This document shows, piece by piece, positions 1-64,000 of a DNA stretch of 64,000 nt; position 1 is the first letter of the stretch; every line of letters begins with the position of its first letter. Source of the DNA: Mangrovihabitans endophyticus (GTDB lineage Bacteria > Actinomycetota > Actinomycetes > Mycobacteriales > Micromonosporaceae); the NCBI RefSeq assembly GCF_014646155.1, contig NZ_BMMX01000009.1:62001-126000 (forward strand). The letters are read 5' to 3'. Below the pieces are notes generated by a model that ran no database searches, was not told where the DNA came from, and was given only the letters and a program-made list of their open reading frames with translations. A program made the position numbers and the translations under genes.

Positions 1-172
1 GACCGGTGAAGACCGTGGCGTGGCTCACCGGCGTCAGCGGGCACGAGGAGATCGTTTCCAGGAACGTCGTGCCGCCCTGGCGGATCCGCTCGATGGTGGG
101 GAAACGTCCCGAGTACGCCACGTCGGCCCGCACGGTATCGAGCGAGATGAAGAGAATGTTCGGCCGGCTCAC
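1..172 (-). CDS. Alkaline-phosphatase-superfamily hydrolase, N-terminal 57 residues (runs off window)
   Basis: Reading leftward from a GTG at 172, preceded by a good ribosome site (GGAGG), the protein begins SRPNILFISLDTVRADV. This is the first metal-binding strand of the alkaline phosphatase/sulfatase superfamily (Asp12, Asp17). The nucleophile segment follows as TPVSHATVFTG (residues 47-57). True sulfatases have C/S-x-P-x-R there, which matures to formylglycine. Here the aligned residue is Thr47 and the Arg is His51, so a phosphoesterase or phosphodiesterase chemistry is more likely than sulfate-ester hydrolysis. It lies downstream of the amino-acid hydroxylase on the same strand, with a gap of only 26 nt, so the two are probably cotranscribed. 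The C-terminal part is outside the window. Confidence 0.75.
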   Translation of the reverse strand, partial: MSRPNILFISLDTVRADVAYSGRFPTIERIRQGGTTFLETISSCPLTPVSHATVFTG

Positions 173-198
173 GGAACCTCCGTCACATCGTGGTTGAC

Positions 199-1245
199 TC
201 ACAAGGGTTTGTGCACGCGGGAGTCGCGGAATCGTGCGCACCGCGAGCGCCGCAGGTCCACGATGGAGTAGCAGCGGCGCAGCCACCGGTCCGTGCCGTC
301 ATGCGCCGGCCGGTACGCCGTGCGGCCGTGCGCAGCCAGGCGGTTGTCGATGATCAGCAAGTCCCCCGGGTGCAGGTCGGCGCCGCACAGATCACTCAGA
401 GTGAGCTCGACGAGAGCGTCCAGGGCCTGCTCTCCGGCGCGATCCAGCGCCTGCATCCCGTGCAGGTCCAGGCACCAATCGGGATCCTCGTCGGGCCCGC
501 TGAGCACGGGCATGGGCAACGAGTACCGCGGTGCGTCGCCGGCGGCGAACGAGGACGACAAGCGCACCCGGAAGCATGGCCGCCGCAACGCCTCCCGGTG
601 CCGTTCCGGCAGGGCGGGCAGCACACGCCGGGCACTGGTGAAGATGGTGAAAGCCTGCCCGGCGGGGTCGGCGCGGAGGCAGTAGAGGCTCAGGAAGTCC
701 GGTCGGTGCGGGTGGAATCCGTCCTCGGTGTGCAACTCGAGCAGGGAGCTGCCGCTGTTCTCCTGCCGCTGCTCGGCGCCGGCGACGGGGCAGACGTCTT
801 GGATCAGACGGCCGCGCTTCTCGTCGGCGTAGGAGATCACGTCACCGAGCATGCTCATCACCGCGAGCTGGACGGCGGAGGTGACGAACAGTTCCCGCCA
901 CGGCCCCTGGTGAGCGCCCTGCGGCGGGGTGTGCGGCAGGGGGTCGTCCACGGGAAGCCCGCGCACCAGCAGAATTCCCGAGGTGCTCGCGTCGCGCCGG
1001 AATCGCAACAGGCGGGTGGTCAGGACGGAGGGCATCGCGGGGGCCGCCACGGCGATCGCGTCCAGGAACGCCGGGTCGTCGAAACGGCGATCGCCGCCGG
1101 CCGCGGCCAGCGTGGCCGCCCAGTCCCGGGCCAGGCCGGTCGCGAGGTCGCGAAGCCGTCCGGCGTCCGCCGCGGTGAGCGACACGACGTCCGCGTCGGT
1201 CACCGGCGCGAGCCGCGCGAGGGACGCGGTCCGGGCTGCTGTCAT
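199..1245 (-). CDS. Fe(II)/2-oxoglutarate amino-acid beta-hydroxylase (AsnO/VioC type)
   Basis: A 348-residue member of the clavaminate synthase-like (TauD/TfdA fold) oxygenases that hydroxylate free or carrier-bound amino acids at the beta carbon. The facial triad is visible: His172 and Glu174 in LELHTEDGFHPHRPD, with the distal His306 in DNRLAAHGR. The Arg-rich segment RCYSIVDLRRSR (about 324-335) is where the 2-oxoglutarate carboxylate is normally held. AsnO and VioC share the HxE variant and a similar length. The ATG at 1245 is chosen because homology begins right after it; the frame stays open further upstream but that part resembles nothing. Its neighbours (dpgB, dpgC, P450, LuxR activator) suggest it makes a hydroxylated building block for a peptide natural product. 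The substrate (Asn, Arg, enduracididine or another) cannot be read from sequence alone. Confidence 0.85.
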   Translation of the reverse strand: MTAARTASLARLAPVTDADVVSLTAADAGRLRDLATGLARDWAATLAAAGGDRRFDDPAFLDAIAVAAPAMPSVLTTRLLRFRRDASTSGILLVRGLPVDDPLPHTPPQGAHQGPWRELFVTSAVQLAVMSMLGDVISYADEKRGRLIQDVCPVAGAEQRQENSGSSLLELHTEDGFHPHRPDFLSLYCLRADPAGQAFTIFTSARRVLPALPERHREALRRPCFRVRLSSSFAAGDAPRYSLPMPVLSGPDEDPDWCLDLHGMQALDRAGEQALDALVELTLSDLCGADLHPGDLLIIDNRLAAHGRTAYRPAHDGTDRWLRRCYSIVDLRRSRCARFRDSRVHKPL

Positions 1246-1576
1246 AAGCCGCAGAGTGCGGGACCGCCGCGATGCCGGACAACAACGACGACCACAGTTA
1301 CGCCCGGAGGTCACCCCGTAACGGCGGTTATCACGAATGCGGCCCCCGCGATTGAAGGATACGTGCGATGCCTCCTCACGGCAGAATGCGGATTCATCAC
1401 CGTCTTTCCGTGTTGCCCTTGGTGAGCTGTGGTTTCTCCGCTTCGGGGCGGTGCTGGCCGCCGACTCACCGCTTGTCATGTTCGTGGGGGATATGCATGA
1501 TTGATCGAGTCAGCCCATGTGCCGGGAATTGACGGCGTGTGGAATGATTCCGGCCTAGTTCAGGTGGAGTCTGTCC

Positions 1577-3988
1577 GTGGCAGATCAGGCTTTCTGTGCG
1601 TCCTGCGGTACGTTGTTGTCGGCCCAGCGAACAGCGAGCCGGAATGCCGCGGCAACCCGGTACTGCTCCAGCGCATGCCGGCAGCGTGCCTACCGTGACC
1701 GCGTCAAGAACGGGCCGTCGCACCCGACGACCCGGGTCATCTATCTGACCAGCTTCGTCGGCCGCACCCGGGAGCTGTCGGAACTGGCCGCCCACCGCGC
1801 CGGGACCCGCATGTTGACCCTCGTCGGACCACCCGGCGTCGGCAAGTCCCGGCTCGCCGCCGAGGTCATCGCCAAGGAGCAGAACCTCAGCCACCGCGAA
1901 TCGGTGATCATGGACCTGAGCTCGGTCCCGGACGGATGCACGACCGCCCGGGCCGTGACCATGCTGCGGGCCTCGGTCCGCCAGGGCTTGGGCGCGGCAC
2001 CCCGGGCCGGGTCGCAGCGGCGCGGTCAACTGCTGCTGCTGGACAATTGCGAACGGGTGCTGCCGGCATTCCGCCCGGCGGTCACCAGCCTGCTCGACGA
2101 CCTTCCCTCGTTGCGCCTCATCACGACCAGCCGGGAGACCTGGGGACTGCCCGGTGAGACCGCCTACTCCGTCAACGGACTGTCCCAGCCGGACATCTGT
2201 TCCGGGGACGCGGTGAGCTGGTATCTCGGTGCCGACTCCGTGCGTCTGTTCGTGCACCGGTGTGCCGCGGTCTCGCCGGACTTCCAGCTAACCGACTGCA
2301 ACGCCGGCGACGTCGCGGACATCTGCCGCATGCTCGACGGCATCCCGCTCGCTCTGGAACTCGCCGCCCAACTGATCCGGGCGTTGTCCGTGCGCGACAT
2401 CAAGGAGTTGCTGCGCGAGCAGCCCGACATCCTCAGCACCGGCTGGCGCACCGCCCAGCCGCGGCACCAGAGCTGGGCGGCCAGCCTGCGCTGGAGCTAC
2501 GACACGCTGCAGCCGGCCCAGCAGGCGCTGTTCCGGAGGCTGTCGGTGTTCTCCGGTTCGTTCAGCGGTGCCGCGGCGGTCGCGGCGTACGGCGGTCGGG
2601 AATCGCCGGATACCACCATGCGGATGATTCACAACCTGCTGGAGAAGTCGCTGGTCACCCTCGACTTCGACACCTCGGGCCCGGCACGGTTCCGGATGCT
2701 GGAGTCGATCCGTGGTTTCGGCCTGCAAGAGCTCCGGTCGGCCGCCGAGGAACCCGTGGTGGTCCGCAGACTCGTGGACTGGTTCTTGCGAGAACACACG
2801 CGACTGCTGCGCGCCCCGCTCGGCGCCTGGGAGACCGTCCGCGAACTGCGCGGGGAGCGGCACAATATCGAGAGCCTGCTCCGCCGGCTGGCGGACCACG
2901 ACGAGGAACGGTCGCTGGCGCTCACGGCGCTCCTGGCGATGATCGATCTGCATGTCGGCGACGCGCCCCGGGCGCTGCGGGCGCTTCACCGGTCCCTTCG
3001 CGAGGCGAGCACCGAGTCGCCGCACCGGGCGGCGGCCGCCGAGGCCGCCGTGGCGCTGGCCTGCTGGCTGGGCAAGGCGGAGCTTGCCCTCGAGCTCGCG
3101 CCCGACGCCGTGCGGGCGGCGCAGCACGGCGACGCCGAGGCGCAACGCGTGCGGGTCCTGCTGCTGGTGGGCCTCAGTTACGAGATGCACGGCGACCGGG
3201 CCAGCGCGCTGTCCACCCTGGTCACCTGCGCGGACCTCAGCGAACGACACGGTTCGTCGGCGTTGGCGGCGCTGTGCCGGGCGCACCTCAGCCGGCACCT
3301 GCTGCACGAGGGCCGGTACGACGATGCCGTGCGGGTTCTGCGGGAGACGCTGCCGGTGGTGCGAACGAGCGCGTCGCCGGAGCACGTGCGCGCCATCTTC
3401 AACAGCGCCGGTGCGGTCGCGCTCGCCACCGACGACGTCGCCCGCGCCAGCCGGCTGTTCCGGAGCGCCATCACGACCGGGGAGTCGGCGGTCGGGCTCT
3501 GCGACAGCGTCCTCGGACTGGCGCTGAGCGCCTATCGCGACAACCGGTTCCAGCACGCCTTCAAGCTCCTCACGGCCATCGGTGGCCGGCCGCTGCTGGC
3601 GCCTCGCCTGTTTCCCGGGTGGCGCGACGAGATCGCCGACGCGCGCAGCATCGCCACCCGGCTGCTGCCCTCGGCCGTCACCGAGAACATCCGCCGGTCC
3701 GGCGGGCTCGGCCTGCGGGATCTCACCATGCTCGCGCTCGGCCGCGACGAGGAGCCGGGGCAGGAGGCGGCGCCCGACGAAGGGGATGACGTGCTGAGCT
3801 CCCGCGAGTGGGACGTCATCGCGCTGGTGATGCGGGGGCTGCCGAACCGGCAGATCGCCCAGCAGATGCACCTGTCGGTGCGCACCGTGGAAAACCATGT
3901 TCGCAACATCCGCAGGCTGCTGGGCCTGCGCTCGCGGGCCCATGTGGCGGCTTGGGCGGCGCGCCGCAGCTCGGCGACCATCAGCTAG
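1577..3988 (+). CDS. LuxR-family ATPase activator with N-terminal zinc finger
   Basis: An 803-residue regulator. Residues 7-34 hold a CxxC...CxxxC zinc-finger-like module (Cys7, Cys10, Cys30, Cys34, followed by RQRAYR). An NB-ARC/AAA-type ATPase follows, with Walker A GPPGVGKS at about 84-91 and LLLLDN as Walker B. A TPR-like alpha-helical middle comes next, and a LuxR/FixJ helix-turn-helix lies near the C terminus (LSSREWDVIALVMRGLPNRQIAQ onward). Length and order fit the large actinobacterial LuxR/AfsR-like pathway activators. The start is GTG at 1577, seven bases after AGGTGGAG. It lies between the hydroxylase (divergent, 331-bp spacer) and dpgC (convergent, 8-bp overlap), so it is the likely cluster-situated activator. 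The ligand is unknown. Confidence 0.85.
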   Translation: MADQAFCASCGTLLSAQRTASRNAAATRYCSSACRQRAYRDRVKNGPSHPTTRVIYLTSFVGRTRELSELAAHRAGTRMLTLVGPPGVGKSRLAAEVIAKEQNLSHRESVIMDLSSVPDGCTTARAVTMLRASVRQGLGAAPRAGSQRRGQLLLLDNCERVLPAFRPAVTSLLDDLPSLRLITTSRETWGLPGETAYSVNGLSQPDICSGDAVSWYLGADSVRLFVHRCAAVSPDFQLTDCNAGDVADICRMLDGIPLALELAAQLIRALSVRDIKELLREQPDILSTGWRTAQPRHQSWAASLRWSYDTLQPAQQALFRRLSVFSGSFSGAAAVAAYGGRESPDTTMRMIHNLLEKSLVTLDFDTSGPARFRMLESIRGFGLQELRSAAEEPVVVRRLVDWFLREHTRLLRAPLGAWETVRELRGERHNIESLLRRLADHDEERSLALTALLAMIDLHVGDAPRALRALHRSLREASTESPHRAAAAEAAVALACWLGKAELALELAPDAVRAAQHGDAEAQRVRVLLLVGLSYEMHGDRASALSTLVTCADLSERHGSSALAALCRAHLSRHLLHEGRYDDAVRVLRETLPVVRTSASPEHVRAIFNSAGAVALATDDVARASRLFRSAITTGESAVGLCDSVLGLALSAYRDNRFQHAFKLLTAIGGRPLLAPRLFPGWRDEIADARSIATRLLPSAVTENIRRSGGLGLRDLTMLALGRDEEPGQEAAPDEGDDVLSSREWDVIALVMRGLPNRQIAQQMHLSVRTVENHVRNIRRLLGLRSRAHVAAWAARRSSATIS

Positions 3989-5300
3989 CGCGGCCGGCCG
4001 CGCCGGCGGTCTGCCGGCGGGTCTTGCGCAGCACGTCGTCACTGTAGGCCCGCAATGCCTGCTGGACGGCGAACTCCGCGAGGTAGCGCCGGAACTGCTC
4101 GCCGGACTCCTCCGCGAGGCACAGCATGCGCCGGTTGGCCGCGACGGCGGGATCGTCCAGATCACGCGCCGCGGCCCGTACCGCCGCGTCCATCCGGGCC
4201 GGCTCCACCACGTCGTCGAAGACGAGACCGGAGTCCGGCTCCGTGGCCTGGATCTTCCGGCCGCCGAGAATCACCCGCCGCGACCCGCGGGCGCCGAGGA
4301 ACCGGGTCAGGCGGAGATTGGCGACACCGGGGACGATGCCCTCGCGGGCGGCGGGCAGGCTGAAATAGGCATCGCTCGCCGCGATGACCCGGTCGCAGGT
4401 CAGCAGGATCTGCGCGCCGCCGCCGATGGCGAAGGTGTCGACGGCCGCGAGCCACGGTTTGTGCACCGTGCCGTGCGGCCATGGTGCCTCGGGCATGCGC
4501 AGCCCGCGCATCATCTTGCTCAGGTATCCGAGTTCCCGGCGCAGCAGAAAATCGACGAAGGAGATGCGGCCGGCCGCCAGGTCCTTCAGGTTGATGCCCG
4601 CGCTGAAGACCCGGCGGCCCCGATAGCGGGGGTGGTTCATCACTCCGCCGCGCAGCACACCGACGTGGACGGCGGGGTCCAGCAGAACGAGGTCGACGAG
4701 CGTCTCCATGTCGGCGACGTGGCGGTTGTCCTCGGCGTTGAGACAGTGCGCATTCGTGATGGTGAGGTGCCCCGTGCTGCCCTCGCGCCGCAGGGCGGCG
4801 GCCTCCAGCACCGTCTCACCGGTGCGCCGGAACTCGTCGAGCAGGGTGCGCGCCCGCGTCGTCGGGAGCAGCATGGTCTCCGTCAGATGACGGCCGGCGC
4901 GGTCCGCCGCCAGCAGGCCGCCGAACAGAATGCCCTGGTCGATCTCTCGCCCCTCGCGTTCGCTCTGGGCGCGCCGGGACTCCGCCGCCATCTGCGCGGC
5001 CGAGGGCGCGAGCCCGGGGAAGGCCTGTGCGACCGCGGTGGCGAGATCGGCGAGGGGGAGCGCCCGCGTCCGGTTCGCGGTCACCTCGTCGTACACCGCG
5101 TTCGCATGCCACCCGAGGAAGCGGTGGCGCAGGTCGCGTGCGGCGCCGTGCAGCGCGTGGGCGTGACGCCTCCGCGCGTCGTCGCGTGCCGCCGGAGCAG
5201 GCAGGGCCGCCAGTTCTTGGTCGACGCCGGTGAGATGGTCGCAGACGGCCTTGCGGTCGGCGGTGAGGTCGCCGGACAGGGCGAGGGCGCGGGTGCTCAC
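3981..5300 (-). CDS. dpgC: 3,5-dihydroxyphenylacetyl-CoA 1,2-dioxygenase (DpgC)
   Basis: A 439-residue enoyl-CoA hydratase/isomerase-superfamily protein with the long alpha-helical N-terminal region typical of DpgC. The crotonase core contains AVDTFAIGGGAQILLTCDRV and YFSLPAAREGIVPGVANLR, closely matching the cofactor-free dioxygenase of glycopeptide clusters. DpgC converts 3,5-dihydroxyphenylacetyl-CoA to 3,5-dihydroxyphenylglyoxylate, the precursor of 3,5-dihydroxyphenylglycine. The start is the GTG at 5300: its GTGA overlaps the stop of dpgB, so translation is coupled. The frame stays open up to 5672, but that stretch is the opposite-frame shadow of dpgB. Last gene of a P450-dpgB-dpgC operon. 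Confidence 0.9.
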   Translation of the reverse strand: MSTRALALSGDLTADRKAVCDHLTGVDQELAALPAPAARDDARRRHAHALHGAARDLRHRFLGWHANAVYDEVTANRTRALPLADLATAVAQAFPGLAPSAAQMAAESRRAQSEREGREIDQGILFGGLLAADRAGRHLTETMLLPTTRARTLLDEFRRTGETVLEAAALRREGSTGHLTITNAHCLNAEDNRHVADMETLVDLVLLDPAVHVGVLRGGVMNHPRYRGRRVFSAGINLKDLAAGRISFVDFLLRRELGYLSKMMRGLRMPEAPWPHGTVHKPWLAAVDTFAIGGGAQILLTCDRVIAASDAYFSLPAAREGIVPGVANLRLTRFLGARGSRRVILGGRKIQATEPDSGLVFDDVVEPARMDAAVRAAARDLDDPAVAANRRMLCLAEESGEQFRRYLAEFAVQQALRAYSDDVLRKTRRQTAGAAGRAS

Positions 5301-5863
5301 GCCGCGCCCGTGAACGGACCCGTCGCCGGCAGGGCGCGCCGTGACGCGTGCTGAGCGGGACGGACCGCCGGGTCGTCCGCGCCGACGACGTCCAGAATCC
5401 CGGCGGCCAGGAGGGCATCGGCGGACAACTCGCCCGGCAGCAGGGTCAGCCGCCGTGCTCGGGCGAGCCCGGCCTGGCGGACCAGGCGGTGCAGCAGCAT
5501 GCCGGGCCAGCCGCCGCCCGGCGGCGCACCCCAGCCGATCACCGCGCCGGGCGCGGCCGTACGCCAGTCCACGGTCAGCAGCAGCTCCAGCGCGGCGGTG
5601 GTGCAGCGACCCTCGATCCGCGCCGCGGTCGGCGCGTCCACGCCCGCCAGCCGTCGTAGCGCGTTCTCCCACTTGCTGACAACGTGCACGCTGACCGGGC
5701 CGGGCCAGTCCGGGACCGGTCCGCTGCCGCCGGTGAGCCGCACCGACAGGGCAGCGCCCGGATGCGCGGCGACCAGTGTCGGCAGACCGTCCACGCCAGC
5801 CACCAGGGCCGGGTTGAGTGGCTGTGACATGTCGAGCGTGGCGACGACCGTGTGCTGCGGCAT
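5297..5863 (-). CDS. dpgB: Enoyl-CoA hydratase-like auxiliary enzyme (DpgB)
   Basis: A 188-residue crotonase-fold protein located immediately before dpgC with a 4-nt overlap. In established Dpg pathways DpgB and DpgD assist the type III polyketide synthase DpgA in forming 3,5-dihydroxyphenylacetyl-CoA from malonyl-CoA. The sequence is divergent; the assignment rests on the shortened crotonase pattern (GAVIGWGAPPGGGWPGMLLHRLVRQAG, with later LLPGELSADALLAAGILDVVG) and on position. The ATG at 5863 is preceded by GGGGAGGACACCG, a strong ribosome site. An ATG at 5896 would overlap the P450 and lacks one. It is a little shorter than DpgB proteins I know of (about 220 residues). Confidence 0.78.
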   Translation of the reverse strand: MPQHTVVATLDMSQPLNPALVAGVDGLPTLVAAHPGAALSVRLTGGSGPVPDWPGPVSVHVVSKWENALRRLAGVDAPTAARIEGRCTTAALELLLTVDWRTAAPGAVIGWGAPPGGGWPGMLLHRLVRQAGLARARRLTLLPGELSADALLAAGILDVVGADDPAVRPAQHASRRALPATGPFTGAA

Positions 5864-5889
5864 CGGTGTCCTCCCCGCGTCGCTGGGCG

Positions 5890-7158
5890 TCACCATCGCA
5901 CCGGCAGCCGAGTCAGGCCGTACACGATGGTCGGCAGGCGGTTCGCCGTCGGCGGTGCATCCGAGGCGAGGCTCAGACGCGGGAAGCGCCGGGCCACGCG
6001 GGCCAGCAGCAGCCGGAGCTGGAGCCGGGCGAGCGACTGTCCGAGGCACTGATGCGGGCCGAATCCGAAGGCGAGGTTCGCGTGCGCCCGGCGACCCGGG
6101 TCGAAGATCTCGGCGTCGGCGCCGAACTCCGCCCGGTCGCGGTCGGCGACGGCCAGCATCACGAAGACGCCGTCACCGGCCCGCACCTGGTGGCCGCCGA
6201 CCTCGACGTCGCGGAGGGCGAGCCGCGGTGTCCCGAGCCGGATGACCGTCAGGTACCTCAGCAGTTCCTCCAGCACCGGTTCGACGGACGCGGGGTCGGT
6301 GCGCAACGCCGCAAAGTGCTCCGGGTGCCGCAGCAGCAGGAGCGTGGACAGGCTGATCATGTCGGCGGTGGTTTCGTGGCCGGCGACCTGTAGCTGCAAG
6401 ATCAGACCGGTCAGATCCTCGATGTCCGCCTGCCCGGTGTCGAGCCGGTCGGCGACGAGCCGGCCCAGCATGGTGTCCGAGCGCGTCGCCGCGGCGCTCT
6501 CGGCGCGGATCAGCGATCCCAGATGTTCACGGAGTTCCGCACGCGCGGCGAGCGCCCGCTCCGGCGGCGTGCTCCAGCCGAGCATCTGCTCTCCGCGGCG
6601 CTGGAAGAAGTCACGATCCGCGCGGGGGACGCCGAGCACGTCGCAGAGCGTCAGCGACGGCATCGGCAGGGAGACGTGACGGACGAGGTCGGCGTCCGGG
6701 CCGGCGGCCTCGAACACGTCGAGGACTTCGTCCACGGTGCCGGCGATCAGGTGCTCGACGCGGCGGACGCTCTTCATCACGAACTCGCCCGCGATCAGCC
6801 GGCGCTGGCCGGCATGCCGCCGGCCGTCCATCCAGACGAGCGCGCCGCGGCGCCAGTCCGGCGTGTCCGGCGGCGGTCCCATCGGGAGCGGGAAGCCGGG
6901 CGCGAAGACGTCCGAACTGAACGCGTCGGACCGCAGGATCTCCTTGGCGTCCTGGTAGCGGGTGAAGAGCCAGACCTGTCTGCCGGTGGGCAACCGCGCG
7001 GGAACCACCGGCGCGGCGAGCGCTGCGCGGTCCGCCGGGCCGAAGAGGCAGAACGGATCGCCTGGCGGTGACCGGAACGGGTAGCGCGCAAGGTCCTCCG
7101 AACCGGGTGTCCTGACCGGCAACGCGCTCGGGGGAACCTCCTCGGTCGGAGATGTCAC
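5890..7158 (-). CDS. Cytochrome P450
   Basis: A 422-residue bacterial class I P450. The I-helix AGHETT, the K-helix ExxR (EELLR) and the heme loop FGFGPHQCLGQ (axial Cys371) are all present, so it should be active with a ferredoxin partner encoded elsewhere. The GTG at 7158 follows GGAG at a normal distance; the longer open frame to 7326 has no such signal. The stop lies 26 nt before dpgB, so the three genes probably form one transcript. In Dpg-containing peptide clusters P450s perform beta-hydroxylation or phenol cross-linking. Family-level resemblance is to CYP105/107-like enzymes; the substrate is not identifiable here. Confidence 0.9.
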   Translation of the reverse strand: MTSPTEEVPPSALPVRTPGSEDLARYPFRSPPGDPFCLFGPADRAALAAPVVPARLPTGRQVWLFTRYQDAKEILRSDAFSSDVFAPGFPLPMGPPPDTPDWRRGALVWMDGRRHAGQRRLIAGEFVMKSVRRVEHLIAGTVDEVLDVFEAAGPDADLVRHVSLPMPSLTLCDVLGVPRADRDFFQRRGEQMLGWSTPPERALAARAELREHLGSLIRAESAAATRSDTMLGRLVADRLDTGQADIEDLTGLILQLQVAGHETTADMISLSTLLLLRHPEHFAALRTDPASVEPVLEELLRYLTVIRLGTPRLALRDVEVGGHQVRAGDGVFVMLAVADRDRAEFGADAEIFDPGRRAHANLAFGFGPHQCLGQSLARLQLRLLLARVARRFPRLSLASDAPPTANRLPTIVYGLTRLPVRW

Positions 7159-7288
7159 CGTGACTCCCTGGCGGCTCGTCGACGTGTGACCCTCATCGTC
7201 ACGACGATCCGGAAGCGGGCGAAGCGCGCAACCCGCCGTTACGCCACGCCTCGAATGCCCACGCCGGCGAGTCCCGCTGGTGGCCGGA

Positions 7289-8764
7289 TCACCCCGGGGC
7301 GATCTCCTCCAGGGTGGCCCGCGCACCCTTGTGGTGCAGCGAAGCCAGCATCGACGTGTACGTCGCGACGAACCGCTCGTTGTCCGCCAGGTCGCCGAAC
7401 AGGTCCCGGTTCTCGATGAACGCCGCCGGGTTCGCCCGCTGCCGCCGCGCCGTCTGGATCAGCGTGTCCTTGAGTCGGTCCACCACCTCGATGGGTTCGC
7501 CGTGCTCGTCGGTGCCTTCCGCGTACCGCGCCCAGGACGCGACCACCGCGGTCGCCCGCTGGATCTCGCCGCCGGAGTCCAGGTTGTGCCGGATCACCGG
7601 CAGCAGCCACTTCGGGATGCGGTCCGAGCTTTCCGCGCACAACCGCGCCACGGTGTCCTTCACCTGCGCGTTGGAGAACCGTTCGATCAGCTCGTGCCGG
7701 TACGCGTCCAGGTCGATGCCGGGCACCGGGGCCAGCGTGGGGGTGGCTTCGCGTTCCATGTACGCCAGCAGGAACCGCTCGAACAACGGGTCCTGCGCGA
7801 CGTCGTGCACGAGCCGGTACCCGGCCAGGTAACCGAAGTAGCACAGCGCCTGGTGACCGGCGTTGAGCAGGCGCAGCTTCATCAGCTCGTACGGCTCGAC
7901 GTCGGCGACCACCTGCACGCCCGCGTCGTCCAGCGGGGGCCGGCCGGCGGTGAACGAGTCCTCCAGCGCCCACTGGGTGAACGGCTCGCAGACCACCGGC
8001 CACGCGTCGTCCACGCCGAAGTGCTTGCGCACGTCCTCGCGGTCGTCGTCGGTGGTGACCGGGGTGATCCGGTCCACCATGCTGTTCGGGAACCGCACCG
8101 AGGATTGCACCCAGCGTCCCAGCTCGGGGTCGCGCAGCGTGGCGAAGGCCACGAAGCTGCGCCGGGCGGCGTGCCCGTTGCCCTGAATGTTGTCGCAGCT
8201 CATGATGGTGAACGGGGGCAGGCCGCGGGCGCGGCGCCGGGCCAGCGCCTCGATGATCAGCCCGAACGTGGTGACCGGGGTGTTGCCCGGCTGCAGGTCG
8301 TGCCGCACGTCGGGGTGGTCGGCGACGAACTCGCCGGTCACCGCGTTGATGTTGTAGCCGCCCTCGGTGACGGTCAGCGACACGATCCGTACGTCCGGGC
8401 CGGCCATCTTCTCGATGACCGCCTCCGGGTCGTCCGGGGCGAACAGGTATTCGGCGATGGAGCCGATGACCCGCGGCTCCAGGGCGCCGTCGGGGTGCTT
8501 GACCACCAGCGTGTAGAGCCCGTCCTGGGCGTCCATCGCCTGCTGCATGCGCCGGTCCGCGGGCATCACGCCGACGCCGCAGATCGCCCAGTCCAGCGCC
8601 TCGCCCTTGGTCATCAGGCGGTCCAGGTACATCGCCTGATGCGCGCGATGGAAACCACCGACCCCGAAATGCACGATGCCGACGCGCAACCGGGTGCGGT
8701 CGTACGCGGGGACCGGAAGGTCCTCCGGCAGGGATGCGAGGTTTCGGGCGTTCAGCGGCAGCAC
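7289..8764 (-). CDS. mtlK: Mannitol 2-dehydrogenase (polyol dehydrogenase family)
   Basis: A 491-residue NAD-dependent long-chain polyol dehydrogenase that oxidises mannitol to fructose or a related pair. The N-terminal nucleotide-binding segment is VGIVHFGVGGFHRAHQAMYLD. The catalytic motif KLRLLNAGH supplies the conserved Lys, Asn and His of the mannitol dehydrogenase family. Length matches the family. The GTG at 8764 is preceded by GGGAGGA five bases upstream; an ATG at 8812 has no ribosome site. It is a single gene: an aceB terminator lies upstream, and a 130-bp spacer separates it from the start of the P450 operon downstream. The exact polyol could also be arabinitol or sorbitol. Confidence 0.9.
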   Translation of the reverse strand: MLPLNARNLASLPEDLPVPAYDRTRLRVGIVHFGVGGFHRAHQAMYLDRLMTKGEALDWAICGVGVMPADRRMQQAMDAQDGLYTLVVKHPDGALEPRVIGSIAEYLFAPDDPEAVIEKMAGPDVRIVSLTVTEGGYNINAVTGEFVADHPDVRHDLQPGNTPVTTFGLIIEALARRRARGLPPFTIMSCDNIQGNGHAARRSFVAFATLRDPELGRWVQSSVRFPNSMVDRITPVTTDDDREDVRKHFGVDDAWPVVCEPFTQWALEDSFTAGRPPLDDAGVQVVADVEPYELMKLRLLNAGHQALCYFGYLAGYRLVHDVAQDPLFERFLLAYMEREATPTLAPVPGIDLDAYRHELIERFSNAQVKDTVARLCAESSDRIPKWLLPVIRHNLDSGGEIQRATAVVASWARYAEGTDEHGEPIEVVDRLKDTLIQTARRQRANPAAFIENRDLFGDLADNERFVATYTSMLASLHHKGARATLEEIAPG

Positions 8765-8824
8765 AGCGGTCCTCCCAGCGGTGTCCTGTGGGTGTGGCCC
8801 CCAGCATCGCATCCTCCGGCGTCA

Positions 8825-8839
8825 CACGTCGGAAACGTG
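8825..8839. promoter_or_regulatory. Inverted repeat CACGT-N5-ACGTG upstream of mtlK
   Basis: Perfect five-base arms around a five-base centre, 61 bp upstream of the mtlK start codon and between the aceB terminator and mtlK. This is the only good dyad in the spacer, so it is a candidate operator for the polyol gene. No binding protein is indicated. Confidence 0.35.
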
Positions 8840-8866
8840 GCGTCCGTCTCTAGGAAGATCACCAAA

Positions 8867-8896
8867 CGGGGCGCCCGGCAACCGCCGGGCGCCCCG
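8867..8896 (-). terminator. Terminator hairpin after aceB
   Basis: A 13-bp perfect stem (CGGGGCGCCCGGC) with an AACC loop, 23 bp beyond the aceB stop codon on its transcript and followed by a short TTT. It ends the aceA-aceB operon. Confidence 0.7.
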
Positions 8897-8918
8897 GCAA
8901 CCGCCGGTGGCCGCGTGG

Positions 8919-10532
8919 TCAGGCGGCGACCACCCGCCGGGTGGCCGGCCGGGCGCCGCCCGCGGCCGCCGTGAGATGCCGCAGATAAGCGGGCAGGGTC
9001 AGGAACTCCGGGCACACCCGTTCCGACACCAGCAGGGTGAGCAGGGTGCGCGCCTGCCCGAAGCGCCGGGCCGCGTCCTCGTCCAGCGCCCCGGTGGCGG
9101 CCAGCACGTCCATCTCCTCGCGCAGCATCCGGGCGATCAGGCCGGCGGTGATCGGCACCCCGTAACCGGTGGGCGTGGCCGTGGCGACCCACTGCCAGAG
9201 CTGCGCCCGGCAGATCTCGGCGGTCGCGGCGTCCTCCATCAGGCCGTCCAGCGCCACCGCGCCCTGGCCGCCCAGCCACGCGGCCAGATAGCGCAGGGCG
9301 ACGCTTGCCGAGGTGCGCAGCGCGACCTCGCTGACCCCGCCGGTGGCCGGCTTGACGGCCAGCAGGTCGGCGGCGGTGACCCGCACGTCGTCACGACGCC
9401 GCACGATCTGGTGGGGTTCGTCGCCGAGCCACTGGTCGAACACCTCGCGGCAGGTCTCCACCAGCGCCGGGTGCGCCACCCAGGACCCGTCGAAGCCGTC
9501 GCCGACCTCGCGCCGCTTGTCCTGGCGGACCTGGTTCAGCGCGCGCCGGGCGGCGACCGGGTCGCGCCCGGGGACCACCGCGGCCATCCCGCCGATCGCG
9601 TGGGCGCGGCGGCGGTGGGCGGTGTGCACCAGCAGTTCCGTGTACGCGCGCAGGAACGGTGCCGTCATGGTCAGCCGGGACCGTTCGGGCAGCACCACGT
9701 CCGGCCGATTCTTGATCATGCTGAACAGGTAGTCCCACCGGCCGGCGTTCAGCCCCGCGGAATGCTCCCGCAGCTCGTACAGGATCTCGTCCATCTCGAA
9801 CGCCGCGGTGACCGTCTCGATCAGCACGGTGGCCCGGATGGTGCCGCGAGGGATGCCCAGCCGAAGCTGTGCGTACCCGAAGACGTCGTTCCACAGCCGG
9901 GCCTCCAGGTGCGACTCCAGCTTGGGCAGGTAGAAGTAGGGGCCGCTGCCGCGCTCGATCTGGGTGCGCCCGCAATGGAACAGGTACATGCCGAAGTCGA
10001 ACAGCGACGCCGAGACGGCCCGCCCGCCGATGCGCAGGTGGCTCTCCGGCAGGTGCCAGCCGCGCGGCCGCACCATGATCGTCGGCAGCGGGCCGCGCAC
10101 CTCGTACGCCCGGCCGTCCGCGGCGGTGAAGTCCAGCTCACCGGACAGCGCGGCCCGCAGCACCTGCTGGCCGCCGACGACGTTGTCCCATGTGGGCGCG
10201 GTGGCGTCCGCGAAGTCGGCCATCCACACCCGGGCGCCGGAGTTCAGCGCGTGCACGGCCGTCGTGCGCTGCGGCGGGCCGGTGATCTCCACCCGCCGGT
10301 CCCGCAGGCCGGGGGCGGGCGGGGCCACGGTCCACGACTCGTCCGCGCGGATCGCCGCGGTGCTCGCCAGGAAGTCCAGGTCTGCGGTGCGGGTCACGCG
10401 CCGGCGGCGGCGCCGGTCGAGCAGTTGCACGCGACGGGCGCCGAATTCGCGGTCCAGGGCGACGACGAAGTCCACCGCCTCGGGGGTGAGGATCCCGGCG
10501 TACCGGGACGGGGTGACGGTGACGGTCTCCAT
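8919..10532 (-). CDS. aceB: Malate synthase A
   Basis: A 537-residue enzyme condensing glyoxylate with acetyl-CoA to malate, the second step of the glyoxylate shunt. Family A features are clear: PRGTIRATVLIET with the catalytic Arg and Glu region, GRWDYLFSMIK, and the C-terminal helical domain. Length fits the short (type A) malate synthases, not the about 720-residue type G. The ATG at 10532 lies one base after the aceA stop, so translation is coupled to aceA. A strong hairpin follows the stop. Confidence 0.95.
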   Translation of the reverse strand: METVTVTPSRYAGILTPEAVDFVVALDREFGARRVQLLDRRRRRRVTRTADLDFLASTAAIRADESWTVAPPAPGLRDRRVEITGPPQRTTAVHALNSGARVWMADFADATAPTWDNVVGGQQVLRAALSGELDFTAADGRAYEVRGPLPTIMVRPRGWHLPESHLRIGGRAVSASLFDFGMYLFHCGRTQIERGSGPYFYLPKLESHLEARLWNDVFGYAQLRLGIPRGTIRATVLIETVTAAFEMDEILYELREHSAGLNAGRWDYLFSMIKNRPDVVLPERSRLTMTAPFLRAYTELLVHTAHRRRAHAIGGMAAVVPGRDPVAARRALNQVRQDKRREVGDGFDGSWVAHPALVETCREVFDQWLGDEPHQIVRRRDDVRVTAADLLAVKPATGGVSEVALRTSASVALRYLAAWLGGQGAVALDGLMEDAATAEICRAQLWQWVATATPTGYGVPITAGLIARMLREEMDVLAATGALDEDAARRFGQARTLLTLLVSERVCPEFLTLPAYLRHLTAAAGGARPATRRVVAA

Positions 10533-10533
10533 G

Positions 10534-11823
10534 TCAGAACTGCTCCGCTTCGGTCGAGCCGGTCAGGGCGGTGGTGGATCCGGCCGGGTTGAGCGCGCCG
10601 GCCACCGCGTCGAAGTAGCCGGTGCCGACCTCGGCCTGGTGGCGCGTCGCGGTGTAGCCGTCCGCCTCGGCGGCGAACTCGGCCTGCTGCAGCGCGACGT
10701 ACGCGCTCATGCCCTCGGCGGCGTACCCGCGGGCGAGCCGGAACATGGAGTGGTTCAGGGCGTGGAAGCCGGCCAGCGTGACAAACTGGAACTTGTATCC
10801 CATCGCGCCCAGTTCCTTCTGGAAACGGGCGATGGTGTCGTCGTCCAGGTTGCGTTTCCAGTTGAACGACGGCGAGCAGTTGTAGGCCAGCATCTTGTCC
10901 GGGTGCCGCGCGTGTACCGCGTCGGCGAACGACTTGGCGAACTCCAGGTCCGGGGTGCCGGTCTCCACCCAGAGCAGATCGGCGTAGTCCGCGTAGGCGA
11001 CGCCGCGCTCGATCGCCGCCTGCGGGCCGCTGCGCACCCGGAAGAAGCCCTCCGCGGTGCGTTCCCCGGTGAGGAACGGCCTGTCGCGCTCGTCCACGTC
11101 GCTGGTCAGCAGGTCGGCCGCCAGCGCGTCGGTGCGGGCGATGACCACCGCGGGCACGCCCGCCACGTCGGCGGCCAGCCGTGCCGCGTTCAGCGTCCGG
11201 ATGTGCTGCCCGGTCGGCACCAGCACCTTGCCGCCCAGGTGGCCGCACTTCTTCTCGGATGCCAACTGATCCTCCCAGTGCACCCCCGCCGCGCCGGCCG
11301 CGATCATCGCCTTCATCAGCTCGAACGCGTTCAGCGGCCCGCCGAAACCGGCCTCCGCGTCGGCCACGATCGGCGCCAGCCAGTCGCGCTCCTGCCGGTC
11401 GGCCGCGGTGTCGATCTGGTCGGCCCGCAGCAGGGCGTTGTTGATCCGGCGCACCACGGCGGGCACCGAGTTGGCCGGGTACAGGCTCTGATCCGGGTAG
11501 GTGTGACCGGCCAGGTTGGCGTCCGCGGCGACCTGCCAGCCGGACAGGTAGATCGCCCTCAGCCCGGCCCGCACCATCTGCACCGCCTGGCCGCCGGTGA
11601 GCGCGCCCAGCGCGGCCACGTACTCCTCGTCGTGCAGCATCGCCCAGAGCCGGGCGGAGCCCCGCTCGGCGAGGGTGTGCCGCTCCTGGACGGTGCCGCG
11701 CAGACGCACCACGTCCTGCGCGGTGTAGTCACGGCGCACGCTCAGCCATCGCGGATCGCCGGCCCAGGCCCGAGTGAGGTCCGCTGCGGTACCGCCCCTG
11801 ACGTCGGTCAGCTGATCTGTCAT
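10534..11823 (-). CDS. aceA: Isocitrate lyase
   Basis: A 429-residue lyase splitting isocitrate into succinate and glyoxylate. The signature [13 protein letters not shown] holds the catalytic Cys, and [12 protein letters not shown] is the other conserved active-site segment. The ATG at 11823 is preceded by GGGAGG nine bases upstream; the frame is open further upstream but into the divergent promoter. First gene of aceA-aceB. It faces the ramB-type regulator across a 119-bp spacer, as in actinobacteria where RamB controls acetate metabolism. Confidence 0.96.
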
Positions 11824-11915
11824 CGCCCCATGCCTCCCTGCATACGGTCGGTGGAAGAACTCGACTCTTGCGCGTCGAGGGGTGCTCGATGAAGGCGAAT
11901 GTGAGCAGAAGAAGC

Positions 11916-11934
11916 GCAAAAATTCTGCTAGCGT
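11916..11934. promoter_or_regulatory. aceA/ramB divergent promoter: GCAAAAATT box and TAGCGT -10
   Basis: The 119-bp spacer carries GCAAAAATT at 11916-11924, resembling half of the TTTGCAAA-type core bound by RamB regulators in corynebacteria and mycobacteria. TAGCGT at 11929-11934 matches an actinobacterial -10 and lies eight bases before the GTG at 11943, so the regulator may be made from a leaderless transcript and could repress itself. The motif match is by eye and partial. Confidence 0.4.
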
Positions 11935-11942
11935 GAAGTGCC

Positions 11943-13442
11943 GTGACAGCTTCCCCGCAACCGGCCTCCCCACAACCGGCTTCCCCGCAACTGGCCTCCC
12001 CAGCCCCGGACGGCATCGATCTCGTCACCCTCGGCCAGCGCCTGCGGCACCTGCGCCGCGCCCAGGGCATGACGCTCGACCAGCTCGGCGCCGCGGTCGG
12101 TCGCGCTCCCTCGCAGCTTTCGGTCATCGAGAACGGCAAGCGTGAGCCCCGGCTCGGCATGCTGCAGGCGCTGGCCGGCGCGCTCGGCGTGTCCATGCAG
12201 GACCTGCTGCGCCCGGAGGCGCCGTCGCGGCGCGCCGGGATGGAGATCGAGCTGGCCCACCTGCAGGCCGCACCGGCATACGCGGCGCTCGGCCTGCCCG
12301 CGGTGCGGACCGGGCGGCGGCTGCCCGCGGACGCGCTGGAGTCGCTGATCGGGCTGCACCGCGAGCTCCACCGGCGGCTCGCCGAGCAGAGCGCCACGCC
12401 CGAGGTGGCACGCCGGGCCAACCAGCGGCTGCGCACCGAGATGCGCGAGCGGGACAACTACTTCGCCGAGATCGAGCAGGCCGCCGCGCGGGTGCTCACC
12501 TCGGTGCGGCACAGCACCGGGCCGCTGTCGCAGCGCGGCATCCTGGACATCGCCGCCCAGCTCGGGTTCACCCTGCACTACGTGCCCGACCTACCCAGCT
12601 CCACCCGGTCGGTGACCGATCTGCGCCGGCGGCGCATCTACCTGCCGCAGATCGCCAGCAACAAGGGCCACGACCCGCGCGCGGTGGTGCTGCAGACGCT
12701 GGGCCACTTCGTGCTGGGCCACGCGGACCCGGCCGACTACGGCGACTTCCTGCGTCAGCGGGTGGAGGCGAACTATTTCGCGGCGGCGCTGCTGATGCCG
12801 GAGAAGTTCGCCACCGGGTTCCTGCGCGAGGCCAAGGCCGACCGGGCGCTGGCCATCGACGATTTCCGCGACGCCTTCGGCGTGTCCTACGAAACCGCGG
12901 CGCACCGGTTCACCAACCTGGTGACCCACCACTTCGGCATCCCGGTGCACTTCTGCCGGGTGCACGAGAGCGGCACCGTCTACAAGGCGTACGAGAACGA
13001 CAACGTCCGCTTCCCGTCGGACGTCACCGGGGCGATCGAGGGGCAGCCGGTGTGCCGCCACTGGGCGTCCCGCACGGTGTTCGCCGCCGCCGACCCGTAC
13101 TCGTCGTTCTACCAGTTCACCGACACCACGGCGGGCACCTACTGGTGCACCGTGCACGTGGAGTCGACCCGATCCGGGGAGTTCTCGGTCACCGTCGGCA
13201 CGCCGTACCAGCACGCCCGGTGGTTCCGCGGCGGGGACACCACCCGGCGTACCGTCTCCCGCTGCCCCGACCCGGACTGCTGCCGCCGCCCGCCCGCGGA
13301 CCTGGTGGAACGCTGGTCCGGGCACGCCTGGCCGAGCGCGCGGGTGCATTCGCACCTGCTGGCCGCGTTGCCGCCGGGCACCTTCCCCGGCGTGGACGCG
13401 CAGGACGTCTACGAGTTCCTGGACCGCCGCGCCGGCGCGTGA
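11943..13442 (+). CDS. ramB: RamB/ScfR-type short-chain fatty acid transcriptional regulator
   Basis: A 499-residue regulator: XRE helix-turn-helix at about residues 26-90 ([20 protein letters not shown] onward, [14 protein letters not shown]), a central IrrE/ImmA-like domain, and the C-terminal ScfR domain with the Cys cluster CPDPDCC. The metallopeptidase HExxH is degenerate (QTLGH, 251-255), as expected for a sensor and not a protease. RamB homologues repress or activate aceA, aceB and acetate-activation genes; the divergent aceA-aceB operon supports this. The first 20 residues are an ASPQP repeat not found in the core family. No ribosome site is visible before the GTG, consistent with leaderless translation. 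Confidence 0.85.
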
Positions 13443-13451
13443 GCGCCGGCG
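13430..13451. terminator. Hairpin over the ramB stop codon
   Basis: Nine-base perfect arms (CGCCGGCGC / GCGCCGGCG) around a GTGA loop that contains the ramB stop. It separates ramB from the convergent secreted-protein gene, only 16 bp away, and could end both transcripts. Confidence 0.5.
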
Positions 13452-13458
13452 GCGGGAT

Positions 13459-14010
13459 TCAGACGCAGGTGGAGCAGAACGGGGTGGGGAAGTCCGTCAG
13501 CACGGTGAGCGTCGCGCCGGTGAAGCGGGTGTCGGCGGGGGAGACCCGCACCGCCGCCTCCACGCCGTCCACCTCGCCCATGCCGATGCAGGCGACGCGG
13601 CTGCCGAGGCCCTGGTTCGGCGTGTCACGCACCGGCGAGATGTAGTTCAGCACGCAGACCGCCCACGTGCCGTACGGCGCCGGGCCGTCCACCGCCAGCG
13701 GCGTGCCGGTGGGCTCGGTGGCATAGGGCTGCGCCCGCCACGCCAGGCCGCCGGCCGGCCGGTATGCGGCGAGCGCCCATCGGCCCTGCGCACCGTCGGA
13801 GCCCGCGCACGGGCGCACCGTGGCGCGCAGATGGACGTCGATCTCCAGCGCGTCCAGGCGCGTCATCGCGTAGTCGCCGAACTCGACCTCGGTGCACACG
13901 ACCGGCCAGGACCACAGGTCGTTGATCACGATCGCCGAGGCCGGCACCGGGGCGGCGAAGACGCCGGCCAGCACGGTCGCGACGACGGCGAGCAGACGGC
14001 GTGGTCTCAT
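13459..14010 (-). CDS. Small secreted protein of unknown function
   Basis: A 183-residue protein with a clear Sec signal peptide (RRLLAVVATVLAGVFAAPVPASA, residues 4-26). The mature part has several Cys (including the terminal FCSTCV) and a beta-rich, spore-coat/fibre-like composition. No catalytic motif is recognised. The ATG at 14010 follows GGAGGAG and forms ATGA with the stop of the upstream LuxR-type regulator, so expression is coupled to it. An exported effector or envelope protein controlled by that regulator is a reasonable guess. Confidence 0.7.
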   Translation of the reverse strand: MRPRRLLAVVATVLAGVFAAPVPASAIVINDLWSWPVVCTEVEFGDYAMTRLDALEIDVHLRATVRPCAGSDGAQGRWALAAYRPAGGLAWRAQPYATEPTGTPLAVDGPAPYGTWAVCVLNYISPVRDTPNQGLGSRVACIGMGEVDGVEAAVRVSPADTRFTGATLTVLTDFPTPFCSTCV

Positions 14011-15065
14011 CGGTTCTCCTCCGCGGGCGGGGTTCGTGGTGACCGTGGTCCGGCGGCTCCCGCCGCGCCGAGGGCCAGGCCGAGCTGGAAACGGTTCTCC
14101 ACGCCGACGCGGTCCATCAAGCCGCGCATGATGTTGGTGACCGACCGGGAGCTGATGCGCAGGTGCTCGGCGGCGGTGACGTCGGTGTGGCCTTGGGCGA
14201 GCAGGGCGATCAGCTCGCGCTCCCGGTCGGACAACAGGATGTGCGGCATTCCGTGCTCCCGCGGGTCGGCGGCCGACGCCCAGTGCCGGTCGAACAGGGC
14301 GACCAGCGAGCGGACCATGGTGGGCTGGGAGACCTCCAGGTAGCCGCGTTCCAGGTCGCGCGGGTCGGCCGGGAACAGGGCGATGCGGCGGTCGATGACC
14401 AGCAGTTTCAGCGGCACCTCGTCGGCCTCCCGATAGGCGCATCGCGGCACGTCGAGCATCTGCGGGTCGACGTGCAGATCGCGATCCGCCGGCGGCAGGC
14501 CGATCACCCGGATGCGGACTCCGCGCGCGGCGAGGACACGGTCCAGCGGCGCGGCGGCCCGGGTGGACTCCGCGTCGAACGCCTGCTCGGTGTTCATCGC
14601 CAGATGCTCGTGCCGTTCCACCGCGACCAGGTCGGCGAGCCGCGCCCGGGTGGCCGCGCGGCTGGGCAGATGCCGGACGCTGGAGCCGGCCGGGTGGCCA
14701 CCGTCGGCCACCAGGGCGAGCGTGCGGCGGTGCGCCGACGCCTGCGCCTCGCGGTCGGCGATCTGCATCCGGCGCTCGCGCAGCCGCGCCACCACGTCGT
14801 CGCACGGCCTGCTGGCCCACACGGGGCGCCGGGGCGAGGGCCGGTCGGGGCGGCGCGCCGCGGCGCCGGCCTCGTGCAGCTCGGCCAGCGCGGCGTGCAC
14901 GCGCCGGGGTGGCAGGCCCAGCTCGGCGGACAGTTGCGGCGCCGACCGCGCGCCGAACGTGGCCATGGTCCGATAGACCAGGTCCGCGTCGACCGACAGC
15001 CCCCACCGGGCCAGCGACGGTGTCGCCGTCGCGTGGGGCAGGGTGCCGGTCTCCTCCTGGCTCAT
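14007..15065 (-). CDS. TrmB-like/LuxR-type transcriptional regulator
   Basis: A 352-residue regulator. The N-terminal winged helix (LVYRTMATFGARSAPQLSAELG..RRVHAALAELHEAG) is TrmB/MarR-like. A central ligand/phospholipase-D-like sensor region follows, then a C-terminal LuxR helix-turn-helix (LSDRERELIALLAQGHTDVTAAEHLRISSRSVTNIM). This architecture is widespread and little studied in actinobacteria. The ATG at 15065 is preceded by GGGGGGA. It overlaps the downstream secreted-protein gene by ATGA. Two palindromes in the upstream spacer are candidate self-regulatory sites. Confidence 0.8.
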   Translation of the reverse strand: MSQEETGTLPHATATPSLARWGLSVDADLVYRTMATFGARSAPQLSAELGLPPRRVHAALAELHEAGAAARRPDRPSPRRPVWASRPCDDVVARLRERRMQIADREAQASAHRRTLALVADGGHPAGSSVRHLPSRAATRARLADLVAVERHEHLAMNTEQAFDAESTRAAAPLDRVLAARGVRIRVIGLPPADRDLHVDPQMLDVPRCAYREADEVPLKLLVIDRRIALFPADPRDLERGYLEVSQPTMVRSLVALFDRHWASAADPREHGMPHILLSDRERELIALLAQGHTDVTAAEHLRISSRSVTNIMRGLMDRVGVENRFQLGLALGAAGAAGPRSPRTPPAEENR

Positions 15066-15130
15066 GGTCCCCCCGTTTCGTCCGTCGAGCCTGCGCGACC
15101 TGCCTGGTGCCGCATCGATGGAAGCACATG

Positions 15131-15188
15131 CGCGCGTACGCGCGGAGCAGGTGTCCGTTTTGCTGACCGAAAATGCGGGATACCGCAT
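15131..15188. promoter_or_regulatory. Two palindromes upstream of the TrmB/LuxR regulator
   Basis: The 379-bp spacer 15066-15444 contains a perfect 14-bp palindrome CGCGCGTACGCGCG (15131-15144) and ATGCGG-GATA-CCGCAT (15173-15188). Both are 65-125 bp upstream of the regulator start and could be its operators. The rest of the spacer shows no gene. Confidence 0.4.
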
Positions 15189-15444
15189 CGCGGAAGGGAT
15201 AATCCGGGCGCATGCTTCCCGTGCCGGGCGGTCTGCTGTTGTTCTGGATTCAGCACGGACGGGGGGTCACCGGGGCGCTGCAAGGGCGCCGCGGTGGCTG
15301 CGCCGCGTGGTGTGTCCCGCATGCGGCGACGTCGCGGTGGCGGCCGGCGCAACGACGTGAGTTAATGCCTCACGCCGGAGTCGCCGCGCCCGCCGCAGTG
15401 GCGGGATTCTTCAGGAGCAGGCCCGGCCCGCCGATGGCGAGGGG

Positions 15445-16662
15445 GTGGCGGACCTGCATGCGATCATCGACGAGCGCGCGGTGACCACGGTGTTGCAGCC
15501 GCTGGTGGAGCTCGCCGGTGGGCGCCTTGTCGGATACGAGGCGCTCAGCCGGGGCCCGCACGGCAGTCCGTGGGAGAAGCCCGCCGCGTTGTTCGCCGCC
15601 GCCCGCGCGGCCGGCCGGGACGGCGAACTCGACTGGGTGTGCCGCGCCTCGGCGTACCGGGCCGCGGCCGGGCTGGATCCGCGGCTGGCGCTGTTCGTCA
15701 ACATGGAACCGGCGGCGGCGCGTGTCCCCTGTCCACCCGACCTGGCGCCGGCGATCGAGCAGGGCGGCACGCTGCGCGTGGTCACCGAGATGACCGAGCG
15801 TGCCATCGCCCGCGACCCGGCGGCGCTGCTGGCGGCCACCAGCGCCTGCCGCGCGGCGGGCCGCGGCGTGGCCCTGGACGACGTCGGCGCCGACCCCGGC
15901 TCCCTGGCGTTGATGCCGTTCGTGCGCCCGGACGTGGTGAAACTCGACATGGATCTGCTGCGCCGGCCGGGCGATCCGGGCACCGCGCGCATCGTGGCGG
16001 CCGTCTCGGCGTACGCCGAAAGCAGCGCCGCGGTGGTGCTCGCCGAGGGCATCGAGACGCCACGGCAGTGCGACGTCGCGCGCACGATGGGTGCCGCGTA
16101 CGGGCAGGGATGGTTGTTCGGCCGTCCCGGCACCAGCCCGCCGCGCGACATCGTGGAGTTGCCGCTGCCGATGGCCGGGCCGGAACCGGGCGACGGCACA
16201 CCGTTCGAGATCGTGACCCGACGCCGCCGTCCCACCCGCGCGAGCAAGGCGGACCTGTTGCCGCTCAGCCGGCACCTGGAGGCGCTGGCCACCGACGGGC
16301 CGCTCCCGCCGGTGCTGCTCGCGTGTTTCCAGCACTCGCGGCATTTCGGCCCGGTGACCGCACGCCGCTACGCGCGGATCGCGCGGACCAGTCCGCTGGT
16401 GGCGGCGCTCGGCGTGGGCCTGAGCGCGGAACCGGCGCCGGGCGTGCGCGGCGCGCGTCTGTCCGCCGACGACCGGCTGGGCGGCGAATGGAACGTGCTG
16501 GTGGTCGGCCCGCATCAGGCGGCGGCCCTGGTGGCGCGGGACCTGGCGGAGACCGGTGTGCCGGACGCCGACCGCCGCTTCGACTTCGTCCTCACCCACG
16601 ACCGGGACCTGGTGATCGCCGCGGCACGCCCCCTGCTCCGCTTCATCACCCCCACCCCATAA
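15445..16662 (+). CDS. EAL-domain cyclic-di-GMP phosphodiesterase with DICT domain
   Basis: A 405-residue cytoplasmic protein. The EAL domain (about 10-235) keeps the catalytic set: Glu32 (YEAL), Asn86 (NMEP), Glu115 and Glu118 (TEMTER), Asp145-Asp146 (ALDDVG), Lys166, Glu201 (AEGIE) and Gln221 (YGQGWLFGRP). So hydrolysis of cyclic-di-GMP to pGpG is expected, despite DDVG replacing the usual DDFG. A DICT sensory domain follows (about 265-400). The GTG at 15445 is preceded by GAGG. It pairs logically with the GGDEF protein at 19480. No membrane segments. Confidence 0.85.
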   Translation: MADLHAIIDERAVTTVLQPLVELAGGRLVGYEALSRGPHGSPWEKPAALFAAARAAGRDGELDWVCRASAYRAAAGLDPRLALFVNMEPAAARVPCPPDLAPAIEQGGTLRVVTEMTERAIARDPAALLAATSACRAAGRGVALDDVGADPGSLALMPFVRPDVVKLDMDLLRRPGDPGTARIVAAVSAYAESSAAVVLAEGIETPRQCDVARTMGAAYGQGWLFGRPGTSPPRDIVELPLPMAGPEPGDGTPFEIVTRRRRPTRASKADLLPLSRHLEALATDGPLPPVLLACFQHSRHFGPVTARRYARIARTSPLVAALGVGLSAEPAPGVRGARLSADDRLGGEWNVLVVGPHQAAALVARDLAETGVPDADRRFDFVLTHDRDLVIAAARPLLRFITPTP

Positions 16663-16745
16663 CCCTCACCCTCACCCCCACCACCCCCGCGGCCCCGCCC
16701 CCCACCAACCCACCCCCCGTGCGCTCTCGCCCCCGCGACGCCCGT
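16663..16745. repeat. C-rich low-complexity tract left of 70-bp element 1
   Basis: Starting at the EAL stop codon, the top strand is almost only C with A/T interruptions (CCCTCACCC, CACCCCCACC and similar). It abuts the 70-bp element and mirrors the G-rich tract on its other side. Confidence 0.7.
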
Positions 16746-16815
16746 CGATCTTGAAGGTCCGGTCGGACAAGACGCGATATATCACCTTGAAACGGGAACG
16801 ATAAGTCCAAGATCG
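16746..16815. repeat. 70-bp CGATCTTG...CAAGATCG element, copy 1
   Basis: Exactly 70 bp, with inverted ends CGATCTTG and CAAGATCG. Read on the minus strand it aligns with copies 3 and 4, including CTTGTCCGACCG near the right end, so this copy is in inverted orientation. It lies between the 3' ends of two convergent genes and contains inner palindromes GTCCGGTCGGAC and GATATATC. Confidence 0.8.
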
Positions 16816-16838
16816 GCCGATGGGGCGGGGGAGAGAGA

Positions 16839-16923
16839 CGGCCGACGGGGCCGGGGGAGACGGCCGACGGGGCCGGGGAGACGGCCGACGGGGCCGGGGA
16901 GACGGCCGACGGGGCCGGGGAGA
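16839..16923. repeat. Four tandem 21-22 bp G-rich repeats right of element 1
   Basis: Unit CGGCCGACGGGGCCGGGG followed by AGA, in four near-identical copies (22, 21, 21 and 21 bp), continuing into further G runs to about 16960. The repeated GGGG runs have quadruplex potential. No protein is predicted. Confidence 0.75.
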
Positions 16924-16960
16924 CGGGGGCGGGGAACGGGGGGGCGGGGACGGGGTGGGT

Positions 16961-17185
16961 TCAGTGGCCGGCGCGGCTGCGTACCACCAGGACGAGTCCG
17001 ATCAGCCAGGGGATCACGGCGATCACCGCGCCCTTGATGCCTCCGAACGTGATGAGGGCGGCCGCGGTCAGGCAGAGCGCCACCCCGACGACCAGGCGCA
17101 GCCGTGCCCGGCGGCGCTGGCTGGTGTCGCGGCGCAGATTCTCGACGATGCGCTCGAAGGCGAGACGCTCGGACTCGTCGGCCAC
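16961..17185 (-). CDS. Small two-helix membrane protein, DUF3040-like
   Basis: A 74-residue protein: an acidic/basic amphipathic N-terminal helix (ESERLAFERIVENLRRD) followed by two hydrophobic helices (about 33-68). This is the layout of small actinobacterial DUF3040-type membrane proteins. The GTG at 17185 lies seven bases after a TAGCGT -10 box (17193-17198), suggesting a leaderless message; a GTG at 17194 is the alternative. Function unknown. Confidence 0.6.
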   Translation of the reverse strand: MADESERLAFERIVENLRRDTSQRRRARLRLVVGVALCLTAAALITFGGIKGAVIAVIPWLIGLVLVVRSRAGH

Positions 17186-17264
17186 GCAGGTCACGCTACG
17201 CCGATCCGGGCACGCTCGGGGCGGCGTCGTTCAACACATCGAAAAACTTCGCTGTAAGTCTTTA

Positions 17265-17274
17265 TTGTTAACAA
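17265..17274. promoter_or_regulatory. AT-rich region with TTGTTAACAA palindrome before the LPMO gene
   Basis: The spacer 17230-17295 is unusually AT-rich for this genome and contains the perfect 10-bp palindrome TTGTTAACAA, 134 bp upstream of the LPMO start codon. It is a candidate promoter/operator for substrate-responsive control. No DasR-type site is evident. Confidence 0.4.
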
Positions 17275-17407
17275 GGCTTTGGATTATGTTGAGGCGAACA
17301 GCCGACGGGACCCGCGCGCACCGCCGGGCGGGCCCCGGACCCGTCCCCCGGGCAGGCCGGGACGTCCCCCACCCGGCCTGCCGATCCCCCTCGACGAGGA
17401 GTCCGTC

Positions 17408-18166
17408 ATGAGACGCCGGGTTGTTCTTCCTGCGCTGACCGCCGCCGCGGTCACCACCTCGTTCTTCGTCGCTGTCGCGCCCGCATCGGCGCACGGCTAC
17501 ATCTCGTCACCGCCGAGCCGGCAGGCCAACTGCGCCAGCGGCGCGGTGTCCGGATGCGGTGACATCGTCTGGGAGCCGCAGAGCGTCGAGGCGCCCAAGG
17601 GCTCGTTCCTGTGCAACGGCGGCGGCAGCCGGTTCGCGGTGCTCAACGACGACAGCAAGAACTGGCCGGCCGCCTCGGTGGGCTCCACCGTGACGTTCCA
17701 CTGGGTGCTCACCGCGCGCCACGCCACGAGCACCTGGCAGTACTTCATCGGCACCACGAAACTGGCCGAGTTCAACGACGGCGGCGCCCAGCCCGGCTCC
17801 ACCAAGTCGCACACGGTCAGCATGGGCGGGTTCACCGGGCGGCGGACGGTGCTGGCGCGGTGGAACATCGCGGACACCCAGAATGCGTTCTACTCCTGCG
17901 TGGACGTGAACATCGGCGGTGGTGGCGGAGGCGGCAGCACCCCGCCGCCGACGACTGCGCCGCCGACCACCCCGCCGACGACCCGGCCCCCGACCACGCC
18001 ACCGACGACGCAGCCTCCGGCGGGCGGGACCTGGGCGGCGGGCACCGCGTACGCGGTGGGCGACGTGGTGACGTACAGCGGCGCGACCTACCGGTGCCGG
18101 CAGGCGCACACCGCGCTGGCCGGCTGGGAGCCGCCGAACGTGCCCGCGTTGTGGGAGCGCCTCTGA
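17408..18166 (+). CDS. AA10 lytic polysaccharide monooxygenase with carbohydrate-binding module
   Basis: A 252-residue secreted copper enzyme that oxidatively cleaves chitin or cellulose. The signal peptide ends APASA, leaving His29 as the first mature residue. With His105 (TARHATSTWQYF) it forms the histidine brace. The conserved aromatic is in NAFYSCVDVNI. A Gly run and Pro/Thr linker (about 178-203) lead to a C-terminal CBM5/12-like module (WAAGTAYAVGDVVTYSGATYRCRQAHTALAGWEP). The ATG at 17408 follows GAGGAG. The CBM5/12 suggests chitin as substrate. Acts outside the cell. Confidence 0.93.
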   Translation: MRRRVVLPALTAAAVTTSFFVAVAPASAHGYISSPPSRQANCASGAVSGCGDIVWEPQSVEAPKGSFLCNGGGSRFAVLNDDSKNWPAASVGSTVTFHWVLTARHATSTWQYFIGTTKLAEFNDGGAQPGSTKSHTVSMGGFTGRRTVLARWNIADTQNAFYSCVDVNIGGGGGGGSTPPPTTAPPTTPPTTRPPTTPPTTQPPAGGTWAAGTAYAVGDVVTYSGATYRCRQAHTALAGWEPPNVPALWERL

Positions 18167-18173
18167 CCCGGCC

Positions 18174-19331
18174 TCAGGCCCGGGCGGCTGGGCGCGGTGT
18201 CTCGTCTCCCGGCGCGGGTCGCGCCTCGTCGCCGGGCGGGCGTTGCACCACGGGACCGAGCGCAGATCCCGGGCGGCCTCCGGGCCGCCGAGGGTCGTCT
18301 CCCGCCGGCCACCAGCGGGGCCGGCGACGGGCCGCCAGGTCTTCCGCCCACCCGAAGGCCAGCACCGCCCCCGCCGTCAGCACCAGCGCGGTGACCAGGT
18401 CCACCGGGCCGCCCCACGGGCCGCTCAGGTCATCCAGGTGGACCACCGCGAGCACCGGCCACACCGCCGCGATGGCGATGTTGTGCCACAGATAGACGGT
18501 CACCGCCCGGTTGTTCACCAGGGTGACCGCCGCCCGCAACGGGGCGTTGCGGGCCACCGGGTCCCGGCGCGGCTGCCAGCGCAGCACCACCAGCACCACC
18601 GCCAGGGACCACAACGCCTGCGCCTCGGGCACATCGTTGACGTCCCATCCGTCGTCGGCCGCGTGCCACACCAGCCACCACGCCGCCGCCGCGCCGAGCG
18701 CCACCACGATCGGCAGCAGCAGCGCCGGGCGCAACCGGGCGAGCCTCCCGTCATGGTGGGCGAAGCCGGCCAGCCAGCACGCCCCGTAGGTGGCCGCGTC
18801 CCACATCGCCGGGTCCGCCGGTCCGGGCAGCGCCACGCCGGTGCGGTCCAGCACCGCGATCAGCAGCAGGGGCGCCGCGACAAGCCACCACCCCAGCCGC
18901 CGGAACAGCGGGTACAGCAACGGTGAGAGCAGCACGAACCACAGATACGCGCGGATGTACCAGAGCGGCTCCCACACGTCGACGCCACGGTCGCTGCCCG
19001 GCGGGTCGAACACCGGCAGCACCCAGAACGCCAGGCGTGTCACGTCGAAGGGGTGCTCGCCGTCCTCGGCCCGCCATCCGCCAACGATCATCAGGGGCAC
19101 CGCTATCGCGCCGAGCAGCCACAGCGGCGGTAGCAGCCGTCGCAGCCGTGCGAACACCACCGCGCCGGCCGGGCGCCGGTCCAGCGAGGCGGCGGTCAGC
19201 GACCCGGCGAGGGCGAACATCACCCCCATGGCGGGCAGCAGCAGAGACAGCCACGGCCACCCGAAGAGGTGGTAGACGATCACCCGCGCGATGGCCGCGG
19301 CGCGGAGCAGATCCAGGTAGCGGTTGCGCAC
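18174..19331 (-). CDS. Acyltransferase family 3 membrane protein
   Basis: A 385-residue multi-pass protein with the acyltransferase-3 opening RNRYLDLLRAAAIARVIVYHL containing the conserved His, and about ten hydrophobic segments. Such enzymes acylate sugars or other cell-surface and secondary-metabolite groups; the target is unknown. The GTG at 19331 is chosen because homology begins there and TACGTT lies six bases upstream, as in leaderless genes; a longer reading to 19430 adds only low-quality sequence. The C-terminal about 60 residues are Pro/Arg-rich and probably cytoplasmic. It ends 7 bp from the LPMO gene, convergent. Confidence 0.8.
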   Translation of the reverse strand: MRNRYLDLLRAAAIARVIVYHLFGWPWLSLLLPAMGVMFALAGSLTAASLDRRPAGAVVFARLRRLLPPLWLLGAIAVPLMIVGGWRAEDGEHPFDVTRLAFWVLPVFDPPGSDRGVDVWEPLWYIRAYLWFVLLSPLLYPLFRRLGWWLVAAPLLLIAVLDRTGVALPGPADPAMWDAATYGACWLAGFAHHDGRLARLRPALLLPIVVALGAAAAWWLVWHAADDGWDVNDVPEAQALWSLAVVLVVLRWQPRRDPVARNAPLRAAVTLVNNRAVTVYLWHNIAIAAVWPVLAVVHLDDLSGPWGGPVDLVTALVLTAGAVLAFGWAEDLAARRRPRWWPAGDDPRRPGGRPGSALGPVVQRPPGDEARPAPGDETPRPAARA

Positions 19332-19479
19332 CGCGACAACGTATCGACGTGCGGCGGTGCCGCGGCACAGCCGCGCAGTCCGGGCGTACGGCCCGCGCGG
19401 ACGACCCCGGACGGGGGAGACGGCCGTCACCCCGGGCGGGAAAGTCTCAAGCGGGGGTGTCCGCGGCCGATCGGCTGAC

Positions 19480-20547
19480 GTGTCGCGGCGCAGCCCTCAG
19501 CAGCTTCGCGACCGTCACGGAGCCTCCCGGGCGGTCGCCTACCTCCTGATGGCCGCCGCCCCGTACGTCTTCGTCACCGGTGTCTTCCTGACCCCCGCCA
19601 TCGGACCGGCGGGGATCGTCGCGGTGATCGTCACCTCGGTGACCGTCGCCGTCGTCGGGGCGCTGTGCTGGTTCCGGCCGGAGGCGTTGCCGGGCTGGTT
19701 CTGGCTGTCCGCGCCGCACATCGCCACGGTGTTCATCACCGGCATCAACCTGGCCACCGCCGACGCCAGCACCGGGGCGCAGCTCTTCTACATGTGGCCG
19801 GTGCTGTACGCGGCCAACTTCCTGCGCCGTCGCCAGGTCGCGGGGAGCGTCGCCCTGGCCGTGGCGGGCGATGCGGCCTGCACCTTCGGGCTCCTGGACC
19901 CGGGGCGGGCGATGGCCGACTGGACCGCGATGACGCTGGCCATGGTGATGCTGTCGGTCGTGGTGGTGCCGTTGCGTGAACGCGCCGAGCAACTGATGCG
20001 CCGGCTGGAGTCGCAGGCGCTCGCGGATCCGCTCACCGCACTGGCCAACCGCCGATCCTTCGACGACGCGCTGGCCGCGGCGGGCGCCTGGGCGCAGCGC
20101 ACCGGACGCCCCCTCGCCCTGCTGACCGTCGACCTCGACCATTTCAAGACCATCAACGACACGTACGGGCATGCGGTCGGCGACGACGCGCTGCGGGCCG
20201 TGGCGGACGCGATGCGGGCGGTCGCCGAGGAGGACGATGTGGTCGCCCGGCTCGGCGGCGACGAGTTCGCCCTGCTGATCCGGACCGACCGGCGCGGCGC
20301 CCTGCACACCGGCGAAGGGCTGCGGGCGCGGGTTGCCGCGATCGACACCCTGCCCGGTGGCGCGCCCGGCATCAGCATCGGCCTGGCGGTGCTGCCGGAC
20401 GACGCGGACAGCACCGCGGGCCTGCAGGCGGCCTCGGACGCCGCCCTGTACGTGGCCAAGACGCACGGGCGTGGGCGGGTGGCCGCGGCGGGCGGGCATC
20501 CGGCCCCGGGCCCGCAGCCGGTGCTCAGTCCGCAGCCGGCTCGATGA
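19480..20547 (+). CDS. Membrane-anchored GGDEF diguanylate cyclase
   Basis: A 355-residue protein: about five or six transmembrane helices (residues 20-170) followed by a GGDEF domain with an intact signature RLGGDEF and the upstream DLDHFKTINDTYGH. It should synthesise cyclic-di-GMP. The product-inhibition I-site RxxD that normally precedes the signature is absent (Glu at the Arg position), so feedback inhibition is not expected. The start is uncertain: the GTG at 19480 is the best fit, without a strong ribosome site. It overlaps the convergent large gene by 23 bp. Confidence 0.85.
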   Translation: MSRRSPQQLRDRHGASRAVAYLLMAAAPYVFVTGVFLTPAIGPAGIVAVIVTSVTVAVVGALCWFRPEALPGWFWLSAPHIATVFITGINLATADASTGAQLFYMWPVLYAANFLRRRQVAGSVALAVAGDAACTFGLLDPGRAMADWTAMTLAMVMLSVVVVPLRERAEQLMRRLESQALADPLTALANRRSFDDALAAAGAWAQRTGRPLALLTVDLDHFKTINDTYGHAVGDDALRAVADAMRAVAEEDDVVARLGGDEFALLIRTDRRGALHTGEGLRARVAAIDTLPGGAPGISIGLAVLPDDADSTAGLQAASDAALYVAKTHGRGRVAAAGGHPAPGPQPVLSPQPAR

Positions 20548-23500
20548 TCTCCTTGCGCAGCCGGGGGTACGGTCCCCAGCCGTCGCGCAGCACGTGGATG
20601 TAGACCGCCTCCAGCGACACGTCGATGCGTTTCGCCAAGTCCACGTCGTCGGACCGGCCCAGCCGCACCGCCCGCGCGAAATGGTCCAGTGCCTCCATGT
20701 GACGACCCTGGTCGAAGCAGCACCGTCCGGCGTACTCGTGCACCAGACTGCGCAGCGTGGACGGTGCCTCCGAGCTGGCCGCCTCCTCGAACAGCCGGTC
20801 CGCCTCGGCGACGTCGCCGCGCAGCCGCAGCACGTGCGCCAGTTCCGCCTGGGCGATCACCACGGCGGACACCTCGCCCGCCGATTCGGCGTGCGCCAGC
20901 GCCAGCCTGCTCGCCGCGGCAGCCATGCCCAGCTCGCCGAGTAGGCGGAACACCTCGGCGCGGGCGCTGAGCAGCCCGGCGAGCGTCATGTCGTCCTTCT
21001 CGCATGCGAGCGGTTCGTCCAGCCGCGCGCCCAGCTCCAGCAACGGCTCCCGGTCGTCCACCACCTCGCGCAGGGTGCCGCCGTCCAGCCGCCACCGCAT
21101 CTGCCGCAGGTCCTCGCCGGACAACGGGCGCGACGGATCCGCCGGCGCGGGACCGGCCGCGGGCGGGTGCGTGGCGCCGCGCACCGGTGCTCCGGCGGCC
21201 GGCGGTGCGGAGGTGGGTTGCGCCGCCGGATTGCGGGGCACCACCAGTGCCTGTTCCGCGGTCACCCCGAAACCCCGGAACAGGCCGGAGATGTCCAGGT
21301 CGATGGTCACCCCGCTGTCCGCGCCGTCGTCGCCGTTCCCGGCCGGTACGCCCGCCGGGTCCCGCAACGCCGCCGTCGCACGCCCGGACTCCGCGGCGTC
21401 GCCGGCGGGCCCCGTGCCGGCCCCGGTGGTGACGCCGCCCGTCGGTGCGGCACCGGACGCGCCGCCGCCGGCGGGGTTGTCGCCGCCGGCCGGGCTGCTG
21501 TCGGCCGGGCTGCTGTCGGCCGGGCCGGTGCCGTCCGCGCCGGTGCCGTCCGCGCTGGTGCTGGCGGGGTAGGCGTCGGCGGGGTCGGCCGTCTTCGGGC
21601 CGGCGGTGAACCAGGTGGGACCCAGATCGGCGTCCGCGTACCGGCGTACCGCGGTGTCCGGCCCGGAGATGACCAGGCGGCCGATCGGTGCGGTGGGCCC
21701 GTCCGCGTGTCTGTCCGTCGGGACCCCGTCCGTCGGGACCCCGGCCGCCGGGCCGCCGGGGCCGCCGGACGTGGCTGCACCGGACGTGGCTGCACCGGAT
21801 GCGGGCCGGACGGCGGTGGGTGGGGCGTCGCTGGGCGCGGGCGCCGGGGCATGGACGGCGAAGAACCCGGGCTGGTCCGCTCCGGCGGCCGGAGTCCCCG
21901 GTTCCGTCCGTGGGGGCCGTGCGGCCGGGGCACCCGTCGGTTCCGCCGCCGGTGCTGCCGCCGATGTGTCTGCCGCCGTCGCGTCTGCGGTCGCTGGTGC
22001 TGGTGGAGGCGCGTCTGCCATCGTCGGCGGGGGCGCCGGTGTGCGGGCGGGTGCCGGTGGAGGTGGCGGGGGCGCCGGTGTGCGGGCGGGTGCCGGCGCG
22101 GGCGCCGGCGGGAAGGGCGTCTGCGGGGACGGCACCGGCCGGGCCACGGGCGGCCCGGTGACCGGCGGCCCGGCGACGGGACGGTCCACGACCGGCGGCC
22201 CGGCCACGGGCGGCCCGGAGATCTGCGCCGGTTCGGCGAATGAGGACGCGCCGGTTCCGCGCGCCGCCGGTTCCGGCCTGTCTTGTTCCGGCCTGTCTTG
22301 TCCCCCTGCCGTCTGTCCGGGCGCCGCCGGGTGCGCTGTGGCGGGTTGCGGTGTGACCGGTGGGGGCGTGGTGGCCGGTGGGGGCGTGCCGGGCGTACCC
22401 GGATCTCCCGCTGGTCCGTCCGCCACCACACGCAGCGGCGGCGGGGTCTGCTGGCCCACCACCCGCGGCGTCGCCGGAGGCTCGGCCCGGCGCACGACCT
22501 TGGGCTGCGCGGGAGGCTCCGGCATGCGCACGGCCCGCGGCGGCACCGGCGCGGTGCGGTCGAGCACCCGGGGCGCGTCGTCGGCGCGTGCCGCGCCGGA
22601 GCCCGGACGCTCGGTCCCGGCGGCCTGCCGGGCGGGGCGCAGGTCCTCGGTGGGGCCGCGCGGGTGGCCGGCCTGCCGGGCGGGGCGCAGGTCCTCGGTG
22701 GGCGCCGGCGGGGGACTGGCCTGCCGGGCGGGGCGCAGGTCCTCGGTGGGCGCGTCACCCGGCGCGGTGGTGCCGCGACGGTCCCGGGGTGGACGGTAGA
22801 GATCCAGCGGGTCGCCGGTGCCGACCGGCGGGGCCGCGGGGTCCATCGCGTCTCCGGCCGGTGCCCCGGCCCACGCGGCGCCGTCCGGGGCGGGCGACGC
22901 CCACCTCGCCTCGGCGGGCGGGCCGGCCGGTGGGGCGCCGGGCTGACCGGTCGCGGCGCCGTCGGACACCGGGCGCTGACCGTCGCGTCCGGCCGCCCCC
23001 GGGCTGCGCCGGTTGCGTCGGCCGCCCGGCGGCCGGATCGGCCCGCCGAGGTCGTCGTCCGTGCCGAAGCTGACCCCGTCGGCGGCGAAGGCGGCGCCAC
23101 CCGCGGCGAGGGCGGCGTCCTCCGCCGGGCGGGTGGCGTCGTCCGTGCGGAATCCGGGATGGTCGGCGTGGTGCACCGGAACGGCCACGCCGTCGGCGGA
23201 CACCGGGGCGTGCGCCGGGGAGACGTGTGCGGGCGAGACCGGCCCGGCGGCTGGCGACGTCGGTCCGTTTCCCGGCGTGACCGGCCCCTGCGGGTGGCCG
23301 CGGCCCGGCGTTTCCGTGGTGAACGCCGCGGCCGCGTCGCCGGCGACGGGCGGCACGCCCCCCACGCCGGGCTCCGGCCCCTCGTAGGTGACGGGCCCCT
23401 CGTAGGTGACGCGGGTGACGCCGGTACGGCGCGGCGGCACACCCGTCGGACGCGTGACCGGCTGGCCCGGCTGGCCCGGATACGCGCCGGGCCGTCCGGG

Positions 23501-24121
23501 GCGCATGATCGGCTGACCCGGACGCATGGCCGGCGGTCGCGGGCCGGGCCGCGTGCGGGGCGCCTCCGGCGCGTCGCGCCGGGCGGCGGGCGGCTGCTCC
23601 GGCGCCGCACGAGGGCCGCGCGGTTCGGGCCGGCCGGGCGACGGCAGGTCACGCCGACCGTTGCGGTCCGGCGTGGGCATCTCGGGCCGGTCCGGAGAGG
23701 GGGTCTCGCGCCGGGCGGGGGAGGGCGTGCTGTCGAGGTCGAACTCCGGCTGGTCGAAGTCCGCGCCCAGCTCCGGGCGGTTGAAGTCGAGCACCGCCGA
23801 CTCCGGGCCGGCCAGATCCGGGCCGGACATGTCCGGCGCCACGAAGTCCGGGTCGTCCAGCCAGCTCGGCCGCACCGTGTCGAAGCCGGACTGCGGGTCG
23901 ATCTCCGGGCCGGGGACCGATCCCGATGACCGTGTGTAGCCGGATTCGCGACGGCGCCGGCGTGCGGCGAGCTCGTCAATCCCCGTGACGGGTGACGGGC
24001 GACGGGTGGGGAGAACCGGTTCCGGTGCCGCAGCGCGGCGGACCACATAGCGTTCCCGGGCCGTGGCGCCGGATTGATCGCCGTATTCTTCTTCCCAGTA
24101 CTCGTCGTCCTCGAAGCTCAC
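20525..24121 (-). CDS. Giant Pro/Ala-rich protein with C-terminal TPR-like domain
   Basis: A 1,198-residue protein of unknown function. Residues 1-60 are acidic then basic. About 60-1000 are low-complexity, Pro/Ala/Gly-rich and probably disordered, including three consecutive 16-residue repeats beginning TEDLRPARQA and runs of GPPV/GPPA. The last about 200 residues are helical and TPR-like (ARAEVFRLLGELGMAAAASRLALAHAES, EAGDV-like repeats, YAGRCCFDQGRHMEALDHFARAVRLG). The GTG at 24121 follows GAGGTGA. No signal peptide or membrane helix. A scaffold or regulatory assembly protein is possible. The conserved C terminus and intact frame argue it is a real gene. Confidence 0.75.
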   Translation of the reverse strand: MSFEDDEYWEEEYGDQSGATARERYVVRRAAAPEPVLPTRRPSPVTGIDELAARRRRRESGYTRSSGSVPGPEIDPQSGFDTVRPSWLDDPDFVAPDMSGPDLAGPESAVLDFNRPELGADFDQPEFDLDSTPSPARRETPSPDRPEMPTPDRNGRRDLPSPGRPEPRGPRAAPEQPPAARRDAPEAPRTRPGPRPPAMRPGQPIMRPGRPGAYPGQPGQPVTRPTGVPPRRTGVTRVTYEGPVTYEGPEPGVGGVPPVAGDAAAAFTTETPGRGHPQGPVTPGNGPTSPAAGPVSPAHVSPAHAPVSADGVAVPVHHADHPGFRTDDATRPAEDAALAAGGAAFAADGVSFGTDDDLGGPIRPPGGRRNRRSPGAAGRDGQRPVSDGAATGQPGAPPAGPPAEARWASPAPDGAAWAGAPAGDAMDPAAPPVGTGDPLDLYRPPRDRRGTTAPGDAPTEDLRPARQASPPPAPTEDLRPARQAGHPRGPTEDLRPARQAAGTERPGSGAARADDAPRVLDRTAPVPPRAVRMPEPPAQPKVVRRAEPPATPRVVGQQTPPPLRVVADGPAGDPGTPGTPPPATTPPPVTPQPATAHPAAPGQTAGGQDRPEQDRPEPAARGTGASSFAEPAQISGPPVAGPPVVDRPVAGPPVTGPPVARPVPSPQTPFPPAPAPAPARTPAPPPPPPAPARTPAPPPTMADAPPPAPATADATAADTSAAAPAAEPTGAPAARPPRTEPGTPAAGADQPGFFAVHAPAPAPSDAPPTAVRPASGAATSGAATSGGPGGPAAGVPTDGVPTDRHADGPTAPIGRLVISGPDTAVRRYADADLGPTWFTAGPKTADPADAYPASTSADGTGADGTGPADSSPADSSPAGGDNPAGGGASGAAPTGGVTTGAGTGPAGDAAESGRATAALRDPAGVPAGNGDDGADSGVTIDLDISGLFRGFGVTAEQALVVPRNPAAQPTSAPPAAGAPVRGATHPPAAGPAPADPSRPLSGEDLRQMRWRLDGGTLREVVDDREPLLELGARLDEPLACEKDDMTLAGLLSARAEVFRLLGELGMAAAASRLALAHAESAGEVSAVVIAQAELAHVLRLRGDVAEADRLFEEAASSEAPSTLRSLVHEYAGRCCFDQGRHMEALDHFARAVRLGRSDDVDLAKRIDVSLEAVYIHVLRDGWGPYPRLRKEIIEPAAD

Positions 24122-24592
24122 CGGTCGATCACCTCGGGGCGGGGGCCGCCGCGCGCGCAGATCCGCATCGGTGTCCCCCCAATCGTTCGCCGCCGCGCCT
24201 CGCCACGCCCGCCGAACGCCTCGTCACGTGGCCGATGTGGAAGGTTAATCATGGATTTGCGCGGGGCGCCACCACCGGATGCGGCCACCGTGCGAGTCCG
24301 GTGGGACGCCCCGCGTCGACAGACAGTACGGACGGTGGGTCGCGAAGGTTCACCGGTGACCGAGAAATGCGGGCTCAGGGCCCCGTGATCGGCGCAACGG
24401 TCAACGTGCGGACACGCTGCGCACCATTCGGACGCGGAAAATGCGTGTGTCCACTTAAGCAATTCTTAATGCCACGCTGAGGCGGAGAACAATAAATCTT
24501 CCATTTACTGACGGTGATCCTCCGCCGCGGCGAGGGCACGCGACGCATCCCCCCGCCCCTCCCTGGGCGGGGTGGGCGAGCGGGCGTGCGCC
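24122..24592. other. 471-bp spacer with AT-rich patch and imperfect hairpin
   Basis: No gene is supported. It holds an imperfect hairpin at about 24268-24316 (GGGGCGCCACCACCGGA against TCCGGTGGGACGCCCC), an AT-rich patch at 24440-24510 with the dyad TTAAG-CAATT-CTTAA (24455-24469), and a terminator at 24551-24572. The AT-rich patch is probably the promoter of the large gene, about 330 bp upstream of its start. Confidence 0.5.
24551..24572 (-). terminator. Hairpin after the 145-residue membrane protein gene
   Basis: Eight-base perfect arms CCCCGCCC / GGGCGGGG with a six-base loop, 21 bp beyond the stop at 24593 on that gene's transcript. Confidence 0.5.
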
Positions 24593-25030
24593 CTAGAGGC
24601 GGCCGTCCGCGGTGAACGGGCCCACCGCCGCGGGCAGCACGAGTCCCGCGCCGGACAGGTCGCGCAGCAGCCCGCCCAGTTCCTCGCGGGTCAGCGCGCC
24701 CGGCAGCTCCGGCTCCCGGTGTGGCACGTCCAGCGCCCGCGCCGCCTCCAGCGCCCGGGCGCCGATCGCCGCCTCGACCGCCCACAGTCGATGTGCCCGC
24801 ATCGCCAGGTGCGCCGAGGCGGTGAGTTCGTCGTGCAGCCGCAACAACCGGCGCAGATCGCAGGCCAGTTTCTCGATCGGTGGCCCGTACGGCACCGGCT
24901 CGCTCGGCTGCCGCCGTGACCAGAGCGCGGCAGCCCAGGCGCACCATCGCGGTGCTTGCAGCGCGATCGCTCCGACGGCGGTCGGGGTCACGGCGATCAG
25001 GATGAGCTTTCCCACATCGAGGTAGTTCAC
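24593..25030 (-). CDS. Hypothetical protein with N-terminal membrane anchor
   Basis: A 145-residue protein: one hydrophobic segment near the N terminus (LILIAVTPTAVGAIALQ, about 9-25) and a mostly helical, Leu/Ala/Arg-rich remainder probably on the cytoplasmic side. The GTG at 25030 is preceded by AAGGAG. Divergent from the lipoprotein gene at 25193. I do not recognise the family. Confidence 0.65.
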   Translation of the reverse strand: MNYLDVGKLILIAVTPTAVGAIALQAPRWCAWAAALWSRRQPSEPVPYGPPIEKLACDLRRLLRLHDELTASAHLAMRAHRLWAVEAAIGARALEAARALDVPHREPELPGALTREELGGLLRDLSGAGLVLPAAVGPFTADGRL

Positions 25031-25192
25031 GGCCTGCTCCTTGCGCGAGCGGGTACCTCTCGACGATCCGCCGCGAACCGGGCACCGTCAAGCCGGGACG
25101 GTGCGACATCGCCGGTCCTGCGGAGGCCGATGGGCGTGTGTACCGTGTCGTCTCGGTGCCGCGACGGCGCCGCCCGAGAGGAGAGGTTCACC

Positions 25193-26137
25193 GTGCCCCG
25201 CCCCGCCCGCCTCGCCGCCGCCGGCGCGCTTGTCGCACTGCTCGCCACCGTGGTCGGCTGCGACTCGGATCCCGCCAGCCGCACCGCCGCGCCCGCCGCG
25301 TCGCAGAGCGGTCCGGCGCCCGCGACCACCAGCCCGTCCCCGACGCCGACCCCGCCGCCGCAGTTGCCGCTGGGCGGACGCGAGATCTTCCCCGAGTACC
25401 GGGTGGTGGCCTATTACGGCACGGCGGGCACCGCCAGCCTGGGCGTGCTGGGCGAGGGTAAGCCGGACACGATGCTGCCGAAGCTGCGCAAGGCCGCCGC
25501 CGGGTTCGCCGGCGACCGCACGGTGCAGGTGGCGTACGAGCTGATCGCCACCGTCGCCCAGGCCGGTGCCGGCAAGGACGGCGACTACAGCCAGATGATC
25601 CCGGAAGACAAGATCCGGCAGTACGTGGATCAGGCGCGCGCGAACAAGGTGATGGTCATCCTCGACCTGCAGCCGGGCCGGGGCAGTTTCGTGCCGCAGG
25701 CCAAGCGGCTGGAGAAGTTCCTGTTGCAGCCGCACGTCGGGCTCGCGCTCGACCCGGAGTGGCGGATGCCTGCGGGCAAGGTCCCCGGCCGCACCATCGG
25801 GCGGGTGAAGGCGTCCGAGGTGAACGAGGTCTCGCAGTACCTGTCCGATCTGGTGACCGCGCACGATCTGCCGGAGAAGCTGTTCGTGGTGCACCAGTTC
25901 CGCACCTCCATGCTGCCCGACGTGGACAAGATCGCCGAGCGGCCCGGCCTGGCGATGGTGCAGCATGTGGACGGTTTCGGCACCCGCTCGGAGAAGGACG
26001 CCACCTGGCAGCGGCTGCGCCGCCCGCAGCAGTTCCACATGGGTTACAAGCTGTTCTACGACGAGGACGTGCACCGCTACAAGGCGGCCGACGTGCTCGG
26101 CTTCGACCCGGTGCCGGAGCTGATCAGCTTCCAGTGA
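25193..26137 (+). CDS. Conserved lipoprotein
   Basis: A 314-residue exported protein: a signal peptide ending in the lipobox LATVVGC, a Ser/Pro/Thr linker, then a conserved globular domain with alternating strands and helices ([45 protein letters not shown]), which looks like a (beta/alpha) barrel. No catalytic function is assigned; acidic residues in ALDPEW could be active-site residues of a hydrolase. The GTG at 25193 follows GAGAGG. The 3' end overlaps the convergent PPOX gene by 14 bp. Confidence 0.75.
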
Positions 26138-26561
26138 CCGGTGCGGGCGCGGCCGAGTCCAGCGGGCCCGAGTCCAGCCCGGCCGAGCCCAGCACACGGG
26201 TGACCCGCACCTCGATCACCACACGGCTCGGGTTCGGTCGCGGCGTGCGGTAGCGCTGCGCGTACCGCCGTTCGGCCTCGGCCACCGACTGCGGATCGTC
26301 GCGGACCACCGCCGTACCCTCCACGGTGCTCCATCGCCGGCCGTCCACCTGGCAGACCGCCACCCGGTGCTGCCCGGCGCGGACGTGCCGGGCCTTGGCC
26401 GACGTCGCCGAGCAGATCACCCGCAGCAGGCCGGCCGGCGCGTCGAGGGTGGCGCCGACCGCGGTGACATGCGGCGAGCCGTCGCGGCGCAGCGTGGTCA
26501 GCGTGCACAGGTGCCGTTCCGCCCAGAAGGCCCGCAGCCCGGCTGCGTCCAGGGCGATCAC
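26124..26561 (-). CDS. PPOX-class F420-dependent oxidoreductase
   Basis: A 145-residue split-beta-barrel flavin/F420-binding protein (pyridoxamine 5'-phosphate oxidase superfamily). Typical opening [25 protein letters not shown] and the following [17 protein letters not shown] match the actinobacterial F420-dependent group. The GTG at 26561 forms GTGA with the stop of the DUF2252 gene, so the two are translationally coupled. It probably reduces a small molecule with F420H2; substrate unknown. Confidence 0.85.
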
Positions 26562-27988
26562 GCCGGCTCGGCGGGTAGTAGCCCGCGGCGCACCGCCTGC
26601 ACCAGCAGGGCGTGGTCGGCCTCGACCTGATCGGCGTACGCGCGGGCGAACCGGCAGAACGCGCCGCCCAGCTTGCGACCCTTCCCGATGTACCCGGCGA
26701 TCATGGAGGCGCCGCTGGTCCGGGCGTGGCTCTTGGCCAGCAGATAGCCGCAGATGCCGGCGTAGTCGGCCAGCGCCTTGGCGCTCATGCCCTCGACCAC
26801 GACCGCGCCCTTCATGTCCCGGAACTGGCGCACGTAATATTGCAGCTCGCCGACCGTGGTCCAGCCCAGCAACGGGTCGCTGACGGTCTGCAGCGCCTGC
26901 TGATACTCCACCACCCGCTGGCCCTGGTGCCGGTGCCAGGCCGACTCGCCGTGCAGATGCCGCGCCACCACCGACCGGCGGGCCTGCTTGAGTTGCAGGA
27001 ACACCACGTCGTCCGGGCTGCTGCCCTCGCACAGCGCGACGTACGCCCGCAGGCCCACCGATCCGACCCCGACCACCTTGTGCGCGATGTCCACGATCCG
27101 GTATCCGGCCAGGATGCGCGCCCAGTGCGGCGGCAGCGTCGCCAGGTAGTCGTCCAGTGCCGCGGCCAGTTGCTCGCGCTCGGCGTCGCTGGGCCGGGTG
27201 ATCAGCGGCGGCTCCTCGACCAGTCGCGCGGTGTCGGCACGCTGCTCGGTGAACCGCGGCAGCGCCCGGTCACTGGTGCGGCGGCGGGCCCGCCGGGCGG
27301 CCCGGTCGATCTCCTGCCGGAAACTCGACTTGCTGGCCACCGCGCGCAGCCGGTCCACGTCCAGCCGCTCGTACGAGCGGGCCAGCAGCGCCTGCTCGGC
27401 CAGGTGCGCCACCTGCTCGCGGTACTCGTCGACGCAGTGCCGCACCGCGTCGCCGCAGGCCGGCTCGGAGAAGCCGTTCTGCCGTCCGGCCACGTGCACG
27501 CTGGTGGTGAGCCGTCGCAGGTCCCACTCCCAGGCGCCCGGATGCGCCTCGTCGAAGTCGTTGAGGTCGAACACGAGCTGGCGTTCCGGCGAGGCGTAGA
27601 AACCGAAGTTACCCAGGTGGGCGTCGCCGCAGATGACCGGCGTGATGCCGGTGTGCGGAAGGGTGGCGAAGTCGTCGGCCATGATGTTCGCCGAACCGCG
27701 CAGGAACGCGTACGGCGAGGCGATCATGCGTCCCACGCGCACCGGGATCAGCCACGGCTGCCGGCCCACGTGGGCCTCGATGATCTGCTGCACCGGATCG
27801 GCCCGGCGCTCCTGCGGCGTCCAGCGGGCCAGGCCCGAGCGGGGCGAGTCGCGGCGCAGGGAACGGCCCAGACGATAGCGCTCCGGGCGGGGCCGGGCGG
27901 GGCGGCGCAGCGAGGCGAAGCCGTCGTCGGCGGACGCCCGGCCGGCGGCTGAGCTGATCACGACGTGATCGGTGCGCGATCGTTCCAT
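26558..27988 (-). CDS. DUF2252 family protein
   Basis: A 476-residue protein with a kinase/phosphotransferase-like fold. Conserved DUF2252 segments: [41 protein letters not shown] and [15 protein letters not shown]. The GDAHLGNFG and DLNDFDE motifs resemble the catalytic loop and metal site of aminoglycoside phosphotransferase-like kinases. The ATG at 27988 follows GGTGAGG; the frame runs on to 28210 into the divergent promoter. Followed by the coupled PPOX gene. Biochemical role unknown. Confidence 0.85.
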
Positions 27989-28090
27989 CGCCCTCACCTT
28001 AATGAATCGCGGTGGTCCGCGACGCGGTGGTCCGCCGTGCGATCCGGCGGCGGAGTTCCGGTGCCGCGGCGACGGACGTACGCTCGTGTC

Positions 28091-29143
28091 GTGGATCACA
28101 TCGACGCGATACGTACCCCGGCGTCCTGGGTCGTGGTGGGCCTGGACAACGGTGGCACCTGCAACAACGCCACGGTGCTGGACGCGACCGGGCAGTTTCT
28201 GGTCGACCACCTGGTGGAGAACCCCAGCCTGGTGCTGGACGGCCCGGAGGCGGCGATCGAGCAGCTAGCCGCGGCGCTGACCGGCATCCTGGAGCTGACC
28301 CGCACACCGCGCACGCTGGTGCGCGCGGTGGGACTGGACACGCCGGGGCCGGCCAGCGCCGCGGGCGTCATCTCGTCGAAGGGCGCGACCAACTTCTCCC
28401 AGCCGGACTGGCACGGCTTCGACATCCGCGGCGCGCTGGAGGAGCGCATCGGCCTGCCGGTGGTCTACAACAACGACGCCAACGCCGCCGCGCTGTACGC
28501 CCACCACCGGCACTTCGGCGCCGACGCGATGGAACGCTCGTCGGTGTCCGCCATCGTCGGCACCGGCCTGGGCGGCGGGGTGGTCGAGGCCGGGCGGGTG
28601 ATCAGCGGCGCCGCCGGGATGGCCGGCGAGCTGGGGCACGTGCAGATCCCGTTGCAGGACGTGCTGGAGCAGGGGCAGCCGGTGCCGCGCTGCAACTGCG
28701 GCTTTGCCGGCGACGTGGAGAGCGTCGCGTCGCTCACCGGCATCCGCAACAACCTGCTGCCCTACTGGCTCACCCGGTTCCCCGGCCACCCGCTGGCGGC
28801 CGAGCCGGTGTCCGCCGCGGCCAAGGCGCTGCGCTCGTACGGGGAGAAGGAAGACCCGCTCGCCCTGTCGGTTTTCGGTCAGCAGGCGGCGGCGATCGGC
28901 AAACTGTTCACCATCGCGGCGAACTTCACCGACCCGGCGATGTACTTCCTCGGTGGCGGGGTGGTCGAGGCCGCGCCACGATTCCGCGAATGGTTCCTGC
29001 AGCGGGTGCGGGAGAACACCGACCTGCGCCGCGAACAGGCCGAGGTGGCCGGATTCGCCCTCGTCCCGGACCTCGACATGGCGGGTGCGCGCGGCGCCGC
29101 GGTGGCCGCGCTGGACAGCGTCTCCACGGCCGCGCTGCGCTGA
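28091..29143 (+). CDS. ROK-family sugar kinase or regulator-like protein
   Basis: A 350-residue actin-fold protein: nucleotide motif GLDNGGTCNNATVLD at the N terminus, the catalytic region NNDANAAALYAHH, the conserved GELGHVQI, and a Cys segment RCNCGFAGDVES near the usual ROK zinc motif but lacking its last Cys. No DNA-binding domain, so an enzyme (glucokinase or another hexokinase-type ROK) is more likely than a repressor. The GTG at 28091 lies six bases after TACGCT, consistent with a leaderless transcript. Confidence 0.85.
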   Translation: MDHIDAIRTPASWVVVGLDNGGTCNNATVLDATGQFLVDHLVENPSLVLDGPEAAIEQLAAALTGILELTRTPRTLVRAVGLDTPGPASAAGVISSKGATNFSQPDWHGFDIRGALEERIGLPVVYNNDANAAALYAHHRHFGADAMERSSVSAIVGTGLGGGVVEAGRVISGAAGMAGELGHVQIPLQDVLEQGQPVPRCNCGFAGDVESVASLTGIRNNLLPYWLTRFPGHPLAAEPVSAAAKALRSYGEKEDPLALSVFGQQAAAIGKLFTIAANFTDPAMYFLGGGVVEAAPRFREWFLQRVRENTDLRREQAEVAGFALVPDLDMAGARGAAVAALDSVSTAALR

Positions 29144-29253
29144 CCGGTGCGGACGCGGGATCATCGACGGCACTAGATATTGATCAACCCCTTCAGTAGC
29201 GTCGCGGGTGCCGTCCGCGGCGGGGGCCCGGACGGGTCGAAGGGGGATCATTG

Positions 29254-31212
29254 ATGCGACGCAGCATCGCGGCCGCCGGAGCGCTCATGCTCGGTCTGGT
29301 CGCGTTCACACCGGTCGGCGCGTCCGCCGCCGGCGGCAAGGCCGGCCCCGGTCTGAGCCCGGCCGAGCAGGCGAGGCTGGCCAGCGGCGAGCAGCTCGCG
29401 CCGAAAGCCGCGCCGGGTGCCAAGCCCGCCGGGCCGAATCCGTATCTGTCGCTTCTGCCGGACGCCCGCACGGCGGACTACGCCGGCTGGACGGCGTACA
29501 TGAAGCAGCAGTCGAAGGCCCGCGCGGCCGCCCGCCTCAAGGCCCTGGGGCTGACCGCGGACCAGGCCAAGGCCGCCGACACACCCCCGGTGGTGGTCGA
29601 CGAGGACGAAATCGACGGCACCCGCGGGGCCAACGACAACCCCGCGCTGGCGCAGCGCATCCCCGACTTCGGCACGGGGGACAAGAAGACCTTCGCCAAG
29701 ATGCGCATCCTGGGCAGCCTGGACCCGGAGCCGGTCAGCCCCACCACGCAGCCGGCCACGCCCGAGGACGACGGCGCCATCCCGTTGGCCGGCTCAACCT
29801 CGATCGGCTCGCTGCGCTCCGGCGTCACCGTCTCCGCCGAGATCGGCGACGGCCCGCACGGCTCGGCCGGTACGGACACCGGCGACTTCGACTTCTATGA
29901 GCTCACCGCGGCCGCCGGCAAGGTGATCACGGTGCAGACCTCGACGCCGACCGGCGACCTGGACACCTACGTGCGCCTGTACGACGCGGACGGCACCATC
30001 GTGGCGTTCAACGACGACGCCGACGGCCTGGACAGCAAGCTGCAATACTCGGTGCCCGCCGACGGCACCTACTACGCGATGGTGGCCTCCTACGCCAGCC
30101 TGCCCAGCGACCCGTTCGACCCGGCCAGCGGCCCGGGGGCGAACACCGAAGGGCCGTACACGGTGACCATCACCTCGGCGGCCGACGACACCGACTTCTA
30201 CGCGATCCGGCTGCGTCCCGGCGACGTGCTGGGCGCGCGGGTGACCGGCTCCGCCGGATACCTGACGGTGTACGACACGCAGCCGCGCGAGGTGCACGGC
30301 TCCAGCCAGGACGCCTCGTTCATCTACCCGATGGACTCGCCGCTGCCCGGCGGCGGCAACGCGGTGACCGACTACGTGGCCACCAAGGCGGGCTGGCACT
30401 ACGTGGGCGTGGCCAACGGCGACGGGGCGTATGACATCACCGTCGAGGCGTACCGTCCGGGTCTGCAGGGTCAGCGCCCGGTGCAGACGCTCTACCTCGA
30501 CTTCGACGGCGCCCGGGTGAACACGTACGTGGTCGGTGGCGGCAACGGCAACGTCGACCTCAGCCCGCTGGCGGCGTTCCTGGGCAACTGGGGCCTGACC
30601 CGCGCCGACGAGAACGCGCTGATCGACAAGGTCGTGGCCGAGGTGACGGAGAATCTCCAGCAGGACATGATCGAGAGCGGTCTCAACCAGCGCTTCGCGC
30701 TGAAGGTGCGCAACAGCAAGGACAACCCGGACGTCTGGGGTCAGGAGAACGTCAGCCGGGTCGTGGTCGGCGGCACCATCGAAGAGTCCGGGATCAACAC
30801 CATCGGCATCGCGCAGAGCATCGACCCGGGTAACTTCGGCACCGAGGAGACGGCCCTGGTGCTGCTCGACGTGCTGAGCTCGCCGCCCGGAGGGGTGGCG
30901 TCGCTGAACACCTACATGACGCCGGCGAGTGACCGGCTGGCGTTCGTCGGACAGGCGCTGGGCAACGTGATCTCGCACGAGGCCGGGCACTTCTTCGGCA
31001 ACTTCCACACCGACAACGCCGACGCCACGGCGAACCTGATGGACGCCGGCGGCACCGGCTTCGGCACCCTGTTCGGCGTGGGCCCGGACGGCATCGGCGG
31101 CACGGCGGACGACGCGGACGTCGACTTCGGCGAGGACCAGTTCATCCCGTCCGAGGGCTTCTCCGGCACCGAGAACACGCTCGGCCGGGTGGCGTTCGGC
31201 CTGACGAGCTGA
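29254..31212 (+). CDS. Secreted metzincin-type metalloprotease with PPC domain
   Basis: A 652-residue exported protein: signal peptide (1 to about 26, ending GASA), a propeptide-like Ala/Lys-rich region, a pre-peptidase (PPC) beta-sandwich at about 175-310 (FDFYELTAAAGKVITVQTST...DTYVRLYDADGTIVAFNDD), then a catalytic domain with the extended zinc motif HEAGHFFGNFH (575-585) and a Met-turn region NLMDAGG (Met596). These features define an active metzincin. The ATG at 29254 is preferred over the adjacent TTG; AGGGGGA precedes it. Probably degrades extracellular protein. Confidence 0.88.
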   Translation: MRRSIAAAGALMLGLVAFTPVGASAAGGKAGPGLSPAEQARLASGEQLAPKAAPGAKPAGPNPYLSLLPDARTADYAGWTAYMKQQSKARAAARLKALGLTADQAKAADTPPVVVDEDEIDGTRGANDNPALAQRIPDFGTGDKKTFAKMRILGSLDPEPVSPTTQPATPEDDGAIPLAGSTSIGSLRSGVTVSAEIGDGPHGSAGTDTGDFDFYELTAAAGKVITVQTSTPTGDLDTYVRLYDADGTIVAFNDDADGLDSKLQYSVPADGTYYAMVASYASLPSDPFDPASGPGANTEGPYTVTITSAADDTDFYAIRLRPGDVLGARVTGSAGYLTVYDTQPREVHGSSQDASFIYPMDSPLPGGGNAVTDYVATKAGWHYVGVANGDGAYDITVEAYRPGLQGQRPVQTLYLDFDGARVNTYVVGGGNGNVDLSPLAAFLGNWGLTRADENALIDKVVAEVTENLQQDMIESGLNQRFALKVRNSKDNPDVWGQENVSRVVVGGTIEESGINTIGIAQSIDPGNFGTEETALVLLDVLSSPPGGVASLNTYMTPASDRLAFVGQALGNVISHEAGHFFGNFHTDNADATANLMDAGGTGFGTLFGVGPDGIGGTADDADVDFGEDQFIPSEGFSGTENTLGRVAFGLTS

Positions 31213-31233
31213 TTTCCGGTACGCACGACGGGC

Positions 31234-31263
31234 GGGCCCCGGAACCGGTTGGTTCCGGGGCCC
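31234..31263. terminator. Bidirectional terminator between metalloprotease and STAS genes
   Basis: A 13-bp perfect stem GGGCCCCGGAACC with a GGTT loop, between two convergent genes. Confidence 0.75.
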
Positions 31264-31287
31264 GTCGGCATCAGTCGCTGACCGGCG

Positions 31288-31620
31288 TCAGTCGGCCAGC
31301 GCCGCGTCCACGTCCGCGAACACCTGCAGGTAGTCGGTCAGCCCGAGGGTTTCCAGCAACCGTCGCAGGAAACCCGACGGGGCCGCCAGGCGCACCCATC
31401 CGCCCCGCTCCTGGGCCCGGCCGTGCGCGGTCACCAGCACGCCGACGCCCATCGAGTCGCAGAAGTCCAGCCCCGCCACATCGACCACCACGCGCGGCGC
31501 CGGCCGCTCCACCAGGCGGCTCAGGTTCGCCTTCAGGGAGGCCGCGGTGTCGATGTCGAGGGAACCGCGCAGCACGAGGACGGCCGTGTTCGGCGGGCGG
31601 TGCGCGACCGAGACCTGCAT
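31288..31620 (-). CDS. STAS-domain anti-sigma factor antagonist
   Basis: A 110-residue single STAS domain. The phosphorylatable serine is Ser56 in DFCDSMGVGVL. Such proteins, when dephosphorylated, bind an anti-sigma kinase and release a stress sigma factor. The partner kinase is not in this window. No strong ribosome site is seen before the ATG at 31620. Follows zwf on the same strand after 142 bp. Confidence 0.85.
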   Translation of the reverse strand: MQVSVAHRPPNTAVLVLRGSLDIDTAASLKANLSRLVERPAPRVVVDVAGLDFCDSMGVGVLVTAHGRAQERGGWVRLAAPSGFLRRLLETLGLTDYLQVFADVDAALAD

Positions 31621-31762
31621 GGCTTTGTATCGCTTTCGGTCATGGGGGAGGGAAAGGGGGCGGGTGCGAGGGTCGTTGACCTTCCGTTAACACCCTAGGC
31701 GAGAACCCGCCCATCTCCCGAATCCGCTCCGAAAGCGGTGTGTTGATCTTCTGCCCGAACGC

Positions 31763-33256
31763 CTACAACTCGTTGCGCCACCGGCGCCCGCTGCGACCGA
31801 TCAGGCGGTCCGCGTCCGCGGGACCCCAGGAGGCCGCCTCATAGGTCGGGATGGGGGAGCGGTCCTCCGCCCAGTGCTCGATGATCGGGTCCACGATGCG
31901 CCAGCACTGTTCCACCTCGTCGGTGCGGATGAACAGCGTGGGGTCGCCCAGCAGCGCGTCCAGCAGCAGCCGCTCGTACGCCTCCGGGGACTCCTCGCGG
32001 AACGTCCGGTCGTACGAGAAATCCATGCTCGCCGTGCGCACCCGGAAGGAATGACCGGGCACCTTCGCGCCGAAGCGCAGCGAAATGCCCTCGTTGGGCT
32101 GGATGCGCAGGATCAGCGCGTCGGCCTCCAGCTCGGTGAGCTGGGTGGTCGGGATCGGCAGGTGCGGTGGCCGCTGGAACTGCAGCGCCACCTCAGTCAC
32201 CCGGGCCGGGAGCCGCTTGCCGGTACGGACGTAGAACGGCACCCCGGCCCACCGCCAGTTGTCCACGTTCAGGCGCATCGCGGCGTACGTCTCGGTGCGC
32301 GACAGCGGGTCGACGCCCTGCTCGTCGCGGTATCCGGGCATGAGTTCCTCGCGGGTCCCGCCGCGGGTGTACTGCCCCCGCACGGCCAGGTCGGCGATGT
32401 CCCGGTTGGTGGGCAGCCGGATCGCCTGCAGAAGCTTCACCTTCTCGTTGCGCAGGCCCTCGGCGTCGAAGCTGGCCGGCGGCTCCATCAGGGCCAGCGC
32501 CAGCACCTGCAGCACGTGGTTCTGCACGATGTCGCGCATCGCGCCGGCGTGCTCGTAGAAGCCGCCGCGGCTGCCCACGCCCAGCGTCTCGGCCACCGTG
32601 ATCTGCACGTGGTCGACCCAGGACCGGTTCCAGATCGGCTGGAATATGGCGTTGGCGAATCGCAGGGCCAGGACGTTCTGCACGGTGTCCTTGCCCAGGT
32701 AGTGGTCGATGCGGAAGACCTGCGGCTCGTCGAACGCGGCGTGCACCACCTGGTCCAGTTCCCGCGCGGTGGCCAGGTCCCGGCCGTACGGCTTCTCGAT
32801 CACCAGCCGGGAGAACGCGCCCTCGCGGGCCCGGTTGAGACCCGAGGCGGCCAGCCCGTTGATCACCGGCTGGAACGCCTCGGCGGGGGTGGACAGGTAG
32901 AACAGCCGGCTGCCCGCGGTGCCGCGCTGGTGGTCCAGCTCGTCGAGCACCTCGGCGAGCCGCTTGTACGTCTCCGGGTCGTCGTAGCCGCCGGAGACGT
33001 ATCGGATCCCGCCCTCCATCTGCGGCATGTTCGACAGGCCACGCTCGCCCAGCGCGCCGGCCACGAACTGCTCGTCGGACATCGCCGTGCGGGCGACGCC
33101 GACCAGGGCGAACTCGGCTGGCAGCCGCTGGTGCCGGGCCAGGCTCTCCACGGCCGGCAGCAGCTTGCGGCGGGTGAGGTCACCGGAGGCGCCGAAGATC
33201 ACCAGGGTGGCCGGCGGGGCGGAGCGCTCCTGATTCAACTGAGCGACGTTGTCCAT
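31763..33256 (-). CDS. zwf: Glucose-6-phosphate 1-dehydrogenase
   Basis: A 497-residue enzyme of the oxidative pentose phosphate pathway (glucose 6-phosphate + NADP to 6-phosphogluconolactone). The cofactor motif FGASGDLTRRKLLPA (21-35) and the active-site signature RIDHYLGK (182-189, catalytic His region) are intact; length is standard. The ATG at 33256 is preceded by GAAGGACG. Stand-alone here, divergent from the DHH phosphoesterase gene. It supplies NADPH and pentose phosphates; erythrose 4-phosphate from the tetritol locus would feed the same pathway. Confidence 0.96.
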   Translation of the reverse strand: MDNVAQLNQERSAPPATLVIFGASGDLTRRKLLPAVESLARHQRLPAEFALVGVARTAMSDEQFVAGALGERGLSNMPQMEGGIRYVSGGYDDPETYKRLAEVLDELDHQRGTAGSRLFYLSTPAEAFQPVINGLAASGLNRAREGAFSRLVIEKPYGRDLATARELDQVVHAAFDEPQVFRIDHYLGKDTVQNVLALRFANAIFQPIWNRSWVDHVQITVAETLGVGSRGGFYEHAGAMRDIVQNHVLQVLALALMEPPASFDAEGLRNEKVKLLQAIRLPTNRDIADLAVRGQYTRGGTREELMPGYRDEQGVDPLSRTETYAAMRLNVDNWRWAGVPFYVRTGKRLPARVTEVALQFQRPPHLPIPTTQLTELEADALILRIQPNEGISLRFGAKVPGHSFRVRTASMDFSYDRTFREESPEAYERLLLDALLGDPTLFIRTDEVEQCWRIVDPIIEHWAEDRSPIPTYEAASWGPADADRLIGRSGRRWRNEL

Positions 33257-33415
33257 GGGTCCGTTTCGTCCTTCGACTCAGAGGCGGAACCGTCTGACTG
33301 CACCTTACGCAGGGCAGCACGGCGGGGGATCGGTCCGGTATGTCGTTGCGGCCAAGCGCGTACGACAAAAGTGGCAAACTAGAAATAATGGCCCGGCGAC
33401 AGGAGGCGACCCGAC

Positions 33416-34354
33416 GTGAAACACCGGCTGGTCACGCGCAGTGACTTCGACGGCCTGGTCTGCGCCGTGCTGCTCCGGCATCTGGACATGATCGACGAGA
33501 TCAGCTTCGTGCATCCCAAGGACGTCCAGGACGGCACGGTCGAGGTCACCGGACGTGACATCCTCACCAACCTGCCGTACGCGCAAGCCGCTCACCTGGT
33601 CTTCGACCACCACCACTCGGAGACGCTGCGCACCGGCGGCGACAAGCCGAACCACATCATCGACCCGGACGCCCCGTCCGCGGCGCGGGTCATCTACCGG
33701 CACTACGGCGGCGCGCAACGGTTCCCGCAGGTCTCCGACGACCTGATGCACGCGGTCGACCAGGCCGACTCGGCCGCGTACACGCTGCCGGACATCCTGC
33801 ATCCGACCGGCTGGACGCTGCTCAACTTCCTCATGGACAGCCGCACCGGGCTGGGCCGCTTCCGCGAGTTCCGGATCTCCAACTACCATCTGATGATGCA
33901 GCTCATCGACGCCTGCATCGACCACCAGGACGTCGAGCAGATCCTCGCGCTGCCGGACGTCGCGGAGCGCGCCGACCTGTACGAGAACTGCTCCGAGCTG
34001 TTCCGTGAGCAACTGCACCGGGTCTGCCGGATGGACGGCGACGTGGTGATCGTCGACCTGCGCAACGAGGACACCATCCACGCCGGCAACCGGTTCATGG
34101 TGTACGCGCTGTTCCCCGAGGCCCGGGTCTCGGTGCACGCCCTCTGGGGCCGCAACAAGCAGAACACCGTGTTCGCCTGCGGCAAATCGATTCTCGATCG
34201 CAGTTCCCCGGCCGACGTGGGCGCCGTCATGCTGCGGTACGGCGGAGGCGGTCACGTGGCGGCGGGCACCTGCCAGGTCGCGCACGAGGACGCGGAACGT
34301 GTGCTGGACGAGATCGTGGGAGAGTTGCGCACACCCCGTGCGGTAACCGTCTGA
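33416..34354 (+). CDS. DHH/DHHA1-family phosphoesterase
   Basis: A 312-residue protein with the DHH signature: SDFDG (Asp10, Asp12), VFDHHHSE (Asp64-His65-His66) and the C-terminal DHHA1 substrate motif GGGGHVAAGT. These bind two Mn ions and cleave phosphodiesters or pyrophosphates (exopolyphosphatase-like, oligoribonuclease or cyclic-dinucleotide product hydrolysis). Given the EAL protein at 15445, hydrolysis of pGpG-like products is conceivable but unproven. The GTG at 33416 follows AGGAGG. Confidence 0.85.
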   Translation: MKHRLVTRSDFDGLVCAVLLRHLDMIDEISFVHPKDVQDGTVEVTGRDILTNLPYAQAAHLVFDHHHSETLRTGGDKPNHIIDPDAPSAARVIYRHYGGAQRFPQVSDDLMHAVDQADSAAYTLPDILHPTGWTLLNFLMDSRTGLGRFREFRISNYHLMMQLIDACIDHQDVEQILALPDVAERADLYENCSELFREQLHRVCRMDGDVVIVDLRNEDTIHAGNRFMVYALFPEARVSVHALWGRNKQNTVFACGKSILDRSSPADVGAVMLRYGGGGHVAAGTCQVAHEDAERVLDEIVGELRTPRAVTV

Positions 34355-34369
34355 GTGGTGTGCCCGGGG

Positions 34370-34410
34370 CGTGCAGCGGGGCGGGAGGGCCGACCCTCCC
34401 GCCCCGCACG
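34370..34410. terminator. Terminator between DHH and YcnI-like genes
   Basis: A 12-bp perfect stem GGGGCGGGAGGG with a four-base loop, extended after a three-base bulge by CGTGC/GCACG. It separates two convergent genes. The rest of 34355-34512 is GC-rich with no gene. Confidence 0.7.
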
Positions 34411-34512
34411 CCGCAGGTCGTGGGCCTTGCCCTTGGCCCCACCCGCCCGTCGTGCTCCGCACCCCACGCGCGTCCGCACGACATGCCCGCGCCCACCTGC
34501 GCGGGATGTCCC

Positions 34513-35406
34513 TCACTGGTCCCGATAGCTCCAGGCATTGACCTTCGGTCCACCGGCGCCGACCAGCGAATCGTCACCGGCGTCCGCGGTGGTCCCGGCC
34601 GCCGTGCCCTTGTCGTCGGCTTCCGCCTTGTCGTCCGCGGTCGTGTCGTCGTCTGCCGTGGTGTCGTCGCCGGTCGCCGTCGTCGCGGCCCGGCGTCCGC
34701 GCAGCAGCACCACCACCGCCCCGGCCCCGGCCAGCAACGCCAGCACCCAGCCGGCGATCGACCAGAACCCCGGCCCCTGCTCGGCCTGCGCCACCACGGC
34801 GGCGAACGCCGCGTCCTCGCCGTCGCCCTGCGTCGCCTCCGTCCCGGAAGCGCCCGAACCGTGCCCGGCGTGACCCGGCATCTCCTGACCGGGCTTGGCG
34901 GGGGCGAGACCGACCGTGGCGGGCGGCAGCGCCGGCGTGGAGGACCCGTCCGCGTACGTCGGCACCACCCGGAAGGCGATCGAGCTCACCTGCGGCATCG
35001 GCCCGATCGCGATGCGCACGTCGCCCGTGGCCCCGGGCGCCAGTTCCCGCCCCGGCGCGGCCGTCCACGTGATGTCCTTGACCGCCTCGGTGACCGGGGT
35101 GCCACCATGGATGCTGTTCAGCGGCACCGCCAGGGTGCGATGCTCGATCTGCGGCGCCCAGTCGTCCACCGACAACGGATACACCTCGGCCACCGGGGTG
35201 TCCTCAGGGATCACCACGGTCAGCCGTTTGATCGCTTCGGTGCCCTCGTTGGTCACGGTGAACGTGAGGTTCACCCCGCCGCCCTGAATCGCGTTCGGCG
35301 GGCTGACGGTGACATCGGCGGCGGCGGGAACGGCCGTGGCGAGCACGCCGGCCGTGGCAAGGCCGGTCAGAATGCCCACGCGGCGAAGGCGGTGAAGTCG
35401 GCGCAC
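34513..35406 (-). CDS. YcnI-like DUF1775 protein, membrane anchored
   Basis: A 297-residue exported protein: signal peptide ending VPAAA, a DUF1775 beta-sandwich (VTVSPPNAIQGGGVNLTFTVTNEGTEAI...), a Gly/His linker, one transmembrane helix (FWSIAGWVLALLAGAGAVVVLL) and an acidic, Asp/Thr/Ala-rich cytoplasmic tail. YcnI proteins bind Cu(II) with the N-terminal His of the mature chain; here the first mature residue is Asp31, so that ligand is missing. The GTG at 35406 gives a normal signal peptide; a TTG at 35442 is possible. No ycnJ/copC partner is nearby. Confidence 0.8.
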   Translation of the reverse strand: MRRLHRLRRVGILTGLATAGVLATAVPAAADVTVSPPNAIQGGGVNLTFTVTNEGTEAIKRLTVVIPEDTPVAEVYPLSVDDWAPQIEHRTLAVPLNSIHGGTPVTEAVKDITWTAAPGRELAPGATGDVRIAIGPMPQVSSIAFRVVPTYADGSSTPALPPATVGLAPAKPGQEMPGHAGHGSGASGTEATQGDGEDAAFAAVVAQAEQGPGFWSIAGWVLALLAGAGAVVVLLRGRRAATTATGDDTTADDDTTADDKAEADDKGTAAGTTADAGDDSLVGAGGPKVNAWSYRDQ

Positions 35407-35461
35407 GATCGGTAGTTCGGATGCCGGACGCCGATGGTTCAACGCGCCGCAAAATTTTCCG

Positions 35462-35547
35462 TCCCGCCTCCCGCCCGCCCCCCACGCCGCCCGCCCGTCC
35501 CCGCCCGCCCGTCCCCGTCCCGCCCCGCCCGCCCCGCCCCAACGGAT
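35462..35547. repeat. C-rich tract left of 70-bp element 2
   Basis: Nearly pure C/G on the top strand with C runs (CCCGCC, CCCCGTCCC, CGCCCCGCCC), ending at the element boundary. It has no coding signal and mirrors the G-rich tract on the right. Confidence 0.7.
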
Positions 35548-35617
35548 CGATCTTGGTATTAGTGGGGCACCAAACCGCCCTCAATATCGCAATTCCGGCC
35601 CACTAACTCCAAGATCG
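35548..35617. repeat. 70-bp CGATCTTG...CAAGATCG element, copy 2
   Basis: Exactly 70 bp. This copy has the longest inverted ends: the left 21 bases pair with the right 21 bases with only three mismatches. Its last 14 bases (TAACTCCAAGATCG) match copy 3 exactly. It lies between divergent genes (YcnI-like and S4). Confidence 0.85.
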
Positions 35618-35715
35618 GCGGTGCGGGGCGGCGCGGGGCGGCGCGGGGCGGCGCGGGGCGGCGCGGGCGGGGACGGGCGGGGACGGGACGGGGAGGGGTG
35701 CGGGGCGGGGCGGCG
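35618..35715. repeat. G-rich tandem repeats right of element 2
   Basis: About four copies of a 10-bp unit GCGGGGCGGC, then GGGCGGGGAC repeats, running almost to the S4 gene. Strong G-run density with quadruplex potential on the top strand. Confidence 0.7.
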
Positions 35716-35729
35716 CGGACAATGGCCGG

Positions 35730-35936
35730 ATGCGAGACGTGCCGATCGGCGGAGAAATGATCAGACTCGGTCAGTTCCTCAAACTGGCGGACCTCATCGA
35801 CACGGGTGGCGAGGGCAAGGTCCTGATCGCCTCGGGTGACGTGTCGGTGAACGGCGAGGTGGATCGCCGCCGCGGGCGTCAGCTACACCCGGGCGACGTC
35901 GTGGCGGTGCTCGGGCGGCAGGCGCGCGTGGCCTGA
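35730..35936 (+). CDS. S4-domain RNA-binding protein (YbcJ/YaaA-like)
   Basis: A 68-residue protein made almost entirely of an S4 domain: IRLGQFLKLADLIDTGGEGKVLIASGDVSVNGEVDRRRGRQLHPGDVV. The RRGRQL basic loop is the usual RNA contact. Family members are small ribosome- or structured-RNA-associated proteins. The ATG at 35730 is preferred over Met10 because homologues begin with the same VPI segment. It sits just after the G-rich tract of element 2. Confidence 0.85.
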   Translation: MRDVPIGGEMIRLGQFLKLADLIDTGGEGKVLIASGDVSVNGEVDRRRGRQLHPGDVVAVLGRQARVA

Positions 35937-36098
35937 CCGTGCCCGGGCGTGGCGGCGGGACCCGCGCCGGGCGTCGTCGTCGGGAGGGGCGTCGTCTGGC
36001 GGGAAGGCATCCGTGCGCCGGCCCCTGCGCCCGTGGCCGATGACGGTGCGCATCGGCGCTGTCCACAGTGCGTACCGTCGGTGACGGGGTGTGAGCGG

Positions 36099-36128
36099 TT
36101 GACACCACATTGATCGTGGGCATGTACT
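36099..36128 (+). promoter_or_regulatory. Probable housekeeping promoter of the ABC operon
   Basis: TTGACA (36099-36104) and TGTACT (36123-36128) with an 18-bp spacer, 65 bp upstream of the binding-protein start. The -35 is perfect. The remaining part of 35937-36193 contains no gene. Confidence 0.55.
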
Positions 36129-36193
36129 GATGACCGATGTGTTACCGGCTGCCTACGCGCCGGTGACGTCCGTCGCCTCGACGAGGAGGCCGC

Positions 36194-37564
36194 ATGTCCC
36201 GTGCCCGCGTGTTCCCGGCCGTGACCGCCGCCACGCTGACCCTCGCCGCCGGCCTCTGCGGCTGCGCCGGCTGGGGCGGGAACGCCGCCGGTGACGGCGG
36301 CGCCAACAGCATCAACGTGCTGATGGTGAACAACCCGCAGATGATCGACCTGCAACGCCTGACCGCGGCGAACTTCACCCGGGAGACCGGCATCGGCGTG
36401 AACTTCACGGTGCTGCCCGAGAACGACGTCCGCGACAAGATCAGTCAGGAGTTCTCCAGCCAGGCCGGACAGTACGATGTCGCGTCACTGTCCAACTTCG
36501 AGATCCCGATCTACGCCACGTCGCACTGGATCGCGCCGCTGGACCGGTATGTCGCCGCCGACCGGCGATTCGACCAGGCGGACATCCTCCCGTCGATGAC
36601 GAAATCGCTCACCGCCGACGACGGCAAGCTCTACGGTGAGCCGTTCTACGGCGAGTCGTCGTTCCTCATGTACCGCAAGGACGTGCTGGAGAAGCAGGGC
36701 ATCACGATGCCCAGCCATCCGACGTGGCCGCAGGTCGCCCGCATCGCCGCGCAAGTGGACGGCAAGGAACCCGGCATGCGCGGCATCTGCCTGCGCGGCC
36801 AGCCCGGCTGGGGTCAGGTCATGGCGCCGCTGACCACGGTGGTGAACACGTTCGGCGGCACCTGGTTCGACAAGGACTGGACGCCGCGGGTGGACGCGCC
36901 CGGCTTCACCGCGGCCACCCGGTTCTACGTCAACCTGGTACGGACGCACGGGGAGGCCGGCGCCCCGCAAGCCGGCTTCACCGAGTGCCTGAACAACACG
37001 GTGCAGGGCAACGTGGCGATGTGGTACGACGCGACGAGCGCGGCCGGGTCGCTGGAGGCGTCCGACTCGCCGGTCAAGGACAAGATGGGCTACGTCGCCG
37101 CGCCGGTGGTGCACACCGAACGCTCCGGCTGGCTGTACGCGTGGTCGTGGGGCATCCAGCAGGCCAGCGCCAAAAAGGACAACGCCTGGAAGTTCATCTC
37201 CTGGGCGTCCAGCCGACGGTACGAGGAACTGGTGGGCGAGAAGATCGGATGGTCCAGCGTCCCGGCCGGCAAGCGGGCCTCCACGTACGAGAATCCGGAT
37301 TATCTGACGGTGGCGTCCGCGTTCGCCGAGCCGACCCGCGACGCCATCGCCGACGCCGACCCGCGCAATCCGGGGGTGCAGCCGCGGCCGGCCATCGGCA
37401 TCCAGTTCGTCGACATCCCGGAGTTCACCGACCTGGGCACACAGGTGTCGCAGAACATCAGCTCGGCCATCGCCGGGCAGATGAGCGTGGACGAGGCCCT
37501 GGACCGCAGCCAGCGGCTGGCCGAGGACGTCGCCGAGCGATACCAGTCCCGGCAGGAGGGGTGA
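36194..37564 (+). CDS. Sugar/polyol ABC transporter substrate-binding lipoprotein
   Basis: A 456-residue family 1 extracellular solute-binding protein: signal peptide with lipobox (LCGC), then two lobes (INVLMVNNPQMIDLQRLTAANFTRETGIGVNF; later YGEPFYGESSFLMYRKDVLEKQGI). The overall pattern is closest to the sorbitol/mannitol-type binding proteins. The ATG at 36194 follows GAGGAGG. It begins a four-gene operon with two permeases and a zinc dehydrogenase but no ATPase, implying use of a shared ATPase encoded elsewhere. Confidence 0.9.
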   Translation: MSRARVFPAVTAATLTLAAGLCGCAGWGGNAAGDGGANSINVLMVNNPQMIDLQRLTAANFTRETGIGVNFTVLPENDVRDKISQEFSSQAGQYDVASLSNFEIPIYATSHWIAPLDRYVAADRRFDQADILPSMTKSLTADDGKLYGEPFYGESSFLMYRKDVLEKQGITMPSHPTWPQVARIAAQVDGKEPGMRGICLRGQPGWGQVMAPLTTVVNTFGGTWFDKDWTPRVDAPGFTAATRFYVNLVRTHGEAGAPQAGFTECLNNTVQGNVAMWYDATSAAGSLEASDSPVKDKMGYVAAPVVHTERSGWLYAWSWGIQQASAKKDNAWKFISWASSRRYEELVGEKIGWSSVPAGKRASTYENPDYLTVASAFAEPTRDAIADADPRNPGVQPRPAIGIQFVDIPEFTDLGTQVSQNISSAIAGQMSVDEALDRSQRLAEDVAERYQSRQEG

Positions 37565-37570
37565 ACGGCG

Positions 37571-38533
37571 ATGACATCCGTGGCCGAACAGACGTCCCGG
37601 GGCCGGACCGACGCTGCCTCCCGGGCCGGGGGCGCCCCGCGCCGGGCCGCCGGGTGGGCGCGCCGGGCTCCGCTGCTCCCCGCGCTCATCTTCATGATCG
37701 TGGTGACCCAGTTGCCGTTCGTGGCCACGCTGGTGATCTCGTTCATGGACTGGAACGCCTACTATCCCGACGAGCGCGGGTTCGCCGGGGTGGACAACTT
37801 CCGGCGGGTCTTCACCGACATCAACATGCGCGAGGCGGTGTGGACCACCATCCTGCTGACCGCCGGTGTGGTGCTGATCAGCCTGCTGCTCGGGCTGGGC
37901 ATCGCGCTGCTGCTGGACCGCAAGTTCCGCGGGCGCGGCGCGGTCCGCACCATGATGATCGCGCCGTTCCTGGTGGTGCCGGTGGCCGCGGCCCTGCTCT
38001 GGAAGCACGCCCTGTACAACCCGGAATACGGGCTGTTCAACGGTGCCCTCACCGGGGTGTGGAACCTGTTCGGCGCGGACCGGCCGCCGCAACCGGACTG
38101 GATCAGCACCATGCCGCTGTGGGCGGTCATCTTCGCGCTGGTCTGGCAGTGGACCCCGTTCATGATGCTGATCCTGCTGGCCGGGCTGCAGGGACGCCCG
38201 CTGGATGTGGTGGAGGCGGCCCGCATCGACGGGGCGAACACCTGGCAGATCTTCCGCACCATGACGCTGCCGCACCTGCGGCAGTACCTGGAACTGGGTG
38301 CGCTGCTCGGGTCGATCTACATCGTGCAGAACTTCGACGCGGTCTTCACCATCACCTCCGGCGGCCTGGGCACCGCGAACCTGCCCTACACGATCTACAC
38401 CATCTTCTACAACGCCCACGACTACGGCCGTGCCTCGGCGGCGGCCGTCGTGGTGGTCATCGGCACGATCATCATCGCGACCTTCGCGCTGCGGACCGTG
38501 TCGTCGCTGTTCAAGCAGGAGCCCGGGCGATGA
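37571..38533 (+). CDS. Sugar ABC transporter permease (MalF-like)
   Basis: A 320-residue inner-membrane protein with six predicted helices and the coupling EAA loop VVEAARIDGANTWQIFRTMTLPHL that contacts the ATPase. It starts at an ATG 7 bp after the binding-protein stop. Forms a heterodimer with the following permease. Confidence 0.92.
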   Translation: MTSVAEQTSRGRTDAASRAGGAPRRAAGWARRAPLLPALIFMIVVTQLPFVATLVISFMDWNAYYPDERGFAGVDNFRRVFTDINMREAVWTTILLTAGVVLISLLLGLGIALLLDRKFRGRGAVRTMMIAPFLVVPVAAALLWKHALYNPEYGLFNGALTGVWNLFGADRPPQPDWISTMPLWAVIFALVWQWTPFMMLILLAGLQGRPLDVVEAARIDGANTWQIFRTMTLPHLRQYLELGALLGSIYIVQNFDAVFTITSGGLGTANLPYTIYTIFYNAHDYGRASAAAVVVVIGTIIIATFALRTVSSLFKQEPGR

Positions 38534-38546
38534 GTGGAGGACCAGC

Positions 38547-39431
38547 ATGAGTGTCACCGAGACCGGGCCCGTGACCGCCACCCGCGGCGAGCGCGGCGAG
38601 CGGATCCACCATCGCCGGGACCGGGCCGGCGTGTGGTTCTCCCTGCTCGCCTGGGTGGTCGGCATCCTGTTCGTGCTGCCGGTGCTGTGGATGGTGCTGA
38701 CGTCCTTGCACAGCGAGGCGGACGCCGCGACCAACCCGCCGTCGGTGTTCGCGCCGGTCACCCTGGAGGGCTACCGGGAGTTCTTCACCGCGGGCGCCAG
38801 TCCGTGGCCGCCGCTGCTGAACTCGCTCACCGCGAGCATCGTGTCCACCGCGCTGGTGCTGCTGTTGTCCATCCCGGCCGCGTACGCGCTGTCCATCCGT
38901 GCGGTGAAACGCTGGACCGACGTGCTGTTCTTCTTCCTGTCCACCAAGATGCTGCCGGTGGTGGCCGGGCTGCTGCCGATCTACCTGTTCGCGCAGAACA
39001 CCGGCCTGCTGGACAACATCTGGCTGCTGATCCTGTTCTACACGTCGATGAACCTGCCGATCGCGGTGTGGATGATGCGCTCGTTCCTGTCCGAGGTGCC
39101 GGTGGAGATGCTGGAGGCGGCGGCGGTGGACGGCGCCGGGCTCGGCCGGATCATGCGGGCCGTGATCGCTCCGGTGGTCATGCCGGGGATCGCCGCCACC
39201 GCGCTGATCTGCTTCATCTTTAGCTGGAACGAGCTGCTGTTCGCCCGGGTGCTGACGGCGACCGTGGCGGAGACCGCACCGGTGTTCCTGACCAGTTTCG
39301 TGACCAGCCAGGGGCTGTTCCTGGCGCAGTTGTGCGCCGCCGCGTTCGTGGTGTCGCTGCCGGTGCTGGTGGCCGGGTTCGCCGCCCAGGACAAGCTCGT
39401 TCAGGGCCTGTCCCTGGGCAGCGTGAAGTAG
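38547..39431 (+). CDS. Sugar ABC transporter permease (MalG-like)
   Basis: A 294-residue inner-membrane protein with six predicted helices and the EAA loop [24 protein letters not shown]. The ATG at 38547 follows GTGGAGG, 14 bp after the previous stop. Second half of the transmembrane channel. Confidence 0.92.
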
Positions 39432-39508
39432 TCTCCGAATCAAGATCCACGCGGCCGGCCTCGCGGATGGCGGGGCTGGCCGTCTCCGTGCTGAGCTGGA
39501 GGAACACC

Positions 39509-40555
39509 ATGGCGACCATGACGGGTGTGATGTTGCCCGGAGACCGCACGGTGCGGCACGTGGAGCGGGAGGTGCCGCAGCCCGGCCCCGGCCAGGTGCT
39601 GCTCGCGGTCAAGGCGTCCAGCATCTGCGGCAGCGACATCCGGGCGATCTACCGCGAGCACCTGGGACACGGCCCGGAGGCGTACCAGAACGTGATCGCC
39701 GGGCACGAGCCGGCCGGCCAGGTCGTCGCGGTGGGTCCGGGCTGCCGCCGGCTCGCCGAGGGGGACCGGGTCGCGGTCTACCACATCGCCGGCTGCGGGG
39801 TGTGCGACGAGTGCCGGGCCGGATACATGATCGGTTGCACGTCGCCGCACCGCGCCGCGTACGGCTGGCAGCGCGACGGCGGCCACGCACCGTACCTGCT
39901 CGCCGAGGAACGCACCTGCCTGCCGTTGCCGGAGCCGCTGTCATACCTGGACGGGGCGCTGGTGTCCTGCGGGTTCGGCACCGCGTACGAGTCGCTGCTG
40001 CGCCTGCGGGTCTCCGGCCGTGACGCCCTGCTGGTCACCGGGCTGGGGCCGGTCGGGCTGGCGGCGGCGATGCTGGGGCGGGCGCTGGGCGCCGGGCCGG
40101 TGATCGGCACCGACATCGCGCCCGAGCGGCTGGCGGTGGCCCGCCGGCTGGGCCTGGTCGACCACGCGGTGCCGGCCGGTGACGGCGCGGCCGAGGCGAT
40201 CGCGGAACTGACCGGCGGTCAGGGGTGCTCGGCGTCGGTGGACTGCTCCGGCAGCGCCGCCGCGCGGCTGCTCGCGCTGCGCAGCACCCGCACCTGGGGC
40301 CGGTGCGCGTTCGTGGGGGAGGGCGGCCAGGTGACGCTGGACGTGTCGCAGGAGCTGATCCACCGCCAGATCACCCTGCACGGGTCGTGGGTGACCTCAC
40401 TGCGGCACATGTCCGAGCTGCTGGAGAACCTGGTCCGCTGGGAGCTGCGCCCGGACGTCACGGTGACCGACCGGTTTGCGCTGGCCGACGCCGGCCGGGC
40501 GTACGAACTGGCGGACGCGGGCACCGCGGGCAAGATCGCCATCGTCGCCGGCTGA
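39509..40555 (+). CDS. Zinc-dependent alcohol/polyol dehydrogenase
   Basis: A 348-residue medium-chain dehydrogenase. The catalytic zinc ligands lie in SSICGSDI and GHEPAG. The structural zinc site is [15 protein letters not shown]. The cofactor fold is [19 protein letters not shown]. It oxidises a secondary alcohol of a sugar or polyol with NAD(P). The ATG at 39509 is preceded by GGAGG. Position at the end of the binding protein-permease operon suggests it oxidises the transported polyol; the substrate is not defined. Confidence 0.88.
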
Positions 40556-40622
40556 CGGGCGCGGCATGAGAAATCCGTCGATCGGCGGGAACCGTAGGGG
40601 CCGGGCCACCGTCGTAGCCCCC

Positions 40623-41513
40623 ATGACTGTGATCCGCGGCATCTGGACAGCCGCCGCTGCGATGACCCTGTTCCTGATCACCGCCTGCGCCAACGGCACC
40701 CCCACCGGGGCGTCCGGCAGCTCCAGCGCGGGCCCGAGTTCCGCACCCGCCGCGCCGGCCGGCGACGGGCTGGTTCTGCGGGTGACCCGGGCCGGCGGGT
40801 TCGTGCCCGCCGACGTGATGCTCGGCCGGCTGCCCGTGGTCAGCGTGTACGCCGACGGGCGAATCATCACCGAAGGACCGCAGATCGCCATCTATCCCGC
40901 CCCGGCGCTGCCCAACCTGCAGGTGCAGCAGGTCTCCCCGGAGACCGTCGACGCCCTGGTGAAGCAGGCGCTGGACGCAGGGGTGCGCTCCGGTGACGCG
41001 TTCGGCAAGCCGGGCATGGCCGACGCGCCGACCACGGTGGTCACGGTGGTCACCGGCGGCACCACCTACTCGGTGTCGGTGGTCGGCCTGGGCGAGGCGT
41101 CCCCGGACGACCCGCGGTTGTCCGACGCCGAGAAGAAGGCCCGCGCCAAGCTGTCGGAGTTCATCGGCAAGCTGACCGGGCTGCCCGGCGCCAAGGGACT
41201 GCCGGAGCCGCAGCCGTACCGGGCCGATGCGGTGGCGGCGCTCGCCGGGCCGTACCAGACGCCGGCCGCCAGCGAGCTGCCCAGCCCCCCGCCCGCGATC
41301 ACCTGGCCGGGGCCGGAACTGCCCGGTGACACGCTGCCCAGCGGGCGCCCGTGCGTGGCCGCGACCGGCGCCCAGGCGGACGCCGTGCTGGCCGCGGCCA
41401 AGGACGCCAAGGCCACCACGCCGTGGGTCTCCGGCGGGGAGAAGTACCAGGTGACGCTGCGGCCCCTGCTGCCGGACGAGACCGGCTGCGGCGATCTCGC
41501 GGGCACCCGGTGA
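40623..41513 (+). CDS. Hypothetical lipoprotein
   Basis: A 296-residue exported protein with a lipobox LITAC (Cys22) and a Ser/Ala/Pro linker, followed by a beta-rich conserved region (LVLRVTRAGGFVPADVMLGRLPVVSVYADGRIITEG...) common in Micromonosporaceae genomes. No catalytic motif. The ATG at 40623 gives a standard lipoprotein signal; an upstream ATG at 40566 would add 19 residues and spoil it. Ends 114 bp before the convergent FKBP gene. Confidence 0.75.
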   Translation: MTVIRGIWTAAAAMTLFLITACANGTPTGASGSSSAGPSSAPAAPAGDGLVLRVTRAGGFVPADVMLGRLPVVSVYADGRIITEGPQIAIYPAPALPNLQVQQVSPETVDALVKQALDAGVRSGDAFGKPGMADAPTTVVTVVTGGTTYSVSVVGLGEASPDDPRLSDAEKKARAKLSEFIGKLTGLPGAKGLPEPQPYRADAVAALAGPYQTPAASELPSPPPAITWPGPELPGDTLPSGRPCVAATGAQADAVLAAAKDAKATTPWVSGGEKYQVTLRPLLPDETGCGDLAGTR

Positions 41514-41572
41514 CCCCGCTCGGCGACCCGTTCGGGGATCCGTCCGGCCGCGGGCGTCCACGGCCGGGCCCG

Positions 41573-41620
41573 GTGCCCGCCCGTCCGCAGGGCCTGGTGC
41601 CCTGCCGGACGGGCGGGCAC
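41573..41620. terminator. Long bidirectional terminator
   Basis: A stem of 21 bases (GTGCCCGCCCGTCCG and CAGGGC arms) broken by one bulged G, with a five-base loop CTGGT, between convergent lipoprotein and FKBP genes. Confidence 0.75.
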
Positions 41621-41627
41621 CCGCGGC

Positions 41628-41996
41628 TCAGCGCACGCCGAGCAGATCCACCACGAAGATGAGCGTCTCGTTCGGCTTGATGACACCTCCGGCGCCCTGC
41701 GCGCCGTAGCCCAGCGCCGGGGGGATGGTCAGCTTGCGGCGGCCCCCGACGCGCATGCCGGTCACCCCACGGTCCCAGCCCGCGATGACCTGACCCGCGC
41801 CCAGGGAGAACTCCAGCGGCTGGTTGCGGTTGTACGACGCGTCGAACTCGGCGCCGGTGGAATGCGCGACACCCACATAGTGCACGGCGACGGAACTGCC
41901 CGGCTTCGCCTCGTCTCCGTCACCGACGGTGATGTCCTCGATCAGCAGTTCGGCGGGCGGCTCCGCGGCGATGGGTCCGACGTCCGGCTTGGTCAT
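41628..41996 (-). CDS. FKBP-type peptidyl-prolyl isomerase
   Basis: A 122-residue single FKBP domain catalysing cis-trans isomerisation of prolyl bonds. Active-site residues are visible in VAVHYVGV, EFDASYNRNQPLEFSLGAGQVIAGWDRGVTGMRVGGRR and IPPALGYGAQGAGGVIKPNETLIFVVDLL. No signal peptide, so cytoplasmic. The ATG at 41996 follows AGGAAGGA. Confidence 0.95.
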   Translation of the reverse strand: MTKPDVGPIAAEPPAELLIEDITVGDGDEAKPGSSVAVHYVGVAHSTGAEFDASYNRNQPLEFSLGAGQVIAGWDRGVTGMRVGGRRKLTIPPALGYGAQGAGGVIKPNETLIFVVDLLGVR

Positions 41997-42201
41997 ACTC
42001 GATCCTTCCTCATCAAGCGGCCCGCACGCCCCTGTCGGCGAGCGGGCCGTGGGTCATGCAATCACAGCACGGTGCCCGAACGGGCATCACCGCGCGCGCG
42101 GGTGAACGACCCGCCCTCGCAGTCCGTACCGTCTCCGCGGGGGTCCGGCACGCCGCGGCCCCGACCGCACCGCCGCGCCAGGACCACCCGAGGAGACCAG
42201 C

Positions 42202-43152
42202 ATGACCGTCGTACGCCGGACCGCCGCCGCGCTGGCCGCCGGTGGTCTCGCCGCCGCGGCGGGTCTCCCGGGCGCCGCCCCGGCGTCCGCGCACGGCGCC
42301 ACCACCACCCCGCTGAGCCGCACCGCGGCCTGCGCGGCGGGAGGCGACAAAGCCGGCTCGGCGGCGTGCCGCGCCGCGCTGGCCGCCAATGGGCGCCCGT
42401 TCGGCGACTTCGACAACCTGCGGGTGCCCGGCGTGGCCGGCAAGGACCGGCAGTACATCCGGGACGGCCACCTGTGCAGCGCGGACCTGCCCGAGTTCGC
42501 CGGCCTCGACCTCGCCCGGACCGACTGGCCGTCCACCACGCTCACCGCCGGCGGGAAGCTGACCGTGCGGTACCGCACCACCATCCCGCACGAGGGCACC
42601 TTCCGGGTCTATCTGACACGGCAGGGTTACGACCCGGCGCAGGCGCTGAGCTGGGCCGACCTGGACACCGACCCGCTGATCACGGCGACCGACCCGCCGC
42701 TGCGCTCCGGCGCCTACCGGATGAGCGGCACGCTGCCGGCCGGCCGCACCGGGCATCACCTGCTCTACGTGGTGTGGCAGAACTCCAGCACCCCGGACAC
42801 CTACTATTCGTGCTCCGACCTGGTGCTGCGGGCGCCCGAACCGTCGCCGTCGCGCACCACGGCGGCGTCCCCGTCGCCCGAGCTCGCGACCGACTCCGCC
42901 GTGGGCGGCCCGGCGTCGCGCTCGCCGGAACCCGGGGCGGTGGCGGTGCCGCCGCAGACCCGTGACCCGCAGGACACCGCCGCCACACAGACGTGGCTGG
43001 CCCGCTCCGCCGGCGACGACCGGGCCGACCTCGGGCGCCAGCTCGTCGCCGCCGCCCTGGTGGTGCTGTGCGGCGTCACCGCCGCGATGGCGATGCTGCG
43101 GATGCGGCGCGCCCGCGCCGCCCGTGGCCCGCGGCATTTCGGCGGCCGCTGA
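42202..43152 (+). CDS. AA10-type lytic polysaccharide monooxygenase with C-terminal membrane anchor
   Basis: A 316-residue exported protein. The signal peptide ends APASA; His31 becomes the first mature residue and His130 (TTIPHEGTFRVYLTRQGYDP) completes a copper histidine brace. Instead of a binding module, a Ser/Pro-rich linker (about 212-275) leads to a single transmembrane helix (about 282-302) and a basic tail. So it is anchored to the membrane, unlike the secreted LPMO at 17408. The ATG at 42202 follows GAGGAG. A role on the cell's own envelope is possible. Confidence 0.85.
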   Translation: MTVVRRTAAALAAGGLAAAAGLPGAAPASAHGATTTPLSRTAACAAGGDKAGSAACRAALAANGRPFGDFDNLRVPGVAGKDRQYIRDGHLCSADLPEFAGLDLARTDWPSTTLTAGGKLTVRYRTTIPHEGTFRVYLTRQGYDPAQALSWADLDTDPLITATDPPLRSGAYRMSGTLPAGRTGHHLLYVVWQNSSTPDTYYSCSDLVLRAPEPSPSRTTAASPSPELATDSAVGGPASRSPEPGAVAVPPQTRDPQDTAATQTWLARSAGDDRADLGRQLVAAALVVLCGVTAAMAMLRMRRARAARGPRHFGGR

Positions 43153-43196
43153 ACCCGCGCCGCGCGGCGCTTGCCGCAACAGCATCGGATCTCGTT

Positions 43197-43222
43197 GAAC
43201 CGCAACGGATCGGCCTTCGTAC
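43197..43222 (+). promoter_or_regulatory. ECF-sigma-like promoter before the DUF4331 operon
   Basis: GAACC and CGTAC are separated by 16 bp, matching the GAAC-N16-CGTM pattern of many extracytoplasmic-function sigma factors. It ends 52 bp before the first gene of the operon. No sigma factor gene is in the window. The spacer 43153-43274 holds no gene. Confidence 0.5.
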
Positions 43223-43274
43223 TGATGGGCGTCGACGACACCGAACGCTCTGAAACCTCGACGAAAGGCCGAGC

Positions 43275-43553
43275 ATGAGTCGTGTCCACTACGGCAACCG
43301 CCGCCGGACCGGCGGTCGCCTGAGCCGCCGCCGGGTCCTGGCCGTCGCCGCCACCGTCGGCGTCGGCGCCGCCACGGCCGGCGTCGCGGGCCTGAGCCTC
43401 GCCGGCGAGAACGGCTCCGCGGACGCCGAGCCGCTGGTGCTGTCCCTGCGCGACGCCGGGAAAGGCACCTTCGACCTGTTCTCCGGCGGATCGAAGGTGA
43501 CGATCACCGACAAGGACCTCGCCGCCCGCCTGCTCGAAGCCGCCCGCGGCTGA
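43275..43553 (+). CDS. Small exported protein with Tat-like signal
   Basis: A 92-residue protein: SRRRVLAVAATVGVGAATAGVAGLSLA (17-43) looks like a twin-arginine signal with hydrophobic core, followed by a short mature part. No known domain. GAAAGG precedes the ATG. First gene of a three-gene operon, 22 bp before the DUF4331 gene. Confidence 0.65.
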   Translation: MSRVHYGNRRRTGGRLSRRRVLAVAATVGVGAATAGVAGLSLAGENGSADAEPLVLSLRDAGKGTFDLFSGGSKVTITDKDLAARLLEAARG

Positions 43554-43575
43554 GCCGCCGAAAGGACCCCGACCC

Positions 43576-44970
43576 ATGTCTTCGCACCGTGAAGCGCCGG
43601 AGATCAGCAAGGATCCGGTCGCGGACAGCTCCGACCTGTACGCGTTCGTCAGCCCCGACAAGCCGGACACGGTCACCGTCATCGCCAACTACGTGCCGCT
43701 GCAGCCGCCGGCCAGCGGGCCTAACTTCTTCGAGTTCGGCGACGACGTCCTGTACGAGATCCACGTCGACTCCAACGGCGACGCCCGCCCCGACCTGACC
43801 TACCAGTTCCGCTTCCGCACCGAGCTGCGTAACGACCGGACCTTCCTCTACAACACCGGGCCGATCGAGTCGCTGGACTCGGAGAACTGGAACCGGCGGC
43901 AGTTCTACTCGGTCACCCGGGTCGACGCGACCGGCAAACACACCCTGCTGGCGAAGAACCTGCCGTGCCCGCCGTGCAACGTGGGGCCGCTGTCCATCCC
44001 GGACTACGACGGCCTGGCCGCCGACGCCGTGCACAAGCTGCCCGGCGGCGAGAAGGTGTTCGCCGGTCAGCGGGCCGACGCGTTCTTCGTCGACCTGGGC
44101 GCCATCTTCGACCTGGCCACGTTGCGTCCATTCCAGGACAAGCACCTGGTGGGACAGAAGCTGTTCAACTACGCCGGCAAGGCGGTCAACGCCACCGACC
44201 GCACCAATGTGCACAGCATCGCGATCCAGTTGCCGCTGCACGCCGTACGGCGCGACGGCAAGAAGAAGGTCCGCGGCCGCGACCCCGGCGCGGTGATCGG
44301 CGTGTGGACGTCGGCCGGCCGGCGGCAGGTGCAGGTCCGTCAGGGCGAGAAGTCCGGCGACGAGGTGCAGGTGGGCCCGCAGGTGCAGGTATCCCGGCTG
44401 GGCAACCCGCTGTTCAACGAGGTCATCGTGCCGATGGCGCAGAAGGACCGGTGGAACAGCCTGCCGCCGAGCGAGGACAAGCGGTTCGCCGAATTCGTCG
44501 AGCAACCCGAACTGGCCGGCCTGCTGCCGGTGCTCTATCCGGGCCTGTTCGACAACCTGGCCGCGCTGAACGACGCCGGCACACCGCGCGCCGACCTGCT
44601 CGCGATTCTGCTCACCGGCATCCCGGACGGGCTGATCGACAACTTCCAGAACAGCACCGGCACCACACAGGCGGACATGCTGCGGCTCAATACGGCCGTA
44701 CCGCCGTCCGACGAACCGAACCCGTTCGGCCTGCTCGGCGCCGACCTGGCCGGCTTCCCCAACGGGCGGCGCATCGTCGACGACGTGGTGTCCATCTCGC
44801 TGCGCGCCATCGCCGGCGCGACGGTGCCGCTGGTCGACGAGACGTTCACCCCCGACGACGCGGCGAGCCTGGTCGAGCAGGGACTGAGCATCAAGGACGT
44901 GAGCGCCAAACAGCTCAAGCACTTCCCCTACCTGGGCACCCCCTTCGACGGTTTCGGTAACCCGTCATGA
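43576..44970 (+). CDS. DUF4331 family protein
   Basis: A 464-residue protein with the characteristic opening SSHREAPEISKDPVADSSDLYAFVSPDKPDTV and later NPLFNEVIVPMAQKDRWN. DUF4331 proteins are widespread in actinobacteria and often encoded near ECF sigma factors or oxidative-stress genes; their biochemical role is unknown. No signal peptide is evident, so it is probably cytoplasmic or Tat-exported with the partner at 43275. The stop overlaps the next start (ATGA). Confidence 0.85.
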   Translation: MSSHREAPEISKDPVADSSDLYAFVSPDKPDTVTVIANYVPLQPPASGPNFFEFGDDVLYEIHVDSNGDARPDLTYQFRFRTELRNDRTFLYNTGPIESLDSENWNRRQFYSVTRVDATGKHTLLAKNLPCPPCNVGPLSIPDYDGLAADAVHKLPGGEKVFAGQRADAFFVDLGAIFDLATLRPFQDKHLVGQKLFNYAGKAVNATDRTNVHSIAIQLPLHAVRRDGKKKVRGRDPGAVIGVWTSAGRRQVQVRQGEKSGDEVQVGPQVQVSRLGNPLFNEVIVPMAQKDRWNSLPPSEDKRFAEFVEQPELAGLLPVLYPGLFDNLAALNDAGTPRADLLAILLTGIPDGLIDNFQNSTGTTQADMLRLNTAVPPSDEPNPFGLLGADLAGFPNGRRIVDDVVSISLRAIAGATVPLVDETFTPDDAASLVEQGLSIKDVSAKQLKHFPYLGTPFDGFGNPS

Positions 44971-45296
44971 GCCATCACACCTTCGCGCCCTCCGGTCAGG
45001 GCACCGTGGTGCTCAACATCGGCGCGGACATCGGCGCGCTGGTCATCCACACCCCCGGGCGGCTGCGCGGGCACGAGATCGAGGTGAGCCCGCGCGCCGA
45101 CGCCGGCCGGCGGACCCACGCCGCGGTGCGGGCCCGGTACGTCCGGTCGGGTGTGCGGTGGAGCGTGGTGCTGGACAGCCTGCACGCCGGCCGGTACGTG
45201 ATCTGGCGCGACCCGGCGACACCGCTGGCCGAGGTCGACGTGCGCGGCGGCGCGGTCACCGAGTTCGAATGGCCGGAGCGGGAACCGCACGACTGA
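44967..45296 (+). CDS. Conserved small protein, unknown function
   Basis: A 109-residue soluble protein with a beta-rich core (GTVVLNIGADIGALVIHTPGRLRGHEIEVSPR) and a second half rich in Val/Arg strands. It begins at an ATGA overlap with the DUF4331 stop, so translation is coupled. The pattern recurs in actinobacteria next to DUF4331 genes. No enzymatic motif. Confidence 0.7.
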   Translation: MSHHTFAPSGQGTVVLNIGADIGALVIHTPGRLRGHEIEVSPRADAGRRTHAAVRARYVRSGVRWSVVLDSLHAGRYVIWRDPATPLAEVDVRGGAVTEFEWPEREPHD

Positions 45297-45338
45297 CATC
45301 GGTCCGCGCTTCGCCCGTGCGGGACTACAGTGTGCGGC

Positions 45339-46328
45339 ATGCACGGGTCACCCGGCCCGGCGGCGCCCGGCGCCGGCCGCCAGGTCCTGCACACCACCGA
45401 TCCGGGGCAGGCGCAGGAGTTCTGCCGGAGTTTGTGCCTGCGGCCGGTGCGGATCCGGCCGCTCGGCGACGCCGCGGACTTCGCCTTCCGGGGCGACGTG
45501 GTGCGGCTGGGCGGTGTCACCGTCACCCGGATCGCCTGCGACGCCGACGCCTGCGTGTGGGTCGGTGAGGTGGGGGCGGCCTACCACGTGCTGGTGCCGC
45601 TGCACGGGACGATGCTGTCGCGTCACGGCGGCACCGAGGTGACCGCCGGACCACACCGGGCCGCCGTGCACCGGCCGGTGGGCGACGTCGAGGTGCGGCT
45701 CGCCGGGCAGTGCCGGCTGTTCAGCGTCCGGCTCGACCGCCCGGTGTTGGAACACGAGATGACCATGACGTTCGGGCGGCAGCTCGCCTCGCCGCTACCA
45801 TTGGGCGCGAGCTTCGACCTCACCGCCGGGCCGGGCCGCACCTGGGCGGCGCTGGTCCGGTTGCTGCACGCGGATCTGGCCGGAGCGGGTGACCCGGCGA
45901 CGGCCCCGATGGCTCGCCGGTGGCGCGCGCTGGTGCTGCGCGGGCTCGCCCTGACGGTGCCGTTCCCGTCCGCCGACCCGTCCGCCCCGGTCCGCGAATT
46001 GCGGCCCCGGCCGGTGAAACGCACCATGGACGCCATGCATGCGGCGCCGGCCCATCCGTTCACCGCCGCCGAGCTGGCCGGCATCGCCGGGGTGGGCGTC
46101 CGGGTGCTGCAGGAGTCGTTCCGCCGGCACGTCGGCATGCCACCGCTGGCGTACCTGCGACGGCTGCGCCTGGACGGCGTGCACGGCGAGCTGACCCGCT
46201 CGGAGCCGTGGCAGGCGAGCGTGAGCGAGGTGGCCTGCCGGTGGGGGTTCACCCATCTGGGACGGTTCGCGGGCGCCTACCGCGAGCGGTACGGGGTGTC
46301 GCCGTCGCACACCCTGCACGATCACTGA
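45339..46328 (+). CDS. AraC-family transcriptional regulator
   Basis: A 329-residue regulator: an N-terminal cupin-like/AraC-binding domain (about 1-200) and a C-terminal double helix-turn-helix (FTAAELAGIAGVGVRVLQESFRRHVGMPPLAYLRRLRL; VSEVACRWGFTHLGRFAGAYRERYGVSPS). The ATG at 45339 is seven bases after TACAGT, consistent with a leaderless message. Its target may be the upstream DUF4331 operon. Effector unknown. Confidence 0.85.
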   Translation: MHGSPGPAAPGAGRQVLHTTDPGQAQEFCRSLCLRPVRIRPLGDAADFAFRGDVVRLGGVTVTRIACDADACVWVGEVGAAYHVLVPLHGTMLSRHGGTEVTAGPHRAAVHRPVGDVEVRLAGQCRLFSVRLDRPVLEHEMTMTFGRQLASPLPLGASFDLTAGPGRTWAALVRLLHADLAGAGDPATAPMARRWRALVLRGLALTVPFPSADPSAPVRELRPRPVKRTMDAMHAAPAHPFTAAELAGIAGVGVRVLQESFRRHVGMPPLAYLRRLRLDGVHGELTRSEPWQASVSEVACRWGFTHLGRFAGAYRERYGVSPSHTLHDH

Positions 46329-46353
46329 GCGTGCGGGCCGGTAGCCTCGACGG

Positions 46354-47214
46354 GTGCGCGTCACCAAGCGGAACCCCACCGGTTCTGCCGTGGGTGCGGT
46401 TCCAGCCGGTTCTGCCGTGGGTGCGGTCCTGGTTGGTTCCGCCGCGGGTCTCGCTCTGGGGCTGCTGACTGCGCTGGTCAACGACGTGCCGGGGATGCTC
46501 GGCGAGGTGGGCCAGGCGCACAGCCAGGACAGCGCCGCGACGTGGGCGGCGATCTACCTCAGCCAGCTACTCGACTCGGGGTGGGCGTGGGCGGTCACCG
46601 GGTTTGGCATCGGGTGGCTGGTCGCCGGTCCGGCATCGCCGCTGCGGCGGGTGCCGGCAGCGGCCGGCGCGGCGGTGCTCGGGCTGGTCCTGGCGACGCT
46701 TGCCTTCTATGTGGTGAAGCTGCCGATCGGTGATGCGATGACCGGACCGTCCACCGTCTACTGGCTGGTCCGCGCGGTGGTGTTCGGCCTTCCGCTGGGC
46801 GCCGCCGGCGCATGGGCGCGGCGCCCCGGCGTGGTAGGGCTGCTCGCCGCCTTGACCGCTCCGGCCTGCGCGGTGGCGAACATGCTGTTGTTTCCGATCT
46901 GGCCGACCCTGCCCGGGGAGAGCCCCGCGCGAGCGTGGGCTGCGGTGACCGTGTGGGTGCTGGCCGCAGCCGGCGTCGCGCTGCTGACCGCACGGTTCCT
47001 GGCCGGTCGGCGGCCCAGCGCCACCCCGACCCCGGCCACCCCGACCCCGGCCGCCCCGACCCCGGCCACCCCGATCCCGGCCGGTGCGAGCGGGGCCGGT
47101 GCGAGCGGGGCCGGTGCGGGCCTGAGCGGGGCCGGCGCAGGGTCGGCGGACGTTACTGCGGGGCCCGGCACAGGGCGAAGATCTGACTCTCCGTCGGGCC
47201 GTTCGCCGGAGTGA
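46354..47214 (+). CDS. Multi-pass membrane protein of unknown function
   Basis: A 286-residue protein with about seven hydrophobic segments (residues 20-225) and a low-complexity cytoplasmic tail of TPTPA and GASGAGA repeats. No transporter motif recognised. The GTG at 46354 is six bases after TAGCCT. The tail overlaps the convergent methyltransferase gene by 62 bp. Confidence 0.6.
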   Translation: MRVTKRNPTGSAVGAVPAGSAVGAVLVGSAAGLALGLLTALVNDVPGMLGEVGQAHSQDSAATWAAIYLSQLLDSGWAWAVTGFGIGWLVAGPASPLRRVPAAAGAAVLGLVLATLAFYVVKLPIGDAMTGPSTVYWLVRAVVFGLPLGAAGAWARRPGVVGLLAALTAPACAVANMLLFPIWPTLPGESPARAWAAVTVWVLAAAGVALLTARFLAGRRPSATPTPATPTPAAPTPATPIPAGASGAGASGAGAGLSGAGAGSADVTAGPGTGRRSDSPSGRSPE

Positions 47215-47755
47215 AGTCGACCGTGGCGATGTCCAGCACCGTGAAGCCCGCGGCCTCCAACGCCGCTGCCAGTCCCGGCTCGGGGTAACCGGACACGGTG
47301 ACCGGCACGCCGAGGAACTCCACCGGCAGGCTGTCACCGTCCAGGTTGACCATGCCGATGCCGAGGTAGCCGCCTGGCTTCAGCCAGCCCACCGTCCGCG
47401 ACAGGGTTCGTTCGATGTCCGCCTTGCTGAGCATGAGCAGCGAGAAGAAGGCGGTGACGGCGTCGAAGGGGCCCTGCTCGTCGGGCAGGTCCACGATGTT
47501 GGCGTGCACGAATTCGGCGCCGGGCACCTGCCGGCGGGCGAGTTTCAGCATGCCCTCGGAGACGTCCACGCCGACCACCCGGTGTCCCGCCTCGGTCAGC
47601 ATGCGGGCGGTGGGCACACCGGTGCCGCAGCCCAGGTCCAGCACCGCCGACCCCGGTCCGATCAGCGAGCCGATCCGTCCAACGAGGGCGGTCTGGTGGG
47701 GATTGGTGCTGTGCTCGCCTTGGTAGAGCTCGGCGAGTTGATCGAAGACCTCCAT
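47153..47755 (-). CDS. Class I SAM-dependent methyltransferase
   Basis: A 200-residue methyltransferase with motif I LDLGCGTGVPTARML (39-53), motif II GVDVSEGMLKLAR and PFDAVTAFFSLLML. Rossmann-type, soluble; substrate unknown. The ATG at 47755 follows TACGTT by eight bases, suggesting a leaderless transcript. Its 3' end lies inside the tail of the convergent membrane-protein gene. Confidence 0.85.
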   Translation of the reverse strand: MEVFDQLAELYQGEHSTNPHQTALVGRIGSLIGPGSAVLDLGCGTGVPTARMLTEAGHRVVGVDVSEGMLKLARRQVPGAEFVHANIVDLPDEQGPFDAVTAFFSLLMLSKADIERTLSRTVGWLKPGGYLGIGMVNLDGDSLPVEFLGVPVTVSGYPEPGLAAALEAAGFTVLDIATVDFTPANGPTESQIFALCRAPQ

Positions 47756-47864
47756 GATCTGCGAACGTACCGGACCGGGTGCGAGCTCCGCTGTGGACGT
47801 TCAGCCATGCTTCGCTGTGCGTGCGGGCGGTTGCGGCCCCGCCCGTCCCGGTCCAGTCCGCCCC

Positions 47865-48053
47865 GTGGGGCCCGCCCGTGTCGTGGGGCCCGTCCGTGTC
47901 GTGGGGCCTGTCCGTGTAGTGGGGCCTGTCCGTGTCGTGGGGCCCGCCCGTCGTGTCGTGGGGCCCGTCCGTGTCGTGGGGCCCGCCCGTCGTGTCGTGG
48001 GGCCCGTCCGTGTCGTGGGGCCCGCCCGTCGCGTCGTGCAGCCCGTCCGTGTC
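47865..48053. repeat. Ten tandem 18/21-bp repeats left of element 3
   Basis: Unit GTGGGGCCCGTCCGTGTC (18 bp) or a 21-bp form with CGCCCGTCGT in the middle. Ten units start at 47865, 47883, 47901, 47919, 47937, 47958, 47976, 47997, 48015 and 48036. The array stops two bases before element 3 begins. Confidence 0.85.
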
Positions 48054-48055
48054 GT

Positions 48056-48125
48056 CGATCTTGAGCTTTGTGTGCCCGATTACAGGCGACATGCCCGACC
48101 TATCCGACCGATAACTCCAAGATCG
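48056..48125. repeat. 70-bp CGATCTTG...CAAGATCG element, copy 3
   Basis: Exactly 70 bp; ungapped comparison with copy 4 gives 50 of 70 identical bases. It lies 15 bp from copy 4, in the spacer between the methyltransferase (start) and SDR (stop) genes, both on the minus strand. Confidence 0.85.
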
Positions 48126-48140
48126 GCGCGGAGGTCGAGT

Positions 48141-48210
48141 CGATCTTGGACATTGTGTGGGGGATTTGGTGCTCTATACCCGACTTGTCGGACCGAAAAG
48201 TGCAAGATCG
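48141..48210. repeat. 70-bp CGATCTTG...CAAGATCG element, copy 4
   Basis: Exactly 70 bp, same orientation as copy 3. Right half has CCCGACTTGTCGGACCG and then GTGCAAGATCG. Followed by G-rich repeats. Confidence 0.85.
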
Positions 48211-48323
48211 GCGCGGCGCATGGCCGGGGCGCGGCGGATGGCGGGGCGCGGCGCATGGCCGGGGCGCGGCGTGAGGTCGGTGCGGGTGCGGGTGCGGGTG
48301 CGGGTGCGGGTGCGGGTGCGGGG
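48211..48323. repeat. G-rich repeats right of element 4, ending in a (GGGTGC) array
   Basis: GGCGCGGCGCATGGCCGGGG-type repeats followed by six GGGTGC units plus GGGG (48284-48323). Seven G3 runs with three-base loops form a textbook quadruplex motif on the top strand, 5 bp beyond the SDR stop codon. Confidence 0.8.
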
Positions 48324-48328
48324 CGTCG

Positions 48329-49237
48329 TCAGGCTACGGTGAATCCGCCGTCCAGCGGGAGTTCGGCTCCGTTGATCATGGCGGCGGCGTCCGAGCTGAG
48401 CCACACTACCGCGTCGGCCACGTCGGCCGGCACGCCGAAGCGGCCCAGGGGAATGCGGGCCAGCATCGGCGCGGCCTTCTCCCGCGCACCCCACACCTGC
48501 TGGCCCATTTCGGTCAGGACCACGGTGGGGCAGACGACGTTGGCGCGTACCCCGCGCGGCCCCAGCTCCAGCGCCAGCACCTTGGTCGCCATGATCAGTG
48601 CCGCCTTGCTGGCGGAGTACGCGTAGTGCTCGGCGAGGGCCCGCAGCCCGGCCAGCGAGGCGACGTTCACGATGCTGCCCGAGCCCTGGGCGGCCATCGC
48701 CGCGCCGATGCGCGCGCCGAGCAGGGCGGGGGCCCGCAGGTTGACGGCCATGGTGGCGTCCCAGGCGGCGACGCTCAGGCCGGCGACCGTCTCCGGGAAG
48801 GTCACGCCGGCGTTGTTGACCAGGATGTCGAGGCCGTCGAAGACGGACAGCGCGGTATCGGCGAGATGTTCCACGGCGGCGCCGTCGGCCAGATCGGCGG
48901 CGACCACGGCGGTGCGCGTGCCGGGCAGCGTGGCGGCCACGTCGCGCAGCGCCTGCTCGTCGCGCCCGCTGAGGACCACGTCCGCGCCGGCTGCGGCCAG
49001 ACCGGCGGCGACCGCGGCGCCGATGCCGCGGGACGCCCCGGTGACCAGGGCGCGCCGTCCCGCCAACGGGCGCGCGGCCCGGTCCGGTGCGTCCCCGGCA
49101 GACGGGGTGGATTCGGCAGACGGGGTGGATTCGGCAGACGGGATGGATCCGGCGGACCGGATGGATCCGGCAGACCGGGTGGATCCGGCAGCGGTGGAGC
49201 GGGCAGCCGTGGTCCCGGCGGGCGTGGCGGTGGTCAT
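48329..49237 (-). CDS. dthD: SDR dehydrogenase, probable D-threitol dehydrogenase
   Basis: A 302-residue short-chain dehydrogenase: cofactor loop TGASRGIG, NNAG, and catalytic Ser...YxxxK (YAYSASK). The SDR in the mycobacterial tetritol locus oxidises D-threitol to D-erythrulose, and this gene is coupled (ATGA) to a SorC regulator divergent from the other tetritol genes. So D-threitol dehydrogenase is the likeliest role, though SDR specificity cannot be read from sequence. The first about 55 residues are a low-complexity STRSAGSIRSAG-type tail made by an 18-bp tandem repeat, absent from typical SDRs. Confidence 0.8.
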   Translation of the reverse strand: MTTATPAGTTAARSTAAGSTRSAGSIRSAGSIPSAESTPSAESTPSAGDAPDRAARPLAGRRALVTGASRGIGAAVAAGLAAAGADVVLSGRDEQALRDVAATLPGTRTAVVAADLADGAAVEHLADTALSVFDGLDILVNNAGVTFPETVAGLSVAAWDATMAVNLRAPALLGARIGAAMAAQGSGSIVNVASLAGLRALAEHYAYSASKAALIMATKVLALELGPRGVRANVVCPTVVLTEMGQQVWGAREKAAPMLARIPLGRFGVPADVADAVVWLSSDAAAMINGAELPLDGGFTVA

Positions 49238-50220
49238 GCCGTCTCCGATGCTGCCGTGGTGGCCGCCGCGACCAGCGCCTTCGCCGTCGGCACATCGGTC
49301 ACCAACTGGTTGAAGTATCCGGCGCGGGCACCCGCCGCGATGGCCGGCACCTTCACCTCGCCGGCCGCCACCGCGATGCTCGCCGGGATCCGGCGCAGCA
49401 GTTCCACGCTGGTGGCGATGAGCCGGTCGCCGCCGGGGAACGGGACGTCGTTGCCGTCCCGGTCGAAGAAGTGGTTGCAGACGTCGCCGACCGCCGAGGC
49501 GACCGCGCCGATCGGCACGAACGCGGGGATGGACGACCGGGTGGCCGGCGGAGCGCCGACGCCGAGCAGGGCGCAGCGGGCGTTCTCCCACAGCCGGGTG
49601 ACGCGGCGGATCGACGGGTCCGCCAGGAGAAGCTGGTGCAGGTCCGGGCCGGGCAGCGCGGGAGCGTACAGAAACGTGGGTGTGCCACCGATCTTGGCCG
49701 CGACCATCCGGGTGATCTCGTTGGTCTGATACCAGGCGTTGGGGTCGTCCTGGCCGCCGACGGTCGGAGTGACCTGCACGCCGGGCAGGGCCGGGAGGTC
49801 CGCCTGGGCGACCTCGAAGACGGTGCGTCCACTGGAGACGATGAGCACGTCGCCGGGGTCGAGCCCGATGCGGGATAGGGCGGTGGCGACCGCCGGGCCG
49901 AGCGCGCCGGGGGTCGAGCTGCCCATGGTGGACAGATGGACGGCGCTCAGGCCCAGCGCCTCGGCGGTCTGCGCGGCCAGTGTCGAGACGTCGTCCTCGA
50001 CCGGCTCCACCACCTCGATCTTGACGATGCCGAGCCGGCGTGCCTCGGACAGCAGCCGGCTCACCGTGGCCCGGCTGGTCCCGAGCTGGTCGGCGATCTC
50101 CGCCTGGGTCGCGTCCTGCACGTAGTAGAGCTTCGCGGCGCGGTAGAGCAGCTGGGGGGAGAACCTGGGCCCTTCGGGAGTCACGGCCAGCCGATCGCGC
50201 ATGAGAGCCAGGTTATCCAT
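49234..50220 (-). CDS. SorC/DeoR-family sugar-binding transcriptional regulator
   Basis: A 328-residue regulator: an N-terminal helix-turn-helix (ATQAEIADQLGTSRATVSRLLSEARRLGIV, about 37-66) and a C-terminal phosphosugar-binding domain with the NagB-like fold (GDVLIVSSGRTVFEVA; VGAPP). SorC regulators sense phosphorylated sugars. It is transcribed divergently from the tetritol operon and its stop overlaps the SDR start. It probably senses erythrulose or erythrose phosphate. GGAG precedes the ATG at 50220. A palindrome over the divergent -35 is the candidate operator. Confidence 0.88.
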   Translation of the reverse strand: MDNLALMRDRLAVTPEGPRFSPQLLYRAAKLYYVQDATQAEIADQLGTSRATVSRLLSEARRLGIVKIEVVEPVEDDVSTLAAQTAEALGLSAVHLSTMGSSTPGALGPAVATALSRIGLDPGDVLIVSSGRTVFEVAQADLPALPGVQVTPTVGGQDDPNAWYQTNEITRMVAAKIGGTPTFLYAPALPGPDLHQLLLADPSIRRVTRLWENARCALLGVGAPPATRSSIPAFVPIGAVASAVGDVCNHFFDRDGNDVPFPGGDRLIATSVELLRRIPASIAVAAGEVKVPAIAAGARAGYFNQLVTDVPTAKALVAAATTAASETA

Positions 50221-50322
50221 TCGCCCACTCCGCTCTGCGACCCCGTGACCCGGACCGTCTCACTGTAACGGACAGATGAGCGGCTGTGCAGAAACTTGTT
50301 TCAGATTCCTGATCAGATGCTC

Positions 50323-50352
50323 TGGACATATGTTCACGCGGCTTCATACAGT
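50323..50352 (+). promoter_or_regulatory. Tetritol operon promoter with overlapping palindromic operator
   Basis: TGGACA (50323-50328) and TACAGT (50347-50352) with an 18-bp spacer form a good promoter 61 bp before the dehydrogenase start. The 14-bp near-palindrome TGGACATATGTTCA (50323-50336) sits on the -35, ideal for repression by SorC. A second palindrome GAAAC-TT-GTTTC lies at 50291-50302. Confidence 0.6.
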
Positions 50353-50413
50353 GACCTGAGTTACACCCCCTGAGCCGACGCGGGTCACACCGCCTTCCCC
50401 TGAAGGACTCACC

Positions 50414-51499
50414 GTGTCTGAAACCATGCAGGCAGTTGTGTGCCATGGGCCGCGCGACTACCGACTCGAAGAGATTCCCCGTCCCGTCCCCGGCCGGGGC
50501 GAAGCGCTGGTTCGTGTGGAAGCCGTGGGCATCTGCGCCAGCGATCTGAAGTGCTACCACGGCGCCGCCAAGTTCTGGGGCGACGAGAACCGCCCGGCCT
50601 GGGCGCAGACCCAGGTGGTGCCCGGACACGAGTTCACCGGCGAGGTGGTCCAGCTCGACGAGGAGGCGGCCGCCCGCTGGGGCGTCGCGGTCGGTGACCG
50701 GGTCGTGTCCGAGCAGATCGTGCCGTGCTGGAAGTGCCGTTACTGCCTGGACGGCGACTACCACATGTGCCAGGTGCACGAGCTGTACGGCTTCAAGCGC
50801 CGCACGCCGGGCGCCATGGCGGAGTACATGGTGTTCCCGGTCGAGGCGCTGGTCTACCGGGTGTCCAAGGACATCCCGGCGGCCCACGCGGCGTTCACCG
50901 AGCCGCTGTCCTGCGCGCTGCACGCGGTGGAACGCGCCCAGATCACCTTCGACGACGTGGTCGTGGTGGCCGGGTGCGGCCCGATCGGCCTGGGCATGGT
51001 GGCCGGGGCGGCGGCCAAGTCGCCGGCCAGGGTGATCGCCCTGGACGTGGCGCAGAACAAGCTCGAACTGGCGAAGCTGTGCGGCGCCGACCTGACCCTG
51101 AACATCGCGGACACCGATGTGGTGGCCGCGATCAAGGACCTCACCGGCGGGTACGGCGCCGACGTCTACCTGGAGGGCACCGGCCACCCGTCGGCCGTGC
51201 CGCAGGGCCTGAACCTGCTGCGCAAGCTGGGCCGGTTCGTCGAGTACAGCGTCTTCAAGGACAACGTCACCGTCGACTGGTCGATCATCAGCGACGACAA
51301 GGAACTCGACGTGCGCGGCGCGCATCTGGGCCCGCACTGCTGGCCGGCGGCCATCCGCATGATCGAGTCCGGCCGGCTCCCGATGGACCGCATCTGCACC
51401 CACCAACTGCCCCTCGCGGATTTCCAGCACGGCCTCGACCTGGTGGCCGAGGGCAGCAAGTCGATCAAGGTTTCGCTCATCCCGGGAGGCACCAAGTGA
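50414..51499 (+). CDS. eltD: Zinc-dependent erythritol/L-threitol dehydrogenase
   Basis: A 361-residue medium-chain dehydrogenase with catalytic zinc ligands in GICASDLKCYHG and GHEFTG, structural zinc CWKCRYCLDGDYHMC, and the cofactor fold VAGCGPIGLGMVAGAAA. The long segment DLKCYHGAAKFWGDENRPAW is characteristic, as I recall it, of the mycobacterial erythritol/L-threitol dehydrogenase EltD, which forms L-erythrulose. First gene of the transport-kinase operon; its stop forms GTGA with the binding-protein start. Confidence 0.85.
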   Translation: MSETMQAVVCHGPRDYRLEEIPRPVPGRGEALVRVEAVGICASDLKCYHGAAKFWGDENRPAWAQTQVVPGHEFTGEVVQLDEEAAARWGVAVGDRVVSEQIVPCWKCRYCLDGDYHMCQVHELYGFKRRTPGAMAEYMVFPVEALVYRVSKDIPAAHAAFTEPLSCALHAVERAQITFDDVVVVAGCGPIGLGMVAGAAAKSPARVIALDVAQNKLELAKLCGADLTLNIADTDVVAAIKDLTGGYGADVYLEGTGHPSAVPQGLNLLRKLGRFVEYSVFKDNVTVDWSIISDDKELDVRGAHLGPHCWPAAIRMIESGRLPMDRICTHQLPLADFQHGLDLVAEGSKSIKVSLIPGGTK

Positions 51500-52893
51500 C
51501 CACGAGGAACACCAGCCGGCGCAACTTCCTGCTCGGCGGCGCCGCGGCCGCGAGCGTCCCCCTGCTGAACGCCTGCGGGGTGGGCGGCAGCACGGCCGAC
51601 AACAGCGGCGCCGCCGCCAACGACGTGACCGGCGGCTTCGACTGGAAGAAGGCCAGCGGTACGAAGATCAAAATTCTTCAGACGCCGCACCCGTACCAGC
51701 AGAGCTTCCAGCCGCTGCTCTCCGAGTTCACCGAGCTCACCGGCATCGAGGTGCAGGCCGACCTGGTGGCCGAGGCGGACTACTTCACCAAGCTGAACAC
51801 CGAGCTGGCCGGCGGCACCGGGGCGCACGACGTGTTCATGACCGGGGCCTACTTCATCTGGCAGTACGGCCCGCCCGGGTGGATGGAAGACCTGGACCCG
51901 TGGCTCAAGAACACCTCGGCCACCAGCCCGGACTACGACTTCGAGGACATCTACGAGGGTCTGCGCACCTCCACCCGGTGGGACTTCAAGCCGGGCAGCC
52001 CACTGGGCACCGGCGGCCAGTGGGCCATCCCGTGGGGCTTCGAGACCAACGTCATCGCGTACAACAAGCGGTTGTTCGCCTCCCGCGGGGTGAAGCCGGC
52101 GGAAACCTTCGACGACCTGATCCAGCTCGCCACCGACCTCACCGACCGGTCCAAGAACCAGTACGGCATCGCCTTCCGCGGCTCCAAGAGCTGGGCCACC
52201 ATCCACCCCGGGTTCATGACCCAGTACAGCCGGATGGGCTGCAAGGACTACACCTCCGAGGGCGGCAAGCTGGTCGCCGCGATGAACTCGCCGGAGGCGG
52301 TCGACTTCACCGCCAAATGGGTGCAGCTCGCCAAGGCGGCCGGCCCGACGAGCTGGACCACGTACGAATACCCGGACTGCACCCGCGACCTGGGCAACGG
52401 CAACGCGGCGATGGTGTACGACGCGGACAGCGCCACGTACCCGAAGAACAAGCCGGGCGCCAGCAAGGAAGCCGGCAACCTGGCCTGGCACCCGGGCCCG
52501 GCAGGCCCGGACGGCAGCTACGCCACCAACCTGTGGACGTGGTCGCTGGCGATGAACGCCGCCTCCAAGCAGAAGCTGGCCGCCTGGCTGTTCATCCAGT
52601 GGGCCACCGGCAAGGACGCGATGAGCAAGGCCACCAAGGCCGCGTTCGCCGACCCGACCCGCAAGTCGGTGTTCGACGGCGCCTTCAAGCAGACCCTGGG
52701 CGCGTTCCCCGGCTACCTGGAGACCTTCGAGAAGGTCATCGACTCCACGAAGATCCAGTTCAGCCCGCAGACCAAGTTCTTCGAGACCACCGAGGACTGG
52801 GCGGTCGCGTTGCAGGACATCTACGCCGGGCAGAACGCCAAGTCGCGGCTGGACGCGCTGGCCGATTCGAACACCCGGAAGCTCGCGTCGTGA
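51496..52893 (+). CDS. Tetritol ABC transporter substrate-binding lipoprotein (Tat)
   Basis: A 465-residue family 1 solute-binding protein. The signal has both a twin arginine (SRRNFLLGG) and a lipobox (LLNAC), so it is exported folded by Tat and lipid-anchored. Body: FDWKKASGTKIKILQTPHPYQQSFQPLLSEFTELTGIEV and many Trp/Tyr residues typical of polyol pockets. The GTG at 51496 overlaps the dehydrogenase stop. Context (erythrulose kinase, tetritol dehydrogenases) points to erythritol or threitol as ligand. Confidence 0.9.
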   Translation: MTTRNTSRRNFLLGGAAAASVPLLNACGVGGSTADNSGAAANDVTGGFDWKKASGTKIKILQTPHPYQQSFQPLLSEFTELTGIEVQADLVAEADYFTKLNTELAGGTGAHDVFMTGAYFIWQYGPPGWMEDLDPWLKNTSATSPDYDFEDIYEGLRTSTRWDFKPGSPLGTGGQWAIPWGFETNVIAYNKRLFASRGVKPAETFDDLIQLATDLTDRSKNQYGIAFRGSKSWATIHPGFMTQYSRMGCKDYTSEGGKLVAAMNSPEAVDFTAKWVQLAKAAGPTSWTTYEYPDCTRDLGNGNAAMVYDADSATYPKNKPGASKEAGNLAWHPGPAGPDGSYATNLWTWSLAMNAASKQKLAAWLFIQWATGKDAMSKATKAAFADPTRKSVFDGAFKQTLGAFPGYLETFEKVIDSTKIQFSPQTKFFETTEDWAVALQDIYAGQNAKSRLDALADSNTRKLAS

Positions 52894-53843
52894 CCACCAC
52901 CGTCACCGGCCCGCACCGCGAGGGCCCGCGGCAGGAACGGGAGGCCCCGCCGCCGCTGCCCACCGTCCCGGCGTGGCGGCGCCGCCTGCGGCCGTACCTG
53001 CTGTCGGTGCCCGCGGTGGCCATCATCATCGGCATCCTGTACCCGTTCGTGCTGGGCGTGTACTACTCCTTCCTCAACTACGCCGCGGTGAACCCGAACC
53101 CGGTGTGGGTGGGCCTGCGCAACTTCAAGGCGGTGCTCACCGCCCCGGAGTTCTGGCACAGCGTGCAGGTCACCCTCGTGTACGCGGTGAGCGCCACCGC
53201 GATCGAGACGGTGCTCGGCATCGGCATCGCGCTGCTGCTCAACCGCAGCAGCATCATCGGCAAGATCTTCGAGAAGGTGCTGATCCTGCCGCTGATGATC
53301 GCCCCGGTCATCGCCGCGGTGATCTGGAAGCTGATGTTCAACCCGCAGTTCGGCGTGCTGAACCACGTGCTCGGGCTCGGCTCGACGTTCGACTGGCTGA
53401 GCCGGGACCGGGCGCTGTGGTCCACCGTCCTGGTGGACGTGTGGATCTACACCCCGTTCGTGGCGATCCTGGTGCTGGCGGGCGTGCGCTCGCTGCCCAA
53501 GGAGCCGTTCGAAGCCTCCGACGTGGACGGCGCCGGCTGGTTCTACATGTTCCGCCGCCTGATGCTGCCGATGATGTGGCCGTACATCCTGGTCGCGGTC
53601 ATCTTCCGGCTGATGGACTGTCTGAAGATCTTCGACATCGTCTACGTGCTGACCGCCGGCGGGCCCGGCAACGCGACCCGCACCCTGCAGGTCGGCGCCT
53701 TCGAGGACTCGATCACCAACCTGAACTACTCGCGCGGCTCCACGTACATGTTCCTGCTCTGGATCATCGTGTTCGCCGTCGCCCGCTACCTGGTCTCCGT
53801 GCTGGGCCGGGCGCAGCGGCGGGCCGCCGGGGCGGAGGGATAG
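52890..53843 (+). CDS. Tetritol ABC transporter permease 1
   Basis: A 317-residue MalF-like permease with six predicted helices and the EAA loop FEASDVDGAGWFYMFRRLMLPMM. The GTG at 52890 overlaps the binding-protein stop (GTGA). A Pro/Arg-rich N-terminal tail of about 35 residues precedes the first helix. Confidence 0.92.
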   Translation: MTTTVTGPHREGPRQEREAPPPLPTVPAWRRRLRPYLLSVPAVAIIIGILYPFVLGVYYSFLNYAAVNPNPVWVGLRNFKAVLTAPEFWHSVQVTLVYAVSATAIETVLGIGIALLLNRSSIIGKIFEKVLILPLMIAPVIAAVIWKLMFNPQFGVLNHVLGLGSTFDWLSRDRALWSTVLVDVWIYTPFVAILVLAGVRSLPKEPFEASDVDGAGWFYMFRRLMLPMMWPYILVAVIFRLMDCLKIFDIVYVLTAGGPGNATRTLQVGAFEDSITNLNYSRGSTYMFLLWIIVFAVARYLVSVLGRAQRRAAGAEG

Positions 53844-53886
53844 CCATGACCGACTGCACCGAGCGGCACCGGCCGCACCTGGCAAC

Positions 53887-53904
53887 GGCCTCGCAGGCGA
53901 GGGC
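53887..53904 (+). other. Small hairpin in the only long gap of the tetritol operon
   Basis: CCTCGC-AG-GCGAGG lies in the 93-bp gap between the two permease genes, whereas the other junctions are overlaps or 10 bp. It could be an RNA stability or attenuation element, or a remnant. Confidence 0.35.
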
Positions 53905-53936
53905 CGGGAGGGCATGGCGAAGGAGGCTCAGCACCC

Positions 53937-54803
53937 ATGGCTAGAGAGATGATGCCCGGCCGGCGGCGGTTCACCGCCGGCAGCGTGGGCGCGGACCTGC
54001 TGATCCTGCTCTGGTTCGTGTTCTCGCTGTTCCCGATCGTGTGGATGGTGCTGCTGGCGCTGAAGACCCGGTCCCAGCAGACCAGCACCTACTTCGCGTT
54101 CAGCCCCACGCTGGAGAACTTCGGCACCGTGATGAGCCGACGCGGGGAGGACCTGACCAGCGTCAACTTCTCCGGCGCGCTGCTGTCCAGCGTGCTGAAC
54201 TGCGGTGGCGCGGTGCTGGTGTCGCTGCTGATCGGCATTCCGGCCGCGTACGCGGCGGGACGCTGGAAGTACCGCGGCTCCGAGGATCTGATGTTCCAGA
54301 TGCTGTCGTTCCGGTTCGCGCCGGAGCTGATGGTGGTCGTGCCGCTGTTCGTGATCTACAACCAGACCGGCCTGTTCGACACCACGTACGGCATGATCTG
54401 GGTGCTGCAACTGGTCACCATGCCGCTGGTGGTGTGGATCCTGCGATCCTACTTCCAGGACCTGTCGCCGGAACTGGAGCAGGCGGCGCTGCTGGACGGC
54501 TACACCCGGCGGCGCGCGTTCGTGATGGTGGCGCTTCCGCTGGTGCGGCCCGGCATCGCCGCCGCGGCGCTGCTGGCGTTCATCTTCGCCTGGAACAACT
54601 ACGTCTTCCCGCTGATCCTCACCGACAGCGAGGCGACCACGGTCACCGTCGCGGTCACCAAGTTCCTCGGCGGCGGCGGCCAGGCGTACTACAACCTCAC
54701 CGCGGCGGCGGCGCTGATCGGCGCGCTGCCCCCGCTGGTCCTCGCCCTGACCATCCAGCGCTATCTGGTGCGGGGCCTGTCGTTCGGGGCGGTGAAGGCC
54801 TGA
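53937..54803 (+). CDS. Tetritol ABC transporter permease 2
   Basis: A 288-residue MalG-like permease with six predicted helices and the EAA loop LEQAALLDGYTRRRAFVMVALPLV. AAGGAGG precedes the ATG at 53937. Its TGA overlaps the ATPase start (TGATG). Confidence 0.92.
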   Translation: MAREMMPGRRRFTAGSVGADLLILLWFVFSLFPIVWMVLLALKTRSQQTSTYFAFSPTLENFGTVMSRRGEDLTSVNFSGALLSSVLNCGGAVLVSLLIGIPAAYAAGRWKYRGSEDLMFQMLSFRFAPELMVVVPLFVIYNQTGLFDTTYGMIWVLQLVTMPLVVWILRSYFQDLSPELEQAALLDGYTRRRAFVMVALPLVRPGIAAAALLAFIFAWNNYVFPLILTDSEATTVTVAVTKFLGGGGQAYYNLTAAAALIGALPPLVLALTIQRYLVRGLSFGAVKA

Positions 54804-55933
54804 TGGCCACCTTGGAGTTGGAGGGCGTGACCACGCGCTACGGCAAAGTGGTCGGCGTCGAGGACCTGGAGCTGACCGTGGGCGACGGCGAGTTCTTCGT
54901 CGTCCTCGGTCCGTCCGGCGCCGGCAAGACCACCACGCTCAAGAGCGTGGCCGGGCTGGTGGACATGGACGCCGGCCGGGTGTCCATCGGCGGGCGCGAC
55001 ATGGGCGGCGTGGAGCCGTACCACCGCAACGTCGCGATGGCATTCGAGAGCTACGCGCTGTACCCGCAGAAGACCGTCTTCGAGAACCTGGCGTCGCCGC
55101 TGCGCTCCGGGCGCACCGGCACCTACGACAAGGCGGAGCAGAGCAAGCGGATCGAGCTGGTGACCACCACCCTGGGCATCAACCACCTGCTCAAGCGCTT
55201 CCCGCGGGAGCTGTCCAACGGGCAGCGGCAACGGGTCGCGCTGGGCCGGGTGCTGGTCCGCCCGGCCGACGTCTACCTGCTGGACGAGCCACTGTCGCAC
55301 CTGGACGCCAAGCTGCGCGCGGCGATGCGCGCCGAGCTCAAGCAGCTCGGTGAGGACAGCAGCACCACCAGCCTGTACGTGACGCACGACTATCAGGAAG
55401 CGCTGGACCTGGGCGAGCGCATCGCGGTGCTGCGGCACGGCAGGCTGGTCCAGGTCGGCACCCCGGAGCAGATCTGGCGGGAGCCGGCCGACACCTTCGT
55501 CGCCAAGGCGCTGGGCCAGCCGGAGATCAACCTGCTGGACGGCGAGGTGACCGGCGGGCGGATCGTCGCCGCGGGCGGCGCGGTGAGCCTGCCGGTGCCC
55601 TCCGGGGTGGACGTCGGCGACCGGGTGCGGGTCGGGCTGCGGCCCCGCGACCTGGACCGGGCCGACGCCGATCCGGACGGCGGCGCCCACCGGGCCGGCG
55701 CCGAACGGCTGCACCTGCGCGGCCGGGTGCACCTGGCCGAGCGGCTGGGCCGGCTGGTGGAGCTGAGCATCGAGGTCGGCGACACCGAGATCATCATGGT
55801 CGCCGGCAGTGATCACGCCCCCGGCGAGGGCGACGTCATCGACATGGCGATCGACCTGGCCGACGTCCACCTCTTCGCACCCGGGGCGCCGGGCGAGGAG
55901 ACCGCACGCCTGGGATCCGGGAGGCCACGATGA
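54803..55933 (+). CDS. ABC transporter ATP-binding protein 1 (MalK-like)
   Basis: A 376-residue importer ATPase: Walker A GPSGAGKT (36-43), signature LSNGQRQRVALGR, Walker B VYLLDEPLSHLD, switch His in YVTHDYQEA, and a C-terminal regulatory OB-fold domain. The Q-loop glutamine is Glu82 (FESYALYP instead of FQNYALYP). Begins at TGATG overlap with permease 2 and ends at ATGA overlap with ATPase 2. Confidence 0.9.
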   Translation: MATLELEGVTTRYGKVVGVEDLELTVGDGEFFVVLGPSGAGKTTTLKSVAGLVDMDAGRVSIGGRDMGGVEPYHRNVAMAFESYALYPQKTVFENLASPLRSGRTGTYDKAEQSKRIELVTTTLGINHLLKRFPRELSNGQRQRVALGRVLVRPADVYLLDEPLSHLDAKLRAAMRAELKQLGEDSSTTSLYVTHDYQEALDLGERIAVLRHGRLVQVGTPEQIWREPADTFVAKALGQPEINLLDGEVTGGRIVAAGGAVSLPVPSGVDVGDRVRVGLRPRDLDRADADPDGGAHRAGAERLHLRGRVHLAERLGRLVELSIEVGDTEIIMVAGSDHAPGEGDVIDMAIDLADVHLFAPGAPGEETARLGSGRPR

Positions 55934-57045
55934 CCACCGCCGTCACCGCCACCGACGCGGCGCCGCTCACCCTCACCGACGTCCGCAAGACGTACCTGGC
56001 CCGCGGCCGGGAACCGTTCGAAGCGGTCAAGGGCATGTCCATGGACATCCGGCCGGGCGAGCTGATCGCCCTGCTCGGGCCGTCCGGATGCGGCAAGACC
56101 ACCACCCTGCGCATGATCGCCGGACTGGAGACGGTCACCTCGGGCGCTATCGCCATCGGCGACCGCCAGGTGCAGGACCTGCCGCCGGGCAAACGGGACA
56201 TCGGCGTGGGCTTCGAGAGCTACGCGCTCTATCCGCCGCTCAACGTGCGGGAGAATCTCGCGTACGGGCTGAAGGCGCGCCGTGTCCGCGGCGCCGCCCG
56301 CCAGGTGGACCAGCTCGCCGCCCGGCTGGAGATGTCCGACCTGCTCGACCAGCGCCCGGCCAGCCTGTCCAGCGGGCAGAAGCAGCGGGTCGCGCTGGCC
56401 CGTGCGCTGATCCGCAACCCGCGCGTGCTGCTGCTCGACGAGCCGTTGTCGCATCTGGACGCCGCACAGCGGCAGCGGGTGCGCCGCGAGCTCAAGGTGC
56501 TGCAGCGCGAATTCGGCTACACCACCATCGTGGTCACCCACGACCAGTTGGAGGCGCTCAGCCTGGCCGACCGGATGGCGGTGATGAACGCCGGCGTGAT
56601 CGAACAGTTCGGCACCCCGGACGAGATCTACGACGACCCGGCCAACATGTTCGTGGCCGACTTCGTCGGCGAGCCGAAGATCAACCTGTTCGAGGGCACG
56701 GCGGTCCGGCGGTCCGGCGGCACAGTGGTGCGCGCCGGCCGCGACGGGCGGCTCGCGGCGTACGCGCCCGCGGCCACCGACGGCCAGGCGGTGACCGTCG
56801 GGCTGCGCCCGCAGGACGCCCGGCCGGCCCACGACGACGAGCCGGCGCTGGCCGCGCGGGTGGTGGTCTACGAGGACTTCATGGAGTTCGGCCTGGCCAC
56901 CCTGGAGGTTCCGGGGGTGGACGGGCGGATCGTCGCGCAGCTTCCGCACGGCGTGCGCTGGCGGCGCGGCGAGACCCGCCGCATCGCCGCCCGGCCCGAC
57001 CGGGTCTACCTGTTCGACACCGAGACCGGCACGCGGATCCGCTGA
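55930..57045 (+). CDS. ABC transporter ATP-binding protein 2 (MalK-like)
   Basis: A 371-residue importer ATPase: Walker A GPSGCGKT (50-57), signature LSSGQKQRVALAR, Walker B VLLLDEPLSHLD, switch His in VVTHDQLEA, then an OB-fold domain. It shares the Q-loop change (Glu96 in FESYALYP) with ATPase 1, so both belong to the same subfamily and probably form a heterodimer. Coupled by ATGA to ATPase 1; 10 bp before the kinase gene. Confidence 0.9.
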   Translation: MTTAVTATDAAPLTLTDVRKTYLARGREPFEAVKGMSMDIRPGELIALLGPSGCGKTTTLRMIAGLETVTSGAIAIGDRQVQDLPPGKRDIGVGFESYALYPPLNVRENLAYGLKARRVRGAARQVDQLAARLEMSDLLDQRPASLSSGQKQRVALARALIRNPRVLLLDEPLSHLDAAQRQRVRRELKVLQREFGYTTIVVTHDQLEALSLADRMAVMNAGVIEQFGTPDEIYDDPANMFVADFVGEPKINLFEGTAVRRSGGTVVRAGRDGRLAAYAPAATDGQAVTVGLRPQDARPAHDDEPALAARVVVYEDFMEFGLATLEVPGVDGRIVAQLPHGVRWRRGETRRIAARPDRVYLFDTETGTRIR

Positions 57046-57055
57046 GGAGCACCGG

Positions 57056-58879
57056 ATGACGTACGTCTACAACAGCGAACGCACCTTCAAAGACGAGACG
57101 ATCGACGGGCTGGTCGCGGCGTACCGCCGGTACCAGCGGCGGGTGCCGGGCACCGCGGCGGTGATCTCCAACGCGGCGCCGGCGCCGGGCCGGGTGTCCA
57201 CCATCGTCGGCGGCGGGTCGGGCCACTACCCGTCGTTCGCCGGCCTGGTCGGGCCCGGCTTCGCCGACGCCGCGGTGTGCGGCGACGTGTTCACCAGCCC
57301 GTCGGCCGAGCAGGTGCACCGCACCATCCGCGCGGTGGACGGCGGCGCCGGCGTGGTGATGCTCTTCGGCAACTACGCCGGCGACGTGATGCACTTCGGG
57401 CTCGCCGCCGACCAGGCCCGCGCTCAGCAGGGCATCGACGCCCGCATCGTGCTGGTCACCGACGACGTGGCCTCCGCGCCGCCGGAGCGGGCCGCGGACC
57501 GGCGCGGCATCGCCGGGGACTTCTTCGTGTTCCGGGCCGCCGCCTCGGCCGCACACCGCGGCGACAAGCTCGACGACGTGGAGCGGATCGCCCGGCACTG
57601 CAACGACCGCACCTTCTCCATCGGGGTGGCGTTCGACGGGCTCACCGTGCCGGGCCGCGACGAGCCGCTGTTCACCGTGGACCCCGCGACCATGGTGCTG
57701 GGCCTGGGCATCCACGGCGAACCGGGGATCAAGACGATGCCCCGCGCGGACGCGAGGTCGCTGGCCGGGGTGCTGGTGGAGCGGCTGCTCGCGGAACGGC
57801 CGGCCGGCGCCTCGCGGGCCCGGATCCTGGTCAACGGCCTGGGCCGGGTGAAGTACGAGGAACTGTTCATCCTCTATCTGAGCGCGGCGGCGCTGCTGCA
57901 CGACGCCGGAGTGGAACTGACCGAGCCGGAGATCGGCGAGTTCGTCACCTCGCTGGACATGGGCGGCTGCTCGATCACCCTGGTGTGGACCGACGACGAG
58001 CTGGAGTCGCTGCTGTCCGCCCCGGCGGCCACCCCGGGATATGTGCGTCCCGGTCCGGTGCCGGACCTCGACGGGGAGCCCCGCCCGCTGGGCGCCACCG
58101 CCGCCGCGGTGACGCAGGCGCCGCCGCCGGTCGACGAGGCGCGGCTGACCCCGGACGGGCGCACCGCGCGGCGGGTGCTGGCCGCGGTGGCCGAGCGCCT
58201 GCAGGAGCTGGAGGGCGAACTCGGCGACCTGGACGCGGTGGCCGCCGACGGCGACCACGGCACCACCATGACCCGCGGCATGGACGCCGCGCTGGTCGCC
58301 GCCGGCCGCGCCGGCCCCGACGCGGCGGCGGTGCTGACCGCGGCCGGGATGGCCTTCGCCGACGCGGCGGGCGGCGCCTCCGGCGCCCTGTGGGGCAGCG
58401 GCCTGACCGAGGTGGCGGACGCGCTGCGCGAGGCGCCCGGCGGTGAGCCGCGGGCGGTCACCCTGGCCCGGGGCCTGGAACGGGCCCGCGACTCGGTGAT
58501 CCGGCTGGGCGGCAGCGTGCCGGGTGACAAGACGCTGGTGGACGCGCTGGATCCGTTCGTGACCCGGTTCGCCGCCGCGGCGACCGCCGGGAACCGCACC
58601 GCCGCGGCGTGGACCGAGGCGGCCACGGCGGCCACCCGGGCCGCCCAGGAGACCGCGCACCTGCGCGCCCGGCGCGAGCTGGCGGCGCGGCTGGCCGACC
58701 GCAGCGTCGGCACCCGCGATCCGGGCGCGGTGTCGCTGGCCGCGTCGATGGAGGCGGCCGCGCAGGCGCTGCGCGCCGAACAAACCGGCTCGGCCGGCTC
58801 GGCCGGTTCCGCCGGCTCGGCTAGCTCGGCCGGCTCGGCTAGCTCGGCCGGCGCGGCCGGATCGGAGGGTTCCGCGTGA
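57056..58879 (+). CDS. derK: Dihydroxyacetone-kinase family protein, probable erythrulose kinase
   Basis: A 607-residue fusion of a DhaK substrate domain (1 to about 335) and a DhaL ATP domain (about 365-575). His220 in GLGIHGEPG binds the substrate carbonyl as a hemiaminal; AADGDHGTTM in DhaL carries the metal-binding Asp residues. In mycobacterial tetritol pathways this family phosphorylates D- or L-erythrulose (DerK, LerK), and adjacent dehydrogenases and RpiB favour that over dihydroxyacetone. The last about 30 residues are a (GSA)n low-complexity tail. GAGGAG precedes the ATG. Overlaps the isomerase by GTGA. Confidence 0.85.
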   Translation: MTYVYNSERTFKDETIDGLVAAYRRYQRRVPGTAAVISNAAPAPGRVSTIVGGGSGHYPSFAGLVGPGFADAAVCGDVFTSPSAEQVHRTIRAVDGGAGVVMLFGNYAGDVMHFGLAADQARAQQGIDARIVLVTDDVASAPPERAADRRGIAGDFFVFRAAASAAHRGDKLDDVERIARHCNDRTFSIGVAFDGLTVPGRDEPLFTVDPATMVLGLGIHGEPGIKTMPRADARSLAGVLVERLLAERPAGASRARILVNGLGRVKYEELFILYLSAAALLHDAGVELTEPEIGEFVTSLDMGGCSITLVWTDDELESLLSAPAATPGYVRPGPVPDLDGEPRPLGATAAAVTQAPPPVDEARLTPDGRTARRVLAAVAERLQELEGELGDLDAVAADGDHGTTMTRGMDAALVAAGRAGPDAAAVLTAAGMAFADAAGGASGALWGSGLTEVADALREAPGGEPRAVTLARGLERARDSVIRLGGSVPGDKTLVDALDPFVTRFAAAATAGNRTAAAWTEAATAATRAAQETAHLRARRELAARLADRSVGTRDPGAVSLAASMEAAAQALRAEQTGSAGSAGSAGSASSAGSASSAGAAGSEGSA

Positions 58880-59364
58880 GCGGGCAGCCGCAGCGCCGGC
58901 CGCTGCGCGTCGCGGTGGGCGCCGACGAGGCCGGGCTGGCGCTCAAGGACGCCCTGGCCGACCTGCTGCGCGGCGACGCGCGGGTGGCCGCGGTGCGGGA
59001 CTTCGGTGTGCACGAGCCGGACGACCGTACGGCGTACCCGAACATCGGCCTGCTCGCGGCGCAGGCGGTGGCCGACGGGCAGGCGGACCGCGCGCTGCTG
59101 GTGTGCGGCACCGGCATCGGCATGGCGATCACCGCCAACAAGGTGGCCGGGGTGCGCGCCACGGTGGCGCACGACGCGTACTCGGTGGAACGGTCGGTGC
59201 TGTCCAACAACTGCCAGGTGCTCGCCCTGGGCGCCCGCGTGGTCGGTACGGAACTGGCCAAGCGGCTCGTCCGCGAATGGCTGGACCTGGAGTTCGACGA
59301 CAGCTCCGCGTCGGCGCGCAAGGTGGAGGTGATCAGCCGGTACGAGTCAGGACGGCGCGCCTGA
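58876..59364 (+). CDS. derI: RpiB/LacAB-family isomerase, probable D-erythrulose-4-phosphate isomerase
   Basis: A 162-residue RpiB-type protein. The catalytic Cys77 is in LLVCGTGIGMAITANKVAGVRA. The N-terminal motif reads GADEAG where ribose-5-phosphate isomerase B has DHAG, a difference that fits a substrate other than ribose 5-phosphate. In tetritol loci this enzyme interconverts erythrulose 4-phosphate and erythrose 4-phosphate, which enters the pentose phosphate pathway. Last gene of the operon; it overlaps the convergent FGGY gene by 18 bp. Confidence 0.85.
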   Translation: MSGQPQRRPLRVAVGADEAGLALKDALADLLRGDARVAAVRDFGVHEPDDRTAYPNIGLLAAQAVADGQADRALLVCGTGIGMAITANKVAGVRATVAHDAYSVERSVLSNNCQVLALGARVVGTELAKRLVREWLDLEFDDSSASARKVEVISRYESGRRA

Positions 59365-60855
59365 GCCGGTCTCCTGCAGGTCGGCCAGCCGGTGCACCTG
59401 GGTGAGCGTGGCCGGGTACAGCTCGGTGAACGTCCGGTACAGCTCGTCGTAGACGCGCGAGTTGCCGGCGTGCGGGGTGACCACCTCGGCGATGCGCGTC
59501 CAGTCGGTGTCCGCGGGCACCGCGCCGGTGCCGATCGCCGCGAGCAGCGCGTCGCCGTAGCTGGCCCCGATGGTCTGCTCCGGCAAGAGCTGCTCGCGGC
59601 CGGTCACGTCGGTGACGATCTGGGTCCACAGCCCGCCCTGAGTGCCGCCGCCGACCGCGACCAGCCGCTTGGCCGGCCCGCCGCCGCTGTTGTCGATGAA
59701 CTCCATGATCTGCCGGATGCCGTACGCGATGCCCTCGTACGCGCCGCGGAACAGGTGCCCGCGCCGGTGCCGCAGGGACAGGCCGGCGATCACGCCGCGG
59801 GCCCGCGGGTCGAAATGCGGGGTGCGCTCGCCGGCGAAGTAGGGGAGCACCACCAGGCCGTCCGAGCCGGGCGGCACCGCGGCCGCCTCGGTGACCAGGT
59901 CGGCGAAGTCGGCGCCGCCGGTCAGCTCCTGGATCCACCCGGTCAGGCTGCCGGAGGTGGCCATGCCGGCGGCCAGCGTGAACGTGCCGGGTTCCACGCC
60001 CGCCGTGGTCCACAGCATCGGATGCGAGCGGAAGCCCTCCAGCGCCTGGACGAAGAACATGGTCGAGCCGTACATGAGCATCAGGTCGCCGGGCTGGCGC
60101 ACCCCGGCGCTGAACGCCTCGGCCCAGGCGTCCACCGTGCCGGCGGCCACCGGTGTGCCGGCCGGGATGCCGGTCTGCCCGGCCGCCTCCGCGGTGACCG
60201 TGCCGACGATCTCAGAGGACCAGGCCAGGCGGGGCAGCGGCACCCCCGGGGCGACCTGCTCCGCCCAGTCGGTGTTCCAGGCGCCCCGGCGGATGTCGTA
60301 CAGCGGGTCGCACTGGCTGGCGGTGTGGTGATCCAGCACGTACTCGCCGGTCAGCCGGGCCACCGCGAAGGAATGGGAGTTGTACCACCCGGCGGTGCGT
60401 TCCCACACCTGCGGCTCGGTGCGCCGCAGCCACCGCAGCTTCGGGCCGACCGCCTGCGACGACAGCGCCTTGCCGCCGTGCGCGAAGATCTCCTCGGCGC
60501 CGAACAGGGTGGTCAGTTCGTCGATCTCGGCGTGGGCCCGGCTGTCGATGCCGTACAGGATGGCGGGACGCAGCGGGCGCAGGCCGGCGTCGCAGGGCAG
60601 CAGGCACGGCCCGACGCCGCTGACGCACACCCCGGCGATCCGTCCGGCGCCGGCGGTCCGCTCGGACAGCTCGCGGGCCAGCGCCACCACGTCGGCCCAC
60701 CACACCCGCTCGGCGTCCACCTCGGCCCAGCCCGGCCGGGGCAGATCCATGCCGTGCCGCCGGGCCGCGGTGGCGATCACCGCGCCGTCGGCGCCGGCCA
60801 CCACCGCCTTGCTGCTGCTCGTCCCGACGTCGATGCCGAGGAACAGATCGCTCAT
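59347..60855 (-). CDS. FGGY-family carbohydrate kinase
   Basis: A 502-residue sugar kinase: DVGTSSSKAVV at the N terminus, WSSEIVG, a catalytic Asp region GTVDAWAEAFSAG, and ATP site VAVGGGTQGGLWTQIV. Nearest in pattern to xylulokinase-like FGGY members; a keto-tetrose or polyol substrate is plausible here. The ATG at 60855 follows GAGGTGG; Met1 of a longer frame at 60891 has no ribosome site. Convergent with the tetritol operon, so it may have separate control. Confidence 0.85.
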   Translation of the reverse strand: MSDLFLGIDVGTSSSKAVVAGADGAVIATAARRHGMDLPRPGWAEVDAERVWWADVVALARELSERTAGAGRIAGVCVSGVGPCLLPCDAGLRPLRPAILYGIDSRAHAEIDELTTLFGAEEIFAHGGKALSSQAVGPKLRWLRRTEPQVWERTAGWYNSHSFAVARLTGEYVLDHHTASQCDPLYDIRRGAWNTDWAEQVAPGVPLPRLAWSSEIVGTVTAEAAGQTGIPAGTPVAAGTVDAWAEAFSAGVRQPGDLMLMYGSTMFFVQALEGFRSHPMLWTTAGVEPGTFTLAAGMATSGSLTGWIQELTGGADFADLVTEAAAVPPGSDGLVVLPYFAGERTPHFDPRARGVIAGLSLRHRRGHLFRGAYEGIAYGIRQIMEFIDNSGGGPAKRLVAVGGGTQGGLWTQIVTDVTGREQLLPEQTIGASYGDALLAAIGTGAVPADTDWTRIAEVVTPHAGNSRVYDELYRTFTELYPATLTQVHRLADLQETGSGAPS

Positions 60856-60892
60856 GGTCGGGCCACCTCGCGAGGGAAACGGAATTCTCACC

Positions 60893-61417
60893 CTAACCGG
60901 CGCCGGGCCCTCCCGCGATCACATCCCCGCCACCGCTGCGTGGCGCGTCCGGCCGCCATCCGAGCAGGGTGGTCCCGGTGCGGCGGGCACGCAGCGCCGC
61001 GTACATCCGCCGGCCGCCGTCGCGGAACAGCCGGGCCGCCGCCTCGCCGGGCTCCAGGAACCGGGCGTCCTCCAGTTCGTCCTCCTGGCGGCGCAGCGGC
61101 ACGCCCGGGCCGAGGGTGCCGCCGTCGAACAGGAAATGCATGATCGGCCGGGTGCGCGGGCCGGCCGCCGGCAGCCAGTCGACCACCAGCAGGGCACCCA
61201 GATCCAGATCCAGGCCGACCTCCTCGCAGATCTCCCGCCGGGCGGCCTGCTCCGGGTTCTCCCCGGCGTCCATCGCGCCGCCGGGGAACGTCCAGTGCGG
61301 CGCATAGCCGGGCTTGACCAGCAGCACCCGGCCGGCGTGGTCGGTGATGAAACCGCCCGCGGCGCCGTGATGGACGGCCACCTGCTGCCAGTACTGCTCC
61401 GGTTCGATCCAGGCCAT
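60893..61417 (-). CDS. Nudix hydrolase
   Basis: A 174-residue protein with an intact Nudix box GGAMDAGENPEQAARREICEEVGL (Glu residues of REICEE bind Mg). It hydrolyses a nucleoside-diphosphate-linked substrate that cannot be named from sequence. The ATG at 61417 lies seven bases after a TACATT box, suggesting a leaderless transcript. Confidence 0.88.
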   Translation of the reverse strand: MAWIEPEQYWQQVAVHHGAAGGFITDHAGRVLLVKPGYAPHWTFPGGAMDAGENPEQAARREICEEVGLDLDLGALLVVDWLPAAGPRTRPIMHFLFDGGTLGPGVPLRRQEDELEDARFLEPGEAAARLFRDGGRRMYAALRARRTGTTLLGWRPDAPRSGGGDVIAGGPGAG

Positions 61418-61526
61418 GCCCGCCAATGTAGGCGGCACGTACAGGCATCACACAGCGGGCACACCGCCGCCGGACAAGCTGCCGGGTCATCGTCGAGACA
61501 ACCGCGCAGCGAATCGAGGTGTCGAC

Positions 61527-62504
61527 ATGACCGACACGATGACCCGGCCCCGCGCCTGTTCCTCCGCCGTGCCCGGGGCGCCTGGCAGCCCGCCGCCGGA
61601 GGACGTGCCGCCGTCCCCGCCGCCGTCCGGGCTGCCCGCGCCGGGCGGCGGCGACCGGCGCTGGCCGCGGCGGGTTGCCGGCGGGGCTCTGGTGCTGGCC
61701 CTGATCGCCGGGGGCGGCACGGCCGGCGGGGTGCTCGCCGACCACTATCTGAGCGGCCGCGACACGCCGTCCGCCGCGGCGGTGGGGACCACCGCCGCGG
61801 TCACCGAGGACGCGGACCTGGCGAAGGTGGCCGCCGCGGTGGAACCGAGCATCGTGACGGTCACCGTGGACGGCGCCCGCTCGTCGGTGCTCGGCTCCGG
61901 GGTGATCCTCACCTCGACCGGGCTGGTGGTGACGAACAACCACGTCATCGACGCCACCGGCACGGTGCGCGTGCGGCTGTCCGACGGGCGTACCGTGCCG
62001 GCCACGGTGGTCGCCGCCGACCCCACCCACGATCTGGCGCTGGTGCAGGCGCAGGGGGTGTCCGGGCTGACGCCCGCGACGTTCGGCACCGGCGACAGCG
62101 TCGCGGTCGGCGACACGGTGCTGGCCTTCGGAGCGCCGCTGGGGCTGGAGGGAACCGTCACGTCGGGCATCGTGTCGGCCACCGACCGCACGGTGTCCGC
62201 GGGCGATGCGGGCTCCGGCGCGGCGAACGGCGGCGGTGACGGATCGTCCGGCGGTGACGGATCGTCCGGCGGCTACGGATCGTCCGGCTCGGGTGAGCGG
62301 CTGACCGGGCTGCTGCAGACCGACGCGGCGATCAACGAGGGCAACTCCGGCGGCGCCCTGGTGGACCTGTCCGGTCACGTGATCGGCATCAACGTGGCGA
62401 TCGCCACCGCCGGCGGCAGCACCGGCAACATCGGCGTCGGCTTCGCCATCCCGGCGGACACGGTCACCGCGGTGGTCAAGCAGTTGCAGTCGCAGGTGCG
62501 CTGA
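61527..62504 (+). CDS. S1C (HtrA-like) serine protease without PDZ domain
   Basis: A 325-residue membrane-anchored protease: Pro-rich cytoplasmic N terminus, one transmembrane helix (about 52-70), then a trypsin-like domain with the triad His139 (VTNNHVID), Asp169 (DPTHDLALV) and Ser274 (EGNSGGAL). A low-complexity loop (GGGDGSSGGDGSSGGYGSS) is inserted before the Ser region, and the chain ends after the protease domain, so the usual C-terminal PDZ is missing. GAGGT precedes the ATG. Likely envelope quality control. Confidence 0.9.
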   Translation: MTDTMTRPRACSSAVPGAPGSPPPEDVPPSPPPSGLPAPGGGDRRWPRRVAGGALVLALIAGGGTAGGVLADHYLSGRDTPSAAAVGTTAAVTEDADLAKVAAAVEPSIVTVTVDGARSSVLGSGVILTSTGLVVTNNHVIDATGTVRVRLSDGRTVPATVVAADPTHDLALVQAQGVSGLTPATFGTGDSVAVGDTVLAFGAPLGLEGTVTSGIVSATDRTVSAGDAGSGAANGGGDGSSGGDGSSGGYGSSGSGERLTGLLQTDAAINEGNSGGALVDLSGHVIGINVAIATAGGSTGNIGVGFAIPADTVTAVVKQLQSQVR

Positions 62505-63087
62505 ACCACCGGGTGAGGGCGGTGCGCAGGGCGGCGGCCGGTTCGCCCTCGCGCCACGCCACGTAACAGTCGGGCCGCAGCAGCATCGCCGGGCCGGCCC
62601 CCGGGGCGGCGACCGCGTCCACCCGGTCGCGCCACCCGGCGGCCACCTCGTCCAGGCCGTCGCCGGGACGGTGCAGCAGCAGCGGACGGCCGGTGCGGGT
62701 CAGCTCGGCCAGCCGGGTGCCGTCGTGCAGGGTGACGTCCGGCGCCCACCCGCCGACACCGTCGTACGCGAGGTCGGCGCCGGCGATCAGGCCGGCGATC
62801 CGCCGCAGCGTGCTGGTGTCCTCCAGCATCTCGCCGAACAGCGTCCGCAGGGCCGTGACCCGCGGTCCCGGGCCGACCAGCATGCCCTGCGCCTGGGTGT
62901 GCATGATCACCCGCAGGCCGACCGGGCGGCGCTCGCTCTGATAGGTGTCCAGCAGGCCCGCGGGCGAGCGGCCGCGCACCTGCGCGGCCAGCTTCCAGCC
63001 CAGGTTCACCGCGTCCCTGCAGACCGAGGTTGAGTCCCGGACCGCCGATCGCCGAGTGCACGCTGAGCAGGGTGCGCCCGTCCGGAA
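62476..63087 (-). pseudogene. FAD-dependent aromatic monooxygenase remnant
   Basis: On the minus strand the C-terminal about 200 residues of a PgaE/RdmE-like flavin monooxygenase are recognisable: HSAIGGPGLNLGLQ in one frame, then DAVNLGWKLAAQVRGRSPAGLLDTYQSERRPVG in another. The switch near 63018 (CAGGGACGCG where CAGGACGCG would keep frame) is a one-base insertion. The FAD-binding N-terminal two thirds and the GDAAH motif are gone. So the gene is not functional. Its 3' end overlaps the protease gene by 29 bp. Confidence 0.8.
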
Positions 63088-63090
63088 GCA

Positions 63091-63130
63091 AAAGTTGCGG
63101 GCCACGCATAGATGCGTGGCCCGCAACTTT
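63091..63130 (-). terminator. 19-bp hairpin terminator after the ABC exporter
   Basis: Perfect arms AAAGTTGCGGGCCACGCAT (63091-63109) and its complement (63112-63130) with a two-base loop. It begins 2 bp after the exporter stop codon (63132) and is followed on that strand by TTTT. The most convincing intrinsic terminator in the window. Confidence 0.85.
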
Positions 63131-63131
63131 C

Positions 63132-64000
63132 TCAGCCGGCCAGGTGACCCCAGCGGTTCTCCAACTCCGCCCAGCCGCCCTGCGCGGCCACCCGGCCGTC
63201 GATCAGCACCAGCACATGATCGGCCTGCACCAGCGCGGCGCGCTTGGAGGTGGAACCCACCACCGTGACGCCGTGATCGCGCAGCGCCCGCCACAACTCC
63301 AGCTCGGTGGTGACGTCCAGCGCCGAGGACACGTCGTCGGCGATCAGCAGTTCGGTGCGCGGCGCCAGCGCCCGGGCCAGCGCCAGCCGTTGTAGCTGGC
63401 CGCCGGACAGCCGGGTGCCCTTGTGCCCGATGAGCAGTTGCAGGCCACCGCCCGCGGCGGCCAGATCGTGCTCAAGCTGCGCGGTGGACACCGCACCGGC
63501 GGCGTCCACCGGGTGCCCCAGCGCGATGTTGTCCGACACCGTGCCGGACAGCACCCGCGGGAGCTGCGCGACATACCCCACCTGGTTGGGCCGCAGGAAC
63601 AGCTCGGGCTGGTCCACCGGGTCGCCGTTCCACCACAGATCCCCGGTGTGGTGCACGATCCCGGCCAGGGCGCGCAGCAACGACGACTTGCCCGCGCCCA
63701 CCGGACCGGTCACCAGCACCAGCCTGCCCCGGTCCACCACCAGGTCGACGTCGCGCACGCCCACGGTGCCGTCCTCGTGCACCGCGTTGAACCCGGCCAG
63801 CTCCAGCCGGTGCAACGGCTTGCGGGCCGCGGTCGGCGGTGCCGGCGCGGTGCCCGCGCTGAGGTCCACCCCGGCGACCGGCGCGGAGTACTCCGCCGTG
63901 CCGGTCATCGCGACCGTGCGGCGCGTCCAGACCCGCGCCGACGGGAAGTGCGACACCAGCGACGCCGTGGTCCACGCGAACCACCGCGCCGCGCCCAGGG
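63132..64000 (-). CDS. ABC exporter (TMD-NBD), C-terminal part (runs off window)
   Basis: The visible 289 residues include the end of a transmembrane domain (ARWFAWTTASLVSHFPSARVWTRR) and a nucleotide-binding domain: Walker A GPVGAGKS, signature LSGGQLQRLALARA, Walker B LLIADDVSSALD. The catalytic Glu after Walker B is Asp and the switch His is replaced (VVGSTSKRAAL). Such a degenerate site is typical of one subunit of heterodimeric exporters. The partner would lie beyond the right edge. Substrate unknown. Confidence 0.85.
   Translation of the reverse strand, partial: LGAARWFAWTTASLVSHFPSARVWTRRTVAMTGTAEYSAPVAGVDLSAGTAPAPPTAARKPLHRLELAGFNAVHEDGTVGVRDVDLVVDRGRLVLVTGPVGAGKSSLLRALAGIVHHTGDLWWNGDPVDQPELFLRPNQVGYVAQLPRVLSGTVSDNIALGHPVDAAGAVSTAQLEHDLAAAGGGLQLLIGHKGTRLSGGQLQRLALARALAPRTELLIADDVSSALDVTTELELWRALRDHGVTVVGSTSKRAALVQADHVLVLIDGRVAAQGGWAELENRWGHLAG

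Follow-up and report, generated by a model that had tools for sequence, protein, structure and literature searches.

The 64,000-nucleotide stretch of the Mangrovihabitans endophyticus genome that we analysed (the window) contains four short intergenic repeats, which raises the question of what kind of genetic element they are. An earlier note on this DNA had described four copies, each 70 bp long, that start with CGATCTTG and end with CAAGATCG. Their coordinates, length and ends were all verified, whereas the number of such copies expected from 100 dinucleotide shuffles was 0. The elements and the linker that joins two of them are as follows.

16746..16815, minus strand: CTTG-type element, 70 bp (exact pattern; strand from a profile of 51 copies of this genome; flanked by convergent genes according to a home-made gene caller).
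35548..35617, minus strand: CTTG-type element, 70 bp (pattern and profile; the genes around it are called divergent).
48056..48125, plus strand: CTTG-type element, 70 bp, first member of a pair (pattern, profile and gene caller).
48126..48140, no strand: 15-bp linker of the pair (from the sequence; 15 bp is one of three spacings favoured in this genome).
48141..48210, plus strand: CTTG-type element, 70 bp, second member of the pair (pattern, profile and gene caller).

Recomputation gave 50 identical bases out of 70 between the two members of the pair and a common run of 14 bases at the end of the second and third copies, as had been noted, and the 21-bp inverted arms of the second copy do carry three mismatches (18 of 21 arm positions pair). 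The first copy had been said to align with the fourth when inverted. The ungapped comparison does not bear this out, with 35 of 70 bases identical inverted and 41 of 70 direct, but the 51-copy profile does orient the first copy opposite to the third and fourth. All four copies lie outside the genes called by the home-made caller. A relaxed detector also flags positions 45398 and 63274 of the window, neither of which was counted as a family member.

We then counted the pattern in the whole genome, using the pattern read backwards as the control. The two ends were found at 151 places when separated by 40 to 68 bases and at 150 places when separated by 52 to 56 bases, and the control at none. With the separation fixed at 54 bases and up to two end mismatches allowed, 137 places were found, again with 0 in the control. 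The length, which had been thought fixed to the base, is tightly kept but not exact: among 51 copies of this genome, 36 are of 70 bp, 11 of 71 bp and 4 of 69 bp. Because the counts are far from chance and the length does not vary freely, the 70-bp element family is real. The ends are CGATCTTG and CAAGATCG in the 51 copies, and end mutations are few (51 exact, six with one mismatch and one with two, at loci that were picked around exact copies). The interiors are only 57% identical, and with copies so diverged recent movement is not visible in this genome. The genes around 47 copies are convergent in 23 cases, tandem in 17 and divergent in 7, as called by the home-made caller, which missed the nuclease gene of this genome described below. 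Between 43.6 and 976 kb of contig 1 there is no element among the copies listed.

For neighbouring copies in this genome, spacings of 15, 25 and 35 bp account for 47 of the 50 pairs listed, out of 55 pairs. Tandem repeats abut the element ends in 35 of the 51 copies, compared with 2.5% of 1815 control windows. Those in the window are as follows.

16835..16955, no strand: tandem arrays with a 21-bp unit and overlapping rows, beginning 20 bases past the element.
35617..35718, no strand: tandem array, 5-bp unit, 20 copies, beginning on the element's last base.
47864..48055, no strand: tandem array, 39-bp unit, 5.1 copies, its last base directly preceding the element.
48210..48271, no strand: tandem array, 18-bp unit, 3.5 copies, beginning on the element's last base.

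A second array near the element at 35548..35617 ends at 35540, 7 bp ahead of it. We take the tandem arrays at the element ends to be, presumably, scars of breaks. The spacing rule and the arrays, like the CATG family and the flanked gene described below, were absent from the earlier note.

A structured RNA had been among the readings proposed for the elements, and in this genome it is unsupported. Positions 9-17 of the arms show no covariation in the 51 copies, and Rfam gave no match at gathering score in the window or in locus L026. Since the arms do not covary in these copies, the ends are kept separately, as with TIR-like sites, and at the sequence level they behave like double-stranded half-sites. 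An RNA hairpin was rejected on the same ground, although Micromonospora elements do show coupling of the arms (positions 9, 18 and 20). A function at gene ends as RNA hairpins, be it in transcription termination or otherwise, is very improbable for the elements. Such a role would suit that coupling, the position of elements 5-40 bp behind stop codons that is frequent in other genera, and the long perfect arms that occur in certain short elements, such as the 28 bp of L309; against it stand the missing covariation and Rfam matches, the occurrence of elements between divergent genes as well, and linkers that step by 10 bp. The complementarity of the element flanks in other genera is significant and would also suit a terminator, but that of the M. 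endophyticus flanks does not exceed shuffles, and the idea that the elements are longer palindromes formed with their flanks was likewise rejected.

Across the Micromonosporaceae the elements are patchy and fall into two families, CTTG-ended and CATG-ended. Exact copies of the two end types sum to 6103 over 354 genomes, some of the single matches being due to chance, and within Micromonospora the copy number ranges from 0 to 111. In orthologous spacers an element may be present, absent or swapped for one with the other end type; elements also persist at orthologous places. Near-identical copies in G102 were rejected as proof of movement since their flanks are near-identical too (30 bp shown, seven copies). 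Carriage by phages was also rejected: at least 96 matches in viral loci resemble chance coding matches, mostly 68 and 71 long, and among those listed 18 have at least 13 of 20 arm pairs and none is family-like by eye.

The candidate partner of the elements is a gene that they flank. In M. endophyticus (G000) it lies on contig 3, outside the window (G000:C3:123399-124247), where it was reached through orthologues; two elements lie upstream of it and two more downstream. According to profile matches, the N-terminal half of the 283-aa protein is AbiEi-like and the C-terminal half Vsr/homing-endonuclease-like (DUF559/MTES_1575), and its modelled fold matches AbiEi and I-Bth0305I/Vsr. The AbiEi antitoxin fold, known from the antitoxins of type IV toxin-antitoxin systems, is present in the model, as are both the Vsr-like/EDxHD fold and its catalytic acids, and the protein is a likely nuclease. 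Of 77 proteins compared, all keep E185, R189, D218 and D244, 74 keep E229 and 71 keep D231. The genome holds three matches to this protein, one of which was examined. Within the organism's own genus the gene was found in one genome and is absent from most.

We examined 90 loci of the protein clade, namely 89 of the 117 listed rows above 150 bits (30 returned, and 59 chosen by hand with a bias to genera without 70-bp copies) and L327 (129 bits). Elements flank the gene on both sides in 65 of them (upstream in 76, downstream in 69), although the detector's choice of a second flank is questionable in some cases (L302, L310); in the other 25, no element was found on one side or on either. Two-sided flanking was seen for 0 of 179 other genes in M. 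endophyticus loci that had been picked around elements. In genera without 70-bp copies, 8 of 17 loci yielded no element. Of 26 further loci, two without a match were dropped before the count of 24. The upstream and downstream end types concur in 67 of 71 loci, compared with a mean of 33 and a maximum of 44 in 2000 shuffles, and element type follows the protein tree, with 21 changes on a tree of 113 proteins compared with 57.6 when shuffled. The type of the gene is also reflected in the copies elsewhere in the genome. Of the 17 genomes with a CATG-flanked gene, all 17 had at least 10 CATG copies and 6 had at least 10 CTTG copies; of the 28 with a CTTG-flanked gene, 6 reached that number for CATG and 27 for CTTG, with relatedness uncorrected. 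This comparison omits two genomes that carry both gene types (G165 and G178) and two from outside Micromonospora (G000 and G138). Over the 354 genomes, 87 had both the gene and at least 5 copies, 57 copies only, 15 the gene only and 195 neither, again with relatedness uncorrected. Examples with copies in which no clade gene was found, with seven candidates scored per genome, are G135 (181 copies), G349 (62) and G293 (62); G135 has a more distant gene with elements on both sides (L386). Distant DUF559 genes with other end types show the same flanked arrangement. The pairing of the elements with the AbiEi/Vsr-like gene is well supported by these sequence comparisons.

Mobile DNA of the REP/MITE kind and a protein-bound site had been listed earlier as alternatives beside RNA. 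Those two are supported jointly, because copies are patchy, spacings step by 10 bp, elements are gained and lost at orthologous places, and a nuclease-like gene is flanked by matching elements. We favour, with reasonable confidence, a system that resembles REP/RAYT but uses an unrelated nuclease, in which non-autonomous REP-like intergenic elements are served by a cognate AbiEi/Vsr-like protein. The inverted half-sites at the ends of each element have the form (C/T)GATC-NN-G. They would be recognised, as double-stranded DNA, by a two-domain protein whose AbiEi-like DNA-binding half is joined to the Vsr/I-Bth0305I-like (DUF559/MTES_1575) nuclease; in M. endophyticus this is likely the product of the contig 3 gene that its own elements flank. 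Both element ends, about seven DNA turns apart, are probably bound and cut by the protein, whereby elements would be copied or moved into new spacers. New elements would mostly land behind genes, and often in constant helical phase with an element already there, at a distance of 15, 25 or 35 bp. Binding, end cutting and a spread caused by the protein are what we infer. Speaking against this reading are the 57 genomes in which copies but no clade gene were found, the divergence of the M. endophyticus copies, which show no apparent target-site duplication, the loci in which an element was lacking on one or both sides, and the arm coupling in Micromonospora. We lean, by a small degree, towards an undescribed class of mobile DNA: tiny GATC-ended elements that owe their spread to a cognate AbiEi-Vsr nuclease. 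The mechanism would perhaps be end cutting with homing-like break repair and not strand transfer by a transposase, and protein clades would have co-evolved with end codes across the actinomycetes.

Could the elements instead serve the host? The AbiEi/Vsr-like protein might be a domesticated factor that binds DNA or structures the chromosome, and the elements its genome-wide sites, many of them at 3' ends between convergent genes, kept by selection and not by movement, with the gene flanked because it controls itself. This is unlikely, though it accounts for rarely mutated ends beside diverged interiors, the phased spacing, the convergent bias in M. endophyticus and the persistence of elements at orthologous places. 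It is at odds with the range of copy number in Micromonospora, with close relatives that have empty spacers or one type replaced by the other, with the conserved nuclease acids, and with a gene that most genomes of the genus lack. That a classical transposase encoded elsewhere in the genome moves the elements as a MITE-like family, the DUF559 gene being a passenger or favoured neighbour, seems highly doubtful to us: end types concur between flanks, protein clade and genome-wide copies, and distant DUF559 genes with other end types are arranged alike. The elements do resemble MITEs in being short, non-autonomous, intergenic and patchy in copy number with inverted ends. In the part of the genome that was covered, the gene found between such ends encodes no known transposase and no parent insertion sequence was found. 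No target-site duplication was apparent by eye in the 12-bp flanks of the 51 M. endophyticus copies.

The standard example of dispersed repeats in bacteria that are linked to a single resident nuclease is that of REP sequences and RAYTs, and our comparison with them covers TnpAREP, REPtrons, REPINs and BIMEs. Passages of three papers on that system (PMC6006769, PMC8266576, PMC3116915) describe, as here, high-copy short intergenic repeats with palindromic ends, pairs at fixed spacing, and a resident gene for a nuclease that has its own type of repeat on its flanks, with one gene type per repeat type. The REP enzymes belong to the HuH proteins and are relatives of the IS200/IS605 transposases, and REPs bear GTAG-like feet. 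In contrast, the enzyme here combines an AbiEi and a Vsr-like fold and does not belong to the HuH/Y1 transposase family, the repeat is 57-72 bp long with GATC-containing inverted ends, and the M. endophyticus copies, with their CGATCTTG/CAAGATCG ends, have no GTAG (or CGTC) foot and no hairpin covariation. Unlike the Vsr/EDxHD homing endonuclease I-Bth0305I, the protein has no intron or intein context, carries an AbiEi-like half and has short repeats as neighbours. In the open-access literature we found no description of the system and no link of DUF559 or AbiEi-nuclease genes to intergenic repeats.

The repeat of about 150 copies in this soil actinobacterium, together with the gene that it flanks, has the appearance of a novel, very small type of mobile DNA that comes with its own matching enzyme. 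An unrelated enzyme family appears to have arrived at the REP/RAYT type of arrangement. If true, this would assign a function to a large set of DUF559 proteins in actinomycetes and would provide many natural pairs of enzyme and site, with specificity readable from the ends (CTTG, CATG, CTAG, CAAG), and the spread of a two-ended short repeat without a known transposase would become testable.

A search of the window (62001-126000 of contig 9) for the motif of the earlier note, CGATCTTG-N54-CAAGATCG, returned 4 exact elements and 0 in shuffles. Genome-wide (7.58 Mb, 220 contigs), 151 places were found with N40-68 and 150 with N52-56 (control, 0), as the note's claim of a real family requires. Its fixed length of 70 bp held for 36 of the 51 copies read, which came from the window plus 31 further stretches; 11 were 71 bp and 4 were 69 bp long. 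The 54-bp interiors of the 36 copies showed a mean identity of 57% vs 26% when letter-shuffled, and a GC content of 56% vs 72% in the window. Across 309 kb of own DNA, in stretches picked around exact copies, 51 copies had exact ends, 6 had one mismatch and 1 had two, a count that omits one coding match in the window.

The locus L058 led to a protein: the gene adjoining its element encodes a DUF559/MTES_1575 protein. MTES_1575 has two matches in the own genome, and the small gene (contig 3, C3:123399-124247; 3000-3848 of locus L026) is preceded by two elements, both with a single end mismatch, and followed by two more. The family-wide protein search left a gap between 152 and 130 bits among the matches listed. 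In 90 loci of the partner-gene clade, an element lay upstream in 76, downstream in 69 and on both sides in 65; the corresponding numbers for 24 other DUF559 loci were 9, 9 and 6, and 0 of 179 other genes of the own loci were flanked on both sides. Upstream and downstream end types matched in 67 of 71 loci. The two flanking copies were mostly inverted copies of each other (identity about 0.77-0.98) in genera g8, g13 and g42 and genome G135, and have diverged in Micromonospora. The prediction that genera having the gene but no 70-bp copies would carry other elements beside it was partly borne out: 9 of 17 such loci had an element of 58-60 bp whose ends were CTTG, CTAG or CAAG (L293, L296 and L297 had one on either side), and no element was found beside the gene in 8 (L294, L303-L308, L311). 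Five Micromonospora paralogues (L355, L358, L360, L365, L367) were bounded on each side by 57-bp elements of the GATCATG or GATCAAG kind. In a class-wide draw, the inverted similarity between the gene's two sides scored at least 20 in 16 of 27 loci, many of these with GTTGATC(A/T)TG ends; across 300 mismatched pairs the mean score was 10.8, the 95% point 15 and the maximum 50. Distant DUF559 genes at L395, L398, L418 and L419 lay between elements that were inverted copies of each other and lacked GATC ends.

We then compared element type with protein. On a tree of 113 proteins, built by a quick method and with some long branches, element type required 21 changes vs 57.6 when shuffled, and 0 of 200 shuffles, which probe clustering alone, were as low. 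Among Micromonospora genomes whose gene was typed, 17/17 with a CATG gene vs 6/28 with a CTTG gene had at least 10 CATG copies, and 6/17 vs 27/28 had at least 10 CTTG copies. Raw counts over 354 genomes, ignoring kinship and with 7 candidates scored per genome, gave gene and at least 5 copies in 87, copies only in 57, gene only in 15 and neither in 195. The CTTG family occurred in 155 of the 354 Micromonosporaceae genomes (13/44 genera) and the CATG family in 118 (8/44 genera), many single matches probably being due to chance. Micromonospora genomes held 0-111 CTTG copies, and 3 of 67 genomes of the own genus had the family, one by a single chance-like match. Named genomes among the matches listed were Micromonospora, Dactylosporangium, Virgisporangium, Catellatospora and Hamadaea, with scattered single matches in other phyla. 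The genome of a relative, G024, had 16 copies of 69-71 bp (L047-L055), and the clade gene was not found there in the family-wide search; perhaps this is a family whose enzyme was lost.

Orthologous spacers differed in content. For the convergent gene pair of L098, 28 of 30 fetched Micromonospora loci were placed: 2 had a CTTG and a CATG element together, 9 a single element (7 CTTG, 2 CATG), 2 a sequence resembling an element but damaged or cut at one end (L429, L450), and 15 no element, with a spacer of 18-33 bp in 13 of these. The genes flanking empty L432 and filled L421 were 96% and 98% identical. At the L031 pair, the element was absent by eye in all 29 own-genus relatives read (420 bp printed), and L209 kept the pair with a spacer of almost nil. 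Behind the same gene, where the element was missing, another inverted repeat was seen (L188, L190, L193, L195, L197, L200), with arms ending in GGTATAC, GGTATCAC or similar. At L058 most orthologues retained an element, with diverging interior and flanks, some with the CATG type. A larger dispersed repeat of genome G102 contains seven near-identical copies (L372-L378).

Genes were called on both sides of 47 own copies, which lay in 23 convergent, 17 tandem and 7 divergent spacers, compared with 19, 34 and 38 among spacers of at least 120 bp in the same loci. Other genera and G024 (n = 55) gave 30, 18 and 7, often with a stop codon 5-40 bp ahead of the element. For three elements (L021, L057, L109) there was an overlap of 9 to 38 bp with the end of a called gene. 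Among the matches listed, contig 1 of the own genome had no copy for more than 900 kb (43.6-976 kb), a part of the chromosome that copies may avoid; several copies lay at the ends of this contig.

GC-rich tandem arrays of differing units had edges at or near element ends in the window:

Tandem arrays at or near element ends in the window
16835-16955, GC-rich tandem arrays
35470-35718, GC-rich tandem arrays
47864-48055, GC-rich tandem array
48210-48322, GC-rich tandem array

Three element ends in the window touch an array. Of the 51 own copies, 35 had an array edge no more than 10 bp from one of their ends; the rate was 2.5% for 1815 control windows of non-coding DNA and 16% for 1109 windows shifted inside the same spacers. 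Arrays covered 57% of the DNA within 80 bp of elements vs 17% of the remaining non-coding DNA. We read the end-adjoining arrays as slippage scars from repair of breaks at the element ends; the alternative is that elements prefer array-bearing spacers.

At 55 places in the own genome (control, 0), the next element begins 8-38 bp after the preceding one ends. In the 50 pairs listed, the linker was 25 bp in 32, 15 bp in 13, 35 bp in 2, and 14, 22 and 26 bp in one each; it is 15 bp in the window pair, and a CTTG and a CATG element lie 25 bp apart in two Micromonospora loci (L421, L422). Linkers that step by ten bases are consistent with complexes sitting on the same face of the DNA duplex. An RNA hairpin is not supported in the own genome, where pairing at arm positions 9-17 did not exceed that of shuffled partners in 51 copies, and Rfam gave 0 matches for the window and L026. 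Micromonospora elements may form such a hairpin: the arms were coupled at positions 9 (z 11), 18 (z 6.2) and 20 (z 4.1) in 108 CTTG copies and at 9 (z 4.9), 18 (z 3.1) and 19 (z 3.8) in 37 CATG copies. Positions 11-15 were without coupling in both sets, and the coupling could reflect subfamily letters common to both ends.

The workings resemble those of a REPtron, but the system is not one, because enzyme and repeat each lack defining features. Searches of open-access literature gave no description of it. The sequence comparisons strongly support the view that element and protein form a pair, in which the protein would most likely bind and cut the ends and spread the elements.
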